From Heterotrichella gracilis (lineage: Eukaryota > Sar > Xanthophyceae > Tribonematales > Xanthonemataceae): a stretch of DNA of 64,000 nucleotides. Position 1 is the stretch's first letter. Every line of letters begins with the position of its first letter. Positions 1 through 64,000 of this stretch are shown here, piece by piece. Location: positions 1 through 64,000 of the forward strand of contig JAULBX010028049.1 of the NCBI GenBank assembly GCA_032358255.1, written 5' to 3'. The notes beneath the pieces were generated by a model. It worked only from the letters and a program-made list of their open reading frames with translations. It searched no databases and was not told the origin of the DNA. The translations under genes and the position numbers were made by a program.

Positions 1-3000
1 ACGGTTTAGAATGGGTTGCCACAATCTTGCTGTTGAAACGGGCCGGTGGCAGCGCCCAGCAGTGCCTCGCCACTCTCCCCATTGCCCCCACTGTGCAGGT
101 CTGGTTCAGGATGAATTGCATTGGATTTACATTGCACCCACACGGGCCCTGTACGTGCTCAATTTCCTGCATTAGTTTCTGCTGTCTCCAGTATGCGAGA
201 CTTATTTTCTCACTCTACTAGTCATGACATTGTGGACTTAATGTCCCTAATGTGTGCCCTTCAGGGGCACACAAGGCAATACGCCGATGACGGCTGGGAA
301 TGCCTTTTGTTTGTTTGTTTGTATATGGAGTGAAGGGGAGAGGCGAGTGGGGGAGAGAGAGGGAGGGGCGAGTGGGGTGGGGTGGGGTTGTGGGGGCAGG
401 GTGCTTGGGGTCGTTCAAGGCTTTGGGCAAGAATGGTTTGAGTCATGCATGTGGTCTCTGTTTGCTATTGTTACATAAATAATATGGGAGGGTTTCTGAC
501 GTCGATATTCATTTGCAGCAGCACGTTGTCAACAGCCTTTACCGTGCTATTCAATTTGGTAGCTACAACAAATGTCAACAACATGTGGTTGGATCACGCA
601 CTGCACAAAGGGGTTACTGTACTTTGTAGGCTAGAGTGCCGTGCTAAGCCAGTTTAAGAAGTAGGGTGATACAGGCTGTGTGCCATGGATCCCAGATCTG
701 CGCATTTATACGCAGCAGTGAAAGAAGGTAAGAAACTGGACGCACAAAGGCGAAGTTAAAGGGCCACTTGCGAGCGAAGAGAGTGAAGTATGTGGTGGTT
801 ACAAAGTCATACATATTGCCTGGGGCTTTCAAAGTGATACTTTACTGATATGTAACAAGTCGTCCCGGGTCATTGTCACAATACGGCGCACTGATTGTGC
901 AAATATGGCAGCTGCCCCATCTGAGAGCCCAGTCTGTTTCACATCGGTCAGGTGACGAAAGTCTTTTATTGCCTATCACTGCGGTAAACATAAATAATGC
1001 CCACCTGCACACATCGGATGGCCATCCTATCAATCTATTACCAAGGTCGCACAGGAAACCCATGGTCCACTCTAATGCTATGCTGTCCTGCCTACAGAGT
1101 GCCTGCATCTTCCAAAACGTTGGCAATCAGCCGTCATTTGTCAAACACCAATCAAGTCGTACATGCTGAGGGCAATGAGAAAGAATGATAAATAGGGGCT
1201 GTGCCCCACTGTGAGTGTAACGAAAAGATGAATTCATTCCGTCTGTTGTTGTGTTATGTGCAAGCTGGACCGTTTGCCAGCGCCTATCTATTTTTTTTTG
1301 CATCCATGCGGAGCAAACCTTGTAACCAACTAGAAGGGGATGTGTGTCCTACCTATCTTTTGCAATCATGTAGAGCAAACCTTGTAACCAACTAGAAAGG
1401 GGATGTGTGTCCATGACTTGCTGACGAGCATCGGGACCTAGCAGCGACATATGCTGCAGATGCCGTTCTAGCAAGCATGTGCTGAAGCTCCCCCAATTTA
1501 AGCTAAATTACCTCAAGGCTGCTGCACATATGTGCATGGCAGCCAATCCAACCCTCGCTGCAGGGTATTCAATGGGAGGCCCACACATGCGTGGGATGGC
1601 GGTGTTAGTGCTGCTCCGCTGCAAGCCTGGCGGCGATTGCAGAGTGCACCCAATGGTCATGGGCTGTGCTGGTCCCCGCTCCAGTTGTTCTTCGCAGCAA
1701 GCGGAATGCTGCCCGGCGCTTGGCGATGAGTTGGGGGTCTGGCGCCATCATCGCCTTGGCACACTGCTTCACCTGGACACCTGCGGGGACGGAAACCACG
1801 GGTTACATATGCACGGCACGGCGCAAAGAACGGATCTTTCAGGGATACCACTGCTCCGAGGAGAAAGGAATGCAATTAACAATGGCCCGTGGCCTTTGTG
1901 GACCACCTTCAATCCGACAGGCAACGCCCGACCGAAAGCGCAGCACAATACACCCAGCACTACCAGCACCGGCACGGATCGCACCAGGGCAGACCAAAAC
2001 GTTCCAAGGGATCTAAGAAGGGGTGCCAGCACACACCTTGGCGCTTTCTCCGATCAAAGGGCAGTATCGAGGAGACGACGTCGGTGGGCTGTTGGGCGCC
2101 GGGCGCTGCGCAACCGGTGCCTACTGGCTCGGCACCAGCCAGGAGTTGTTGCCTCAGGAGGGCGTTGTTTTCGTGTTGCAGCTGCAGTCCAACAGAGGGC
2201 TTTGTGCTCTGCTTGCCCTGGGCCGGGCGCTCCAATGTGGTTGAACACGCCCTCTCACTGGTGGAAAAGGCGTGGATGGGGCGGGCTGCTTGTAGCCGAT
2301 GGAGGACGCTGCTACGATGCAAAACTTGTTGGCGAGACGCCCGGCGATGGCCCAGTGCAATGCGGCCAACAGGGTAGGAGGGATGTGTGCTGATCTGGAA
2401 CATCGTGGCTGGCGATGTGACTAACGCTGTGGAGATCGGTTGAAACGGAATAACGAGGGCGATGGCGCACGTGGGAGCTTCTAACTAGAAGTCAAGGTAC
2501 CGCGCATCGAGTTGGGCACCAAATTGAACGGTAGCAATGTGCAAAAGCGAGTTCCAATAGAGGAGGATGGGTAGCTGGAGACAGAGTAAAGAATAGCAGG
2601 TGGGCTGCTGCTGCAAGCAACAAGAACGGTTTGCAGCAAAAGCAGCAGTGGTGTGGTGAAGCCTGCAGGTGCTCAGCAGGCAGGGGAAGAGGGACCGCCG
2701 GCACACACCGGATTGGACCGCAGCCCAGCCGCGGCCAGCGGTGGAGGCCGCCTTTGTGCCTTTCGTCGGACATACAAACCTGTGCTCAGCGCTCAACTCA
2801 AGTGAGAGAGGCGCGAGTCGTGAGGCATCGCTTCAGCGGTGGAGCCGCCGAATGCCCGCAGCTGTGAGAATGCCGCCGACGGCGGTGCGGACCTGGCGCC
2901 CAAAAAGCAAGTCCAGGACAAAGACTGGGAGGTGCCAAACCCATTGAACGGTGTTCATTGCAAGGTGATGCAAGGGATCTGTGGAGCCTAAATTTCAGTG

Positions 3001-3076
3001 TTATTGGCTCGCATTCGATACCGGACGCATAGTGCAGGGTGATCTGCAGCAGCGCAAACCACCGTGCATCCGCGCA
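1..3076. other. Unassigned 5' region, no supported gene
   Basis: No exon chain, RNA gene or recognisable domain could be supported here. Several overlapping open frames exist on both strands between about 1480 and 2800, but none shows a known motif and they mask one another, as GC-rich non-coding DNA does. A short tandem duplication sits at about 1311-1411. The last part of the stretch is the upstream region of the PEP mutase-like gene. Confidence 0.5.
1311..1411. repeat. Tandem duplication, about 50-bp unit
   Basis: Two adjacent copies of a unit containing gagcaaaccttgtaaccaac followed by tagaaggggatgtgtgtcc are seen. They differ at a few positions. No gene is attached and there is no telomere tract between the copies. 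Confidence 0.75.
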
Positions 3077-6000
3077 ATGGCATTGTTGGTGGGGCATGCT
3101 GTCGGAAGGCCGGTAGGTGGTTTCACCGCCACACAGCGAAGACAAGGCCAAAGGCACGCAGCTGTCAAAGTCAGCTGCGAAGGAAAGAACGGGAGGGGAA
3201 GGAGCACCTCTATAGGCACGCTGATTGAGGACGAGGGGGCCATCCTCATTCCAGGTGGGCACCCATCGTATCGGAACGAGATGTGTTGCCTCCTGGGCGT
3301 TTCCAAGCTCCCGTGCGACACGTGTTGACACAACGAGACCTCTTGCAGGTTGCTATGATGCTCTATCGGCGAAGATTTTGCAAAAAGCAGGGCACAAGGC
3401 GGGCTTCGTGTCTGGCAGTGGGGTACGTGAGCTAGCTAATGCATGCGTCGACACTCGCACCTTGCAACCCACAAGCTCAACCCCAGGAGCCCTACCAGTC
3501 TCACGTTCTCTACGCAAGCACTAGTCTCCCATGTAGTTGAACATCGCTGTCGAAGCCTCCTATGGTATACTCACCATAGTGCACCTCTCACGGTAACAAT
3601 TCATGCCTGCAATCCTCCTATGCACCTGCTGTGCCCCACAGGTGTCTGCCACGCTGCTTGGCGAGCCTGACCTGGGGCTATTGACCCTGCCCGAGGTTGC
3701 TCGCAAAACCAGCCAGATCTGCGCTTCCGTCGATGTGCCAATCATCACCGATGCTGACACAGGTGCGGAAAGGAATATGAAGGCCTCCAACTGCGGTGCT
3801 GGGAAACGTTTCCCTGTCTGTTTTCAACACAGCTGCCGCGTGGGTGTCATTGGGGAGGAGACGTGCATGGTCATACCTCACTGGGCAGATGGTGGATTGT
3901 ATAACATGATCCAGCAGGACTCCAGATCATATAACATCAACATTGTTATAAGGCTATGCTACACCTACCTGATAGGCGCCGCTCGTGCATGGGCTGAGTG
4001 CTAACCTGCTTGTACTGCTGGAATGCATGGGACTAAGTAGACCAATCCGAGACACACGGGTGGGCATGGCAGGTGGCGGGCACCAAGCATAGTGTGGGTT
4101 GCACGGGCCGTACCCCGTGTCTCTCTATGCACCTGGTGATGCGCCAACAGCTGATTTTTGAGTCTCTGAAAGAAGAAAGAACCTTGGGCAGAGGATTGAC
4201 CAAACCATCCCAGTACCATGTCCCACAATGAGGCCCGTGGTGTGGCTTGCCAGGTGGCGGCAACGTGCTGAACGTGCAGCGGGCGGTGCGCCAGCTGATC
4301 GCAGCCGGCGCCAAGGGTTGCTGCATCGAGGACCAGACGTGGCCCAAGCGCACGGGGCACATGCGCGGCAAGGAGGTCATACACATGGAGGAGTATGTGG
4401 CAAAGGTGGGCCCTGAACCCTATCTACAGCTGTAAACCCTAAATCCTAAACCCTAAACCCTGCTGGGGAGGAAGGTGGGGTGATGGGTAGATGTGTGCAC
4501 CACACCACACGCGTCGTTCGCAACAGGGTGCCTGATAGTGGCGCTGGATGTGGTGGCATTGGAGCGGTTCTTGTTGGAACAACTGCCATGCCGTCTAGGG
4601 TAGCGTCTATGGCTGCGTGACCCTATCCATGCACAATGTATGTGCAGCTTGTGTGTGAATGCCCTAGGATGTTGAAGCAAAAAGCACGTGCGATCACACC
4701 CTGCCGACAACTTCACCAACCCACCTCCCTACCACATCCACCACCACAACCCCCACTCGCCCACAACATCACCAACCCACCTCCCCACCACATCCACCAC
4801 CACAACCCCCACTCGCCCACAACTTCACCAACCCACCTCCCCACCACATCCACCACCACAACCCCCACTCGCCCACAATTTCACCAACCCACCTCCCCAC
4901 CACATTCACCACCACAACCCCCACTCGCCCAGAACTTCACCAACCCACCTTCCCACCACATCCACCACCACAACCCCCACTCACCTACCCCACCCCGCCC
5001 GCAGCTGCTCGCCGCCAAGGAGGCCTCTGGCGACTCTGACTTCTTCATCATCGCACGCACAGACGCGCGCGCCACATCTGCAAAGTTTGGGGTGGACGAG
5101 GCCATCCGGCGCGCCAACCTGTACCACGTGCGGCTGAACCCTAAACCCTGAACCCTTTCCGCTGAACAGTTAGTTTTGGGCGGACCAAGCCATATGGCGC
5201 GCTAACCTGTACCACGTGCATTGCGACAACATGGAATTGAGTGAGACAAGACATGGCAATTGCCGTGATGAACTATGAAAATTTCTCTAAATGGTAGAGA
5301 AAACTGTGCACGGCATGCCCGGGGCGGCCATGCATGACCCACCTCCTTGCTGTGGGGCAGAATAAGGGCAGCAAATGCCACCGAAAACCCTAATATGTAA
5401 ACTTTAAACCCTCATTTCTGCCTCAGGACGCGGGAGCCGACGCTACCCTCATTGAGGCGCCCAGGAGCGAGGCGGAGCTGGAGGAGATTGCGGAGAAGAC
5501 AAAGGTGGGGCCCACAAAAATAAAATACGGGGAATAAGACAAGTGCGTAGGGTTGAGGGGCTTTATGAAAATCAAGCAATAAGTCGCGATGCCAAGCTTG
5601 GTGATTACATGAACGCCGGGCTCAACACAGGAGTGTCAACACGCCTTGATGTGGCCACCGCCATTGGCCTGCCTGACCTGCCGCTGCATCTCGCATGGCT
5701 TGACGTACAGTCACAGAATGCACAGAAAGTCATGGTGCGTCTCAACCGCCACCGCGGTCATCTGGTTACGCTGCACGGCTGCACGCACTTAGGCAGTCTG
5801 AAGCCCCTTGGAGTACCCATGACAAGCACTAAAATATTACAAGCACGTAAATAATAGCAAAAGTAATCAAATACACGCTGATGCACTCTTCAGTATTTGT
5901 AATGTCTTGTAGTTTTTCCTCAAAAGGAGGCTATGAGCGTATGAATGGGCGATGGTTGAGGAGGAGGTATTGTCCATGAGGGCAATGCACCAAACACCTG

Positions 6001-6877
6001 GCACATGTCACTCCTGCACCCTGTCATTTCCTCCCCGCCCACCCCTCGGCTCACACCACCTCACCCCCCTACAGGGCCTGCGCGCCATCAACATGCTTGA
6101 GGGCGGCGTGACCCCGCTCAAGACATTTGAGGAGCTCAAGGCTATGGGCTTCCACATAGTGCTGTACCCGCTGTCAGGTGAGGGGTGCCTGGGGAATCCC
6201 ACCTGAACCCTAGTCAAACCCTACCTTAACCCTAGGCTGTGCTGTATTCAATGTCAGGTGGAGCAGAAACAAGGGCGCATGAGGATATTGCGGTTTTACT
6301 GCTCATTGACCTCCTTATGTCACTCACCACCTTCAGCCCCTCCCCCGGGCCTGTACGCCGCCACGCGCGCCATGCAGAAGATGTACAGCTCACATCACTG
6401 GCACTCACCCGCCATTTTCACCCTAAACCCTAACCCTTCCCCTGCAGGCCTCTATGCTGCCACGCGCGCCATGCAGAAGATGTACGGCTCGCTTGCGTTC
6501 ACCGGCAGCAGCGCGGGCCAGGACATGGTGTCGTGGAGGGAGTTCAACACAATGGTGAGGGCGTGGGTGTAGGGTTTGTGGATTAGGGTTTAGAATGGGG
6601 GTGGAGGGGGGCAGGGGACAGGGTGTCGTGGAGGGAGTTGAGCTCATTGGTGAGGCCGGAGGGGGGGGTTTGTAGAGGTGACGCGATAATACTCATCTGC
6701 AACCCACACTTTCACCCACTTTCCATACTTTACTGACATGATCTCTACCCCCTTGTGCAGATGGGCCTTGAGCAGAAGTATGCCCTGGAGGAGCGCTACA
6801 CCAAGCGTGACTTCAGCGAGGGGGAGGAGAGGCTGAGGGTCAGGGTGCGCGCCCCGGTCAAGCCATCGTCAGACTGA
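3077..6877 (+). CDS. PEP mutase / isocitrate lyase superfamily protein
   Basis: Nine exons: 3077-3254, 3349-3422, 3642-3762, 4254-4405, 5005-5127, 5427-5504, 6075-6177, 6448-6554, 6761-6877. All introns are GT-AG and the frame closes to 350 residues. The ATG at 3077 gives a basic, Ser/Thr-rich leader of about 45 residues that looks like an organelle transit peptide. An in-frame ATG at 2981 is the alternative. The core follows plant carboxyvinyl-carboxyphosphonate phosphorylmutase-like proteins: the CYDALSAKI block, then DADTGGG (metal-binding Asp loop), IEDQ, IIARTDAR, DAGADATLIEA, and MLEGGVTPL. Enzymes of this family make or break C-C or P-C bonds next to a carboxylate. The exact substrate cannot be read from sequence. 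Two exon edges are duplicated in the introns, with telomere-like tracts between the copies, and intron 4 carries a 56-bp minisatellite. Confidence 0.9.
4711..4990. repeat. 56-bp minisatellite in intron 4
   Basis: About five head-to-tail copies of a 56-bp C/A-rich unit (begins near accaacccacctcc) lie in intron 4 of the PEP mutase-like gene, ending just before the acceptor of exon 5. The period was checked from accaac at 4715, 4771 and 4827. Copies differ by single bases. There are no spacers, so it is not a CRISPR-like array. Confidence 0.9.
5091..5219. repeat. Exon 5 donor-edge duplication with telomere tract
   Basis: The last about 40 bp of exon 5 with its donor (5091-5131) recur as a diverged copy at 5180-5219. 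Both end in aacctgtaccacgtgc. The gap starts with telomere-type heptamers, ccctaaaccctgaaccc, at about 5137-5153. Confidence 0.9.
6345..6490. repeat. Exon 8 acceptor-edge duplication with telomere tract
   Basis: A copy of the start of exon 8 lies upstream in intron 7 (about 6347-6391), encoding the same LYAATRAMQKMY peptide. The real exon starts at 6448. Between them is ccctaaaccctaaccc at about 6421-6436. The copy lacks a good acceptor. Confidence 0.9.
6521..6655. repeat. Exon 8 donor-edge duplication with telomere tract
   Basis: The end of exon 8 with its donor (6521-6560) recurs at about 6615-6655, sharing gtgtcgtggagggagtt and the following ggtgagg. The gap holds tagggttt units in the G-rich orientation at 6569-6592. 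This is the opposite orientation to the tract at the other end of the same exon. Confidence 0.9.
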
Positions 6878-8556
6878 GGCCCCACTAGGGTTTCGGGCGC
6901 GCGCGTTTGTCAAGCCATGGTCAGGAGTGGATGCTGGATCTGGGCCGGGGGGCAAGGGGAATGTCGACGGGGGGAGGGAATCTCGTGGGAGGGAGAGGGT
7001 ATGGGGGGTGAAACGTGAAGGCCAGGTGTGGTAGAGATTAGCAGGGGTGGCAGGGATGAGAGTCGCCACATGAGTGGGGCGGTGGGGGTGGGGGGCCGTG
7101 TGATGTATGCCGCAGGTGGGGCAGTACGACTGCTGTAGTGGGGGGGTTCAGTTGCCGCTTGGGAGGCCCCACCCCAATCCCTAGTACTTTTACCCTGCAG
7201 TGCTGGCCAGCCCTGTGCAATGTTGTAGTGCACTGCAACTGCCGGTTCAGCTCTCTGCTGGGGGTATTGTTTTCAAACTGAGTCGTGGAGGAGCCTGGTG
7301 TGTGGCTAAGTGTTGCTAAGGGCCCAGCAGAGCCCTGAAGAGGATGTGTGTGGTGGCAAAGGCCAGTAGCCTATTGCCTGTATGTAGTTTGGAACTTGGG
7401 TATGTATACGGTGCATTCCTGTACTAGCAATCGCAGGCTGCATCTCTTCTTGTACTGCTGTTTTACTGCACCAGCAAGTGTGTGCGCTTTTTTTGCATGT
7501 CCGTTCGATAGATAGCTTGCCAGGGATGCATGGCAGCAATGTTGTGACGCCAACGTTGCTAGCGCTGCATCCTCGTGGCATGCAGTGTAGGTAGATAGTG
7601 CAGCACGCCGGGGTTGGGTGTGTGGTCGCACCAGAGCTTGATGGGCTGCAATGAGCAGTTGGGGAGAGAGCTCTCTTGTTGAACACCAAGTCCTGCCTTG
7701 CTAGTATTGCTGCTGCGGGCCGTTTGGCGTCTAGCCTACCATAGCGTAACGCAAGGTTGTGACACGTTGCAAGGTACTGTAAGTTACTGAAGTCGAGAGG
7801 TTACACAGACATGGACAATGCCGTTGCCAGTGGTGAAAAGCAGGCACAAAGCACTGGTACTACCAGGCACAACCGGAACTAACCAGCCAACGCTGGACCG
7901 CACCAAACACACAATGCAACTGCTCACAGACCGGTGCACACGCTCTTATGACATTCTGTATATTGTGGTACAGCAAACTTTGAGCGGGGATGGAGGGACT
8001 CCAAAAGCGGGGGGCTATGTACTATCATGGGAAATGCCCACAAAACCAAAGTACGTGTTTTGCAGCAATCCGCGCCAATTGTGGGACAAAACACCAGAAA
8101 ACAAGGTAAAACTGTTGCAAGGAAGTCTATTTATGCGTTTGCCTGGTCAATGCTGCAGTGGTCTGCATTGCAGGAAGCTCAGAAGGAGCAAAGGTAACTA
8201 ACCATATACACGCAAATGCACAAGGCAGGTGCTGGTGAAGCACAGCCCGATATGCACCTAGCGCTGCGCGCCTAGGTGCCCCACCCATACCCCAGGGTGG
8301 CCGCAATGTTGGCTATGCAGCTGACTAGCACTCTAAAACCAGAACGTTCACACAAAAACTCTCAGACAGTCTGTCTATGTGGGTTCAAAACAAACCCGAT
8401 TAGTAAAAGTAGTTCAGGTTGCGCCTGCAGGCGCCAGGCTCCAGCCCAGCAGTTCACCCTAAAGATCATTGCCGCCGATGCCACTTCCGGTGCCCGCCTC
8501 CATAAGCATGCAGGAGCCACCTCCCAGCTCCCCTCCTACTGCTGGGGCTGTGCCGC
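6878..8556. other. Convergent intergenic spacer
   Basis: This spacer lies between the 3' ends of the PEP mutase-like gene (+) and the MYND gene (-). It should hold both 3' untranslated regions. I see no gene, RNA or repeat that I can support in it. Confidence 0.5.
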
Positions 8557-10496
8557 CTAGGGCTGGGGCTGGGGCTGGGCCTGGGGTAGGGCCACCTGGG
8601 GCTGAGCCACCTGGGGAGGGGGCTCAACCACCGCCAGCGGCGCCGCGGGTGGGTCATGCAGGTGCGGCGGCAGCTTGATGCAGTCTGGGAAGTTGCCTGG
8701 GCGCTTCTCCAGGCGCATGACCCTCGCCAGCACGCGCCGGTCCACGCCAATCACGTTCTCCATCTGGTGCAGGCTGGGGCTGCGCGCCTTGAGGAAGGTG
8801 AGCACCTGCACAGGACAAGGGGGTAGGGTTTAGAGGGGGTGTAGGGTCAAAGGGGCCGGGAAGTGGCAAGGTGAGAAGGTCAGGGCGTCTCCCGAGGCGC
8901 AGGTCAGCAGCAAGGTAGGAAGAGCGAGGTCAGGGTGTCTCCTCCTGCGCGATCCCTTGCCGCACACCACAGTCAACAGTGGCACCGGACATGTGGGTGG
9001 AAACACTAAAAGGTGTGTTGGCAGGCTGGCTTGCAAGCGCAGTGCTAAGCCTTCAGTACAGCGCAAGCTGATACTATCACAGGGCTGCATCCTGGCAGTT
9101 GCTGGCGAGGATGCCGAGCCACAACAGGGTGCGCTTCCTACCTTGCAGCAGTACTTGTGCGTGTCCCAGTGCGCCGTCTGGCAGTCCTTGCTGCAGTAGC
9201 AGGCTGTGCGGCAGCAGGCGCAGCGCTTGAGCCTGTTGTCCGCCACGTTGATGCGCCCGCAGGCGGCGCACTGGTGCTTCAGCTCCGAGAAGAAGCCGCG
9301 GAACAGCTCGCTGGGCATGACGGCGTCATTGGGGATGCGCACCTCGTGCAGGTAGCCGATGGTCTGGAGGAGCCTGGAGGGGAAAGGGAGGGGATGCTCA
9401 GGAGCCAGTGTGCATGCCATACTCTACCAATTTGGCGCGTTGTAGTACCAACAGGAAACAACGGTGTATGCATATGGTACCAACAGCTTGGGCCAGAGGC
9501 AAGGTCATGACCTGCAGGTTTTAAAATGGCAAGGCACAGCCGATGCTCTGCAACCTTTGCCAATGTATCTGCATTTAGGTCCAGCAGTTGTTACCTGAAG
9601 GTGAGTGGAGCCAGCCTGATGAGGTCCAGCTGCGCAATGGTCTGCATGGACAGGCCCGCTGCCCCCTCCTGGAATGAGGGCGCCAGCACCCGCACCCACA
9701 GCTCTGCAAAGGTGGCCGCTGTGTCCCGCTCAAAGATGGCCTTCACAGTGGACTTGACTGCGCTCTTGAGGTAGTGGGGCAGCGTCCTGGCGCAGACGAT
9801 GTAGTTTTTGTTGGCCACCAGGATAGCCCTGTCCGCCACTGTGAGCGACACAAAGGCTGGGCTGGTTTCTCTGCGGGCAGAGTGGTGCGGCTGGTTCTTG
9901 GCCACGTAGGGCTGCAGGTTCTCATAGGCTGGGAGGATCTGCTTTGCGTGGAGCAGCTCTGCGCAGCAGGCCAGCGCCTCCTCACACTCCTCGCGGCTCT
10001 CAAACTTCACCTCATACCCAAATTCGGTGATGTGAGTGGGCCCGCAGTTCCGCCACACGTAGGCAAACTTGTCCACCAGCTCGTTCACATCGGGATCTGC
10101 AGCCACGTGGTGGGCATCAGCAGCAGGCTCCTGGGCAGGTTCCAGGGCGAGGGCTTCAGGCTCTGGCTGGGCAGGCTGTTGCTGCTGGTCAGCGGCTGCA
10201 GGTGGGTCTTGGTTGTCAATTGGGTCTATTGGAGCAGGTTCAGGAAGCTCGGGAGGACCTTGGTTGGGCTGAGCTGCCAGCTGTGGCTGGTCTACCTCCT
10301 GCTCCTGTAGAACTCCTGCATCTGGTTGGTCCTCACCCGGTGCCCCAACTTGGGAGGCTGTGGAACTGGTGGGGCTCCCAGGGACCCTGCTTGCACTGCA
10401 CTGGTCGTCTTCGGACAGCTGTTCGTCTGCTTGGACTAGGGAGAGAGATTTTGAAGGGCTGGGCGGCAGGTCCTCCATAAAAGCCGATTCCTCCAT
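8557..10496 (-). CDS. MYND-type zinc-finger protein
   Basis: Three exons in gene order: 9595-10496, 9142-9373, 8557-8805. All junctions are GT-AG and the total is 460 residues. The start is the ATG at 10496. An acidic, Pro/Gln-rich low-complexity stretch (about residues 30-150) is followed by a region with an ELVDKFAYVWRNCG block. The MYND finger lies in exon 2 (about residues 336-375): CAACG, then CACC, CYCSKDC and HKYCC, giving the family's Cys/His ligand spacing. The C-terminal tail is Pro/Gln-rich. MYND fingers usually mediate protein-protein contacts in transcriptional and chromatin regulators. No SET domain or other catalytic domain is visible, so the partner and role are unknown. Confidence 0.88.
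8868..8952. repeat. Imperfect tandem duplication in MYND intron 2
   Basis: Two about 40-bp copies share aaggt..aggtcaggg[cg/tg]tctcc, at 8868-8908 and 8913-8952. They lie just after a TTTAGGG-like stretch at about 8822-8833. It may be a decayed boundary duplication like those in other introns. Confidence 0.5.
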
Positions 10497-12488
10497 CACG
10501 CTGCAATCGTTGCACCAGCTCAGAAACAGCTCAAACAGACACAAACAGCTTTCGGACAACCTAAAACGCCCTTGTGCAACCCCGATGCTACAACAGTTAT
10601 ACAAAACAGTTTTAGGGACATACAATCAGCAGTGCCCGAGGAGTTAAAAACAAAACAGCTTTTCGCAGAACCCTCGTGAAGCTTGCCTGCACATCCCCAG
10701 TGACGCACTCAAGTTCCAACGGTTCAAGCAGCCCTTTCAGCCCTTCCACACGCCCTCGCCTTTCCAAGGTATGGTGTGGTTCTCACCTGCAGGGATGTCC
10801 TTTTCACAGCCTGAGGCTTGGCAAGGCGTGGTTGCAAGCTGTGCAGCAGGTGACCGTGCACTCTTCCAGCTGTATGAACGGTCCGAGGTTATCAAGTGCC
10901 CGCAAAAACCAGCAGGGGTCGCCCAAAACGTGTCCTGCCACTGCGCTTTTCTGGAAAGTGTGCAGAAGCCGTAACCGCTGCGTGGTGGGGTATTACGAGC
11001 CTGGTTTATTCAAAGGCAGTTGCCACGTTGTGGATAGCAGACCTCGAGGCAAGGTGCGTTTCGAGGAGGTGCCTCACAAGGGCTGAAGTTCAGCTTTCTC
11101 AGGTTGTGCAATCTGCTGCTTACAGGCGGATTCCGGTGCTTAAACACAAACTGTAAGGCTGTTTGGCCTTGCAGTGACCTACATATCGGTAGCGGACCAC
11201 AAGACCCCGCCAATTTTGTGAAATCTGTGAAAGCTTAAGCGACGCCCGCTGCTCCGCCTGTGGGTGCGTCCACAGCCCTCCGTGCGCCGTTCATCACTGA
11301 AATGGTGGCACCGAGCGCTGCCACGTCACTATTGAGGTGCAGAGTACGTGACGTATACGTGACGTATACGGTGTGCTGACGTTCCTGGCAGCCCACTGGA
11401 CCGGCACCTGATAAACTGACCCACCTCTCGAGGCACACAAAATCCCATAACACGCTGTGCTCAACAGCCTGCAGCCACTGGTTGAAGAGGGTATAGCCAA
11501 ACACCCCAACAGGTCTACAGACCCACCTAGCAGTACTGGCAGCAAAGCTGCGTACCAGGGTGGGAGTTTCCAGTGCTGAACTTGAGTTGTTTGTTCCAAC
11601 GACCAGGAGGATCACAGCATTCCTCCCAACACCTCTGCCTACACTGCACTTGCACAACACCCGCAGCCATGCAAGCCAGACACCTTCCAACCTGGGCATC
11701 CAGAGCCACAGCGAGTTTCCAAGTTGGCACCCTACAAGGTGCACACAAGCTGCAGACTTTAATCCCAAAATTGAGCTGGAGTTACATACATTCAAATTTG
11801 TGGTTTTTTCTTGGTGTCAGCTGCACTGCCGGTCACTAAGCCACTGGCTGCACACTATTAACCCTACACCACAAGAGTTGCTGGACAAGACTATGGAAGA
11901 ACAACCCCACAACCAGCTGGACAGATAACACCAAAAACCCTGTTCAATTCCCGGCCTGCGTGCCCAACAGCATGAAAAACAGACTGGGGGACGCCTAGCT
12001 GTGTGACTAACAACACAGCTGTTCCAGACACGGCATGTGCGTGCCTAGCTCAAAGCTGTACTACGTCCGTAAGTGGCACGTACAAAGAATCAAATAAGTC
12101 CTACTCCATGGATGTACACACCACACGCTCCGGAAAATAACAACAACCCCAAGATGGCAAACACCCGTGGCCTACTGACAACAGCAAGCAAAATAATGAT
12201 AAGGCTAAAAACGGTTGAATTCAAGCCCGGTGTACTGTGAAGGCATGTGCGATCGCACAAACATGCGTACTTTGCATCCGTTGGGACAATCATGCATCCG
12301 CCGGCTGGCGGCATATGCACATTGTGCTGGCAGTATGAGTATCGTTCAAAAGAATTTCAGTCCTAAACCCTCCAATCCCCAAGAGAGCTTCATGCGTTTC
12401 GCGCTGCAGCGCCCATCAGCCCCTCCCCAAATATTTCTCACTCCCCCTGCTTGCCCCATCCCTCACTCCCCCTGCATACCCAACCCCT
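10497..12488. other. Spacer upstream of the MYND gene
   Basis: This lies between the start of the MYND gene and the 3' end of the methyltransferase gene, both on the minus strand. It should contain the MYND promoter. Apart from a tandem TGACGTATAC motif at about 11349-11370, I see no supportable feature. Confidence 0.5.
11347..11370. promoter_or_regulatory. Tandem ACGT-core motif
   Basis: The 11-bp unit gtgacgtatac occurs twice in a row. It contains TGACGTA, the core bound by many bZIP factors. It lies about 850 bp upstream of the MYND gene start. That it works as a regulatory site is inferred from the motif alone. Confidence 0.3.
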
Positions 12489-12508
12489 TCACTCCCCCTG
12501 CTTGCCCG
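12439..12508. repeat. Short tandem repeat over a stop codon
   Basis: Three copies of cactccccctgc plus a variable tail occur at about 25-bp spacing. The last covers the final codons and stop of the methyltransferase gene. A degenerate telomere-like stretch (cctaaaccct) lies about 75 bp away at 12362. Confidence 0.6.
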
Positions 12509-15500
12509 GCTTCATGCACAGCATGTGCACCTTGATCTGGTCGTGCTTCCCCTCCAGCCGCACGTTGTGGTAGAACTGGATGGCGCCCTTGTGCGCGCCG
12601 CCTCCCCTGCCTGCCCAGGGGGTCACGTCCACGGGGCGCAGCCCGGCATCCGTGGCACTGGTCAAAAAGGTGTCCAAGGTCTGCTCGTTGCGGATGGTGG
12701 TAGCCAGGAATGCAGATGGGTACTGCGTGGTGTCGCCTGGCCCTGCCTGCACAAAGGGCAGTGGGGAGCGGTTGTCGGTGCACGGCTGGAATGCACCCCG
12801 TGTGAGGCATGAGCTCCATAATGGTTCCTGTTTCGCCTTTCTTCGACGGTGCAAGTGACATCCATCCGTGTGGGGCTGGGGCACATGACATGCTCTACCC
12901 CACAAGAGGCTTGCATGTAGGAGTGTTGTCAGTGCAAGGCAGAAGGTACTAATTGTAGTGTGGTTGAGCGCACCTGTGGGGTCAGTAGTTGCTGTAGGAG
13001 CTGCACCAGGGCTGGGATCACAACTGCACACAGGCAACAAAGTGGGTTGGCACCATTGCAAGCAAAGACAGGGGCAAATGCATGGCAGGACACAACAAAG
13101 AAAAGCTCAATTGCATGGCAGCACCCAGTGCCACAGTGCGTATGAATCCAGGAGACCAATTGCTCGTGAGGTACACCATTGAACATGCATGTCAGGTGCT
13201 TGCCGGAGAGGCTCTTGACCACCGCACAATTGCAACAGCTGCCAAACCACATGTTGCCAGCCACAATCAGCCACGGGGAGGTCAACCACCATCTCGCAAG
13301 AACCTTCCCTGGGTTCCTAGGGTCCACGCCAAAGGGTGCGAGAGGCATGGCAGGCTGGGGAGATGCCTCCCCGCCTCCACACCAAAAGCACTTAATTGTT
13401 TCCCTCACCTGGGTCATACAGGATGTCCGCTGCCACCACCACCTCTGGCACCAGGTCAGTGTCCTCCTCCCATTGCAGCTGCTGGCACACAACCTGCACG
13501 GTAGCAGTGAAGGAGGACATTAACTCCCTTGCCGCAGGCGTTTCAGGCACGCATTCAAGGTAAAGAATTGTTTTTGGGGAGGGTAAAGGGGCCTACCATC
13601 TCCTTGATGCAGAGTGATATTGCATACGATGATTGTACAGCCTGAAAGGTTTTTCATTTGGTTTTCTACAAATCTGTAAAAGACATACAATTTGCCCATC
13701 ATTAAGAGACGATTCGCCCCCTGCCCACCAGCCACCAGCCTATTGCCTGCTCTGCTCACCACACACCCCACCCCACCATCCACCCACCTGCTGTGTGCTG
13801 CCAGCGGTGCCCGCCTGTATGCCGTTGATGGCCAGGTTGCGCCTGCAATTCTCCACCGTCACCTCGTCGCCGTCGGTCAGCCACACCTTGCGTGCCCCCG
13901 CGCGCTGCAGGCCCACGCCCACCACCCCTGCACCGCACCCGAGCTCCATGCAGCGCCGGCCTGTAAGGTGAAGTGGGGTGAGGGGTGAGAGAGTGGAGCG
14001 TCGGGGATGAGCAGAGGTGTCTGGACGCGGACTAATGGTTGCGCATGCTGAAAGCTGTGTTGCACAGCATTGTCCGCCATGCAGGTGCTCCTATCCGTGT
14101 CAGGCAAGCCCATGCAATTGCGGCGATTCCCCGTGCATATACAGTCCTTACCCTTGAAGATGATATGCTGATGCATGCATATACATTTATTACTCCAGCC
14201 CTTGCAATGCTCACGCTTTTGCGGCTGTCATGCATGCATATGCAGTTGGCACCCAAAAATGCTTCGATAGTCTTTCATGCAATTATTTCTCAATCTTTAA
14301 TATATGTGCAGTGCGTACCCCATGCACAAGCAACACCTACTGTGAACAGGTGCATGTGATGCTCCACCTTGAAAACGCAGTGCTTGCTTACACATGCACA
14401 CGCATGCATATGCCATGAGTACCCATGTCACCTAACCCGTGAACAGGTGCGGGTTGGTGAGGTTGCACATGCGGCACTTGGTACCCATGAGCTTGCACAT
14501 GCGACCCTTACCCGTGAACAGGTGCGGGTTGGTGAGCACAAACTCAGCCAGCAGGAAGCCCGCCTCCCACTCGTGGCACCCCGTGTTGCCCGCAAACATG
14601 TTGGGCGAGACCCGCATGGTCAGCAGCCCCGCGCCCGAGCCCCCACCCAGCTGCTCCTGGTGGATGAGCCCAGACAGCGCCTGCTGATACTTCCCATCCG
14701 CCCCCGCGTCGCCGCACTGGTCGTCCATGCTGCGCCGCCACCGCTCCCTGTTGGAGTGCTCGTCCACGCTGCGCCGCTGGCTGCGCAGCGCCTGGGCGTC
14801 CAGGCTGGCGCGACGGAACCCCTTAGGGTTCTGCTGGTGGCTGGGTGAGGGGCATGGCCCGTAGGCGAAGGTCTTATAGGTCCAATCCCGGCCATCCACC
14901 GCGTTATAGGCATTGAAGGCGTAGTCCGCGCAGCAGTCCTGGTCCGCGCTGGTTGATGTGTTGAAGGAGGGGGGCACCAGGAGCTTGGTGTGGAGGTCCA
15001 GGAGGTCCTCATGGAGTTCCTGCTTGTCGGACTCCGCTGCTAGGAGCACCGCCTTGACGGCTTTCCTGCAGCAGGGAGTAGGAGCGGAGAGCCGTCAGAA
15101 ACGTGGGATTTATAGGTGTCAGAGGGGTGGTGGATTTGAGGTTTGGGGGTGAAAGTTAGTAGGTACTAGCTTGGCTAGCCTTGGGACAAGGACAAGGATG
15201 CAACATGGGGTGGCATGCACATGTGCCCAGGACCCAGTTGCAGATGGCAGTGGCTAATGGTGCAGACGGTTGTCAAAAGGCCAACCAAGCGGAAATGGAG
15301 CTGTGCACGTTGCTTGGCACGCAGCTTTAACACGCCCTGGTGGCTCACGTGTGCAAGCCCATCGTGTGGCTGTTGGAGGTTCTGGCTGGTTGCAGCAGGC
15401 CCTGTTGCACCTTACCGTTGGTACTCCCGCGCGGGAGGGAACGACTGGGAGATACGGTCGTTGACACACAGCTCCAAGAAGACATCTTGCTGCGTCAAGC

Positions 15501-15824
15501 CGATGTGGCCCTGGCCCAAGTGACGGAGCACCTCTACTACCTACGATGCACCACCACCACACAAAGCTCAGATGCGGTTGCGTGGACAGTAGATGACGAT
15601 CAGGCTAAAGATAACGCTCTGATTGGCGGTCTCGGAGAGTGGATGGCGAGCAGTTGTGGCAGTGGTGCTGAAAAGTGGACCTTTAGGCACGGTGTGTGTC
15701 GTGAGCCACTCGCGATGGCATCGCGGCGTACCTGGATGGACGACGCCTGCTGCCTATACAGGCATATCAGCTGCCATATGTCTGCGGTGGTCTGGTTCCT
15801 GATGCTTGTGCCTGACGAGTCCAT
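12489..15824 (-). CDS. FAM86/EEF2KMT-like protein lysine methyltransferase
   Basis: Seven exons in gene order: 15732-15824, 15416-15540, 14512-15065, 13788-13960, 13409-13493, 12974-13023, 12489-12746. The frame closes to 445 residues. The N-terminal helical region (FLELCVND, FPPAREYQR) resembles the FAM86 N-terminal domain. Next comes GCHEWEAGFLLAEF, then motif I ELGCGAGVVGVG (about 263-274, SAM-binding), a TDGD acidic motif, and ADILYDP (about 337-343) as post-motif II. This order fits eukaryotic elongation factor 2 lysine N-methyltransferase, which modifies eEF2 in the cytosol using SAM. Exon 2 carries an insertion of about 100 residues rich in Ser and Arg. The assignment to eEF2 rather than another seven-beta-strand methyltransferase rests on the family pattern. 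The first exon is short and the least certain. Confidence 0.8.
14418..14536. repeat. Donor-edge tandem duplication, 75-bp period
   Basis: The donor end of the third coding exon of the methyltransferase gene is present twice on the plus strand, at about 14431-14461 and 14506-14536. The copies share cccgtgaacaggtgcgggtt. The real donor is at 14510-14511. The intronic copy starts with cctaaccc, a minimal telomere-like heptamer. Confidence 0.88.
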
Positions 15825-16382
15825 CAACCCAAAGGAACGGTTTCTGCTTCAATACTGACACTGCTTCGTGTGTGCCATCAAAGTGAGGCGGCTCTATGGG
15901 CAACAGGCACCAATGGCTGGTAGGCAGTGGCGAAGATTCTAGCGTTTCAAGTTCAAGGCACTGCTAAGGCACACGGTTCGCCAGAACGACAATTCAACTT
16001 GCCAGACGACGTCGATCGGTGGTGGGTATAAGCAAAAAGCTGCCTGAAAAGCCCAAAGCCGAAACAAATATCTTGCAGCAGGCACTAGAGCCTCCGATAT
16101 TTTGCATATGCATGCATGCTGTGGTGACTAACTCTCAAAATATTATCGTTCAAAACCGCAACCGGCTGTCTATTCTGTCCTCTTGTGGCTGAATCGAGAC
16201 TTTAAAGGCCCTGCTGCGATGTCTGTTCTTCAACAGCGCGAGGCATGTGGCCATGGCCCGCGCCTAGAAACCATGATATGAGGCCGAATACTCGTTCCAG
16301 AACACTTCCAGGGCAGGCTTTCGTCCAGCCCACGATGTGCACTCTTGAATAATTGCAAGTACAGTCCAATTTACCGCATGCC
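15825..16382. promoter_or_regulatory. Divergent promoter region
   Basis: 558 bp separate the start codons of the methyltransferase gene (-) and SMG9 (+), so both promoters should lie here. It contains an RY-type catgcatgc cluster at about 16104-16120. No clear TATA box was identified. Confidence 0.5.
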
Positions 16383-19300
16383 ATGTCGATCGACCCACCA
16401 ACGGTTCTCAAGAGCAGACGGCAGCCACCAGCTGTGCAACGCCCACCCAAGGTTTCGACCGTCGGTCGTGATGCTACACTGGGAACCGCAGCTGTGAGTT
16501 TATCATCCTCGTTCTTGTAACCAGCCTTACCAACACCAGTTGACTCCAGTACGCCAACTGCAATGCATCGCCTGGCCAAGCGCACGCAAACCGACGCATG
16601 CACGCATGCACAGCACCCAGCGAGATGGCGTGGTGTGATATATAAGTCGCGTGGGCACCCAGTGTGCAACCTGTGTGCGCAAGTGGGCATATGCATGCAT
16701 GCATTGCATGCAACTGGGGACTCATTATCTTACTCTGACTTTTGCTTCATTCTCTTCATCAGAGACGATCTGATGACGGGAAAGACACTGGAGCACAATC
16801 CCCCACACAAACAAACGAACACCTCCCAAGGTGTTGTTCACCCCACCCTTTTCCCCCCATTCCATTACGTTGTTCAACCCCCTTGTGTGTGTGGCGCAGC
16901 CTCGGGACCTGCAGCTGCTGGACAGGCACTGGGAGCTAGCAGTGGAGCAGATAGCACAGGTACGCCAAAAAAACCTGGGTACCCATTGTGTGTGGACACT
17001 CAATAGCTTCCCTCGATCGTGGGGGCATGTCCATCTGCGGCGGCCGTCACGACCCCTGGTTACGGTAATTTTGACGTTGCTGCACCCGCGCAGGTGCTGC
17101 CGGATGAGCAAGACTTCCTGGTGGTGGGCGTGATTGGAGGTAAAACCCTAGCGTAGGTTTTTGAAGTGGGGTTTTGGTGAACCCTAGTGTAGGGTTTGGG
17201 GTTGTAGGGGCTACGCCAACGCCGCCCCCACAAGCACTGTCCCCATTCCCACCGGTCACGCCATCCCCGTCCCTGCACCACCCTCAGCTGCCCCATCGCA
17301 CGACCCACCAGCAATGCTACCCGCACCCCCGCAAAGGCGACATCGCAACCCACTGCTCCCACCACCTACCCCTTGCACTGACCATCGTTGCCATTTCCTG
17401 AACTCATCCCTGTGGTGTGCAGTTGAGGGAGTGGGCAAATCAGCCTTCCTCAACCAGCTGCTAGGTATGCTTGGAAACCCTAATCAAAACCTTAACCAGA
17501 TTTAAAACAGCCTTCACCAAAGTCACAAATGTGGGGGCAATACACACAGCAGCCACTAGGTTCCCGTAATAAACTAGAGATTTTTTGCTTTTTTTGTCAA
17601 ATTTATTCGTTTTTTTAATCGTTGCCCATTGCCAGCTGGGCAAGCGCACACCTGATGTTGAACACTATTTTTGAGGGATGTTGTTTTTTCTCCGCTGCCC
17701 GCGCTCTATTGAATCATTGTCACAATTACAAGTCCGTGCAAAGAATGCATGGAAAGAACACCATCCCATCCCTTCCCCTTCTTTCGCTTTGGCACGTCCA
17801 CTTCCCTTTACACCCCTGCCCTTGCCCCCTTGGCAGATCTTGGTGGCGGCCCCACGCAGTCCCCACCCCTCCACCAGCCCTTCCCCACCCGGGCCCCCAC
17901 CGCCCCCCTCACCCGCCACGCCACCCGCGGCATTGCCCTGCGCACCAGCCGCGACAACATCACAGGGCTTGACACCCAGCCGCTGTTCAGCAGCTCGGTA
18001 CTGCAGGTGGGTTGCTGGTATTTGCAGAAAAAATGAAAATTAATAGAATGGGGGTGTAGGGTGTTGGGACTGAACATGTAACCGCTGTTCAGCAGCTCCG
18101 TGCTGCAGGTGGGGTGCTTGAAGTATCTGAAAAAGGGCGTATGTAGGGTTTATGGTTAGGGTTTGGGACTGAACATTCAGCCGCTGTTGAGCAGCTCGGT
18201 AGTGCTGCTGGCTGGCGAAGGGTCTCAAGATCGCACCGCATTTCCCACATGTACGGCACATGTTCCCCGCACACGCGTGATCTTTGATGCTCATGATTCG
18301 TTAATGGTCCATCCCAACCCCCAAACGGCCACCTCCTCAACCGCACCCAAGCCATCACCAAATTGCCACCAGGGCTGTTATCTTCGTCGTTCTAAATGTT
18401 TTTGAGCCAAAACGTGTGGCAGGAAACGATCACGTGGGGTCCCGTGTCGTTGGGGGTAACGAAGATTTCAAACTAAGATGACAGCACTGACTGCCACCCA
18501 CTACCTCCCCAGGAGCTGATGCGCAGCGAGCGGCCCCCCAGCGGCGTGGCGGGTGTTGCTGCATCGGCGGTGGGTGGCAGCCGGGGTGACCTTGCAGGGG
18601 AGGCGCTGCAGTACCTGATGGAGGTGCAGATGGTGGCGCTGATGATGCGGGTGTGCAATGTGGTGCGAGGGGGGTGGGGGGGTGCTGACGATGCTGGTTT
18701 TGCTAACGTGGTGTGGGTTGTGTCAGGGGTGATGATGCGGTGGGTGTGCACAACTAGCGGCGTTGATCCTTAACGCCGATGGGCCAATGGACGCAGTGTA
18801 CGTATTTACGCAATGTTTGTTTACTTGTTCCCTCATTTTGTGGGGACCTGTGACGCAGGTTGTGGTGATGACCGATGACCCATGTGATCCCCGACTGCTG
18901 CACCTGCTCCAAGCAGTGGAGATGATCCTACCCGATATACCCGCCATCACCGCCCCCGCTGGGGCCAACCAGACGCTGCCACCTGGCACACAACGGCCTG
19001 GACCCAGCCAGGTGAGCGCAGAAATACGAAATACGAAAAATAAAATAATTGGGTGGCTCGATTGCATGCAGTGGTTCAGGTTTCTAGGGTGATGTGCTAG
19101 GGTTGTTGACTGCAGGCAGCTGGCCTGGGTGAGAATGTGGATGTGCTGGGGCTTTTGTTTGGGCCGCGTTGCATCCTTCCCATGGGTCACACCCTTGACC
19201 TAGGGTTTGCCCACAGTCCCTGTGTGAAACCCTACCCCATGTCATACCCTTCACCAGGGTTTCACCCCCCGCCCCCCACCCTCCCCATCCCTCACCCCCC

Positions 19301-19932
19301 ACATCCCCCAGGCCCACGTGGCGGATGTGGTGTACGTGGTGGTCACCCCCCCCGCCACCACCGACCACGGCGACCAAAGAGCCATAGCCCGCCACCTGGC
19401 AGCGCTATCCGCCAGCCTGGCAGGGCTCAGCTGCTGCCACATGGACGCTCCCACAGGAGGCAGGGAAGGGGGCAAGGGGGAAGGTGGGCGTTCGAAATAT
19501 GGAGGGGAGGATCTGGATTTGAACCCCAACAAGGGAAGCGATGCGTGCGGCAACGGGGAGGCGCGCCGTGTGTGGGTCATCCCCAGTAGTTCATTGCATC
19601 CTCCCTTTGGCACCACCACCACCACCACCGCCCCCACCACCTCCCATGCGACAGGTGGCAACACCCCTTCCACTACCACACCATCCCAGGGGGGGATTGG
19701 CACCATCATAGCAGCAGCTAGCGGTGGGGAGGGGGGGGCGGAGGGGGCTGCGCTGCGCCGCGTCATCCTGTCCCACCCCAGGGGCGGGTGGGGGGTGGGG
19801 GTGCGGGGGTGGTTGCAGGGGTGCGGGCGGGTGTGGGAGGGGGTGCGGAAGTCTGGGGATGTGCTGGAGCTGTTTGGTATGGCGCAGCGCACGCGGTACA
19901 AGGGAGGGGGCGGGTGGGCCGTGTCGCGATGA
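16383..19932 (+). CDS. SMG9: SMG9, nonsense-mediated mRNA decay factor
   Basis: Eight exons: 16383-16493, 16900-16959, 17094-17139, 17423-17464, 17837-18006, 18513-18662, 18859-19011, 19312-19932. The frame closes to 450 residues (human protein 520). Diagnostic blocks in order: PPTVLKSR near the N-terminus, DEQDFLVVGVIG, a P-loop GVEGVGKSA (about 72-80), TRGIALRTS, LDTQPLFSSSVL in place of the usual DxxG switch (about 130-142), RVCNVVVVM, and a C-terminal VWEGVRKS (about 418-425). All match the G-like domain and C-terminal signature of SMG9, which with SMG8 binds and restrains the SMG1 kinase that phosphorylates UPF1 in the cytoplasm. The last exon has Gly- and Thr-rich insertions. Exon 5's donor edge is present in two extra intronic copies. 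Confidence 0.88.
17978..18211. repeat. SMG9 exon 5 donor edge, three copies
   Basis: The real exon end (about 17978-18013) recurs at about 18079-18113 and 18179-18211, each with ccgctgtt.agcagctc. Between copies are degenerate G-rich telomere-type tracts at about 18055-18068 and 18141-18166 (tagggtttatggttagggtt). Both extra copies lie in intron 5. The second keeps a donor-like caggtggg. Confidence 0.9.
19180..19268. repeat. Tandem duplication containing TAGGGTTT
   Basis: Two diverged copies of about 35 bp share cccatg.gtca.acccttcacc followed by agggttt, at 19180-19216 and 19235-19268. They lie in SMG9 intron 7, just upstream of the exon 8 acceptor tract. Confidence 0.6.
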
Positions 19933-20520
19933 GGCTGTTTGGCATGCAATTGTTCACAAGTTTCTACAATTTTACGTGTTAACTTTGATGACCTTGGCAT
20001 GCCGGGCTGAGTGCCCCACGCAGCATTCATGTAAGATTTTTGCACAATTATGGATTCTTGAACCAAGCTGCCAGGTGTAAATACAAATCAATATTTCAAG
20101 TAACTTTTCTGCCCAGTTAAACTTTGGCTGGTCTAGGACACGGTTGGACACTGTACTTGTCTCAATGATGCTGACAGCAAATGGGCAATGCAATGCCATG
20201 TTGTGGACTCAGTCTGCAAGTATAGCATGCCAAACAAGACAAAGCTGCAATTTTGAATATCCTCAAGATTGACTCCTGCCACACACGTACAGCTGCGACA
20301 ACACTGCATGTGACAGCACTGTACAGCTGTGACATTGTCAACATTGTAGGCCCTACAGCTCTGTAGACCCTATCAACGCCCTATCAGACAGAAAGGAAGA
20401 ATTATGCCGGGTGAGGGACACCACACCCAGAAGCAAGCGGCCAGCCTGAGCGGAACGCATGTACAATAACACCGCACAGGCACAAATAGCGACTCTGAAG
20501 GTCCAGATTCGTTACAACCA
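19933..20520. other. Convergent spacer
   Basis: This spacer lies between the 3' ends of SMG9 (+) and the TamB-like gene (-). It is presumably the two 3' untranslated regions. Nothing else is seen. Confidence 0.5.
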
Positions 20521-23500
20521 TCACACTCCCCCTTGGCCCCTCTCCCAGGGCAGTGGCTCAGCCAGAGGCGGAACCTCCTCCACCACAGGCAGCGAGGCGC
20601 GCAGGGCGTCGTCCAGGCGAGTCAGTGCGTCGCGCAGCATGCGCGCGGGCAGGGTTTGTGTGCCCGGGCGGTGCAGGGGGGTGAGGGCGTGGTGCTTGGC
20701 GACGAGGTAGGGGAGGGAAGTGTAGGCGCTGCGATGGGGAAATATGTAAATAAATTCCTATAGACCAGGCAGACCATTATTTGGCCGTCATGTGACTCAT
20801 ATGACACCAGAATAGTGATTTGATATGAGATGTAATTGGACCCGCTTGCCATCACCAGCCCCGACCATTTATGCATACACACCCTGCTTAAACCCCAAGC
20901 CCTAAACCCTGTCAGCCACTGAGTCCGCCGCATCCCACCCAAACCCTAAAACCCCAGATCCTAACAGTGCCAGCCATCGCTTGTGGCATACCCACCATGA
21001 CCCTCTCCTCTTTTGACCCCCCGAAACCCCACCCCTATACTCCCACCTTGACCAGTCAAACTGCAGGCTCCCCACCCTCCCCCGCACCGCCACGGGCAGC
21101 ACGTAGTCGCCAGGTGGCAGCAGCTGCAGCCCCGCTTGTGAAAAAGTGGATGCATGCAGGCCAAGGACCATGTCAAGGGTGTTGCCGTTCAAGGGGGAGA
21201 CCTGGGAGAAAAGAAGGGGGAAACGGTTTAGGGTTTAGGGTTCAGAGCAGGCTTTAGGGTTTAGGGTGGATGTGTACACGCCCCAGCAGGATTATGCAGG
21301 GCAGGGATCAGGAATCAGATTACAAGACAGGGTTACAGGCAGGGCTCGAGCTAGCCCCCGGGTTTTATAATGAAGACTCGCAGATGCAATCATTCGCAAG
21401 TGTAGCTAGGACTCTACGACTTCAAATTCCTCCCATGCTATGGATCCTAGAACGTTCTGATGCACCCCTTCCATCTGAAGCCCAGCCACATATTGCATTA
21501 GGATCTAGGGTCCCTACTGTGCCGATGCTAGGTGCACCCCCTCCTCCCTGGTCTCCAGCAGCACATGGCATAAGGGTTTAGGGTTTTGGGTATACAGCCT
21601 AGGGTTTAGGGTCCCCACCTTGCCATATATGACCAGGTGCACCCCTTTCTCCCTGGACCCCAGCAGCACATCGGTGCGTTTTGATACTATGTCCCCCCTG
21701 TGATGGATGTCGGTTTCCATGGCGGACACCCAGCCCTCCAGTCGGGGCAGGCGCAGCGCGGAGCTGCAAGGTTGGGGTGGGGTGTCCTTAGGGTTTAGGG
21801 TTTAGTGTCCTCAGGGCTCAGCAAGTAATAACGCAGTGCACAGGACAGAAAGGACGTTTTACTGCTCTGCAAGCCAGGACAAAAGATAGTACCATGGTAG
21901 ACCATGATTTCTGGTAACATCGCAATGTCAATGCACAAAAAGTCATTCGTTGCTCTCTCACGGGGTGGTTAGCGTTGGGCCATGCCCAAACCCTACAGAC
22001 CTCCCAAACCCTATATAATTTAAACCTGACCCACATCATGATTGGGCAGGGCATGCATGCTCCACATCCTCCGCACATCGTCAAAACTTTCTACCAAATC
22101 CCTACCGACTTATCTAAAACCCTACCCTCCGAGGTTGGCGATGCGCAGGATGTTGTCCAGCGCCGGACCCTTGTCCAGGGTAACCTGCATGGGCTCCACC
22201 CTGACGGTCATGCAGGGGGAGGGGAGAATCATGTCCTGCAGGGGAGGGAACAAGGGGAGCCTTTCAGGTGTAGATTTGCGATCATGTATTTATTGCATGA
22301 GGAATGATGATTGATCATGTTGCCTACTCGATACTCGATATTTTCCTGCACAACAGACCACCTTGCACCCTGATATCAAGATATAATACAAGTTGCAACA
22401 CGGACACAGCTACGTACAGTACGAGTTCGTGAGGTACGCAACCCATCCTGCTGCATGTTTCCTTCCCGCACCTGTGACCTCACGCTCACTTCCACCCTGG
22501 GCCCCCCCTCTAGGGTAACGAGGTTGGCCAGCACAGGGTTCAGCTCAGCCAGCGCAACCCTGTGCAAAACAAGCAAACACGTGGTTTACTCTAGGGTGTA
22601 AGGTTCGGCGCTGTCAGGACAGTCCTGTGCAGCTTGGCGGCAAATGTCCACACACGGTGGGCTATGTCAGGTTTAAACGCAGCTCAACAGCTAGGCCAAC
22701 CCGTGCCAGGGCATGTAAACATCCTTTGCTACAAAAAGAAAAACAAACTTTGCAACTTTAAAACCAAAATACACCTACGAAGCCATGAAGGCTTCCGAGC
22801 CGCTGTTGCAGGTGGCAACACCCAGCCAACACGTACCACGTGGACACTTTCCTTCCCTAGCGCTGCTTTGTAGGTGTCATCTCCACCTGCGCCTGTGCCT
22901 GTGCCGGCTTTAGGGTTCAGGGAGTAGGGTTCACGACCTAGGGTTTAGGGTTCAGGGAGTGGGGTTCACGACCTAGGGTTTAAGGTGATGCCCCCCTTAC
23001 CGCTGCATGGTAGGTGTCATCTCCACCTGCGCCTGCGCCGGTCTGTGCATCAGGAATGCCCCACCCCCTGTGAGCCAACCCTCTAGGGTCAGCCCCATGT
23101 GTGGGGAGTCCATGAGCAGGAGGACAGGCTGCTGTGGGGGGCCAACAACTGCGGGTGGGGGGTGGGGGGTGGGGGGGGAGAGGAGAAGGGGGGTAAACCT
23201 CCTGGTGAATATATGATATTGCCATTGGCGCTACTAATTGTGCAATAGCAACTGCCCAATGATGCAACAGCAGCGGTGCAATTTTGCATATCCGTATGCT
23301 TCATTTTGGTTTATCTCCGTTCCTTCTGCAAGACAAATGTGGGGCACGGTTGAGGGCACCCACCCTCAGCCACAACCAAAAACATTTTGAAATATGGCAG
23401 CACGGTAACTTCCAAATTACCATGATTGATAATTTTCATTTGGATTCAGAATTTAATGCGGAAAGTAAGCAGTTGATACATTAGATTCTGCACGTCCTCT

Positions 23501-26500
23501 ATGGCGCAGAATAAAAATCTATCAACTGCTTGTTTTTCACTTTGAATCTTCTTCTCGCTCGCAGCATTCCTGGTGTTTACATATTCCTGTACCTTGTGCC
23601 ACGTCAGGTGGGATGTACGGCACCGCCGAGTACACCCACCCCGCATCCACATTCAGGTCGGGGGCGGAGCGGCTGATGGTGCTGGCACCCACCGCACACG
23701 TCATCTGCACATGGCCGCCCATCAACTGCCTGCGGGGGTGGGAGTGTGGGCTATGAAGAGGTACTTGGTGGGGGAGGGTGGCTTGGGGGTGCAGCAGGTG
23801 CTTAGCAGTGCCCAAGCCACTGTTCAGGGTTTTAAGGTTTAGGGTAGGGTTTAGGGCACTTCCGATGTGTACGAGTGCGAAATTTCCTTTTGGGAATGGA
23901 CTTGAACACCATTCCTGGTATTTATTGTAGGGTTTATGGTGTAGGGTTAGGGTTTGCCCCCACCTGAACTGTTCAGGTACCCTGATGCTTGCCCCAGACA
24001 CAAACACGTGGCACTGCCCCACCATGAGCTCAGCGTTGAGGGTGATGGAGGTGGTGGGGGTGGTGAGGGAGGTGGGGACGCCCATGGTGGCCACGGGGGG
24101 GGGTGGCGGCTGCGTGGGGGTGGTGCGGGAGGGCAGCACGCCGGCGGTGGGGGGTGGGGGGGTGGAGGGGCTGGTGCCTGGGCTGGTGCTGGTGAAGGTG
24201 TGGGTGCCTACAAGGGGTGTTAATGTGGTTAGGGGGTGTGGACGCGGCGTTGTACTGGTTTGCTGTAGTGGGGGGAATGGTGCACAGGAGGATAATGTGG
24301 TGGGGGACTTGCCACTTCTTTTGCTACCTCCTCTCTCTCCAAGCTGCTTGCGCTGGTGAAGAGCAGGCTGCATTGCATTGATACATGTATTTTGTAAGGT
24401 TTCTTTTCTAGTGTAATCCCAGGTACGCGGCATTAGGGTCGAGCAACCAATTGCACCTGATGTACATGCAGGATGACGTATAAATTTGAATGAATAGTAC
24501 AAAGAAGTGGATTCTACACATTGAATGTCCTTGGATTTTTACAGGTCACAGCGGCTTTCTGCTCTTGAGTTCCTGCTCTATCTCCCCACAACCCTCCACC
24601 TTATCATTGCCACTTCTTCCACCTGTTGCAATTGCCGCGTTCAGAGCTCAAACATTAGCTATAAGATGGGAGAACAGTGGGAAATTTATGACCATATGGG
24701 TGTACAAAGTGGGAATCTTTCACAGATTGCGGGCTTTGGATCCGGCATGGGGCATAGATGTGGCCTACTTCCAACACTCGCACGCAATGCATCTGTGCAA
24801 TAAAGCCCAGAGGGGTGGGTAAGGGTTTTTCCAGGGTTGCCTGGAGGTACACGCAGGGTTTTGCCAGGGTCCACGTAGTTCAATTAGGGATTCCTGTGAG
24901 CCGGAGGGTTTATTGTTACAGGCTATGCAAACATGCAGCGCGTTTTCTCCTTGACATCCACAGTCGGAACTCAGGGTACCCTAAAACCTTAAAGCATGAT
25001 CTCCTCAACACAATCTGCACAAAACCTACACATCGTACAAGCTGGGAGTGTGGTGCTCACAACCGCACAGGTTAAAAGTTTAGCAACAACGTAACAGCCA
25101 CAATGCCAGCCTCTTTCCCCACAGTTCAGACAAAAATATACCGTACTTGCACAGACGTTGCCACAGTAAAAAATGCAAGAATGGCTCCCTTTCAGCCATT
25201 GAAACAGGCAGTTTCATTGCCATGAAGCAAGTTTTGAATATACGGAACATGTTTGCAATGATATGTAACCAATTGAAATCCTCGGGTGCCTTGTGCACCA
25301 GCAGACACTTGATCCAAACAATTATGCACACTTCTCTTATCTATTGCTGCCATCAATTGCAGGCATGAGTACCATAGTATACTAGGATGCAAGGCCCTTG
25401 CTCAGGGTGCATGCCCAACTCTTGGACCCCTTACAAAGCTAGCTGCAACACCAAAATTTCGAGTTTATCAACACTATCGCCTAAAGTAATCCCGACCCTG
25501 AACCCTACCCACAACCTTGGCCTAGGCTGCAGCACCAAACCATAATTCTCTGGACCACAATTATAGCAAAACAAGTGACAAAAGTACTATGTCGTGGAGT
25601 AACATTCTTCAACCATGACATTCCCGCCCTAAACCCTGAACCCTGATCAATACCCTTGCCTAGGATTTTTCAGACATATCTGAGGGTTGGCCCCGCAATC
25701 CCGCCAGGTGCAGGTCCAGACCTGCATCACCCGCTGCGCTGATGAGCCTATCCGCAATCCTGCCCGCCTTGAGTATGTTGAACACCTTGAGCGCGCCTGT
25801 GTCTGACATGCAGCCGTCCATCTCTGCGCCCTCCACAATCACATCCATGTCGCCACCTGGCAGCGCAGGGCGCAAGGGGAATTAGTACATCCATGCAAGT
25901 TTGAGGGCCAAAATACCAAATGAGCAGCAATTTCTCCGACTACCCATTTTTGGGATTTAAACACCCAGCACCGTTGGGCATTAAAAAGCCACAATTTGAC
26001 TTGGTCGATTTCAGTTCATTAAATGCGCCGCACACTCATCGCGCAGTCAAGTCGTTGTTTATATTTATCTTACTATTTATTTTGATGCTGTTTTGATAAT
26101 GACAACAAACAGAAAGTGTGTAAATTGAAATTTTGCTTGGGCGGTGGGAGCACAGACCTGTGCTGGTGGCGCAACAGCACAGGCACTACTTCCTCAAACA
26201 GGGATTAATAAAACCAAAATAAATGGAATATCACAGCACATTTGCCTGCTCCCAACCGCAGGCATGCGCGCACGCACCGGTGCATATCCTCCACAGGCTC
26301 TGCGTGGTCTTGATGCGCGACACCTCGATCAGGGTGTCCTTCTTGTCCTGTATCGTGAACCCCTGGATCACCACGGGCCTGCGCCAGCCCAGCTGCACCT
26401 GCTGCACCTCCACGCGGCCTGCAGATGGAGGAACCATACATCTTATGCGCTAACACTAAACCCTCACCATAGACCACAATCACTGGCAGCACGGGCATAC

Positions 26501-27180
26501 GCCAGGCAGGTGCACCTCCACGTGATAGGGAGGGTGGACATGCATTCTGACCCGGAAGAATAAGGGAGACAGTGCAATTACAACCCTTAAAAATAGCAAA
26601 GGTAAGAAGAAGAAGCCTGCTTTGCAGTGGTGAAGCAAACCAGTGGGCTGGCTACCAAACTGGTGTGGTGTGGCATGGTACACAGGTGTCAACAGGGTGT
26701 GCCCCACACGTTCAAACGTACCTGGTAGGAATTGGTTTCCCACCACCAGTCCCAGCTTCAGCCCCAGCTTGGTGGACAGGATGTAGGGTGAGGCTAGGGT
26801 TAGCGAGCCCAGGGTAAACGCAGCCGCGCCCGCCAGGCGAAAGAAGCGCACCCACTTGCTGCCGGCTGTGCCCCCACCCCGCTTGACCTCATCATGGGTA
26901 GGGTCGGAGCAGGTAATGAGCGTGGCGAGTCGCCTGCCAAGCTTGGTGAACGAGGAGTGGGTGCGGGTGTGGCTGTGGGTGGGGCTGTGGTTGGGGCGTG
27001 CGGTGGAGAAGGGGAGGAGGCTATGGCCTGACCGGAAGGGGCAGGCAGGGGGGAGCTGTGGGGCGGGGCAGGTGGGGGCCTTGCCCGCGTGGTGAGGCGC
27101 GCGCCAAGGGGGGGTTACCCCGTGTGGCCTGGCGGCGCGCGGGCGTGTGGCGCCCGCCCATGATGGTCTCTGGGGTACAC
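20521..27180 (-). CDS. TamB/AsmA-like (TIC236-related) membrane protein
   Basis: Eleven exons supported, in gene order: 26722-27180, 26278-26418, 25722-25856, 23964-24207, 23593-23729, 23001-23148, 22472-22559, 22126-22235, 21619-21763, 21047-21201, 20521-20728. About 656 residues are readable. The 5' end is unresolved: exon 26722-27180 opens in phase 1 without a Met. An ATG at 27416 is a candidate start, but no clean join was found. The donor at 25722 could instead be 25731. A basic segment precedes one hydrophobic helix (AAAFTLGSLTLASPYIL), then GRVEVQQVQLGWRRPVVIQG and IKTTQSLW. That arrangement is typical of the N-terminus of TamB/AsmA-type proteins and of plastid TIC236, which bridges the envelope. 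Long beta-rich repeats follow. TIC236 is over 2000 residues, so this is much shorter. The family call is moderate; function is inferred. Confidence 0.5.
21505..21671. repeat. Donor-edge duplication with telomere tract
   Basis: The donor end of the 21619-21763 exon of the TamB-like gene (region 21606-21671) recurs at 21505-21567, sharing agcagcacat and ctccctgg blocks. Between them are taagggtttagggttttggg and a further agggtttagggt, at 21571-21611. Confidence 0.85.
22861..23042. repeat. Donor-edge duplication with long telomere tract
   Basis: The donor end of the 23001-23148 exon recurs at 22861-22908, sharing taggtgtcatctccacctgc. The 75-bp gap is mostly degenerate tttagggttcaggg units. Within it a 34-bp block containing ggttcacgacctagggttta is itself doubled. 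Confidence 0.92.
25495..25669. repeat. Decayed duplication with CCCTGAACCCT
   Basis: Two diverged stretches share ccctgaaccct and then ccttg.cctagg, at 25495-25531 and 25633-25669. The second adjoins the end of the 25722-25856 exon of the TamB-like gene, so this may be an old boundary duplication. Confidence 0.45.
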
Positions 27181-28085
27181 CTGAGGAGCAGGGGGGCAGG
27201 TGAAGAACGAAGCCTTACACGAGAGCCTCTGTGGGCGTGCGAGGGTCCACTACAACTCCTACAAACCCTATATGATCCCAGCAAAGGGCAAGGCAACCTG
27301 GGGAAGGTGCAGCCGAGAAGTAGCGCCGAAGGCTGAACAAGTTGCAGCATGGCACAGGGTGAAGGACAAGAGCATTGTGGGTCTCTGGTGGTGCCAGCAC
27401 CTGTAGGCATCGCCATTCCCGCCCTGGGCAGTTTGACCCTGTTTGAGCTCGTGAGAATCCTAGGGTACCATCGGCAAGAGCAATGGAGAGTAGGGAGATC
27501 TGGCGTCGGGGGCTGGTAGAAAGGAAACGAGGCGCGTGATTGCCTGGGATCCAGGTAATGGTAGATACACCAGCAGATGCAGGACGGCTTTTGAAAGCTG
27601 GGTCGAAAGCAGGGTTGCTGTCGTATACCTGGAGAAATAAAGGTAAGAAAAGCTCAATAGCAGTCGGAATCCAACTCAGAATGAAGTTTGCAGCCTTTTT
27701 GTTGGCCCAAAGCTATGTCCGTTGTTTATGTGTCGGTCCAACAATGCATTGTGCCTTTTGTGCAGATGCATGCATTTAGATGCATGCATGCATTGCATAT
27801 GACTCTCTCTCTGCGTGGGCCCCTTTTCTTCACCGGCGCAACCTCAAAACTGGATCAGATACGCGAGGGCTGCGCAAAGATGCTTACATGTAGTTGTTTC
27901 TGTGTGCACTTAGAGGCAAACCCACTTGTACACCAGGGTTCATGGCCTGTGGTGGGCGTTGATCAGCCCACATGGGCACCACTGGCGCGCTGCCACCTGT
28001 ACAAGGACGTGCTGGTATTGTGGCTAACAAGTAGTATCCTGTTGTGTCTGCTACTCAGACAGAAGTTCAGTGGCCCACCCTGGCC
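27181..28085. other. Divergent 5' region
   Basis: This holds the unresolved 5' end of the TamB-like gene and the promoter of the aldo-keto reductase gene. It contains an RY-type cluster of atgcatgc at about 27763-27800. No coding exon could be fixed here. Confidence 0.45.
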
Positions 28086-31000
28086 ATGGTGATGCCTTCA
28101 CTGGGGCCCTATGGCCAGCCCTGGCGCCAGTTAGACCCCTACAGGCTCCAGCAGCAACCGCACAGCAGGAGGGCCCAGGCCTGTTGCTGCAGTGCTGGTC
28201 AGTTGCCCAGGCGAGCGCTAGGGGCCACGGACCTCCAGGTGTCGTCCATCACCTTTGGTAAGGGCATGGCACTGCACTGCACCCACACACGATGCACAGA
28301 TCCCACCCAGTCTGAGCTTTTCACCCTTGCTACCACCAGCGGTTTCCCTCTTCTTCCAGCAGTGCGCCTTGTCGTGCCTCGTGTACTGCGCAAACTGGCA
28401 CCTGCAAGGGCTGGTGACAGCTTGATAACGCAACCACAACCATCAGTTGCCGGTGGGCGGTGCGTTGACTGTGCGTGTGCACGTGCCTGCGCCGGCGGCT
28501 GGTGCTGTGACTCATCCCTGCTCCGCCCTCACTGCATCCCTGAACCTGCTGCTGTTCCAGGCACCATGCTCTTTGGCGAGAGCACCGACGAGGCCACCGC
28601 CCGGCGGCTGTTGGCCACAGCGGCAGAGTACGGCGTCAACTGCTTTGACTGTGCAGAGATGTACCCCGTGCCGCAGCGGGCTGAGACCCAGGGCCAGTCA
28701 GAAGTGGTGCTGGGCAGGTGGCTCAAAAGCCAACGCAGGTGAGCTTACACTGCTATAAAGGGAGGAAGGGTGGGGACGCGCTGGGAGCAGCAGCATATTG
28801 TGAGGAGCAGGATACCTCAATGCAGTAATAATTCAATTTGTTTTTTACTCTACTAACTGTTGAGCAACTATCCCTGAGGTCAGCACCACTCCTCGCGCGC
28901 TACAACAGTGTACCACGCTCTGCGCAATGGTTTGCTGTGCTTGAGGATATGGGTAGGAAACGCGTGAATGGAGTGCCTCGCTCATTGACAATTTAGGGGT
29001 CCAGGGTTAAGAAAATGCCCCGCTTATTGAGACGATTTGAAAAGCTTCTAAGCGTGCATCAGCATCCATGCCACCCAATTTCCTGCAGGGAGGACTTTGT
29101 GGTGGCCAGCAAGGTGGCTGGGCCCTCGGGTCAGATGCACTGGATACGCGGTGGGCCACCCGCACTGGACAGGGCCAACATACTGGCCGCCATTGACGCC
29201 AGCCTGCAGCGCCTGGGCACCCACTACATCGACCTGTACCAGCTGCACTGGCCGGACAGGTGCGGAATGAGGCGAAACCCTTCCGTATGCAAAAGCAATC
29301 ATTTGTTTCTCGTAAGAGTTTAAACATATCCTTTTTTAAGTATTTGCTTTTTCGGTAAAGTGAGCTGCAGATTTCAAATGATGAAATCTCCTGTTTCTCT
29401 TATTGAAATTTGTTTCAAATATAATCACCCTGAATAATCTAGATTACCATGGTTCCTTTTCATGCACTTCCATCATCCACGCAAAACCGGCACTGCTATT
29501 TATCATGCGCCCCGCTTGGCGCAAGTTTAACCATGTATTGAGACCCATTTGGCAACAGGGGCCTTGTGCTGCCGGTACATTACATGTGTAACAGCATAAC
29601 ACAACATTGATGCAAAGCCCCGGTGCAGGTACGTGCCCATGTTTGGTGATGTTGACTACCTCCCATCCTGCTCCTATGCCTCCACCCCCCTTGAGGAGCA
29701 GCTGGAGGCCCTGGCGGTGGCGATACAGGCGGGAAAAGTGCGCCATGTGGGCCTGAGCAACGAAACACCTTGGGGCCTGATGCAGTGTGTGCAGCTGGGT
29801 GAGGCTGCAGACCCTGAAGTGAAAACCCTAAAAAGTAAATGACAATCCCTCGATTTTGAGCAGTGAGTTGCCTGGTGCCCAATGCCTTGTGTCCAACTTG
29901 GTGAACCTGCATGCACATTATGTTATCATAGTAGGCACATTTTAAACGAAAGATTAAAATCATCATTGTGGGTGGGGAATTGTCCTGCAATTATCAGAAT
30001 TATCATTGTGGGTGGGGAATTGTCCTGCAATTATCAGAATCATCATTGTGGGTGGGGAATTGTCCTGCATAGGGTCTGCATCCCCACCAACCAAAAGTAC
30101 AGGAGCTGATGCACGCCTGGAAGCCGGTTTCCCGACAAAACATGCGGCACTAACAAAGGGTCAGCGCTGAAGAAGCGCCTACTTTGTTCTGCAGCCAATC
30201 AAGACAGCAGGCTGCCCAGGGTGGCTAGTGTGCAGAACGCGTACAGCCTGCTGTGTCGCACCTTCGACATAGCGCTGGCTGAGTGCTGCCACCTGGAGGG
30301 CATCAGCCTGATGGCGTACAGCCCGCTGGCCATGGGACTGCTCACGGTGAGGGCACAAACGTGAACCCTGATTACCCTGGGGGTGGAAATACACCCGTGA
30401 ACCTTGAACCTGAAAATACATCCCTTTGCAATCAGTGTCACTTGGTCAAAATGCTTGTGTTGCGCGTTTGACATGGCACTGGCAGAATGCTGCCACCTGG
30501 AGGCCACCTGGAGAGCGTACAGCCCGATGGCCATGGGACTGCTCATGTTAAGGGCAACAATCTAAACCCCAAGCCTTGTGACCTTTCAAAGAACGGTAGT
30601 CCACATCAAAAATGCAGCCGGAAGCCTAATCAATGGTTGATGGCATTGGTTTGATGATCCAGGGAAAATATATGTCGGCAGGCGGGGGCCCAGCAGACGC
30701 CAGGTTGAACAAGTACAGGGGCAGGTATGCTGAGGCAGAGTCGCGCTACGGACCCAGGCCCAATGTAACTAGCGCGGTGGAAGCCTACGTCAGCTTGGCT
30801 GAACAGTATGCCATGAGCCCAACTGAGGTAGCCATCAGGTGTGCGCTGCCTCACAATGTGACCTATTGCACGCGTTCCAGCAACACAGCCAGATGTGATA
30901 AGCAATGTGCCCTGCTTGCCTTGCGGCAGCCAGTTGTATTCTAATTTAGCAGTGCGCTGTCCTGCCACTGCATCCCAGCACCGGCCACTTTACCGCAGCT

Positions 31001-31308
31001 CATTTTGTCTCACAATGCCCTGGATTTTTAACAGTATTTGATGTAGAATGGTGTTCCGTCAAGATTTACAGTCACACAGCACAGGCCATGTCTAGGTGGG
31101 CCATTTTATGTGACAGACCATGCTGATCGTTTTCTGGCCTTACAGGTTTGTGGTGCAGCACCCCTTGGTGGCCACAGCAGTCGTTGGCGCAACTAGTGAG
31201 GCCCAGCTGGAGGAAATCCTGGATGCTGCCTTGAAGGGCCCACTGTCAGACAGCACAATGGCCGACATCGACAGAGTACACCAGCTGTACCCTAATCCAA
31301 CACCGTAG
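28086..31308 (+). CDS. Aldo-keto reductase (Tas-like)
   Basis: Seven exons: 28086-28257, 28561-28738, 29089-29259, 29629-29798, 30195-30346, 30663-30838, 31146-31308. The frame closes to 393 residues. The ATG at 28086 gives a leader of about 40 residues rich in Gln, Arg and Ala, possibly a transit peptide. The TIM-barrel starts at LPRRALGATDLQVSSITFGTM. The catalytic tetrad is readable: Asp87 and Tyr92 in FDCAEMY, Lys125 in VASKV, His170 in LYQLHWPDR. The NADPH-binding C-terminal half has GLSNETPWG, LMAYSPLAMGLLTGKY and VVGATSEAQL. The long form with a GDVDY segment resembles the bacterial Tas subgroup and its plant relatives. Its substrate, likely a small aldehyde or ketone, is unknown. A truncated genomic copy lies 6.3 kb downstream. 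Confidence 0.93.
29958..30069. repeat. 40-bp tandem repeat in AKR intron 4
   Basis: About 2.8 copies of a 40-bp unit occur, each with catcattgtgggtggggaatt then gtcctgca. The period of 40 is fixed by the attgtg blocks near 29965, 30005 and 30045. The copies are almost identical. Confidence 0.92.
30257..30560. repeat. AKR exon 5 donor-edge duplication
   Basis: The last about 100 bp of exon 5 with its donor (30257-30358) recur in intron 5 at 30456-30560, sharing tgctgccacctggagg and ggccatgggactgctca. The copy has lost the donor (gttaag instead of gtgagg). The gap holds weak gaaccctgattaccct telomere-like text. Confidence 0.9.
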
Positions 31309-32722
31309 GCTGGACTGCGTCCCACAGCATAACGGCAATGATGGATCTGATGCAGTTTTGCTTGGGTACCAGGTGAGCTCAACCAGTAGCGCTGCTTGCA
31401 TTAAGAAATGATTACTACTTCTGCAGGCTGTAATTGTTCAAATTACAGGCGCTCTTGCAGCACAATATCAACAAGAACCCTTGCGTTAAACAGCTGCTGA
31501 CGGGCCTTGTCCCACTTCTATATATATATTTTCAACTAGAACAAATTCAACTTCAGCAGTACAATTTTCCAGTCCTATGTGTCTGTTCACAGCTGACTAC
31601 ACCTGCTCAATCAGCTTTTGCGTGCTTGCTTCTCAGCACTGCCACCGACCACCTAGTGTGTCTCTGTAGGGTGCCCTGCCAGAACCGGCCTACCAAAAAC
31701 TCACAAGAAAACCACCGCCAAACGCGTGCATTGCAAGTATCTCAACTGTCCATCAACCACATGGTGGCTGTCTGCAGGGTGCCCGGGCAGGATTGGCGCT
31801 CTACTGCAGTGGTCAAGCCCACCAGCATTTGCCTCCACTCCCCTTCTAGCGTCAGCGCTCCACCCTCTCCCGCTCATACATCTCCTCATCTTCATCAGAT
31901 GAGACCCAGTTTTTGTATAAGTAGCCCGGATCGGCATCTTAGACATGCACACCTGAGAACTGCAGGCAACCGGCAGGGGGAGATGTTATTCAGCCTGTTG
32001 GGGAAAACGAGCAGGAGCAACAGCAGCCTGCAGAGCACCTGTGCAGTCACAAAGGCGCCTGGTTTCTGCACACAGCCAGCCAACAGAGTTTCCAAATGGC
32101 ACACGTGCACCCCTAAGGACGTTGTTGACTCTCCCTGCTGGCTGCCTCGCTTGTTTGAGAAGTGACGTTGACTGAAGTTGCAAGCTGCGGGTCTTGGGTT
32201 TAGGGTTTACATGAGTGCCTAGGGTGTGTTGAACACTGGCTGTGACCTGAAGAAGTTCGGGTTTACGGTTTAAAGTGCTTAATTTAAATAAGCCTTACTA
32301 AATTAGGGTGCGGCACCCTAAATCGTAAACCCTAACTTAGGGCCTACGAGGGTGTTCACACTTTATGATACGTGAATACCTGACCGCCCAGGCAGAGCCC
32401 AGGAATTTCTGAGCGTGGGCGAATGCCCAAGACGAAACGTGCAAGTACGGTCGCAGTCCAAAGCACCAGCAAGAAACTCAGGCATCCCTATAGTGCATGC
32501 TGAACGCATGGTGGCGGTCCCATGCTTCCTACCTGCCACTAACTGGCCTTATGTTCGGCCGATCACTTGGTCCCACAATGTTCACCAGCAATCGATAGAC
32601 CTGGCCTTAGGATAAACTTTGCCCTCATCTCCGCCTCTTGAGATCACGAGAGGCAAGGCAGCCTGGGACTGCCTACTCGCGGATATCTAGTACTGGCAGG
32701 ACACAACCGGTGCTTTCACACT
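31309..32722. other. Intergenic, AKR 3' side
   Basis: This is the 3' region of the reductase gene and the upstream region of the membrane protein gene. One 243-codon open frame (31434-32165, +) is present but has no recognisable domain and no splice context, so it is not called. Telomere-like heptamers (tagggtttac, aaaccctaac) occur around 32200 and 32330. Confidence 0.45.
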
Positions 32723-33981
32723 ATGGCTAGGCTTCAAGCAGTGTTGCGTACCCTCACTGTTGCAGTGTTGCTAACACTGTTACTTGAGGGGGCTCAAGCA
32801 GCACCTGACTCAAAACTGGACTCCTCCCAACCAAGATATGCTGGCCAAGGCGTGGCCTACGACTGCCTTGATACAAAGATGGAGATACCTCTGGTCAAGG
32901 TGATCCAAATGCCATCTCATCCTCGCAGTTGATTTCTCACGTTTGACTGGGTTGACCTTTACTCCTTGCATAATATCAGCGGGCACCAGGAACACTTTGG
33001 TCAGTCAATGTCTTTGCTTGAAACTATTCCCTTTGCCATTTTGCAAACAAGCCAGAGTGTCAAGCCAGAGTACACTCTCTGGCTTTCCCACACGCAGCAC
33101 ACTCTGCCTTAGCCACAGCTGTGTGCTCTCATCACTCGCAGAGTTACACAGCGGCTCTGGTGAGGCGCGGTGCAGTGATATGCAACGCCACCCATGCAGA
33201 GGAGAAACCCTCACCGAGAGCAGTAACCACCTTCCTGGTGTTACTCTTCCTGCATGTGTCGTTGCTGGTGGCACCTGTGGTTGCCACTGTGCTGCTGTAT
33301 GGAGCTATCGGCACAAGGTCCAGTGTGAAACATCCTGGCATCCTGCTGGCGGCTATGGGAATCTTCACTGTTGCATCTATGAGCGAGACTGCCCTGCACA
33401 TTCAACAGCAGTGGGTTTACTACGGGCTCATGCCCAGCTTTTACAATGTTGCCTTCTATGGGGCGTTAACGCTTGGCCAGGTAGTCTTGGCTTGGGGTTT
33501 AGGTGGTTGCGATTGGGTTGTTTGGCTTTCTTTGCCGGTAACTTTTGTAGCAACAGGGATCATGGTTTGGGGCACTGTGCTTGCAAATGCCATTCCAGAT
33601 GTCAATGCATTCTGCCCCGCACAAGGCAACCTGTCGTCGTGGAATGTATTCCTCAATCATAATAGTACCCCACTCTTGTTGCTAGGCTTGTGCTCGTACC
33701 TTTTGGTCCAGATTATCCAATTCATTGCACTTGGGCTCACAACTTTGCACTTTCTTGTCAGTGCTTGGATGAGCTTGGGGCACAGTTTTGCAGCCAAGAT
33801 CTTTTTCACATTTGCAGTGATTGCCACATATGCGTCAGGAATATTATGTAGTGTGCTTGTGGAGACCACAGGCGAGCAGGTGTACCATATACCCACCGCA
33901 CTATCCTTCTTCCTAGGATTTTTGTCACAAATGTGGTACATCCTTAGTGCTAAGCCCTCTTCTAAAAAGAAGCATTTGTGA
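32723..33981 (+). CDS. Multi-pass membrane protein with signal peptide
   Basis: Two exons, 32723-32899 and 33142-33981, joined in phase 0, give 338 residues. The N-terminus (VLRTLTVAVLLTLLLEGAQA) is a clear signal peptide with a cleavage-like AQA-AP site. A short luminal segment with Cys follows. Then come about seven hydrophobic segments, beginning TFLVLLFLHVSLLVAPVVAT, with HIQQQWVYYG and LGHSFAAKIFFTFAVIATYA between or within them. The C-terminus is basic (KPSSKKKHL), and a KKxx-type end is nearly met. This could point to the endoplasmic reticulum or Golgi. I do not recognise the family; it has the topology of a seven-TM protein of unknown function. Codon use and length look normal and the gene appears intact. 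Confidence 0.75.
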
Positions 33982-34397
33982 GAGGGCGTCTCCTGTTGTG
34001 ATGTAGTGTGAGCATTTGCGATTGAACATGAAATGTGTATTTTTTATTGACAATAGTTTTTGGAGGGTGAAAGTGTAGGTTTTGTCGATTTTACTTTGTT
34101 GCTACATGATAAGCGGATGTACCAGCCCACCTGGTCAAAAACTGTGTGATATTAGACCACACCCTTCTGATAAATAGTGTGCACCACGTTGTGTGACTTG
34201 GCCGTAAGAATTTGGATTGACCTTGGCAGAAATGCTACGGCCCTGGCCCCTAGGTACATGAATTAATAATAATAAAATTTGGATTTTAGCTCGGTAATAA
34301 ATACATTTAGCACTTGCTACTTGCTTGTGCACATAGTCTGTAGCCATAGCTTAGTATTTTTGAACAAATGCATATGATTTACATATTATCAGCTCAG
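33982..34397. other. 3' region of the membrane protein gene
   Basis: This AT-richer stretch follows the stop codon and presumably holds the 3' untranslated region. No other feature is supported. Confidence 0.5.
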
Positions 34398-35905
34398 ACA
34401 ACAGTCTAGTGCCCACCATGGTGATGCCTTCACTGGGGCCCTATTGCCAGCCCTGGCGCCATTTAGGCCCCTACAGGCTTCAGCAGCAGCACAGCAGGAG
34501 GGCGCAGGCCCTGCGCAGGCAGGACAGTGTTGCTGTAGTGCCGGTCAGCTGCCCAGGCGTGCGCTAAGGAGCACCGATCTCCAGGTGTCCTCCATCACAT
34601 TCGGTGCGTGCGTGCTGCCGCAGGTCCCACTCACATGTGTTCACCCATTCTAGCTGCAATTTCCTTCTTCCTTCTCTTTCCAACACCTGTGATGCGGGCA
34701 TGCACTGTACTGCACCCCACCTGGTGCACATGTGTGTACCCCACTCAAGCGGTGTTCGCACTTGCCACCACCAGCGGTTTCCTTCTCCTTCCACCAGTGC
34801 GCCATATCATGCTTCATGGACTGACACACTGATAGCTGTAACGGCTGTTGACACCTTGCACGCGACATAGTTTTAGCCCGTCAACTAGCTGTGGCTATGG
34901 GCTGTGCCTGTGCACGCACCCTGGCTGTGACCGCACGTGTGGCTGTGGCTGTGGCTATGCCCGCACCTGCGGCTGTGGCAGTGGCTGTGGCTGTAGTTTC
35001 AATGTGGCTGCACCGGTGCCTTGGCCTGCACCTACACCTGGTGCTGTGACTAATTCCTGCCCTGCCCTTACCGCCTCCCTGACCCTGCTGCTGTCCCAGG
35101 CGCCATGCTCTTTGGCGAGAGCACCGACGAGGCCACCGCCCAGGCCTGTTGGCCACCGCAGCAGAGTACGGCGTCAACTGCTTTGACTGCGCAGATGTAC
35201 CCCGTGCCGCTGCAGGCCGAGACCCAGGGCGAGTCAGAGGTGGTGCTGGGCAGGTGGCTCAAGGAGGTAAGTTTACACTGCCAAAAAGGGAGGGGCGGGA
35301 AGAGATGCCCTTGGAATAGCAGGATAGTGCTAGGAGCGCATACTTAAAAGGCAGAAAAAGTAAAGATTTATGTCACTAAATCTGTTGAGCAACTACCCTT
35401 GAGGCCAGCATCATTTCTCATGCGCTACTACGGTGTATTCATGCTCACTGGTTTGCCTGACGCGTGAAGGTCTGGGTAGGGAGCATGTGAATGGAGTGCA
35501 CTGCAAGCCCTCATTCTCCTCACTATATCATCCACCCCACCACTGCCCCGCAAATTTCAGGCGACTGAAAACGCTTTTACTTGTACGTGCATCAGGATAT
35601 GCATGCCATCCAATTTCCTGGCATTTGAGCCGAAATGCTTCTTGTAATAATAACAGAGTCAATTCCTTTCAGGGAGGACTGTGTGGTTGCCAGCAAGGTG
35701 GCTGGCCCCTTGGGGCAGATGCAGTGGATTCGCGGTGGACCCCCGGCACTGGACAGGGCAAACATACTGGCTGCCATTGACGGCAGCCTGCAGCGCCTGG
35801 ACACCGGCCTACGTTGACCTGTACCAGCTGCACTGGCTGGGCAGGTGGGGACTGAGGCAAAACTCTGTTGTATGCAAAAGCAACTGCTTTGTTTTTCACA
35901 TTAAA
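34398..35905 (+). pseudogene. Truncated duplicate of the aldo-keto reductase gene
   Basis: This stretch copies the region 28068-29310 of the reductase gene including introns 1 and 2 and the start of intron 3. It is therefore a DNA-level duplication, not a retrocopy. Recognisable parts are the ATG block at 34418, PRRALRSTDLQVSSITFG, LFGESTDEATA at 35107 onward, and VVASKVAGPLGQ with PPALDRANILAAID at about 35683-35790. It is broken by frame changes: the ATG at 34418 is out of frame with the core, a base is lost at ATAQACWPP, and another is lost before YVDLYQLHW. Exons 4-7 are absent. Intron 1 has grown with GGCTGTGG-rich repeats around 34960. Confidence 0.92.
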
Positions 35906-36848
35906 ATTTACGGAGCATTTCCTTTTTCTTATTAAGAAAAAAGATAAATTGAACAACACTTTTAATTTGCAGAAGCGGAGGCATGCTGCAATGATCCACA
36001 GACTGTGATTATCGTAATTTGCTCTGCCATCAGTGCTCACATATATAGACTACTGCCATGAGTACTCACACATCAAGACTACAGTGGTGACTGTGATTGC
36101 GTACTGCATACTCCGCAGTTGTCGCTGCAAGCAGGTTCCCGTGGATCTAGTTCCCTCAGCTCCTTGATCTGCTTTGTGAGCTTGTCGGGGATCCCGTGGT
36201 TGTTGCCTGTCCATGATCTTAGCATCAACCCATCATCCTGTTCCTTTGTTGAACATTTCATTTGGGCCAAGGGGACAGGAGGGTGGCTCAGATGAGCACG
36301 TCATGGACAGGCAGCACCCAGAGGTCTCTGCTGGGCTCACTAAGTTAATCAAGGTGTTGAGGCCTGGGATCCGCGACCCCCTGCATGCCGGCAGGCCTTC
36401 CCCTGCAGTACACCTACAATCCATCGTGCAGTATACTTATAAGAAGTACAATCCTGTTTTGTGGCAGACCACCTCATCATTTCAGCTAAGGGGACAGGGG
36501 GATGGCTCATTGAGCATACAATGTTGGACATGCACTATTCAGAGGTAACCATTCCTATTCGGTGCACTAGGCGGCTGTCAAAGAGCTAAGCTGAAGGCAG
36601 GGGGTCTCGGTTTGACATTGCTCTGTACGCTGTGCATCTGGTTATTTAGCCAAGCGTGAGATCTGCCAAATGTTGGATACTCAAACCAGGAGCCCATCAA
36701 CGCGGCTGATAGTTTGGTTTGTTGTGGGTTCCTGGGGTGAGCAACGAGCATTTGGCAGATGGCACGATTGGCTTGAACAAGCAGGTGCGGGGCATACAGA
36801 GTAATGGCGATACGGTGGCTGGTCCTCACTTCACTTTCCTATATGACG
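35906..36848. other. Gene-poor, repeat-bearing spacer
   Basis: No gene is supported. Two diverged copies of an about 60-bp block (aaggggacagg.gg.tggctca) occur at about 36268-36325 and 36487-36546. Confidence 0.5.
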
Positions 36849-37160
36849 ATGAACTGTAGCAAGGGGATATCATATGATGTCATAATACAGCAAGAGGGTG
36901 TCACACCCGGCTACAGGTGCTGTATTGTGACATATCCCCTTGCTACAGTTCATTTGCAGTCCTAGGCAAGGAAGAACTGCACGAGGAGCCCAGCCAGTGC
37001 AAGACAAAAACCCTGTTTCCACAGTGATAGGAGGCTTTTCCTCTTGCTCGGCCTGGCGTCCTCGTGCAGTTTCTGCTTGTCTGGACTGCAAATGACCTGT
37101 AGCAGGGTGTGCCACGTCTGGACCCCTGTAGTACACTTCAAATGCAGTCTAGACAAGGAC
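36849..37160. repeat. Nested inverted and direct repeats (hairpin cluster)
   Basis: Arm atgaactgtagcaaggggat at about 36850 pairs with its exact reverse complement ending near 36953, with further pairing inward, leaving a 25-bp loop. A second pair overlaps it: tcatttgcagtcc..gaactgcacgagga at about 36950-36990 is inverted at 37051-37090. A third joins gtgtcacaccc.gctacaggt at about 36897 with its inverse at about 37091-37113. A direct copy of the tttgcagtc..acaagga part recurs at about 37131-37160. The structure resembles a foldback element that was itself inverted and duplicated. Confidence 0.8.
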
Positions 37161-37275
37161 CTTCAGGTAGCTACACTGCATTTGCAGCGCTGCTAGAAGT
37201 GATAGGGCCAACCACAAGTGTCCGCCTGACACCGTGTGCATAAGGCAGAACAGCGCCACCTGGCGCCCAGTCTTC

Positions 37276-37385
37276 AGCTTGTGCACTGGGTTGGAGGCGG
37301 CGCTGTACTTCTTAGGGATTTAGGTTTTGGGGTTAGGGTTTACCAGTTTGTGCACTGGGCTGGAGGCGGCACTGTGCTTCTGACG
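37276..37385. repeat. Exon-edge duplication with telomere tract
   Basis: Copies of ttgtgcactggg.tggaggcgg lie at 37278-37313 and 37347-37381. Between them is ttagggatttaggttttggggttagggttt-type sequence (37313-37342). This is the same design as in the recognised genes. Confidence 0.85.
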
Positions 37386-37618
37386 CATGCAGAGTCAAGC
37401 GGGCACTTGCTGTGGGGCAACGCCGAGGGCCGGCCTGTGCTGCACGTTACACAAATATAAAATAGAATCGCTGCAGGTCACTAAAAAAAGTCTCTTTGGA
37501 AGTGCTGCAGGTCATGAAGTACGCCACCATGCGGCGCAGGGACAAGGTCAAAATCCAGCTGGCTCTGTGCCAGGAGGGGCTGCAGCCACTGGTGGGTGAC
37601 CTGGCCAAGCTCTTTTGA
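37345..37618 (+). CDS. Unidentified 3' exon pair (partial gene)
   Basis: Two possible exons, about 37348-37444 and 37512-37618, read through a GT-AG intron and end at a TGA. They encode FVHWAGGGTVLLTHAESSG, then VMKYATMRRRDKVKIQLALC and a C-terminal DLAKLF. No upstream exons could be attached and no family is recognised. Diverged copies of the first part (37276-37313) and of the second (about 38505-38640) are nearby. This may therefore be the tail of a real gene or one of several gene remnants. Confidence 0.35.
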
Positions 37619-38038
37619 GGTAAGGGTCTAGGGTTTAGGGTTTAGGGTTTGGGATTAGGGTTTACCGGTTTTAGGGTTTAGGCCAAGCTCTTCTAAGCAC
37701 TCCATGGCGTTTGTCCTTTCGTGGCTTTAGGCATCCATGTACAAAGGGGAATGCGCTGGTTTTCCTGCTGCAGCCAGCAAAAGTAAACTTGCAATCAACG
37801 TTTGCTGCCAACAGGTTGCTTGACCAAGGGCAGCAGGAAGCTCTGTGCGGTGGATAACATGCGAGAAGTAGCAGGGGGAGGGCAGGTGCTAGTGCTTGCC
37901 ACCGGACAGCAAGGACAAGCATGTGGGGGTCACACGGGAGCTTCTACTACTGCCAGGTATTGATCATGTTTGTTTATTTATGTATTTTTTCAGGTATTGA
38001 TCATGCTGGTGCCTGCGAGCAGACCCTCTTTTGGCCCT

Positions 38039-38750
38039 GCCAGGCTGTGCAAGGACCATGCCCTCCGTCCTTGGCTCCTGCATGCGATGGCCTTCCTGCA
38101 TCAGGCCAATTGTGCCATCTGCCAAACGCTAAGGCGATCAAAGATGCACCCATCGCCATGGCGAATGGTCAAAACTAGCCAGCTATGGCGATGGGTGCAA
38201 GGTTTGACGATTGAGCGTTTGACTCATGGCGCGATCAGCTTGAACAACCTGGTGCACGGCATAGGGTGATGTTCAACATCCATGATCCTTTACTTGGCAC
38301 AACTTGCGGCATGCTGGGAACCAGGCTGGCTGGGAACTAGGCTAGCGTCAAGGGGCTGTAGCATAAGACTTACCTTATAACGTTGTTGTTGCGCTTTGTA
38401 AAAAAGGAGGGGTTAATCATAACTATTTTCAAGTTTTTCCTACTCACATGCTGTTGGGCAATGGCAGGGTCTGGCCAGTAAACCCTAAAAGCTAAACCCT
38501 ACATGCTGAAGGTCGTAGAAGTAGCTTACCGTGCGATGCAGGGAACAGGCGCTGGCGCTGTGTAAGGAGGGGGCTGCAGCCGCTGGTGTGCGAGCTGATC
38601 TCCCCAGCACTTCTGGGCAGCGAGGGAGCATGCCACTGGACAGCAACGACAGCTGCATTTGAGGTGGCACAGCCTGGCAAGCTCGCGCGGTGTCAGTCAC
38701 ACTCCGCCTGGATGCCAGCTAGCAGAGCGCATGGTCCTTGCACAGCCTGG
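38039..38750. repeat. Inverted repeat, 22-bp arms
   Basis: The plus-strand arm at about 38039-38060 (ccaggctgtgcaaggaccat) is matched by its reverse complement at about 38731-38750. A second short inverted pair around catttgaggtggca lies at 38657-38671 and 38758-38773. Confidence 0.7.
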
Positions 38751-39156
38751 CAAACTCGCGTGCCACCTCAAATGTAGCTGCCAAGGACTGGCGCGCACCC
38801 TGTTTCAGCGCTGGTGGGCACACCTGGTTGCGTGGCGTGACTCTGGCTCTGACAAGATCAATACACCCCTGGGCTGCTGGAGCAACACCCTGCTGGCATC
38901 CCCACCCTCCGCCGGCATCCCCAGCCAGGTGCAGGGTGGGGATTTGCATGCGCCGCGTGACGGGGGCGTGTGGCGCGTCGCCGGGGTGGGGGAGTGTGGT
39001 ACTAGCCTTTTGAGCGGTGGTGTGGGGAGCAATGGTGTGCTAGGCGCTGGCGTGGGATGCCATGGGGATGCTGGCTGTGGAGCAGCAGCCATGTGAATTG
39101 TGGTCTCAGGCGGTTTGCAGCAATGGATGGGTGACTGCCATTCATGAGATGAGGAG

Positions 39157-39213
39157 CGTATTTATTTATTTATTAATTTTTTCATGTATTTTTTCATGTA
39201 TTTGTTTATTTGT

Positions 39214-39248
<35 letters not shown>

Positions 39249-39253
39249 TTTGG
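39157..39253. repeat. TTTA-type microsatellite
   Basis: The stretch consists mainly of tttatttatttat units with short interruptions. Confidence 0.9.
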
Positions 39254-40023
39254 GTAATTGCCACTGTGGGGATGTGCAGGGTGCAGGGTCACACAAATCT
39301 TCTAGCAGCTGCGGCCAGCGTGGCATGAGCTCAAAAGCGCACTTGATTTTATGAGGATCGGTCCGGTACCTGTGCCAAGCTGCTTTTTTTTAATGAGGGC
39401 GAGCATTAGGCTTACGTCAGCATATTGTTGACTGCACGGTACGTGCTAGAAAATGTTGTGCTTTGGCTAGGGTACTGCGACTTGTTTCAAGACTTCGTGC
39501 TCTCCTTCCGAGATTCCTCTGTGGCTCTCCGTTGCGACACATTGACTACTGCAATGAAGAGTCTCAAGAGAGATTCTGGTATTAGATTCTACCTGATTCA
39601 ACTTGAATCAAGAGTCCGTGCTCTCTTGAGGCATGTATACATCTCAGTTGATTATGAGATAGGTCACCCACACAGTGTATGTACTGCAAGACAAATGGAC
39701 ATCATTTCGATAGAAAAGAAAGAAAGAAACAAAACGCCCCCACACACGGCGTGCCACAACCAGCAATGTTGAAAAACACGGACAAGCCGGGCAGCAACCA
39801 GTGGAACATGGCGTGGGTAACAAGGGCATGAACTTCATAATGAACTTCAACTTGAACTTGGCCACAGTGACTCTCCTCACCGACGTTATGTGCCAAGCTG
39901 AACCTCTTGACGTCAGTACTCTCGGTGAGCCACGGGGCCCCAGGCTGCAACTTTTTTTTGTTGTACATCACTAACGTAACACCACCACACAATTGCAGCT
40001 GTGCCACTGGCCCAGTTGTCGCG

Positions 40024-40127
40024 CACTGCGGTGATACAGTGCCACCTTGAGGAGTGATCTGGCATCGTGGTGCAGCATGTTACATCCAATTTGGCAGCTG
40101 CGGTGACACAGTGCCACCCTGAGGAGG
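40024..40127. repeat. Tandem duplication, 71-bp period
   Basis: The block ctgcggtga.acagtgccacc followed by tgaggag occurs at about 40025-40056 and 40096-40127. Confidence 0.85.
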
Positions 40128-41034
40128 CAATGCCATGGGGCAACACATTGCATGCCATGACACATGTGCACGATGCTCGTAGTCTACGACCTGCACAGTG
40201 ACTCAACAGGTAAATTACTTCAAATGTACTGTGACAGTCCGATGTTGGGCAATTCTAGAAACCTTGAACAATGATTATCATTAGATTGTCCAGGCTACCC
40301 GTCCACCACCCCACCCCACATTGATACGGTCTATTATGTGCAAATCATCCCATCCTCCCTTCTGTATCCCCACTTCAGTTGTTTGCAAGCCCTGCCCCCT
40401 GACCCCACCCCCCATATTGCCTAATGCTGCCAGGCTGCAGCAGCTCTCAGGAAAGAGTTTTCAAAACCCTAAGCCAAGCTTTTAGGGTCTCAAGTGTTCA
40501 ACATTAAGCACCGTAGCCGCTGTCACACACACGCTGAACCCTAATCCTAACCCTTGGGGCCTAAGCAAACCACCAGGAAGGCTGCTGCCCATTCCACCAC
40601 CCTATTGTCAACTCCCCTCTTCTCACAAGGCCCAACACCCGGCATACTTCAGGCTCCGTCCACCTACCCGGGCGGGGTAATCAAAGACCACAATGACAGA
40701 AAAAAGCTCTGCTAATGCCATGCCAAAGCAGTACCCATACATGTATCAGTGTTCCGATGTGTCCGATGGGCACACTCTCCCCTAGCACGTAGCTCCGCCC
40801 CGGCAAGCACCCCCGCCCCCGTCCCCCCCATCCTTCCACCCAAGCCCATATGCGACCTGCACTGATGCCTATGCAGCCTCCTCCCAGCGCCCTGTAGTCA
40901 CTGATTCTCTTCAACAAGCGTCAGAATAGTCCCAGGTGTTGAGCCACTTGTCCATGCCTGCCCTGGCGAGCTGGGCCCGTACCCTTCTCAGGGTAGAGTG
41001 CACCCGCGCCCCACCCGACCCACCCAGGCCCCAT

Positions 41035-44000
41035 TTAATCCGCCCACGAGGGGTCCTGCACCGCGATGTTGAGCGACGCGGGGTCCTCGCTCATGGCCCC
41101 ATAGTCGTGGATGCGGTTGAAGCGCCAGAACGGCTCCATCTCCAGCTCCTTGTTGGTCCCGATGACCAGCACGTCCCGGAAGTCGCTCCACCACTGGTCC
41201 ACCTCTGACACCGAGAAGTAGTTGATGGGGAACTGGTTGCTCAGCAGCAGGCCTGGGGAACATTACAACGGAGGTGAATGAGGAAAATGGATAAATGCAC
41301 CAGTTACAGGATGTACAAGATTTTATGAACCAATCTTATCAGATATAAAGACCCATTACCTTCTGTGTGCCGCGGGATCCTGAACCCTAACCCTAAACAG
41401 ATTCTTCCCCAGTGGGAACGAAAACATGCGCTCCACCCCAGTTCCCAGCGCCAGCAACATGGCTTCATAGCACTCCCGCCCACCACCACCACCACCACAG
41501 CCCCTCACCCCCATCCACCACCACCACCACTAAACCCTTGAAAGATTCACGTTCCCTCTCGCCCTCACCTTCCGTGTGGCGCGGTATCTTCTTCTGCAGC
41601 AGGAACGAGAACACGCGCTCCACCCCCGTCTCCAGCGACAGCCCTATGGCCTCGTAGTACTCCCTGCCCAGAATGATCCTGTGCTGCGTCTCCTTCTCCT
41701 CAAACATGATGGTCAGGTCAACCATGTGGCCCCCGTTGGTCTTGTACTTGCGCAGGTAGTAGATGTTGTAGCTGCAAACGAAACACTCATTGTTCACATT
41801 ATTGGCATTCAATTATTTTTTAATTTTTGTCTCCACTCACGTGGGTCTTGTGCTTAAGCAGGTAGTAGATGTTGTAGCTGCAGTGGATGAGGTTCATGTT
41901 GGAAACTGAAATGGACAAGCAGAGAAGTTCCCAAATGATGCGGCGTAAGCTTACGTGCCATGCAGGTACTTGTACATGTGCCTAAACCCACCCATGGGGA
42001 CAACCAGTCAAAACCAAACAGGCAAAAGCAAGGAATTGGCAACAGAAAGGCAAGGTGAAGCCGACTAACACGACCCAGCAGGACCTCAGGACGTACGAAA
42101 TTGACATAAATGGTATAAGCAGCGCCAAGACCAAACAGATACTGGGCGCAGCATGTGCAAAACCGACTGCCATGTGGCTGCATGGCAGAACTGCAAATAA
42201 TTGCCTGACTATGCCATCTGGTGAACGTGCTGTTTGCGGCTATTGCCTGATGGGGTTTCTGTCCAGAAGAAACGGCACGTTTTAAATGTAGGTTTGAAGC
42301 TCAAGGTTTTGGGGTTTGGCCACTTGCCTGGTGTTGATTCCGTCCAGTAGGAATGGCACGCTGTGCGTGTCCGACTCCTGCTCAGCTGCCTGCCGCGCTG
42401 ACTCAGCAATCTCCTCAGCGGTCAGGTCCTTGGCGGGCAGGAAGTCAACCTGCAGGGACAGGTGAGGCGATCAAACTTTGAACCCTAAACCCCGTATGAT
42501 AAACCCTATATCTCCTCAGCGGTCAGGTCCTTGGCGGGCAGGAAGTCAACCTGCAGGGACAGGTCAGAGGTTTAAACCTTGAACCCTAACCCCTGGACCA
42601 TAAACCCTACCATCAGGCGGCCCAGTGAGGTGCTTGGCTGCCAGCACTTTGCTGACTCAGGGACTGTCAATCGAGCGCTCGATAGGCACAACTCGCTGTC
42701 AAGGCTCATTAGTTTATTATTGCTCGACATTACGTCATTTGCCTCCCAGGTACAGCCAGATGAGCCATTATGTTTTCACAGCCAGGGCCACCCAACGGGT
42801 GGAGGTGGTCAAAACTCTAAACCCTAGAGGGCATAGCGTAAAATGCGGCTGGCTCCATATGCATTGCCAGATGGATGTCATACACCATAAGTTGCCATAC
42901 AAAACCACCACACTCGTCAATCCCATCTCCCACCCAATGACATATGCATTCCACCAGAAATGAGAGCCCCCCCATCCCCCCCACACCACACCACACCACA
43001 CCACCACCACCCACGCACCAGCCCCTCCGCCAGCTTTGCCGTGTCCGGGTCGAATGTCTCATTGCACCCCCGCGCCTTGAACAGCACCATCATCTCGGTG
43101 ACCTTGGACTCCGCTGCCTGCTGGCGCCCGCGCGTGCTGATGGCACCGCCGTCCACGGGCAGCTGCCACGCGTTGCGCTCCATGGCCACTGCGGTAGGGT
43201 TTAGGGTTGAGCATCCCTTCCAATGCAACGTAAGATTTATGTATTACATGCATCTGCATTTGCATTTGGTGGTTCCACATTAGATTACACCCATCATACT
43301 TTCCATGCCCAGTGCCAATTGTTGCAGTCTATGATTGGCATTTACTATAATTTCCAATGAATATTAATACCGCCATGATGCAATTGAAGCGTGCACCTGC
43401 ATATGTATGAGTACACACCTCCATATGTACGCGTGTGCACACTCGCAGCGTACACTTCTTTCCCAGCGTTTAACCCCCGCACTCCTCAAACCATGCATTA
43501 CATGCATGCATATGCGTGCACGATTTGGGGCGTACGTTTGTTCCCCGGTGGCGGCCCCCCGCACTCCTCAAACCAAGCATTGCGCGTGGCCACCATCTCC
43601 TCCTGGTCTAGCTTCTCCAAGTTGACGACCCTGCACACGCGGTACACCCCAGAGTCAAAGATCGCACTGCTGCCGCTGCTGTTTTCACTTGCAAGGGAAT
43701 GCCTTGTCTGGCCGCCTGTCGGACACCGTCCTCATGCTTTAAAGTTGAAGAGTCAAGGGTCAGGATTTTGGGGTTTCACACTGCTGCCACTGCTGTCACT
43801 TATAGCAGAACGTTTGCCTGGCTGAACACCGCGCACAGGGTTAGGGTTTAGGGTTTTGCATTGCTGCTGCTTACTTGTAGAAGAACGCCTTGTCCGGCCG
43901 CCTGCTGAACACCGTCCTCAGCGAGTTGCGCAGGTCCTTGGAGAAGCCCACGTACTGCAGCTTCTTGGCCTCGTCGTACACGGCAAACACAGCGGCCTCG

Positions 44001-44611
44001 GTGTTCTCAGCCTTGGGCTGGATCATGCCCTACCAGGGGTGCAGGGAACGCGTGTGAACGAGAGAGTGTGGGTGAGGGAGGTAGCATGGAGAGGTGTCTG
44101 GGGAGAGTATGTGTGTGGGTGGGTGTCCGGGTGGGTGCGTGGGGGTGGGTGTGAACGGGTGAAGATGGGCGTGTGTGCATAGGTCGGTGAAGGCGCGCGA
44201 CCTGTTAGTGCACCTATCAGTGCAGCTGCCATCCTGCGGAAGTAATCCGCTACATGCTACACCCCACACGAGTGTTTAGTGCAGCAACGCCATTCCTGTT
44301 TGCAAGGGAGAATCCCTCCCGCACCAACACCACAAAAACCACGCCCCGCTGAGGGGCAACTGGACCCTAAACCTTAAACCCTGTACCTGTTGGTTGATGA
44401 AGGGGATGAGTGGGAGGTCAGCCAGGCTGGGTGTGGTAGTGGCTTCCGCTGCCGCTGCCCTTGGCACCACAGCTGCATGGCGGCAGCTGTGGGTGAGGGG
44501 CTTGGCGGGGGTGGCCGCAGGGCCGCAGAAACGCTTGGCAGGGGTTCCACTGGGCGCAGGTCTGGAGGCTGCCGGCTGAGCGCACCTGCGCCAGGAGAGC
44601 GCGTGGGGCAT
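41035..44611 (-). CDS. Predicted plastid protein with GIY-YIG-like domain
   Basis: Seven exons in gene order: 44387-44611, 43875-44029, 43536-43630, 43019-43188, 42328-42449, 41569-41771, 41035-41252. The lengths sum to exactly 395 residues. The first about 55 residues (start ATG at 44611) are Ala/Arg/Pro/Ser-rich, like a plastid transit peptide. Residues about 80-165 hold VFAVYDEAKKLQYVGFSKDL and LDQEEMVATRNAWF, resembling the GIY-YIG-like domain found at the N-terminus of plant glutaredoxin S16. The downstream half has YNIYYLRKYKTNGGHMVDLT, ERVFSFLLQKKIPRH and INYFSVSEVDQWWSDFRDVL, which I cannot place in a family. The intron between 42328 and 41771 must use a GC donor (ag|gcaagt) to keep the frame. 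Four exon edges are duplicated in its introns, more than in any other gene here. Confidence 0.75.
41358..41678. repeat. Exon 6 donor-edge copy carrying a telomere tract
   Basis: The donor half of exon 41569-41771 (41568-41678) recurs at about 41358-41480. The copy is interrupted by tgaaccctaaccctaaac (41381-41398), so here the telomere-type tract lies inside the copy, not beside it. The shared parts include gcgctccaccc and tcccagcg-like blocks. Confidence 0.88.
41735..41883. repeat. Exon 6 acceptor-edge duplication
   Basis: The acceptor edge of exon 41569-41771 (41735-41774) recurs at 41841-41883, sharing aggtagtagatgttgtagct. The copy also encodes an NLIHC extension before SYNIYYL. The gap is AT-rich, with no telomere tract. 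Confidence 0.88.
42409..42610. repeat. Identical 55-bp acceptor-edge duplication with telomere tracts
   Basis: The exon edge at 42409-42463 is repeated without a difference at 42510-42564. It includes the acceptor of exon 42328-42449. Telomere-type tracts (gaaccctaaacccc, aaaccctata, gaaccctaacccctgg) follow each copy, at about 42479-42509 and 42580-42609. The lack of divergence suggests a recent event. Confidence 0.95.
43662..43921. repeat. Donor edge present three times between telomere tracts
   Basis: The donor end of exon 43875-44029 (43855-43921) recurs at about 43662-43737 and 43775-43838. Each shares a gctgctgc.. start and an aacaccg-like end. The gaps hold ggattttggggtttcac and gggttagggtttagggtttt. 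Confidence 0.85.
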
Positions 44612-45901
44612 GTGTGAGGGAGCATGCGCGCGTGTAGGGGGGTGGCATGTGGGGGTCCAAGCTGGATAGGTGGTGGTGCAGGAGACACACTGTACACAGA
44701 ATGCTCTCCACAGTTCACTACTTCAAATTCTCACCACCCAAATCTTTGGGCCCTTGAGAAACGTGGCATGTCTAGGCCCGTCTGTCCTCAGTCATGACTG
44801 GGCAGTGTGGGCCCAACCACACAACCCACTGTGGTGTATCCCAACGCATACATGGCGACAGACGGCGGCAGTGGAAAGGAGATATGTTTGTTTGGTAGTT
44901 GATGCGGTTGAGGAGCCCCAGGCTTGCAGCATCCGCGCCATCGCCGGCGCCATCGCGTTACTAACATGCAGACCGAAAAGGGTGTGGTGGCACTGCACCA
45001 CCCACTCCACCCACGCCCTGATTGAACGCTTACCTGCTTGAGGAAGAAGCTTGTTTCCCCAGAGAGCACACATCAAGGCTATTCCGGGACAACTGGGCAG
45101 GAAAGGCGTTACTTTAGTGATGGGATAAGGTTGGCCACCCATGGCGCTGTGACACACATATGGGCTTCAACAGGGATGGCTACACAAGACTGTACCTTGA
45201 ACGCCCGCATAGTGACGAAGGTAGCACCCACAGCCCAGGACGTTGATTAACCGAGGGATGAGTTGCGGCCAACGCCTACACACCAGCTGCCAACGTTTCG
45301 TTCGGCAGCCTAAAAGGATGGCGCCTGGTGTATACGAGTACAACTACCTAGTGTAGAATAGATGTTGACCCACAACAGGTTCCACCGAATACTGGCTGCT
45401 AGAGGTGTGCAGGAGTTGCTTTGGAACGCAACTCAACGCATCCGTGGGTGGTTTGTAAAGCAAAAAAGGCTTCCGAAACTTTGTTCGCACGAGAAACACT
45501 TTTCCGGCGAAAATCTGCTGTTTATCTTTTCAGGGATGTGAACATATATATGAAGCGGGGATGACGTGTGCCATGTGGCGAGCACACAGGAGCTGGCGGC
45601 GAGTGCCCACTTGCAAAGACGCAGTTAACGTTTACAAGCACTCTGCACATAACGGGCAGAGCGCGACAACACAACACGAAAAGGCGAAAACGATACCCTG
45701 CCTGTTTTGTGCGTCTACGCAACCATTTTAGCCGGCGAGCTCCACACATCGATCCCCACCTTGGCACCCGCATATGCATGCATTGCCGTTCTGACAACTA
45801 GACCCAAGCTTGCCCGTGCAACACACGACCAACCGCAACCTAATCAACTCCTTGCAATGAAACCAAAGCCTTGATAAACTTGGTTCTTAACTCGTCCAAC
45901 A
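44612..45901. other. Divergent spacer
   Basis: This lies between the start codons of the GIY-YIG-like gene (-) and RRP12 (+) and should contain both promoters. An RY-type gcatatgcatgcat motif sits at about 45770-45783. A 120-codon minus-strand frame at 44792-45157 has no support. Confidence 0.5.
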
Positions 45902-48900
45902 ATGGAGACCCCGCCTAGGGACACCAGCGTTGTGGCGGAGGTGCGAGCGCGGCATGGCAGGTCGGCCCAACCCGAATCCCGCCAAATTTGCGCAGTGCTG
46001 GCGGCGGTGGTGGAGGTGGTGGAGGCGGAGGGCCTCGAACCCACACCCACCACACTGTTCGCCGCCGTTATGACCGCCATGGAGAAGCCAGAGGCCCGCC
46101 AGGACCCGGGGGTGAGTGGCACTCTGAAAACAAATAGGAACAGAGACAATATGTTTGCACCCTTGGGGCAGGCAACTGGCACCGGTTGGCTAGGCACACC
46201 GTAGCCAGGCTGGTGTTGTTTCTGCCTGTGTTGTGAGTGTGCACAGCCGCTGGCACACTGCCACCCACCCTGGAGGCCAGGGTTACAGCTGTGGGGTGGG
46301 TACAGCTACCAACTCAGTGGCAGTCGGCTTGACTGCGCAACCCAGTCGGCTTGACGGCTTGACTGCGCAACCCCACTCCAGTGCACCCGCCATTCCAGGG
46401 TGAAACCAGTGTCCACACACACCCACACCACTAGTGCACCCCCTACATACGCACCCGACACACACACCCTAAACCCTAAATCCCATGCCCATAGGTCCTC
46501 TCTGCCATGCTCAACGTGCTGGCCTCGGTGCTTGGCCGCGTGCCCACACCGGTGCTGCGCGCAAAGTTTGCCCCCGCTGCCCAGCTGCTGCACAGCGCGG
46601 TCAGCGCGCAGCTGCAGCACGCGGCAGTGGCCAAGGCAGGGATAGGCTGCCTGGCGCAGGTGGGTGGCGGGTCCTGGGTGGAATCCCGCAGGCACCTGGT
46701 CCATGCATGTACCAGGCTGCACTGGTGCTGGACTGGGCTGCTTTGGACTGGACCACATTTGGCTGCACAGGACAGTTCTCAGATCCAATTTTCTCCCATT
46801 TCATACCCCACATGGAGTGCCAGCAGCCCTCAACCACCACACATAGTCTCATGCTGCAACCCCCATCCCCACACACCCACACCCACGCACACACACACCA
46901 CACACAGGTGCTGGCAACGCTCAACCCTAAACCCTGAACCCTGAACCACAGGTGCTGGCAGCGCTCAACCCCGCTGAGTGGCCCTCAGCGGTTGAGCCCT
47001 TTGGCCTCCTCCTGCGCGCATGCGGTGACGGCAGGCCCAAGGTGCGGAAGCGCGCGCAGGCCGGTCTGATGGGCGTCATGGCGGCGCTGCAGGGCACACA
47101 GGCGCATGGGCCAGCGAGCGAGGCGCTGCTCAAGGGTGGGTGGTGGTGGTGGTGGGGAAGTGCATGAGGCGATGGCGTCGGCGGTGGTGGTGGCGATGGT
47201 AGTGGGGGACTGCATAGCCATGGGGCTGCCGATGCTGCCTTCCATTTCAATCTCTGCTATCATCCAACATGAATTTCAATATTGTTATAATTATCCGTGC
47301 GCTTGATGATGCATCAGCATCAGTGGGGGCATGCGGCTCCTCTTTGGCCCGATCCAAACCCTACCCATCCTGCCCGCCCCTCAACCCCCACCCCTCCCAC
47401 CCGCAGTCAGCCAGCGCGTGCTCCCTGGCCCCGAGGCTGCCGCCCACGCCGCCGCCCAGGCCCCCGCCAAGAAGCGCAGCGAGGCTGAGGCTGTGATCAC
47501 CAGTGCTGTGGCTGATGCGCTGCACTGGCTGGGGGCGCTCAAGGCGGTGCTGCCGCTCATGGCAGGTGGGTGGTGGGGGTTGAGGGTAGGGGTGGGGTTG
47601 GGGTTTTTTGCTGCAGTGGCTGGGGGCGCTCAAGGCGGTGCATGGCACCTCATGGCGGGTGGGTGTTGTCTGTGGGTGGGCTTGGGGGTGGGGGGTTGCA
47701 CTGTACTGTCACAACCCATGGCGACCACAACACAAGCTCATCTCACACATGAGCATTCACCGAAGCCAGGGGTGGGTACCTTTGGTGCATACTGGTGAGT
47801 AAGCGCTCATCTCACGCCTAAGCCACCGCCCCCCGCAGGCACCCCCGCCACCGCCGTGTGCGACCTGCTCCTCAAGCTCTACCCACTGCACCAGCCACTG
47901 CTGTCGCGCCACGCCACCGAGACACTCACATGCCTGGCGGGCAGCGGAGTGGGCCACGTGAGCGGCCCACAGCTGGCGGGGGTGCTGCGGGGGGTGATGG
48001 GGAGTAGCGCGGCGTGGAACCGTAGGGATGTTGATGTGGTGCTCTCGCTGACGAGGCTGGTGGAGGCAGGGTGCATACGGTGGGTGGTGGGGTGTGGGGG
48101 TGCTGGGGAGGCGGGTGGAGGCGGGGTGCATGGGGCGGGGGTGGGTGGGGACATGGGGCTGTTGCTGACGAGGGTGGTGGTGGGTGACTGAAGGGACGTT
48201 GCTGTTGAAGACGGTGGGTGCATGTGGTTTAGAGCTTAGGGTTTAGGGTTTGGGAGGCGGTGGACGGCGGGTCTGCAGCACTGTGTGTGAGGGGAAGGGG
48301 GGAAACATTTGCATGCAACTCCATGCTCACATGACTGCCCACGGTGTATCTGCTGGCATTTAGATGCATGTGGGTGCAACTGGGGCATGGAGCTCTCACC
48401 AAGCAGTATCACCACCCACCACCCACCTCACCATCTCCCACACACAGGCTGCGCGAGCTCGACCCGCAGCTGTCCTCCGCTGCCCTCCCCCAAGCAGTGC
48501 ACCTGCTGGTGGCACAGCTGGCAGCCGAACAAGATGGGGTTCGATTTGGGTCATCACAGGCGATTAAGAATCTGATTGACCAGTGCATGGATCCGGAGAT
48601 GGTGGCGCAGGGGGTGGGGAGGCGGGGGGGTGCGCCCTCGCCTGCGGAGAGCGTGGTGGCGGCGGTGGCGAGCGCGCTTGGGGCCACCTACCAGGATGCC
48701 TGGGGCTTGGCGCTGTCAGGTGAGGGGTGGAAAAGTTGAATAATGCTATCATTCCATGATATTATGAAAACCCGTATCATGGAATACGGGTTCAGAGTTT
48801 CTTCATTGCCCAGCATTTGTGATGTAAGGAGTCAAAATGCACCTGCAGGTATACAACTGGCTCTGGTACTGCCGCACCTACAATGCATGGCGTTTCAGTG

Positions 48901-51900
48901 TGTTGCGCATGTCACGTGCCATGCATCTGCATCCGCATCCGCATCTGCATCTGCATCTGCATCTGCATCTGCATCTGCATCTGCATCTGCATCTGCATCT
49001 GCATCTGCGTCTGCATCATTCCACCACTACCATCTACTGCCTTTCCCCTCCCCATCACCCCCACCCCCCACCGCAGTCGCCTCCGTCCTCTTCCAACAGC
49101 TGGGCCGCCCTGGGGCGCCCCTGGCCGCACCCCTGGTGCAGCGAATAGGCCAGCTGTGCGGGGGAGACGCCGACGTTGCCGAGGGCAATGATGTGTCGGA
49201 AAGCGTGGCGCCGGGCCAGGCGGGTGTTGCTGCGCAGCCTGCGCTGGGTGCTGCGCTGCGGTGGCTTGGGCCTGAGGCGGTGCTGGGGGAGCTGCCGCTC
49301 AACCTGGTGGAGGTGGGTGGACAGATTTGTTCTCTAGATGGAGTGTTTGTATGATGGAATATTTTATAAATGTTAGAATTGTCGCCATTTGGCTGACATG
49401 ATGATTTCTGTAACCCCTGTTATCTGTCATCTGGGGTTGTGCTAACCTGTGGCGGTGCACCTAGGGTTTCACTGCCGCTGCCGAGCCCAGCACCTAGGGT
49501 TTTGCATGCCAGACACCCAGGGGTGTTGCTAACCTCAAACCTTGCCCTATAGGGTTTTGCCGGCACTGCCGAGCCCCGCACCTGGATGCTGCTGCTCATG
49601 CGGCAGTATGTGCGGGGCGCACGCCTGGCATACTGGGGCAAAACCCTACTGCCGCTGGCCAGAACCCTAGGGTCTCGGGCAGCAGCGGCGGCAGCCGAGG
49701 GGGGCGTAGCAGCGGAACGGCAGGGGATGCAATGCAGGGTCCTGGAGCTCCAGATCTGGAACACGTTGCCTGCATTTGGGTCCTGGGCGGAGGACACCAG
49801 CGATGGACTGAGGTAGGCCGGGGGATAGCCCTGCTGGGGATTGGAGTATTGTTTTCCTTGTTGTGGAACGATGATGAGGGCGTTGGCGGGTTGTTACAGT
49901 CAGATGGGGCACTGCTCGATCCCTAAATGAGGGCATAGGTGGTGCTCATCTTCATTAGGGCTTAGGGCTTAGGGCTAGGGTCTTTTTAACACACGTGTGC
50001 CATGTTGTCTGGGATTGACTGTTGAATTAGGATGTGGCGGCGCATGTGCATGGCTTAAGTGGCTGGTCCATCCCTTGCCTATGACGATCCTCTCGTTGTC
50101 GAAACCCTAGCACAGGCCCTGCGCCTTGTGAGGACACACACGAATTGTCACTACCACTGAGGCAAATGCAGGCTGGGCAACCACACATGTATGCAGCCTG
50201 TCCCTGCATTTCCACCATGCTCTTCCATATAATCCCTTGCACCCCCTTGCCCTGTGCTACCAGACCGCAGTAGCCATGCCACGTGATGTGTTTGGCGTTT
50301 AGGCTGTTTTCCTTTGCTGCGTGATGTGCATGGCTGCCCTCTCCTTGTGCCTAGGACGATCCTCTCGTTGTCGAAACCCTAGCACAGGCCTCGCGCCTTG
50401 TGAGGACACACACGAATTGTCACTACCACTGAGGCTATCCTAATACACACAGGGCAGCCATGCACTGTCTGCACTTGCGGCACGACCATGTGCTTAAACG
50501 AACAGGCACCATATTCAAACTTGCACATTGACAACAGTTCGGATAGCTTAATTCGGATTTAATGCTTCAAAAACGGGATCATTTGCTTACAATAAATGAG
50601 GTTGACACCAGCATCCAGACCAACACATTTTCTCCTCATTTGCCTGACGATTACACAACGCAGGCTGTTGTCTCTCAAACCACCCTGGTACCCTCCTTAC
50701 CCCCGCTACCTCCCACTACCCATCCCGCCCCTCTCCACATGCAGGATGTACGCCAAGGATATCGGCGCAGCCTTCCAGAACCGACCCGACCTGCGCACCT
50801 CCATCTGCACCTTCCTGCAGCGGCTGTGCCTCCAGAACCGCGCCGCGCTGCGGTCGCATGGTGTGACTCAGGGCCTGGGCTTTGGGGAGCCGCCTGGGCT
50901 GGGGTGGGGTGGGGATGAGGAGGAGGGGGGCGAGGACGAGGGGGAGGAAGAGGGGGTGGGGGAGGTGCCGCAGGGGTACACGCTGGAGGTGGCGCAGCGG
51001 TGAGTGGATGGTGGAGGAGAGGGAGGTGGGGTGGGGGGTGTACGCGGCGGACGGTCCCTGTTGTGTTTGTCAGGGGGACTGTATTGTACAGTGGAACGGG
51101 TTTGGTGTTGCATCCTGCAGAGACACCCATCAGTATTCTACTAATGTTGTTCTTATCTTTCCTGTACATGCTGCGGCAGTTTGCTTGCATGCGGTGGTGC
51201 CTTGGAATATACACCCTCCACCTACCACTCACCACCCACCACCCACCACCGCCACCCGCAGGAATATGGCCACCATCCGCTCCTTCGCCACCAACTGGCT
51301 CCCGGTGCTGTTCAACGCGTATGTTACCACCCCTGGGGGGGAGCGCGCGGCACTCTCCAATGCCATCGCAGCATATTCGGTGGTTGCCGAGCCTGCGGTG
51401 CTGTCTGAGTTCTTCCGGACCGTCATGCACAAGCTCATCAAGGTGGGTGGGGTGGTTGGAGGGGGAGGGGGTGGGGATTGGTGATGTGGCTGGGCGGGAC
51501 AAGCTGTGGCTGGCAAATCAAAGCCAATACACTGTGTGATGGTTGTTATTATAAAAAGAAATGCCCATGCAGTGCAATGGTATCAGCAGGTAAGAAAATG
51601 ATAAGTACGAGGCCTTTGTTTAGTCACTCCTGCTAAAATCCTAGACCCTCGCCATCAAGCTTAGAAAATCGTCCCTGATCCCTAAATTTAAGCTGATACT
51701 CCCCACCCAGGTCACTGAGGACGCCAAGGCCTCAGAGCTGCCCAGGGATGCGCTGCGCGAGGGCGGGGCAACACCCTCAGAGCGGCGCGGCACCTTTTTG
51801 GACATGGCGCTATACCTGGCGGGGGGCCTGGATGTGGCAGGGGCGGCCACGCTGTACGCTGCGGTGGAACCGTGCTTGCAGGTAGGGTATTTGGTTAGGT

Positions 51901-52068
51901 TTTAAATTGGGGAATATGAGGCCTGCAAGCAGGTTTGAGGTTGTGTCTGTGGCTCCAAATGTCGCACCATGCAGTTGTTACTGTGAGCGACATCTGCACA
52001 CCCGTTTATGCTCAAGAAGGTATGCAACCACATACGCAGCTGTTTAGGGTTTAGTTTTCAGCCAACTC

Positions 52069-52117
<49 letters not shown>

Positions 52118-55100
52118 TCACAGGAGAGGGAGTCGGTTGTTCAGAAGAAGGCATACAAGCTCCTTGCCTACCTGTGCGAGCACCGCCCCGACTTCCTGCG
52201 CACAGCCCTCCCGGAGGTGGTGGGGGCGCTGCGGGGGGGTCTGGCGCACGCGGTGTCTGGCGCGCGGCGGTACCGGCTGCGGTGTGTGCGGGGGGTGGTG
52301 CGGCTGCTGGCGCTGGAGGGGGAGCTGGCGGAGGTGCTGGAGGGGGAAGGGGAGGTGGAGGAGCGGCGGCACCAGGTGCGGGTTGGGGATGGGCATCGGT
52401 GGGGGGTCGCTGGTTGGTGGGTGTGCCCCAGGGTTTGACCAACAGGAACTGTGCTTTGCGGGGTGTGGACGCGGGTCCTGCGGTGCTTTTGCATGGAGAA
52501 CATGTCATGTGGCGTTGTTGCAACCATTTCAACCAGTTTCATGTCCACAAAGGTAGATCACATAGAGCTGTGGCACTTGATGTTGGTATGAAGTTTGTGT
52601 CATGTGCACATGTGTCACTGCCCCCTTCCCTGCCAATGACGATCCTCTCGTTGTCGAAACCCTAGCACAGGCCCTGCGCCTTGTGAGGACACAAACGAAT
52701 TGTCACTACCACTGAGGCACACCGGCGGGGCAGCTATCGATACACCTCTGCATTCCACACATTCCATGTTAAGCTCTCCATAATGATTGCAATCATTCCT
52801 GCCAGCCCGCTTGTCCTGTACACTCTCCACGCACCCTCCCAACACCCTTCTCCTCCCCTTCCCGTCCCCCTCCTCGATTCGCCTCCTACACCACCACCCA
52901 TCCACCATTACTCATCACCTCACCACCCACCCACTCACCTCCCCTCCCCCCCCCCCTCAGGTAATCGCCTCCCTTGTGAGCGAGGTGGTGCTGTGTGTGA
53001 AGGAGGTCAACACCAAGACCCGAGCCACTGCCTACCAGCTGCTTGTGGACATTGCGCGCACAATGGACCAGGCGGAGCCCGCCACGGGGGTGCAGGATGA
53101 TGAGGAAATGGGTGAGTGGGGATGGGGGCAGGCGGGTCGTTCCGCAGATCTAATCACGGGATTTACAGGATGTATTTGACATTCTAATCATTTGTACAGA
53201 TGTAAACGCAGTTTACATAACTGCAATTTTATTTCAAAAAGCGTGGCAAGGTGGAAGCTCCTAGTGAAAAGGAAACGGTATTGAAGTATTAAAAAAACAG
53301 AGGATATTAAAAGATAATTTTACAAGATACAAGATTTTATTTGACAGTCACATTCAGGGAGCCAACCCGGGCTCGCGAGACTGTTGGAGGCGCTTAAAGA
53401 AGTCACCCCGCTCACTAAAAAGTCTGTGAATTAATGGAGCCACATTGGCCTCACACTGAAAAAGCTAAACAAGTTCCTACTGAAAAAGCTAAACAAGTTT
53501 CTAGGAATATCATCATAACAACTATGAAACGTTTCTCGGATGTCGTGGTATAGTGGACATTCAAAAATAAAGTGGTGTTCATCTTCAACATGATGCTGTC
53601 CAATTGTAGTGCAGTACTGGCACAACCTATGCTCATACTGGATGTGTCTCCATCTACCAGTTTCAACCTCAAGATTATGGGCACCCAGTCTAAACCTGGC
53701 TAACTCAACCCTATGGCTTTTGCACAAGTCTCAAGTCAAATATTCTGCCATTGACCCCCAGTCACCCCCCTGTATGCTAACATACTGCATAGTTTTTTTA
53801 CTCGCATTGACTGTGTTTGACCTCAAGTATGCCAGCCTCGCTGTTTCCATTAGCTCCTCGATCTCGAGCGCTTCCGGGCTGGGTGTCAGGACAGGTACGC
53901 CAACAGGCTGGCTTGCTACCGCGCTGGCATCAACCATCTCCCCCGCGAGGGGTGTGTGGCCATGTGCCTGGGGATGCGCGTGCTCCCCAGTTAAAGGATA
54001 ATAAGAAATTATCAAAGACATAATAACAAGTATATCTAACAAGCATTATGAGGAATTAAATTTATTACTAACCTTCCCATTGGATATGAAAATATGATAT
54101 TGATCCTACTCATCCTTGAAGTACCAGACACCAATCTACTGCACCCGCAGCCGACGCCACCTTCCCCCCCACCCGCCCATGTGCACCCTGCGCTGCCTCC
54201 ACCGGCCGCCCATAACCCCCAAACCCCACCCGCAGCCGACGCCGCCCTCTCCCCAACCCGCGGCGGCCTGCACCGCTTTGTGACCATGGTGCTGGGGGGG
54301 CTGGCGGGCGCCACCCCCCACATGATGTCGGCGACGGTCATGGCGCTGGCGAGGCTGGTGTATGAGTTCACTGCGCCCCTCATTGCAGCCATGGGCCAGC
54401 TCATGCCCGCTGTGCTGCTGCTGCTGCGCACAAAGTCAAGGGAGCTGGTCAAGGCCGTGCTGGGCTTTGTAAAGGTGGGTGGGGGGGGGCCTGGGATCGG
54501 TTCTAAGGGGTGAGTAGATATGAGATGGGATGAAAGGGGGTTGCGGAGTTTGCTTTGTGCAGATAGCTGGATGCTAATTGGCACAGTGTGAAAGTGACAT
54601 CAATGGCAATTCCCTTGCACCACGCTCCCCACGCCTTTTCGTCCCCTCCCAGGTTATCGTGATGCGCCTCCCCCTTGAGGAGCTGCAGCGCCACCTGGCG
54701 GCCATACTCGAGGGCCTGCTCATATGGGCGGAGGATAGCAAGAACAAGTTCAAGCTCAAGGTCAGTGGGTGCACCTTATCTTGAGGATGAACTGAAATCC
54801 AGTGTATTGAGATAATTTGAGTTTTTATGTCTGATCCTCATTTGTAAATATGTAGACATCTCTTTTTCTCATCCTTATTCTATGTGTATCCTCACCTCCA
54901 GGTGCGGGTGGTGGTGGAGCGCCTGGCCAGGCGGTGCGGCTTTGACGCCATGTCTGAAGCCATGCCTGAGGGCGACCGCAGGCTGCTGACGCACATACGC
55001 AAGGACGTGCACAAGCGGGAGCGGCGGCGGCGGGGGGATGGAGACACCGAGGTGGGGATTGGTTGGTTGCGCAGGGGGGTGATAGGGGTGGTAAGGCGTG

Positions 55101-56702
55101 TGTATGGGAGTGGGGTGCTCTGCATGGTGATGTAAGCAGTGGTCCTTATTCCGACCTAAAAGTGCAAGGTTTCACAGATGCCGTGTATCACATCCCGTTG
55201 CATCGCGGGCGCGCCAACCAGGGGACCGACATCGTATCATTTGCACTTTATTTCATGCACATGGCATGCGGCACCCCCTTATGGACCCGGCACAGCGCCA
55301 GCTGACGCCACCTGGCACCGCCCGCAGATGGACGGCGGCGACGACGCCAAGTCTGTGGCCCGCACGGCGCGCGCGTCCGAGTGGGCCCACTCGCGCGTGT
55401 TTTCTGACGAGGACTCCGATGGCGCCGGCACCACCGCGCGCACCGCCAAGACTGCGCGCACCGCGAAAACCGCAAAGTCCGCCAAGCCCCGCGAGCAAGG
55501 GGCCGTCAAGGCTGTGCGGCGGGGGCTGGATGGGGTGCGGCTGGGGGCTGGCGGGCAGGGGGACGATCCTCTGGATTTGTTGGATGCTGGCACCAGTCGC
55601 AAGCTGGTCAAGTCTGTTGCCGGGGTGGCGTCTGGCTCTGGCAGGGGCGGGGGTGATGAGCCTGACTTTGATGTGGATGATGCTGGCAAGATGGTCATCA
55701 AGGTGGGTGCCGTGAGGGAGTGAAGCGGTGACAACCAGTTCCATTTATGTTGGGTTGGACATTTATTTATGCTCCATGGGTGGGTGACTAGTTGGTAGCT
55801 GGGATTGGCATTGCAATAATTGTATGGTGGTGACTTAATCTGCAAGCTAAAAATTGCATCCCAGGTGCCACATTACCTCCACAATAATAATAATAATATT
55901 CTAGGTGATTATGGTCAATGGTCATCTGGTGTGGCTGAACAATTAGTGTGCATGGTGGTGCAGGATGATGCAGCTGACAAGCGCAAGCGCAAGCGGGACA
56001 ACGGGTACGACAGCGACGACAGCGATTTTGACGATTTGAAGGGGATAGCGGACTTGCCGCGGGCTCTCAAGGCCAATCCCGCGCGCTCTGTGAAATTCTC
56101 GTCGATGGTGGGCAGTGAGGGGGGCAGGTCAAAGGCAACTAGTGCAGCCCGCACCGCCAAGACTTCCCACAGCAAGCCAGAGGCTCAGCACTCTGGTTCC
56201 AGGTCAGTGTTCAGCCTTATTCTAGTGCAGTTTCTTGTTGTTGGCATGTTTATCTTGTGGCATTGCTTAGTGCACTAAACACTGCCCCATTGGACCAATG
56301 GTTTGGGTAGCTTGTCAGCAAAATGAAAGGGTATTAAAATATTGCAAAGCGGGTGGACATGCAGGAAGGGTGAGTCTAAGCTGAGGCAACTTAAAAATCC
56401 TATGAAATTCTTATCATGGCATTTTGTTGCAAAATGTGGGCATATGTGTTCTAGTTACCTGTCACAATCGATTAATTGTCAATGTGGCGTGCAGGTTCAA
56501 GTCAAAGAAGGGAGCCAGCGGCGATGTCAAGGGCGGGAGCAAGGTGGAGCCGTACGCGTACTGGCGCCTGGACAGGAATATGCTCAACAAACGGCATCAA
56601 AAGAAGAAGGATGCTACCAAGGGATTGGCAAACATTGTCAGTGGTGCGCGCGCTGGGACTGCCAAGGGAAAGAAGGCAAAGAGGCAACGAAGTGCGGAGT
56701 GA
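45902..56702 (+). CDS. RRP12: RRP12-like ribosome biogenesis factor
   Basis: Nineteen exons: 45902-46111, 46495-46659, 46952-47135, 47407-47565, 47839-48079, 48448-48719, 49077-49312, 49553-49812, 50745-50999, 51262-51442, 51711-51881, 52124-52375, 52961-53111, 54236-54474, 54653-54760, 54902-55051, 55328-55702, 55964-56202, 56495-56702. The frame closes to 1351 residues (human RRP12 about 1300). The body is a chain of HEAT-like helical repeats. Family landmarks are TYQDAWGLALS, a long segment with YVRGARLAYWGKTLLPLA and MYAKDIGAAF, KTRATAYQLLVDIARTM, GGLHRFVTMVLGGLAGATPHMMSATV, and FKLKVRVVVERLARRCG. The tail is acidic then very basic (DKRKRKRDNGYDSDDSD, KGKKAKRQR). RRP12 supports 40S/60S precursor maturation and export, moving between nucleolus and cytoplasm. 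Introns 8 and 12 hold snoRNA-like elements, and intron 13 a LINE fragment. Confidence 0.95.
46904..46971. repeat. RRP12 exon 3 acceptor-edge duplication with telomere tract
   Basis: cacaggtgctggca.cgctc followed by aaccc occurs at 46904-46928 and 46947-46971, 43 bp apart. The gap is almost purely taaaccctgaaccctgaacc. The copy keeps an intact cacag acceptor, so both could be used. Confidence 0.95.
47522..47668. repeat. RRP12 exon 4 donor-edge duplication
   Basis: The exon end tggctgggggcgctcaaggc with its donor (47522-47577) recurs at 47612-47668. The gap (47578-47611) is G/T-rich (gggtaggggtggggttgggg), which may be a decayed telomere-type tract. The copy keeps a cgggtggg donor-like end. 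Confidence 0.88.
48047..48182. repeat. RRP12 exon 5 donor-edge duplication
   Basis: gctgacgaggctggtgg and ggtggaggcagggtgcat at the end of exon 5 recur as ggtggaggcggggtgcat (about 48114) and gctgacgagggtggtgg (about 48164). No telomere tract is seen. Confidence 0.7.
48751..48792. repeat. Overlapping alternative hairpins in RRP12 intron 6
   Basis: attccatgata (48751-48761) pairs with tatcatggaat (48775-48785). Also aacccgta (48769-48776) pairs with tacgggtt (48785-48792). The arms overlap, so only one hairpin can form at a time. Confidence 0.85.
48918..49015. repeat. TGCATC hexamer microsatellite
   Basis: About fifteen tandem copies of a tgcatc/tgcatcc-type hexamer lie in RRP12 intron 6. 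Confidence 0.95.
49430..49590. repeat. RRP12 exon 8 acceptor-edge duplication
   Basis: The intron end plus exon start around 49516-49590 recurs at about 49430-49500, period about 88 bp. Both contain gttgtgctaacct-like text, tagggttt and ctgccgagccc. The TAGGGTTT in the copy doubles as a telomere-type heptamer. Confidence 0.8.
50076..50164 (+). ncRNA. Candidate box C/D snoRNA, copy 1
   Basis: An 89-nt element lies in RRP12 intron 8. Terminal stem TGCC/GGCA encloses box C ATGACGA (consensus RUGAUGA, one mismatch) at 50081-50087 and box D CTGA at 50157-50160. The 12 nt ATTGTCACTACC just upstream of box D are fully complementary to GGTAGTGACAAT, a near-universal 18S rRNA segment as I recall it. 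By the fifth-nucleotide rule the A of GGTA would be 2'-O-methylated. Intronic snoRNAs are often hosted by ribosome-biogenesis genes. The D' and C' boxes are unclear; GTGAGGA at about 50128 could be C'. Confidence 0.62.
50348..50436 (+). ncRNA. Candidate box C/D snoRNA, copy 2
   Basis: This is the second copy in the same intron, differing at a few positions. Box C reads AGGACGA (weaker), box D CTGA is at 50429-50432, and the same 12-nt 18S guide precedes it. The terminal stem is shorter (TGCCT/AGGC). Confidence 0.55.
52069..52116. repeat. (CA)n microsatellite
   Basis: A run of CA dinucleotides occurs in RRP12 intron 11, ending just before the exon 12 acceptor, so it replaces the usual polypyrimidine tract. 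Confidence 0.95.
52631..52719 (+). ncRNA. Candidate box C/D snoRNA, copy 3
   Basis: The third copy lies in RRP12 intron 12, 2.2 kb from the others. Box C ATGACGA is at 52636-52642, box D CTGA at 52712-52715, with the same 18S guide and TGCC/GGCA terminal stem. It is nearly identical to copy 1 although the surrounding introns differ, which argues for selection or recent duplication. Confidence 0.6.
53190..54050 (-). mobile_element. LINE-type reverse transcriptase C-terminal fragment
   Basis: Minus-strand frames in RRP12 intron 13 read FRLGAHNLEVETGRW, then CQYC, VEDEHHFIFECPLYHDIRE (about 53470-53700). This is the Cys/His-rich tail that follows the reverse transcriptase in many non-LTR retrotransposons. 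A separate frame upstream (53731-54042, minus) may be part of the same element. No polymerase or endonuclease core is present. A short duplication (NLF-SFF, gctaaacaagtt) sits at the 3' part. It is a dead 5'-truncated piece lying antisense in its host. The exact limits are uncertain. Confidence 0.55.
54142..54255. repeat. RRP12 exon 14 acceptor-edge duplication
   Basis: cacccgcagccgacgcc occurs at about 54146-54162 and again at 54229-54245, where it is the real acceptor and exon start. The gap ends in ataacccccaaacccc, a degenerate telomere-like stretch. The upstream copy keeps a usable acceptor. Confidence 0.8.
54782..54840 (+). ncRNA. Weak box C/D-like element in RRP12 intron 15
   Basis: A terminal stem TGAGGA (54782-54787) / TCCTCA (54835-54840) brackets ATGAAC (poor box C) and CTGA (box D, 54831-54834). 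No rRNA target could be matched to the T-rich stretch before box D. This is only a candidate. Confidence 0.22.
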
Positions 56703-58749
56703 AGCACTACTTAGTAATGCCGAGGAAAATCCTGGGGCTTGTAAATAAGTATTATGATGCTGGGTGGCATAAAAGGTACTGTGACGGGCCAGCGTCATTT
56801 CCAATTATACTGTTTGCGGGACGTTTGTGCGTGCGTTGTAAGGAAGTCAGTACATTTGGGTAGGTTGACGTGCTCTGGCAGGGTTGTTTTATAAAGATCC
56901 CTTGACTTTGCTTGCTGAAGATGAATTCCGTGCAACTGACTGTAGTGTGCCATTGATGAGGCCTTCTCGTAGAAGAGGCGGGTCATGCCCTGCATTGAAA
57001 GGGCAGCAGGTAAATATTTACCGACGTATTGGATGCAGTAAAATTAAATATCAAATCCACTTTGGGCTCAAAATCATTCAGCATGTTGATGGATTGCAAG
57101 ACGTGGCTGCCGCAGTGCATTGAAAACCTATTCTGACACTTCGTGCAAAATGCAAATGTGCACCATCATACACACCATGCAAACATGATGGGCGTGTGCG
57201 AGTTTTCCGCACCTCTGGCAGTTTGGCGTCGTGTGAGGAGTGCTGGAAACACCATTGCATGCTCTGCTCTGACCACCACCAACATGGTGCGCAGCGTGCG
57301 GCCTGCCCTGATCACACTCCCAGTCCAAGAATGGTCCATCCGCCGGTGCAAATCAGCAGGCTGTTTGCTGTGCGCGCTGGGTGAATGCTGCTCCTGGTTG
57401 ACCAGTGATTGCAATTTTATCCTTTGCGGTGGACTGCCTCCTTTGCCACTGCCGCTCCCCTTTAACTCCCGGACAGAAAACAATACAGGCACCACCTCCA
57501 AGTTGTCATGGAATGGAGCTTCACATGCGTCTGCTCCTTGGGTCCAGGGATCCCATGGTTTGGGAGTGTCATGGGGCACGCAAGTCTCCCCAGCTCCAGC
57601 TGCACCCTTGCCACTGTGAGTGGGAGCGAAGCGCAGTGACACCTTCACTGAGTGGCGCCGCAAGTGCTGGCGGGCAACCACCCAAGGGATTGCATGGCAC
57701 TTGGAGACAGCTTCTGGCTTCAACCTGCTGGTGGCAGAGCTCCGCCTGCGCCTTTCTGATGCCTTCAGCGGTGTGCTGGTCCTCATGGTCTCCTGTGGCT
57801 GTTGCAAGGCCACTGAGCGAGCCTGGACTGCACTGCTGATATTGACGATGCTCAATGTGCTCAGCAGCACATGAATGGTCAACAAAAGAATGGTTGACCT
57901 TGCAGCAGGATGCACTTGATGACAATTGGGCACGCCCACTGTCCAAGACACTGCTGCGTTGGGTTGAGGAGGGCATCCAGGCTGTAGAGTTTGACCAGGG
58001 TTCTGCAGCTGTTGCCTTTGGCTGCTGTGGTCTGCATACAGCATCCCAGATCTTCTGGACATCTTGATTGGCGTTTTTCCCATTCACATCGACGGTAGGG
58101 ACTGATTTGAAACCCCAATAGGTGTAGCTGGGTTTCGAAAGCCACAGAGCAAATGTGGCATGTCACATTCCGACACCGCCATTTTTTACTGTTTACATAA
58201 GGTGTTCCGACACGGCTCGGAAGTCCCCTTATTCGGACACTACATCCAGAGGTTCACAATACATCATGCTGTACTGTACAAACGGGTCCCTTGCGTTTGC
58301 GACCACCCTTGTCAAGCGACACATCGTAGCATTTGGAATTGATATCAATAACACTCGGACAAAGCAACAGCAACTTGTATGTTCCCAGGCTGTTGAGAGC
58401 AGCAACAAAGGGCAACGCTTTCACAGTTGCAACGCGTTGACTTCCACAACTAGCACCTGGTTTCAATAAAGGGAGCTGTTTCTCTCTCAAGGGAGCTGTT
58501 ATACAGAACAGTGTGTCGAGACAATGCATGCATATCAAGTCTTCAGTTGCCCATCAGAAGGCTAATGTGTCACTCAACTCCCATTGCGTGCCTCTTTGAC
58601 GTACATGAGCAAGAGCCCACTTAACTGTTGTTGTGGGTTGCATACAAAAGTGCCTTAGGTGGCTGCATCTTAATACCATAAGTGGGTGGGTGCATGTTAC
58701 AAGTGTCAACTTGGACAGTTCGGTAGTTGGGCACTTGGGCTTTGCCTTG
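56703..58749. other. Unresolved spacer with Cys/His-rich frame
   Basis: This lies between RRP12 and the DTW gene. A plus-strand frame at about 57157-57390 reads CEECWKHHCMLCSDHH, a possible zinc cluster, while a 305-codon frame (57166-58083) is open on the minus strand. Neither could be tied to a family or an exon chain, so no gene is called. Confidence 0.4.
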
Positions 58750-60367
58750 ATGGTGCTGGGCGCAGAACCTGCTGCTGAGGGTCAGAAGGCAGAAGCTCCA
58801 GAGACCACGGCCAAAGCTAGTGCGCGTGACTGCAGTGGCTGCAACCGTCCACACAGTGTGTGCCTGTGCAGCCACCTGCCGCAGCCGCCAGTACAGCTGT
58901 CTGGCAAAGTACTGGTGCTGCAACACCCTTTCGAGAAGAAAAGGCGGTTGGCCACAGTGCCTGTGCTCAAGCGGTGCCTGAAAAACTGCAAAGTACTGAA
59001 CGGGAGGAGGTTCAAGGTACGAGTGCTGGTAGTCGCAGGAAGCAAGTGCACTGGTGTGTATTGCAGTGTTTACAGATATTGAGGTGGTGGGCATCCAACA
59101 AATGGCTGGTTTCATAGGGTGTATTGCCTGAGGTGGACTGCTTGGCATAGGCATGTGGATGCGCATGTGAAAGCGCATGCCAGGCGCCCTAGGCACTTGT
59201 ACCAATCCTTATCTTATGGGAAGTGTGGCGTGGATAACCCCTGGTGCGCACTGCCAATTATGCTCCTGGATGGATCTTAGTGGCATAGGTTTGCAGGGCT
59301 GGCACTTGGCAGCGGCTTGTGAAGGACATGGGTGCATGGCATGGCGGGCCTGGGGATGCGGCCATGCAATGGCATTGTGAATGTGACCCACATTGTGGTT
59401 CAGATTACGTATTTCACCACAGCCCAGACAGTGATGGTAATAAGCATTTAGGTCACTGGGTGACGGGCAGTTTATGGTACTAAACCCACGTGTTGAATTG
59501 AAGTTTTGCCTGACACATTGACCACCACAGGTGCAAGACACGCCGGAGCTGCTGGAGATTGTGAACGCAGCACGGGAGCAGCAGTATCCTCTCTTTGTGT
59601 TGTTCCCTGGTCCTGGGGCAGTGGATATAGCAGCAGTGGCCTCCTCTGCTGAGCACACAGCAAGGCTGCGCAGCAGCATGACAGCAGGTGCATCCACCCA
59701 AGCAGAGCAGCTGAACCACAACCAAGGAGCCGCAGTCAACACAGCAACGCCCAGTACACAGCATGAAGAGGATGAACAGGTACTGCCAGGTAGCATCCCC
59801 TCCAGCGATCCTCAACCCAGAGACAGCCATTGCCAAAATGATGGACGGCATGCGTACTCGTTGCTGGTCATTGATGGGACATGGAAGGAGGCAAAAGAGA
59901 TGTTTGGAGACATCGGACCCAAGATTCTACCACCGGAGGGGCCAGCAATCAGGGTTGAGCTACCACAAAATGGCCAGGGTGCAAGTACGCACACAATGCC
60001 GTTGAGAAAGGAGCCTACAGAAGGCTGCATGAGCACATTTGAGGCTGTGGCACGTACTTTGGCTTTCTTGGAGCAAGATACAGGCATGTCAACCTGTGTT
60101 GGTGACATCCAAGGCCAGCAATCCAGGGTGGCAACCCCCAGTGATGGCAAAAATGCTTGCAGTGATGTTGACCCATCCACCAGCCAAGCATTGGGACAAA
60201 TGTCCTTGCTGGATCAGCTGATGAGGCCAATGCAGCGAATGATAGAGATCCAGGCGCAATTTGACCCATCAGTACGAGGCCGGGTCAACGGGGAGCATGA
60301 GCATCTCTTCACGTCTACCAAGAAGAAGTTTGGATTCAGAATCAAACCTGGACATGCAGAGGACTGA
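58750..60367 (+). CDS. DTW-domain tRNA-uridine aminocarboxypropyltransferase
   Basis: Two exons, 58750-59016 and 59531-60367, joined in phase 0, give 367 residues. The start is the first ATG in the open frame. Four cysteines (28, 31, 38, 40) in CSGCNRPHSVCLC form the predicted zinc site. Next are LVLQHPFEKKRRLATVPVL (SAM-binding region), FPGPGAVDI, and the family signature DGTW at 204-207 within VIDGTWKEAKEM. Then REPTEGC-type KEPTEGCMSTFEAVARTLAFLE completes the DTW domain. This pattern matches DTWD2/TapT enzymes, which transfer the aminocarboxypropyl group of SAM to a D-loop uridine of tRNA (acp3U). An insertion of about 70 polar residues splits the domain before the DTW motif. Subgroup (DTWD1 or DTWD2) is inferred; DTWD2 fits better. 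Confidence 0.9.
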
Positions 60368-61633
60368 TGCATTAGCATATTGCCCAGCCAGTGCGCAGTG
60401 ACATGCCAATTCATATGACAGGGTGAAGCTGGGGCTTGAATTGTTGCTGCACTGGTACGCCATGCTGGTTTAGTACTGCTTGTCATGCGTGATGCCAAGT
60501 GGTGTGGTTTAAAGGCCATTATAGTGGAGTGCAAAGTCTTGGACTTGCTTTCATGTTTGGAGGCCGCTGCTGAGCAATTTTACATTCGTTGTGTGGGGCA
60601 CTGGCATTTAATTTACATATTTTCATGCCCTCCAATACTGCAGCAAGAATGGAGTCTCCTGACAGCCTGACAAGCTGCACCAAGCCCTATGTTTGGTCTG
60701 TAATCCTCAAATTGATCAACATGATGTGTGAGCACAGACTGAGTAGCGCTGACTGAGTGGCACTGAGTGGCGCTCTGATCAGATGGCATCATGCAAGTTG
60801 CTCAAAACCGTCACGGTTTTGAGCATGAGTCATTGTGACAGGCTGCCAGTCAAGTTCCCGATAAGAGGTCAGGAACTTGTTGGGACCCCAAGAAGTTAGA
60901 GATTAGGGTCAATTGAGCAATCTCTTTACTATACTGTTAGCTAGAGCAATTTGAAGTCTGCAGCTTCAGTGAACATCACCAATCTCATTAAATTAAATGT
61001 CAACTGATCAGAGTTGATCAATGTATCATTAATAATTGTAACGCCAGTTTCTTCGGAGGCTTTAAAGAGCTATGCAACTCCACTGATCAGTCCATAATGA
61101 TTCGTGATTTTTGCACCAGTTGGCATTGTTAGCAACTAGTTGAGGGACTTGGCAGTGCGTTTCATGCCGTCACCTCTCAGAATGGTTGTCGTGACAGGCT
61201 AAGCAGGGTCCCGCCGAGGTTTGTGACGCTGCAGGTTGCTGTCAACGAGACGGAAGATGTAGAAGTACAGTCTGAAACGTTAAACGGTTGTACACATCAA
61301 CAGTTTGGACGTGAGAGAGAGTCTGACAGGCAACAGAGAGATGGCTGCAAGGTGATCACACCAGAAACTGTGGTTCGAGGCAATGGTTGTCAACCAGGTG
61401 TCTATCTCTGAGTCAGTTGGTTGCTCGTTCACTGGACCACGTTAGGCAATGCCCTGAAAGTTGTACCACACTAGTCGTCAATTGTAACTCAGTTCAAGCA
61501 CAGTGTGTCACCCTTGGCCTCAGTTTCAGGTAAAGCACACACTTGACTAGACTAAGTCCTTACAAAGACTCAGCTGTGTCACAGGCTAAATAGATGACAG
61601 CATCGCTAATAAACTCACTGAGTGTGTAACACA
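60368..61633. other. Intergenic spacer
   Basis: 3' region of the DTW gene and upstream region of the last gene. It is AT-richer than the rest. A small inverted pair aaaaccgtcacggttttgag lies at about 60804-60823. No gene is seen. Confidence 0.5.
60804..60823. repeat. Short perfect hairpin
   Basis: caaaaccgt and acggttttg face each other around a single c, preceded and followed by ctc and gag. It lies about 440 bp past the stop codon of the DTW gene. A role as a 3' processing signal is possible but not supported. Confidence 0.5.
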
Positions 61634-64000
61634 ATGGACAAGCTTTCAAAATTTGACTTCCTGCTGGATGCCGTTGCACGAGTTAGTGCGTCACCTGTGG
61701 ACCACCAGCCTCAGTCACAGCCTGGAGGTATGGACCACCAGACATCCCTCTTTCAAGCCCCTCCTACCGATCCCCCTTTACATGAGGACCCACAGCTTGA
61801 TGATTGCAATGTCTCAGAGCATTCAGAGGTAAAGTGAAAGCCTGTGTGGCATGGTTTGGCATGGCATGTTTTGACTACTCAGTTGGCAATTGGTTTGAGA
61901 AGAATGAACGTCAATCCTCATTGTGAGCCAGTCATTATTCCTGATCACCACTATGGCCCATGAAGTAATGTTGTTTTAAGAACAAAACCTCGCCAAAGCT
62001 TGCCATTGACAAGGTGGCAGACCAGATGCATCATGCTGGGATAGGCAAGGTTGCCCAGGTGACTACCCACCCACAACCCACTCGTAGTGGGTTGCGCTTC
62101 TGCCCCACGACTCCAGGTTGTGCCCCCCCTTTCCCCATTGCTTTCTACAGTAGCAGCTTTCTACGGTAGCAGTATAATACACAGCCATACGCTACTTGTA
62201 AGAGCACTCAAGCCATTGGGTAACGATGGCAGTGTGGTTGGAAAGAATCCAATCATTATTGTTTCATTGACAATATGAATAACATTCAATAAACGGTGAT
62301 GCACAGGACGAACATGACAGCGACATGACATTGCCCACAGAAGAGGTCACTCGTGGGAGCTCAAAAGACCAGTCAGCTCAGATGGCCAGAATTAGAAAGG
62401 GAGCTGCTCACAAGAAAGTACGAAATGCCATTGCCAAATGCTTAGGTTGCATTCAATGCGCTTTGCTCATTAAATGCTGCACATAATTTGCCGCCATCAG
62501 CTTGGCCTTTAACTGGTCACCTGTTTAAATTGTTAAATATTGAAAAATTACAAATGTTGCCGCCAGGTCCTGACGCATCTGAGCTGACCATGTTTGTGCA
62601 GTTGATTGTCAGTGGCCGGCACCACCAAGCCCTGCGCAGTCCTGCCACTGCGGCGGCACCAAGAACCCTGAGAACTCGCCCCAGGAAGGTGAGTACGTTT
62701 TATACGCGTGATCACCCATGACAGCCATTTTGCTCGCAGCACAATACATTTCCTCTAGAGCTCTTGCTGTGTGTGGAAATACTCTTTGCACGTCTTTGAT
62801 GCTGAAATCATCTCAAAGAATATTATGTACCTTAATTTGGACTGTCCAAATGGTCACAATGATATGTTGGAAACCTGCGAATGGTTAGCAGAAAGGCTGA
62901 GATGTGCTAGCAGCTATCTGCAATGTATTTCCTGTTTGCATTTGTGTTCTTATGTACCATCACAGTTGTCATAGTGCAAAGCGTTTCTGCCCTTTTTCAA
63001 CATTTCCACCCTGAAACGTGCTGCAGACAATCATGACCGCACGCCCACAGAAGCGAGAGACGCGCATCCAGAAGGCCGCGAAGGTGATACTAGGCCATCT
63101 CCTCAATCACCTGCGGACTAGTCAGGATCTCACACTGGAAAGCGAAATCAGGTAAACTGTGCACATGAGGTGACGCCATTAGTTGCCCTAAAACAATGGC
63201 TGTCATGGTTTGCCATTGATTTCTCTTACTGACATGCATGCACATGATCCATATAGGCAGTCAAGCAAAAACCTTCTTCCTAATTTTAATAATTATCGAG
63301 GATTTATAAGGGTATCTGCTGCTCCATCCGGTGACGAGAAGCGAAATTGCCCCATAACGAGGGGCGTCACCATGGCATGGTTTTCCATTGACATGCATGT
63401 CCAGGCACTGTCGCAAAAATACGCTCAAAATATTAACAGTAAATTGAATGATAATGGAGTATTCTCATCCACTTGTCAAAAACACCTTACCCGCTGTTCC
63501 CGGATTACTGTTACAGTAGTCACCTGCCAGCATTTCCTTTCTTTGTATTTTAACGCAGGCGCACGTACGGCAACACCCCAGACACCTCCAAGGCCCTGCG
63601 GCTTCTCATGACTGACCACAAGATTGCAAGAGTCGGGAAAGGCGGCCGAGGAGATCCATTTCAGTACAGACTGACCGCTTCAGGCAAATCCTCAGGAGTG
63701 GGCTTGGCAGCAGCAGCCAGACCAGGACACAATTTCCCAGCCATGCCACCAGGCGCACCACCCACAGCAGCAGCTCCATCTGCGCACGCACCAATGTCAG
63801 CACCCACCAGATCACCACCTGCAACACTGTCCAGTGACCCAGAAGACAGCGAGCCACCCAGCCCAGCTCTGCACATTCCAAAGAAACCACGCAACGCCAG
63901 GAAAAGGCAGGTTCTGCAGCCAGTGGAGTCAACCAGCCTGCTCAACATTGCTCCCCACAACATGATCAACCAAGGACCAGCACTTGGTGTGGCACAACTG
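61634..64000 (+). CDS. Winged-helix-like protein, 3' end beyond window
   Basis: Exons 61634-61828, 62307-62417, 62602-62688, 63027-63151 and 63559 onward, all in phase and GT-AG. The last exon runs open to the window edge, so the gene is partial (at least 319 residues). The N-terminal third is acidic and disordered. Residues about 138-205 (RETRIQKAAKVILGHLLNHL, then SEIRRTYGNTPDTSKALRLL and KGGRGDPFQYRL) form three predicted helices followed by a Gly-rich turn and strand. That is the layout of a small winged-helix domain, which usually binds DNA. After it the protein is Pro/Ala-rich with a basic KKPRNARKRQ patch. I cannot name the family. The third exon (29 residues) is the least sure. Confidence 0.65.

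Follow-up and report, generated by a model that had tools for sequence, protein, structure and literature searches.

Short interstitial telomeric sequences (ITSs) of mammals carry the host's own telomere motif at sites of breakage, with random filler and sometimes a flanking direct duplication that has been ascribed to staggered breaks (PMC2246262, PMC7215372). In the available portions of these reports, duplication alone was recorded at 3/66 ITS loci in horse, 6/130 in rodents and 4/25 in primates, deletion was commoner, and the intronic share of human ITSs fitted random insertion (PMC2246262, PMC7215372). For Daphnia neointrons, staggered-break repair was reported to form and lengthen introns, with exon-derived repeats of 4-12 bp, and "telomer" does not occur in the main text (PMC4202315). 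The accessible parts of two further reports concern intron gain by tandem genomic duplication at AGGT, in which extra splice sites come from the duplication of part of an exon (PMC3443670), and direct repeats of 4-30 bp at the two borders of one intron, explained by break repair (PMC11782384). The green alga Chlamydomonas reinhardtii also has an internal telomere repeat, described in the part of the report at hand as one strain-variable band of about 200 bp with the motif TTTTAGGG (PMC6549138). No description of exon-edge duplications with telomeric tracts was found among titles and abstract openings in the literature covered, which leaves out most subscription journals.

The locus studied here lies in Heterotrichella gracilis (assembly GCA_032358255.1, contig JAULBX010028049.1, positions 1 to 64,000); this whole stretch of 64,000 nt is referred to as the window. 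As in the mammalian loci, duplication and tract occur together, which bears out the resemblance to ITSs proposed in an earlier sequence-only reading: the tracts are short and nonterminal, consist of the organism's own motif and are accompanied by filler and, in some cases, flanking duplications. Differences were also evident. Among pure tracts in the alga 26 of 60 were duplicated, a share measured otherwise than in mammals, by alignment without empty alleles, and the copies concentrate at exon edges, whereas the intronic share in human fits random insertion. In the Daphnia neointrons as in the alga, direct repeats are attributed to staggered breaks, exon ends are repeated and a trend to longer introns has been proposed, but the algal repeats are longer, come with telomeric DNA and lie at the edge of an existing intron, creating none. 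Unlike the AGGT model, the duplicated segment spans an existing edge with one copy intronic, and a repeat shared by donor and acceptor was seen in only 6 of 399 introns. Similarly, the algal repeats are longer than those described in PMC11782384 and lie on one side of the intron.

Our sample comprised 290 kb plus 60 loci out of 68.5 Mb, the loci being perfect three-unit tracts on many contigs. The 290 kb contained 126 tracts, of which 119 were in predicted introns, and an unbiased scan found 85 local duplications. Exon edges were predictions of a purpose-built HMM, for which two penalties were compared and the looser one used; comparison with homologues for three genes showed one edge to be wrong (43687) and one to have been missed (6447/6448). 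The best named homologues came from volvocine algae, and no match to the Rubisco large subunit was obtained.

In the window, the unbiased scan (score at least 24) yielded 23 local duplications, 8 with a tract between the copies and 12 with a predicted splice edge inside a copy; the latter become 14 when 6341 (from homologues) and 37275 (by eye) are included. Exon-edge duplications joined by telomere-like tracts exist, and in each of the ten intervals cited as examples in the sequence-only reading a (CCCTAAA)n-like tract separated the copies of a direct duplication. The features of the window are as follows.

5084..5219, + strand: donor-edge duplication in a PEP-mutase-like gene; exonic copy 5084-5131, decayed intronic copy 5172-5219, C-rich tract 5137-5156; donor after 5127, the exon joint RANLYH|DAGADA agreeing with algal homologues.
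6341..6490, + strand: acceptor-edge duplication around tract 6420-6437; the copy at 6341-6391 is intronic and that at 6438-6490 exonic, with the acceptor AG at 6446-6447; GLYAATRA is single-copy in homologues, and the HMM ran through both copies, so no edge was scored.
6515..6658, + strand: donor-edge duplication of the same exon as 6438-6490; copies 6515-6563 (with the donor after 6554) and 6608-6658, separated by the G-rich tract 6565-6593.
14395..14535, - strand: exon-edge duplication without tract; donor 14436.
17965..18233, + strand: donor edge in three copies starting at 17965, 18067 and 18166, with the donor after 18006; copies 2 and 3 are separated by the tract 18144-18164, copies 1 and 2 by a weaker run.
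21512..21671, - strand: donor-edge duplication around tract 21573-21612; the copy at 21512-21566 is intronic and that at 21613-21671 exonic, with the donor at 21618.
22855..23042, - strand: donor-edge duplication; copies 22855-22902 and 22995-23042, long degenerate tract 22909-22986, donor 23000.
30249..30569, + strand: exon-edge duplication without tract in an aldo/keto reductase gene; donor after 30346; gene model backed by an alignment to PDB 1lqa.
37275..37380, - strand: duplication; copies 37275-37311 and 37344-37380, tract 37312-37342; the minus-strand frame appears coding by eye, with no HMM exon.
37603..37692, + strand: 12-nt repeat GGCCAAGCTCTT at 37603-37614 and 37681-37692 around a G-rich tract, seen by eye; it is under the score cut and may be of chance origin.
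41734..41882, - strand: exon-edge duplication without tract; acceptor 41771.
42409..42609, - strand: acceptor-edge tandem; copy 42409-42480 (acceptor 42449), tract 42481-42492, copy 42510-42581, then a second outer tract, the repeating unit being edge plus tract; the exon start VDFLPAK agrees with homologues.
43435..43581, - strand: exon-edge duplication without tract; donor 43535.
43675..43920, - strand: exon end in three copies, one reaching 43920 (donor 43874), one at about 43777-43840 and one at 43675-43734; a tract occupies 43837-43856; by homology the acceptor that the HMM placed at 43687 is wrong, and the real one is likely TGCAG near 43632.
46904..46971, + strand: acceptor-edge duplication of 24 nt; copies 46904-46927 and 46948-46971 with one mismatch and a tract between; exon from 46952; the weakest of the ten examples, scoring under the cut since part of copy 1 is taken up by the tract.
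49433..49583, + strand: acceptor-edge duplication; acceptor 49552; no tract scored, the gap starting with AGGGTTTTGC, a weak telomere-like run.

A tract lay between copies in 9 of the 14 exon-edge duplications (between the second and third at 17965). Adding 46904 gave 15 exon-edge places in 8 predicted genes, with 37275 outside any prediction. Thus the claim of at least twelve introns in six or more genes, mostly with a tract, holds in the window; over the 290 kb "mostly" does not apply, a tract accompanying 19 of 60 exon-edge echoes.

The motif behaves as that of the telomere. TTTAGGG runs of 8 or more units occurred at 11 places, six of them on the + strand within 200 bases of contig starts and the other five on the - strand far into contigs whose lengths were not seen, a placement expected of telomeres. 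The telomere unit gave 89 tracts, 19 of them between copies, and each of 19 other heptamers of the same composition gave at most 5 and 2. The junction DNA is therefore of telomere type, as had been proposed, and it occurs in both orientations, 13 of the duplication-flanked tracts being G-rich and 17 being C-rich in the transcript, with no clear strand bias. These interstitial tracts thus combine the genome's own telomere repeat with duplication and filler in their flanks.

The comparison suggested by the sequence-only reading, in which the left flank of each tract is aligned with the right and set against control positions, showed that tracts are flanked by direct duplications far more often than tract-free positions: 11/38 vs 19/631 in the window and 21/81 vs 59/1447 in C2:1-200000, together 32/119 vs 78/2078 (Fisher p 8.7e-17, odds ratio 9.4). 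Inverted flank matches were found at 1/38 and 0/81 tracts, respectively. The same arrangement recurred across contigs: among the 60 perfect three-unit tracts, direct matches were found at 26 and an inverted match at 1, against 32 of 3540 mismatched flank pairs, a cross test that pairs left with right flanks and is blind to a shared element. Seen from the other side, a tract lay between the copies in 21 of the 85 unbiased duplications, with 2.8 expected and a maximum of 9 in 500 placements over the 290 kb. Stronger tracts were flanked more often (21/61 vs 12/65, p 0.046). No significant correlation was found between copy identity and tract score (rho 0.32, p 0.067) or score per length (-0.16, p 0.38), and 34 of the 60 perfect tracts had no duplication within 200 bp. 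As 64 of the 85 duplications had no tract between the copies, duplication does not require telomeric DNA.

With regard to position, 24 of the 33 tract duplications in the 290 kb had a predicted splice edge in the copy, against a random value of 8.6 +- 2.5 and against 12.2 +- 2.7 where tracts had no duplication. One explanation for this concentration has no mechanistic cause: insertions in exons are purged, both copies inside introns decay, and edge cases stay visible through one constrained copy. This is a sub-question, the explanation being otherwise compatible with break repair. A neutral simulation of it, which leaves out faster deletion inside introns, yielded 38-40% edge cases among detected pairs (33-34% at birth), and young duplications without a tract showed no significant excess (5/14 at edges, compatible with a null of 0.25). 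However, the observed shares exceeded the simulated 0.40 (24/33, p 1.4e-4; 17/21, p 1.6e-4), and the excess was also found in tract duplications of at least 0.9 identity (4/5) and in the targeted loci (7/10 by eye, 5/10 by HMM alone), together 11/15 (p 0.009). We regard this explanation as possible but doubtful. The exon-edge preference asserted in the sequence-only reading is above chance, with part of it due to selection and detection.

The copied edges often kept their splice dinucleotides (27/40), GT following the echo in 13/19 cases and AG preceding it in 14/21, so that spare splice sites, as the sequence-only reading had predicted, would be created at echoed edges. Moving from the edge itself to 100 nt away reduced the number of echoes from 16 to 1 among 178 exons on the donor side and from 19 to 1 among 190 exons on the acceptor side. 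This drop and the presence of GT/AG indicated contiguous duplication of DNA, and capture of exons from RNA was rejected. The further suggestion that such duplications seed new introns was not borne out. Of 399 introns, 6 had a repeat scoring at least 20 at the donor and their own acceptor, as against 1 in 4000 random pairs, and none was a clean intron birth: five were out of register, and the sixth, 43688-43874 of the window, was in register to 1 nt, with an acceptor that would add 19-20 residues. Algal homologues lack these residues, so the gene finder erred in placing this acceptor. Intron gain by tandem duplication, which should leave an in-register, exon-restoring repeat at donor and acceptor, was therefore rejected.

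The order of events could also be reversed, with intronic telomere-like tracts stalling replication or recombining and tandem duplications forming there, the tract serving as breakpoint or homology. We examined 59 tract duplications (33 in the 290 kb and 26 with pure tracts). Several features fit such an origin: a second tract lay within 45 bases on one outer side in 14/59 (chance about 0.034 per side; both sides, 0/59), a tract lay inside the copy in 12/59 (5/33 and 7/26), arrays occurred (for example 42409-42609, L058, L076, L056 and L084), and 5-6 nt of telomeric sequence were shared at the joint in L058, L076 and L086. Two further observations weigh against the break-repair reading: only 25/59 had no other tract within 150 bases, and shared telomeric bases at the joints were few, reaching at least 3 nt at 7/33 G-strand 3' joints and 2/33 other joints (cases of at least 0.84 identity), with several of these joints inside arrays and many joints carrying filler. 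On the other hand, the 45 bases outside the copies were free of tracts in 45/59, and 35/59 were clean copy-tract-copy once tracts inside copies and gaps were also counted, including 11 of the 26 pure-tract cases (clean by both tests), in which a second tract, had one formed at the same time, ought still to be recognizable. This clean structure argues for repair, as duplication of a tract already in place would have produced two of them, and a tract-first origin appears unlikely, if far from negligible.

The copy-insert-copy structure, which resembles a target-site duplication, would also be left by a mobile element or an introner whose ends are telomeric, and three of the 60 loci (L064, L070 and L075) shared a right-flank stretch (score 30); yet copies ranged from about 25 to 150 nt, fillers differed among loci, tracts had both orientations, and in a separate comparison of same-side flanks with tracts masked only 2 of 7080 pairs reached score 22, so that no recurrent insert was found, in agreement with the earlier claim of no element with fixed ends, and we consider such an origin highly improbable. 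Chance overlap of intronic telomere-like microsatellites with ordinary local tandem duplications, both common here (126 and 85 in 290 kb), is just as remote given the 21 tracts between copies against 2.8 expected, the odds ratio of 9.4 and the motif specificity.

We therefore lean towards the structures being scars of break repair, formed by fill-in duplication and telomeric addition or capture near exon edges. A break with offset ends, or equivalent re-copying, would occur near an exon edge, and fill-in would place the same stretch of 25-110 bp, ranging up to about 150, on each side. Telomeric repeats, presumably added to an end by telomerase or captured, would precede joining and give copy-tract-copy. 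As the copied stretch includes the exon edge and its splice site, the copy adjoining the exon could still be spliced correctly; the insertion would be tolerated, the intron would grow and the far copy would decay. Further rounds at some sites would produce the arrays of edge plus tract. Matches to the telomerase RBD, Ku, PIF1 and a family-A polymerase were all present in the genome, and loss of one of these repair genes was rejected as the cause. The sequence-only interpretation along these lines stood with regard to motif, orientation, lack of a common element and spare sites; it did not with regard to the generality of the tract (21/85) and the seeding of introns. The best reading is a known short-ITS process that in this alga is frequent, involves long duplications and shows a concentration at exon edges.

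A stronger version, which we put forward as speculative and rather unlikely, is that telomerase-assisted repair favours breaks beside splice sites and has left thousands of scars (an extrapolation from 33 in 290 kb), telomere DNA being a main material of intron growth and spare splice sites. Neither the way in which introns grow nor the frequency with which telomerase acts at internal breaks is settled, and a genome with thousands of scars that differ in age would allow both to be tested by comparing strains. Our observations also suggest that a telomere-like repeat in an algal intron can be a scar of repair and not a regulatory box.

Telomere-type tracts, which are short (CCCTAAA)n-like runs in either orientation, were linked to direct duplication of flanking DNA more often than control positions, as the sequence-only reading had proposed. 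From the 68.5-Mb genome (903 contigs), we used a 290-kb set consisting of the window (C553:1-64000), C2:1-200000 and 26 kb in three further stretches without window overlap, and a targeted set of 60 stretches (~420 bases each) around perfect CCCTAAACCCTAAACCCTAAA. The latter were the first distinct places, up to contig C45, of the genome-wide list (428 + 406 perfect placements), omitting C2:4499 and C8:83659, which were already within sequence in use. When 150 bp on the left of each tract were aligned with 150 bp on the right, the window had direct matches (score ≥20) at 11/38 tracts vs 19/631 tract-free positions, and C2 had them at 21/81 vs 59/1447; inverted matches numbered 1/38 and 0/81, respectively. 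The 60 perfect tracts gave 26 direct matches and one inverted match, compared with 32/3540 when left and right flanks came from different loci; at a score cut of 30, these values were 16, 0 and 0. A tract-blind scan of 290 kb detected 85 local duplications (score ≥24), and in 21 of them the two copies were separated by a tract (expected, 2.8; maximum of 500 random placements, 9). Besides, weak telomere-like runs (≥7) occurred in 10 of 50 tract-free gaps (5.2% expected), so some between-copy tracts have probably decayed; the majority of these 50 gaps showed no trace of such a run.

Among 20 circular heptamers of the same composition compared in 290 kb, the telomere unit formed 89 tracts, 19 of them between duplication copies, whereas each of the other 19 formed at most 5 tracts, with at most 2 between copies. 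Genome-wide, CCCTAAACCCTAAA was counted 2784 + 2845 times (overlaps included) vs 3 + 2 for the reversed control. Runs of at least eight perfect units (33 overlapping placements) were located at 11 places:

C70, C140, C609, C712, C717 and C770: plus strand, within the first 200 bases
C173, C460, C607, C660 and C872: minus strand, one place each

These long runs are oriented as telomeres, with closeness to a contig end seen for the six plus-strand places.

The anatomy of these sites was analyzed in 59 duplications that flank a tract, of which 33 came from the 290-kb set and 26 from the targeted loci. Within 45 bases outside the copies, a tract was absent in 45 cases, and was present on the right only in 9, on the left only in 5 and on both sides in 0 (chance, 0.034 per side). 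When tracts inside copies and elsewhere in the gap were also counted, 24/33 and 13/26 were clean; two of these 13 targeted loci (L032 and L054) had an outer tract in the 45-base test, and 35/59 were clean by both tests. No further tract was located within 150 bases in 18/33 (290 kb) and 7/26 (targeted). Thus, copy-tract-copy is the commoner structure, and copy-plus-tract arrays form a large minority:

Clean young copy-tract-copy: loci L049, L080, L046 and L050
Copy-plus-tract arrays: loci L056, L058, L076 and L084, and window 42409-42609

Filler was frequent at joints, and at least 3 telomeric bases were shared with the target at the G-strand 3' joint in 7/33 and at the other joint in 2/33 cases (identity ≥0.84).

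Most exon edges were derived from a small HMM gene finder, whose splice-site matrices were fixed and whose coding model went through three rounds of retraining; it predicted 442 exons (median length, 156.5 nt) and 399 introns (median length, 309 nt). The aldo/keto reductase model (28086-31286) aligned with PDB 1lqa over residues 48 to 388 and was cut at 388, ahead of a doubtful tail. Alignment of the PEP-mutase-like protein to algal homologues was continuous across two exon edges that had been set by hand. For the gene at 42285-45773, homologues agreed with the duplicated edges 42449 and 43874 and showed HMM acceptor 43687 to be wrong. Other features of the window were as follows:

4647-5044: repeat with a 56-nt period (six overlapping listed copies) in the intron directly ahead of a PEP-mutase exon, partly called exon by the HMM
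35100-35814: a further, incomplete copy of the initial exons of aldo/keto reductase, which the gene finder fused to the gene at 28086-31286
48910-49029: TGCATC hexamer array near a predicted exon of the gene beginning at 45902
50060-50495: tract-free 165-nt duplication within predicted intron 49813-50744

In 24/33 duplications, one of the copies contained a predicted splice edge, vs 8.6 ± 2.5 at random and 12.2 ± 2.7 at duplication-free tracts. In the tract-blind list, the corresponding numbers were 17/21 with a tract between the copies (random, 5.8) and 35/58 without a tract nearby (random, 22.0). A simulation of selection purging insertions inside exons, with constraint keeping the exonic copy, yielded an edge share of 38–40% among detected pairs, and both 24/33 (p 1.4e-4) and 17/21 (p 1.6e-4) exceeded it. 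However, only 5 of 14 young duplications without a tract between copies were at edges and 7 of 14 were non-coding. In targeted loci, whose edges were partly judged by eye because the loci are short, the HMM placed an edge in a copy in 16/26 cases overall; at identity ≥0.9, it did so in 5/10 (7/10 by eye). An edge preference of tract-type duplications is likely but not proven.

Among introns of at least 100 nt, 56/358 contained an echo (intronic copy) of the neighbouring exon's edge, involving 60 edges (35 donor and 25 acceptor), 19 of which had a tract between edge and echo. The intron was tract-bearing for 32/60 echoed vs 134/599 echo-free edges. The highest-identity exon-edge case in 290 kb (0.97) was L027:1173-1350 (C2:181173-181350), whose copies of 68–69 nt differ by little beyond one deleted base; its predicted acceptor, CTGCAG, separates the tract from the exon copy and has no counterpart ahead of the other copy, as if supplied by the insert.

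Seeding of new introns, also suggested earlier, was not borne out: none of the 399 introns showed signs of a seamless birth. Echo similarity remained raised ~20 nt past the edge into the intron, and echoes extending to the edge had GT after 13/19 and AG before 14/21; this profile and the GT/AG carried with the echo make copying from spliced RNA unlikely. A search for a common element found none, in line with the earlier view that no mobile element with fixed ends is involved: 2 of 7080 same-side comparisons (60 loci, tracts masked) reached score 22, both with L075. Among these loci, L064, L070 and L075 have a right-flank stretch in common (scores 30.5 and 30), which may represent a repeat family of few members adjacent to the tract.

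Mammalian short interstitial telomeric sequences are described as break-repair products whose flanking duplication is ascribed to staggered breaks (PMC2246262, PMC7215372). The overall structure, a tract with flanking duplication, agrees with those mammalian cases as described there, as does the proposed likeness to staggered-break fill-in. Frequent confinement of the tract between copies argues that it arrived together with the duplication. Telomeric DNA at the break would come from telomerase action or captured telomeric fragments, and the data fit either. Genome matches were found for telomerase, Ku, PIF1 and family-A polymerase; therefore, such a repair route is possible, and the abundance is not explained by any of these genes being missing. 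Two family-A DNA polymerases (C442:116638-117765 and C111:216815-217945) have open frames of 943 and 948 aa, which stand out as uninterrupted in this intron-rich genome, and may be of organellar type or on foreign contigs. Scaling up from 33 in 290 kb, a sample of 0.4% of the genome, the full 68.5 Mb would contain roughly 8,000 tract-flanking duplications.
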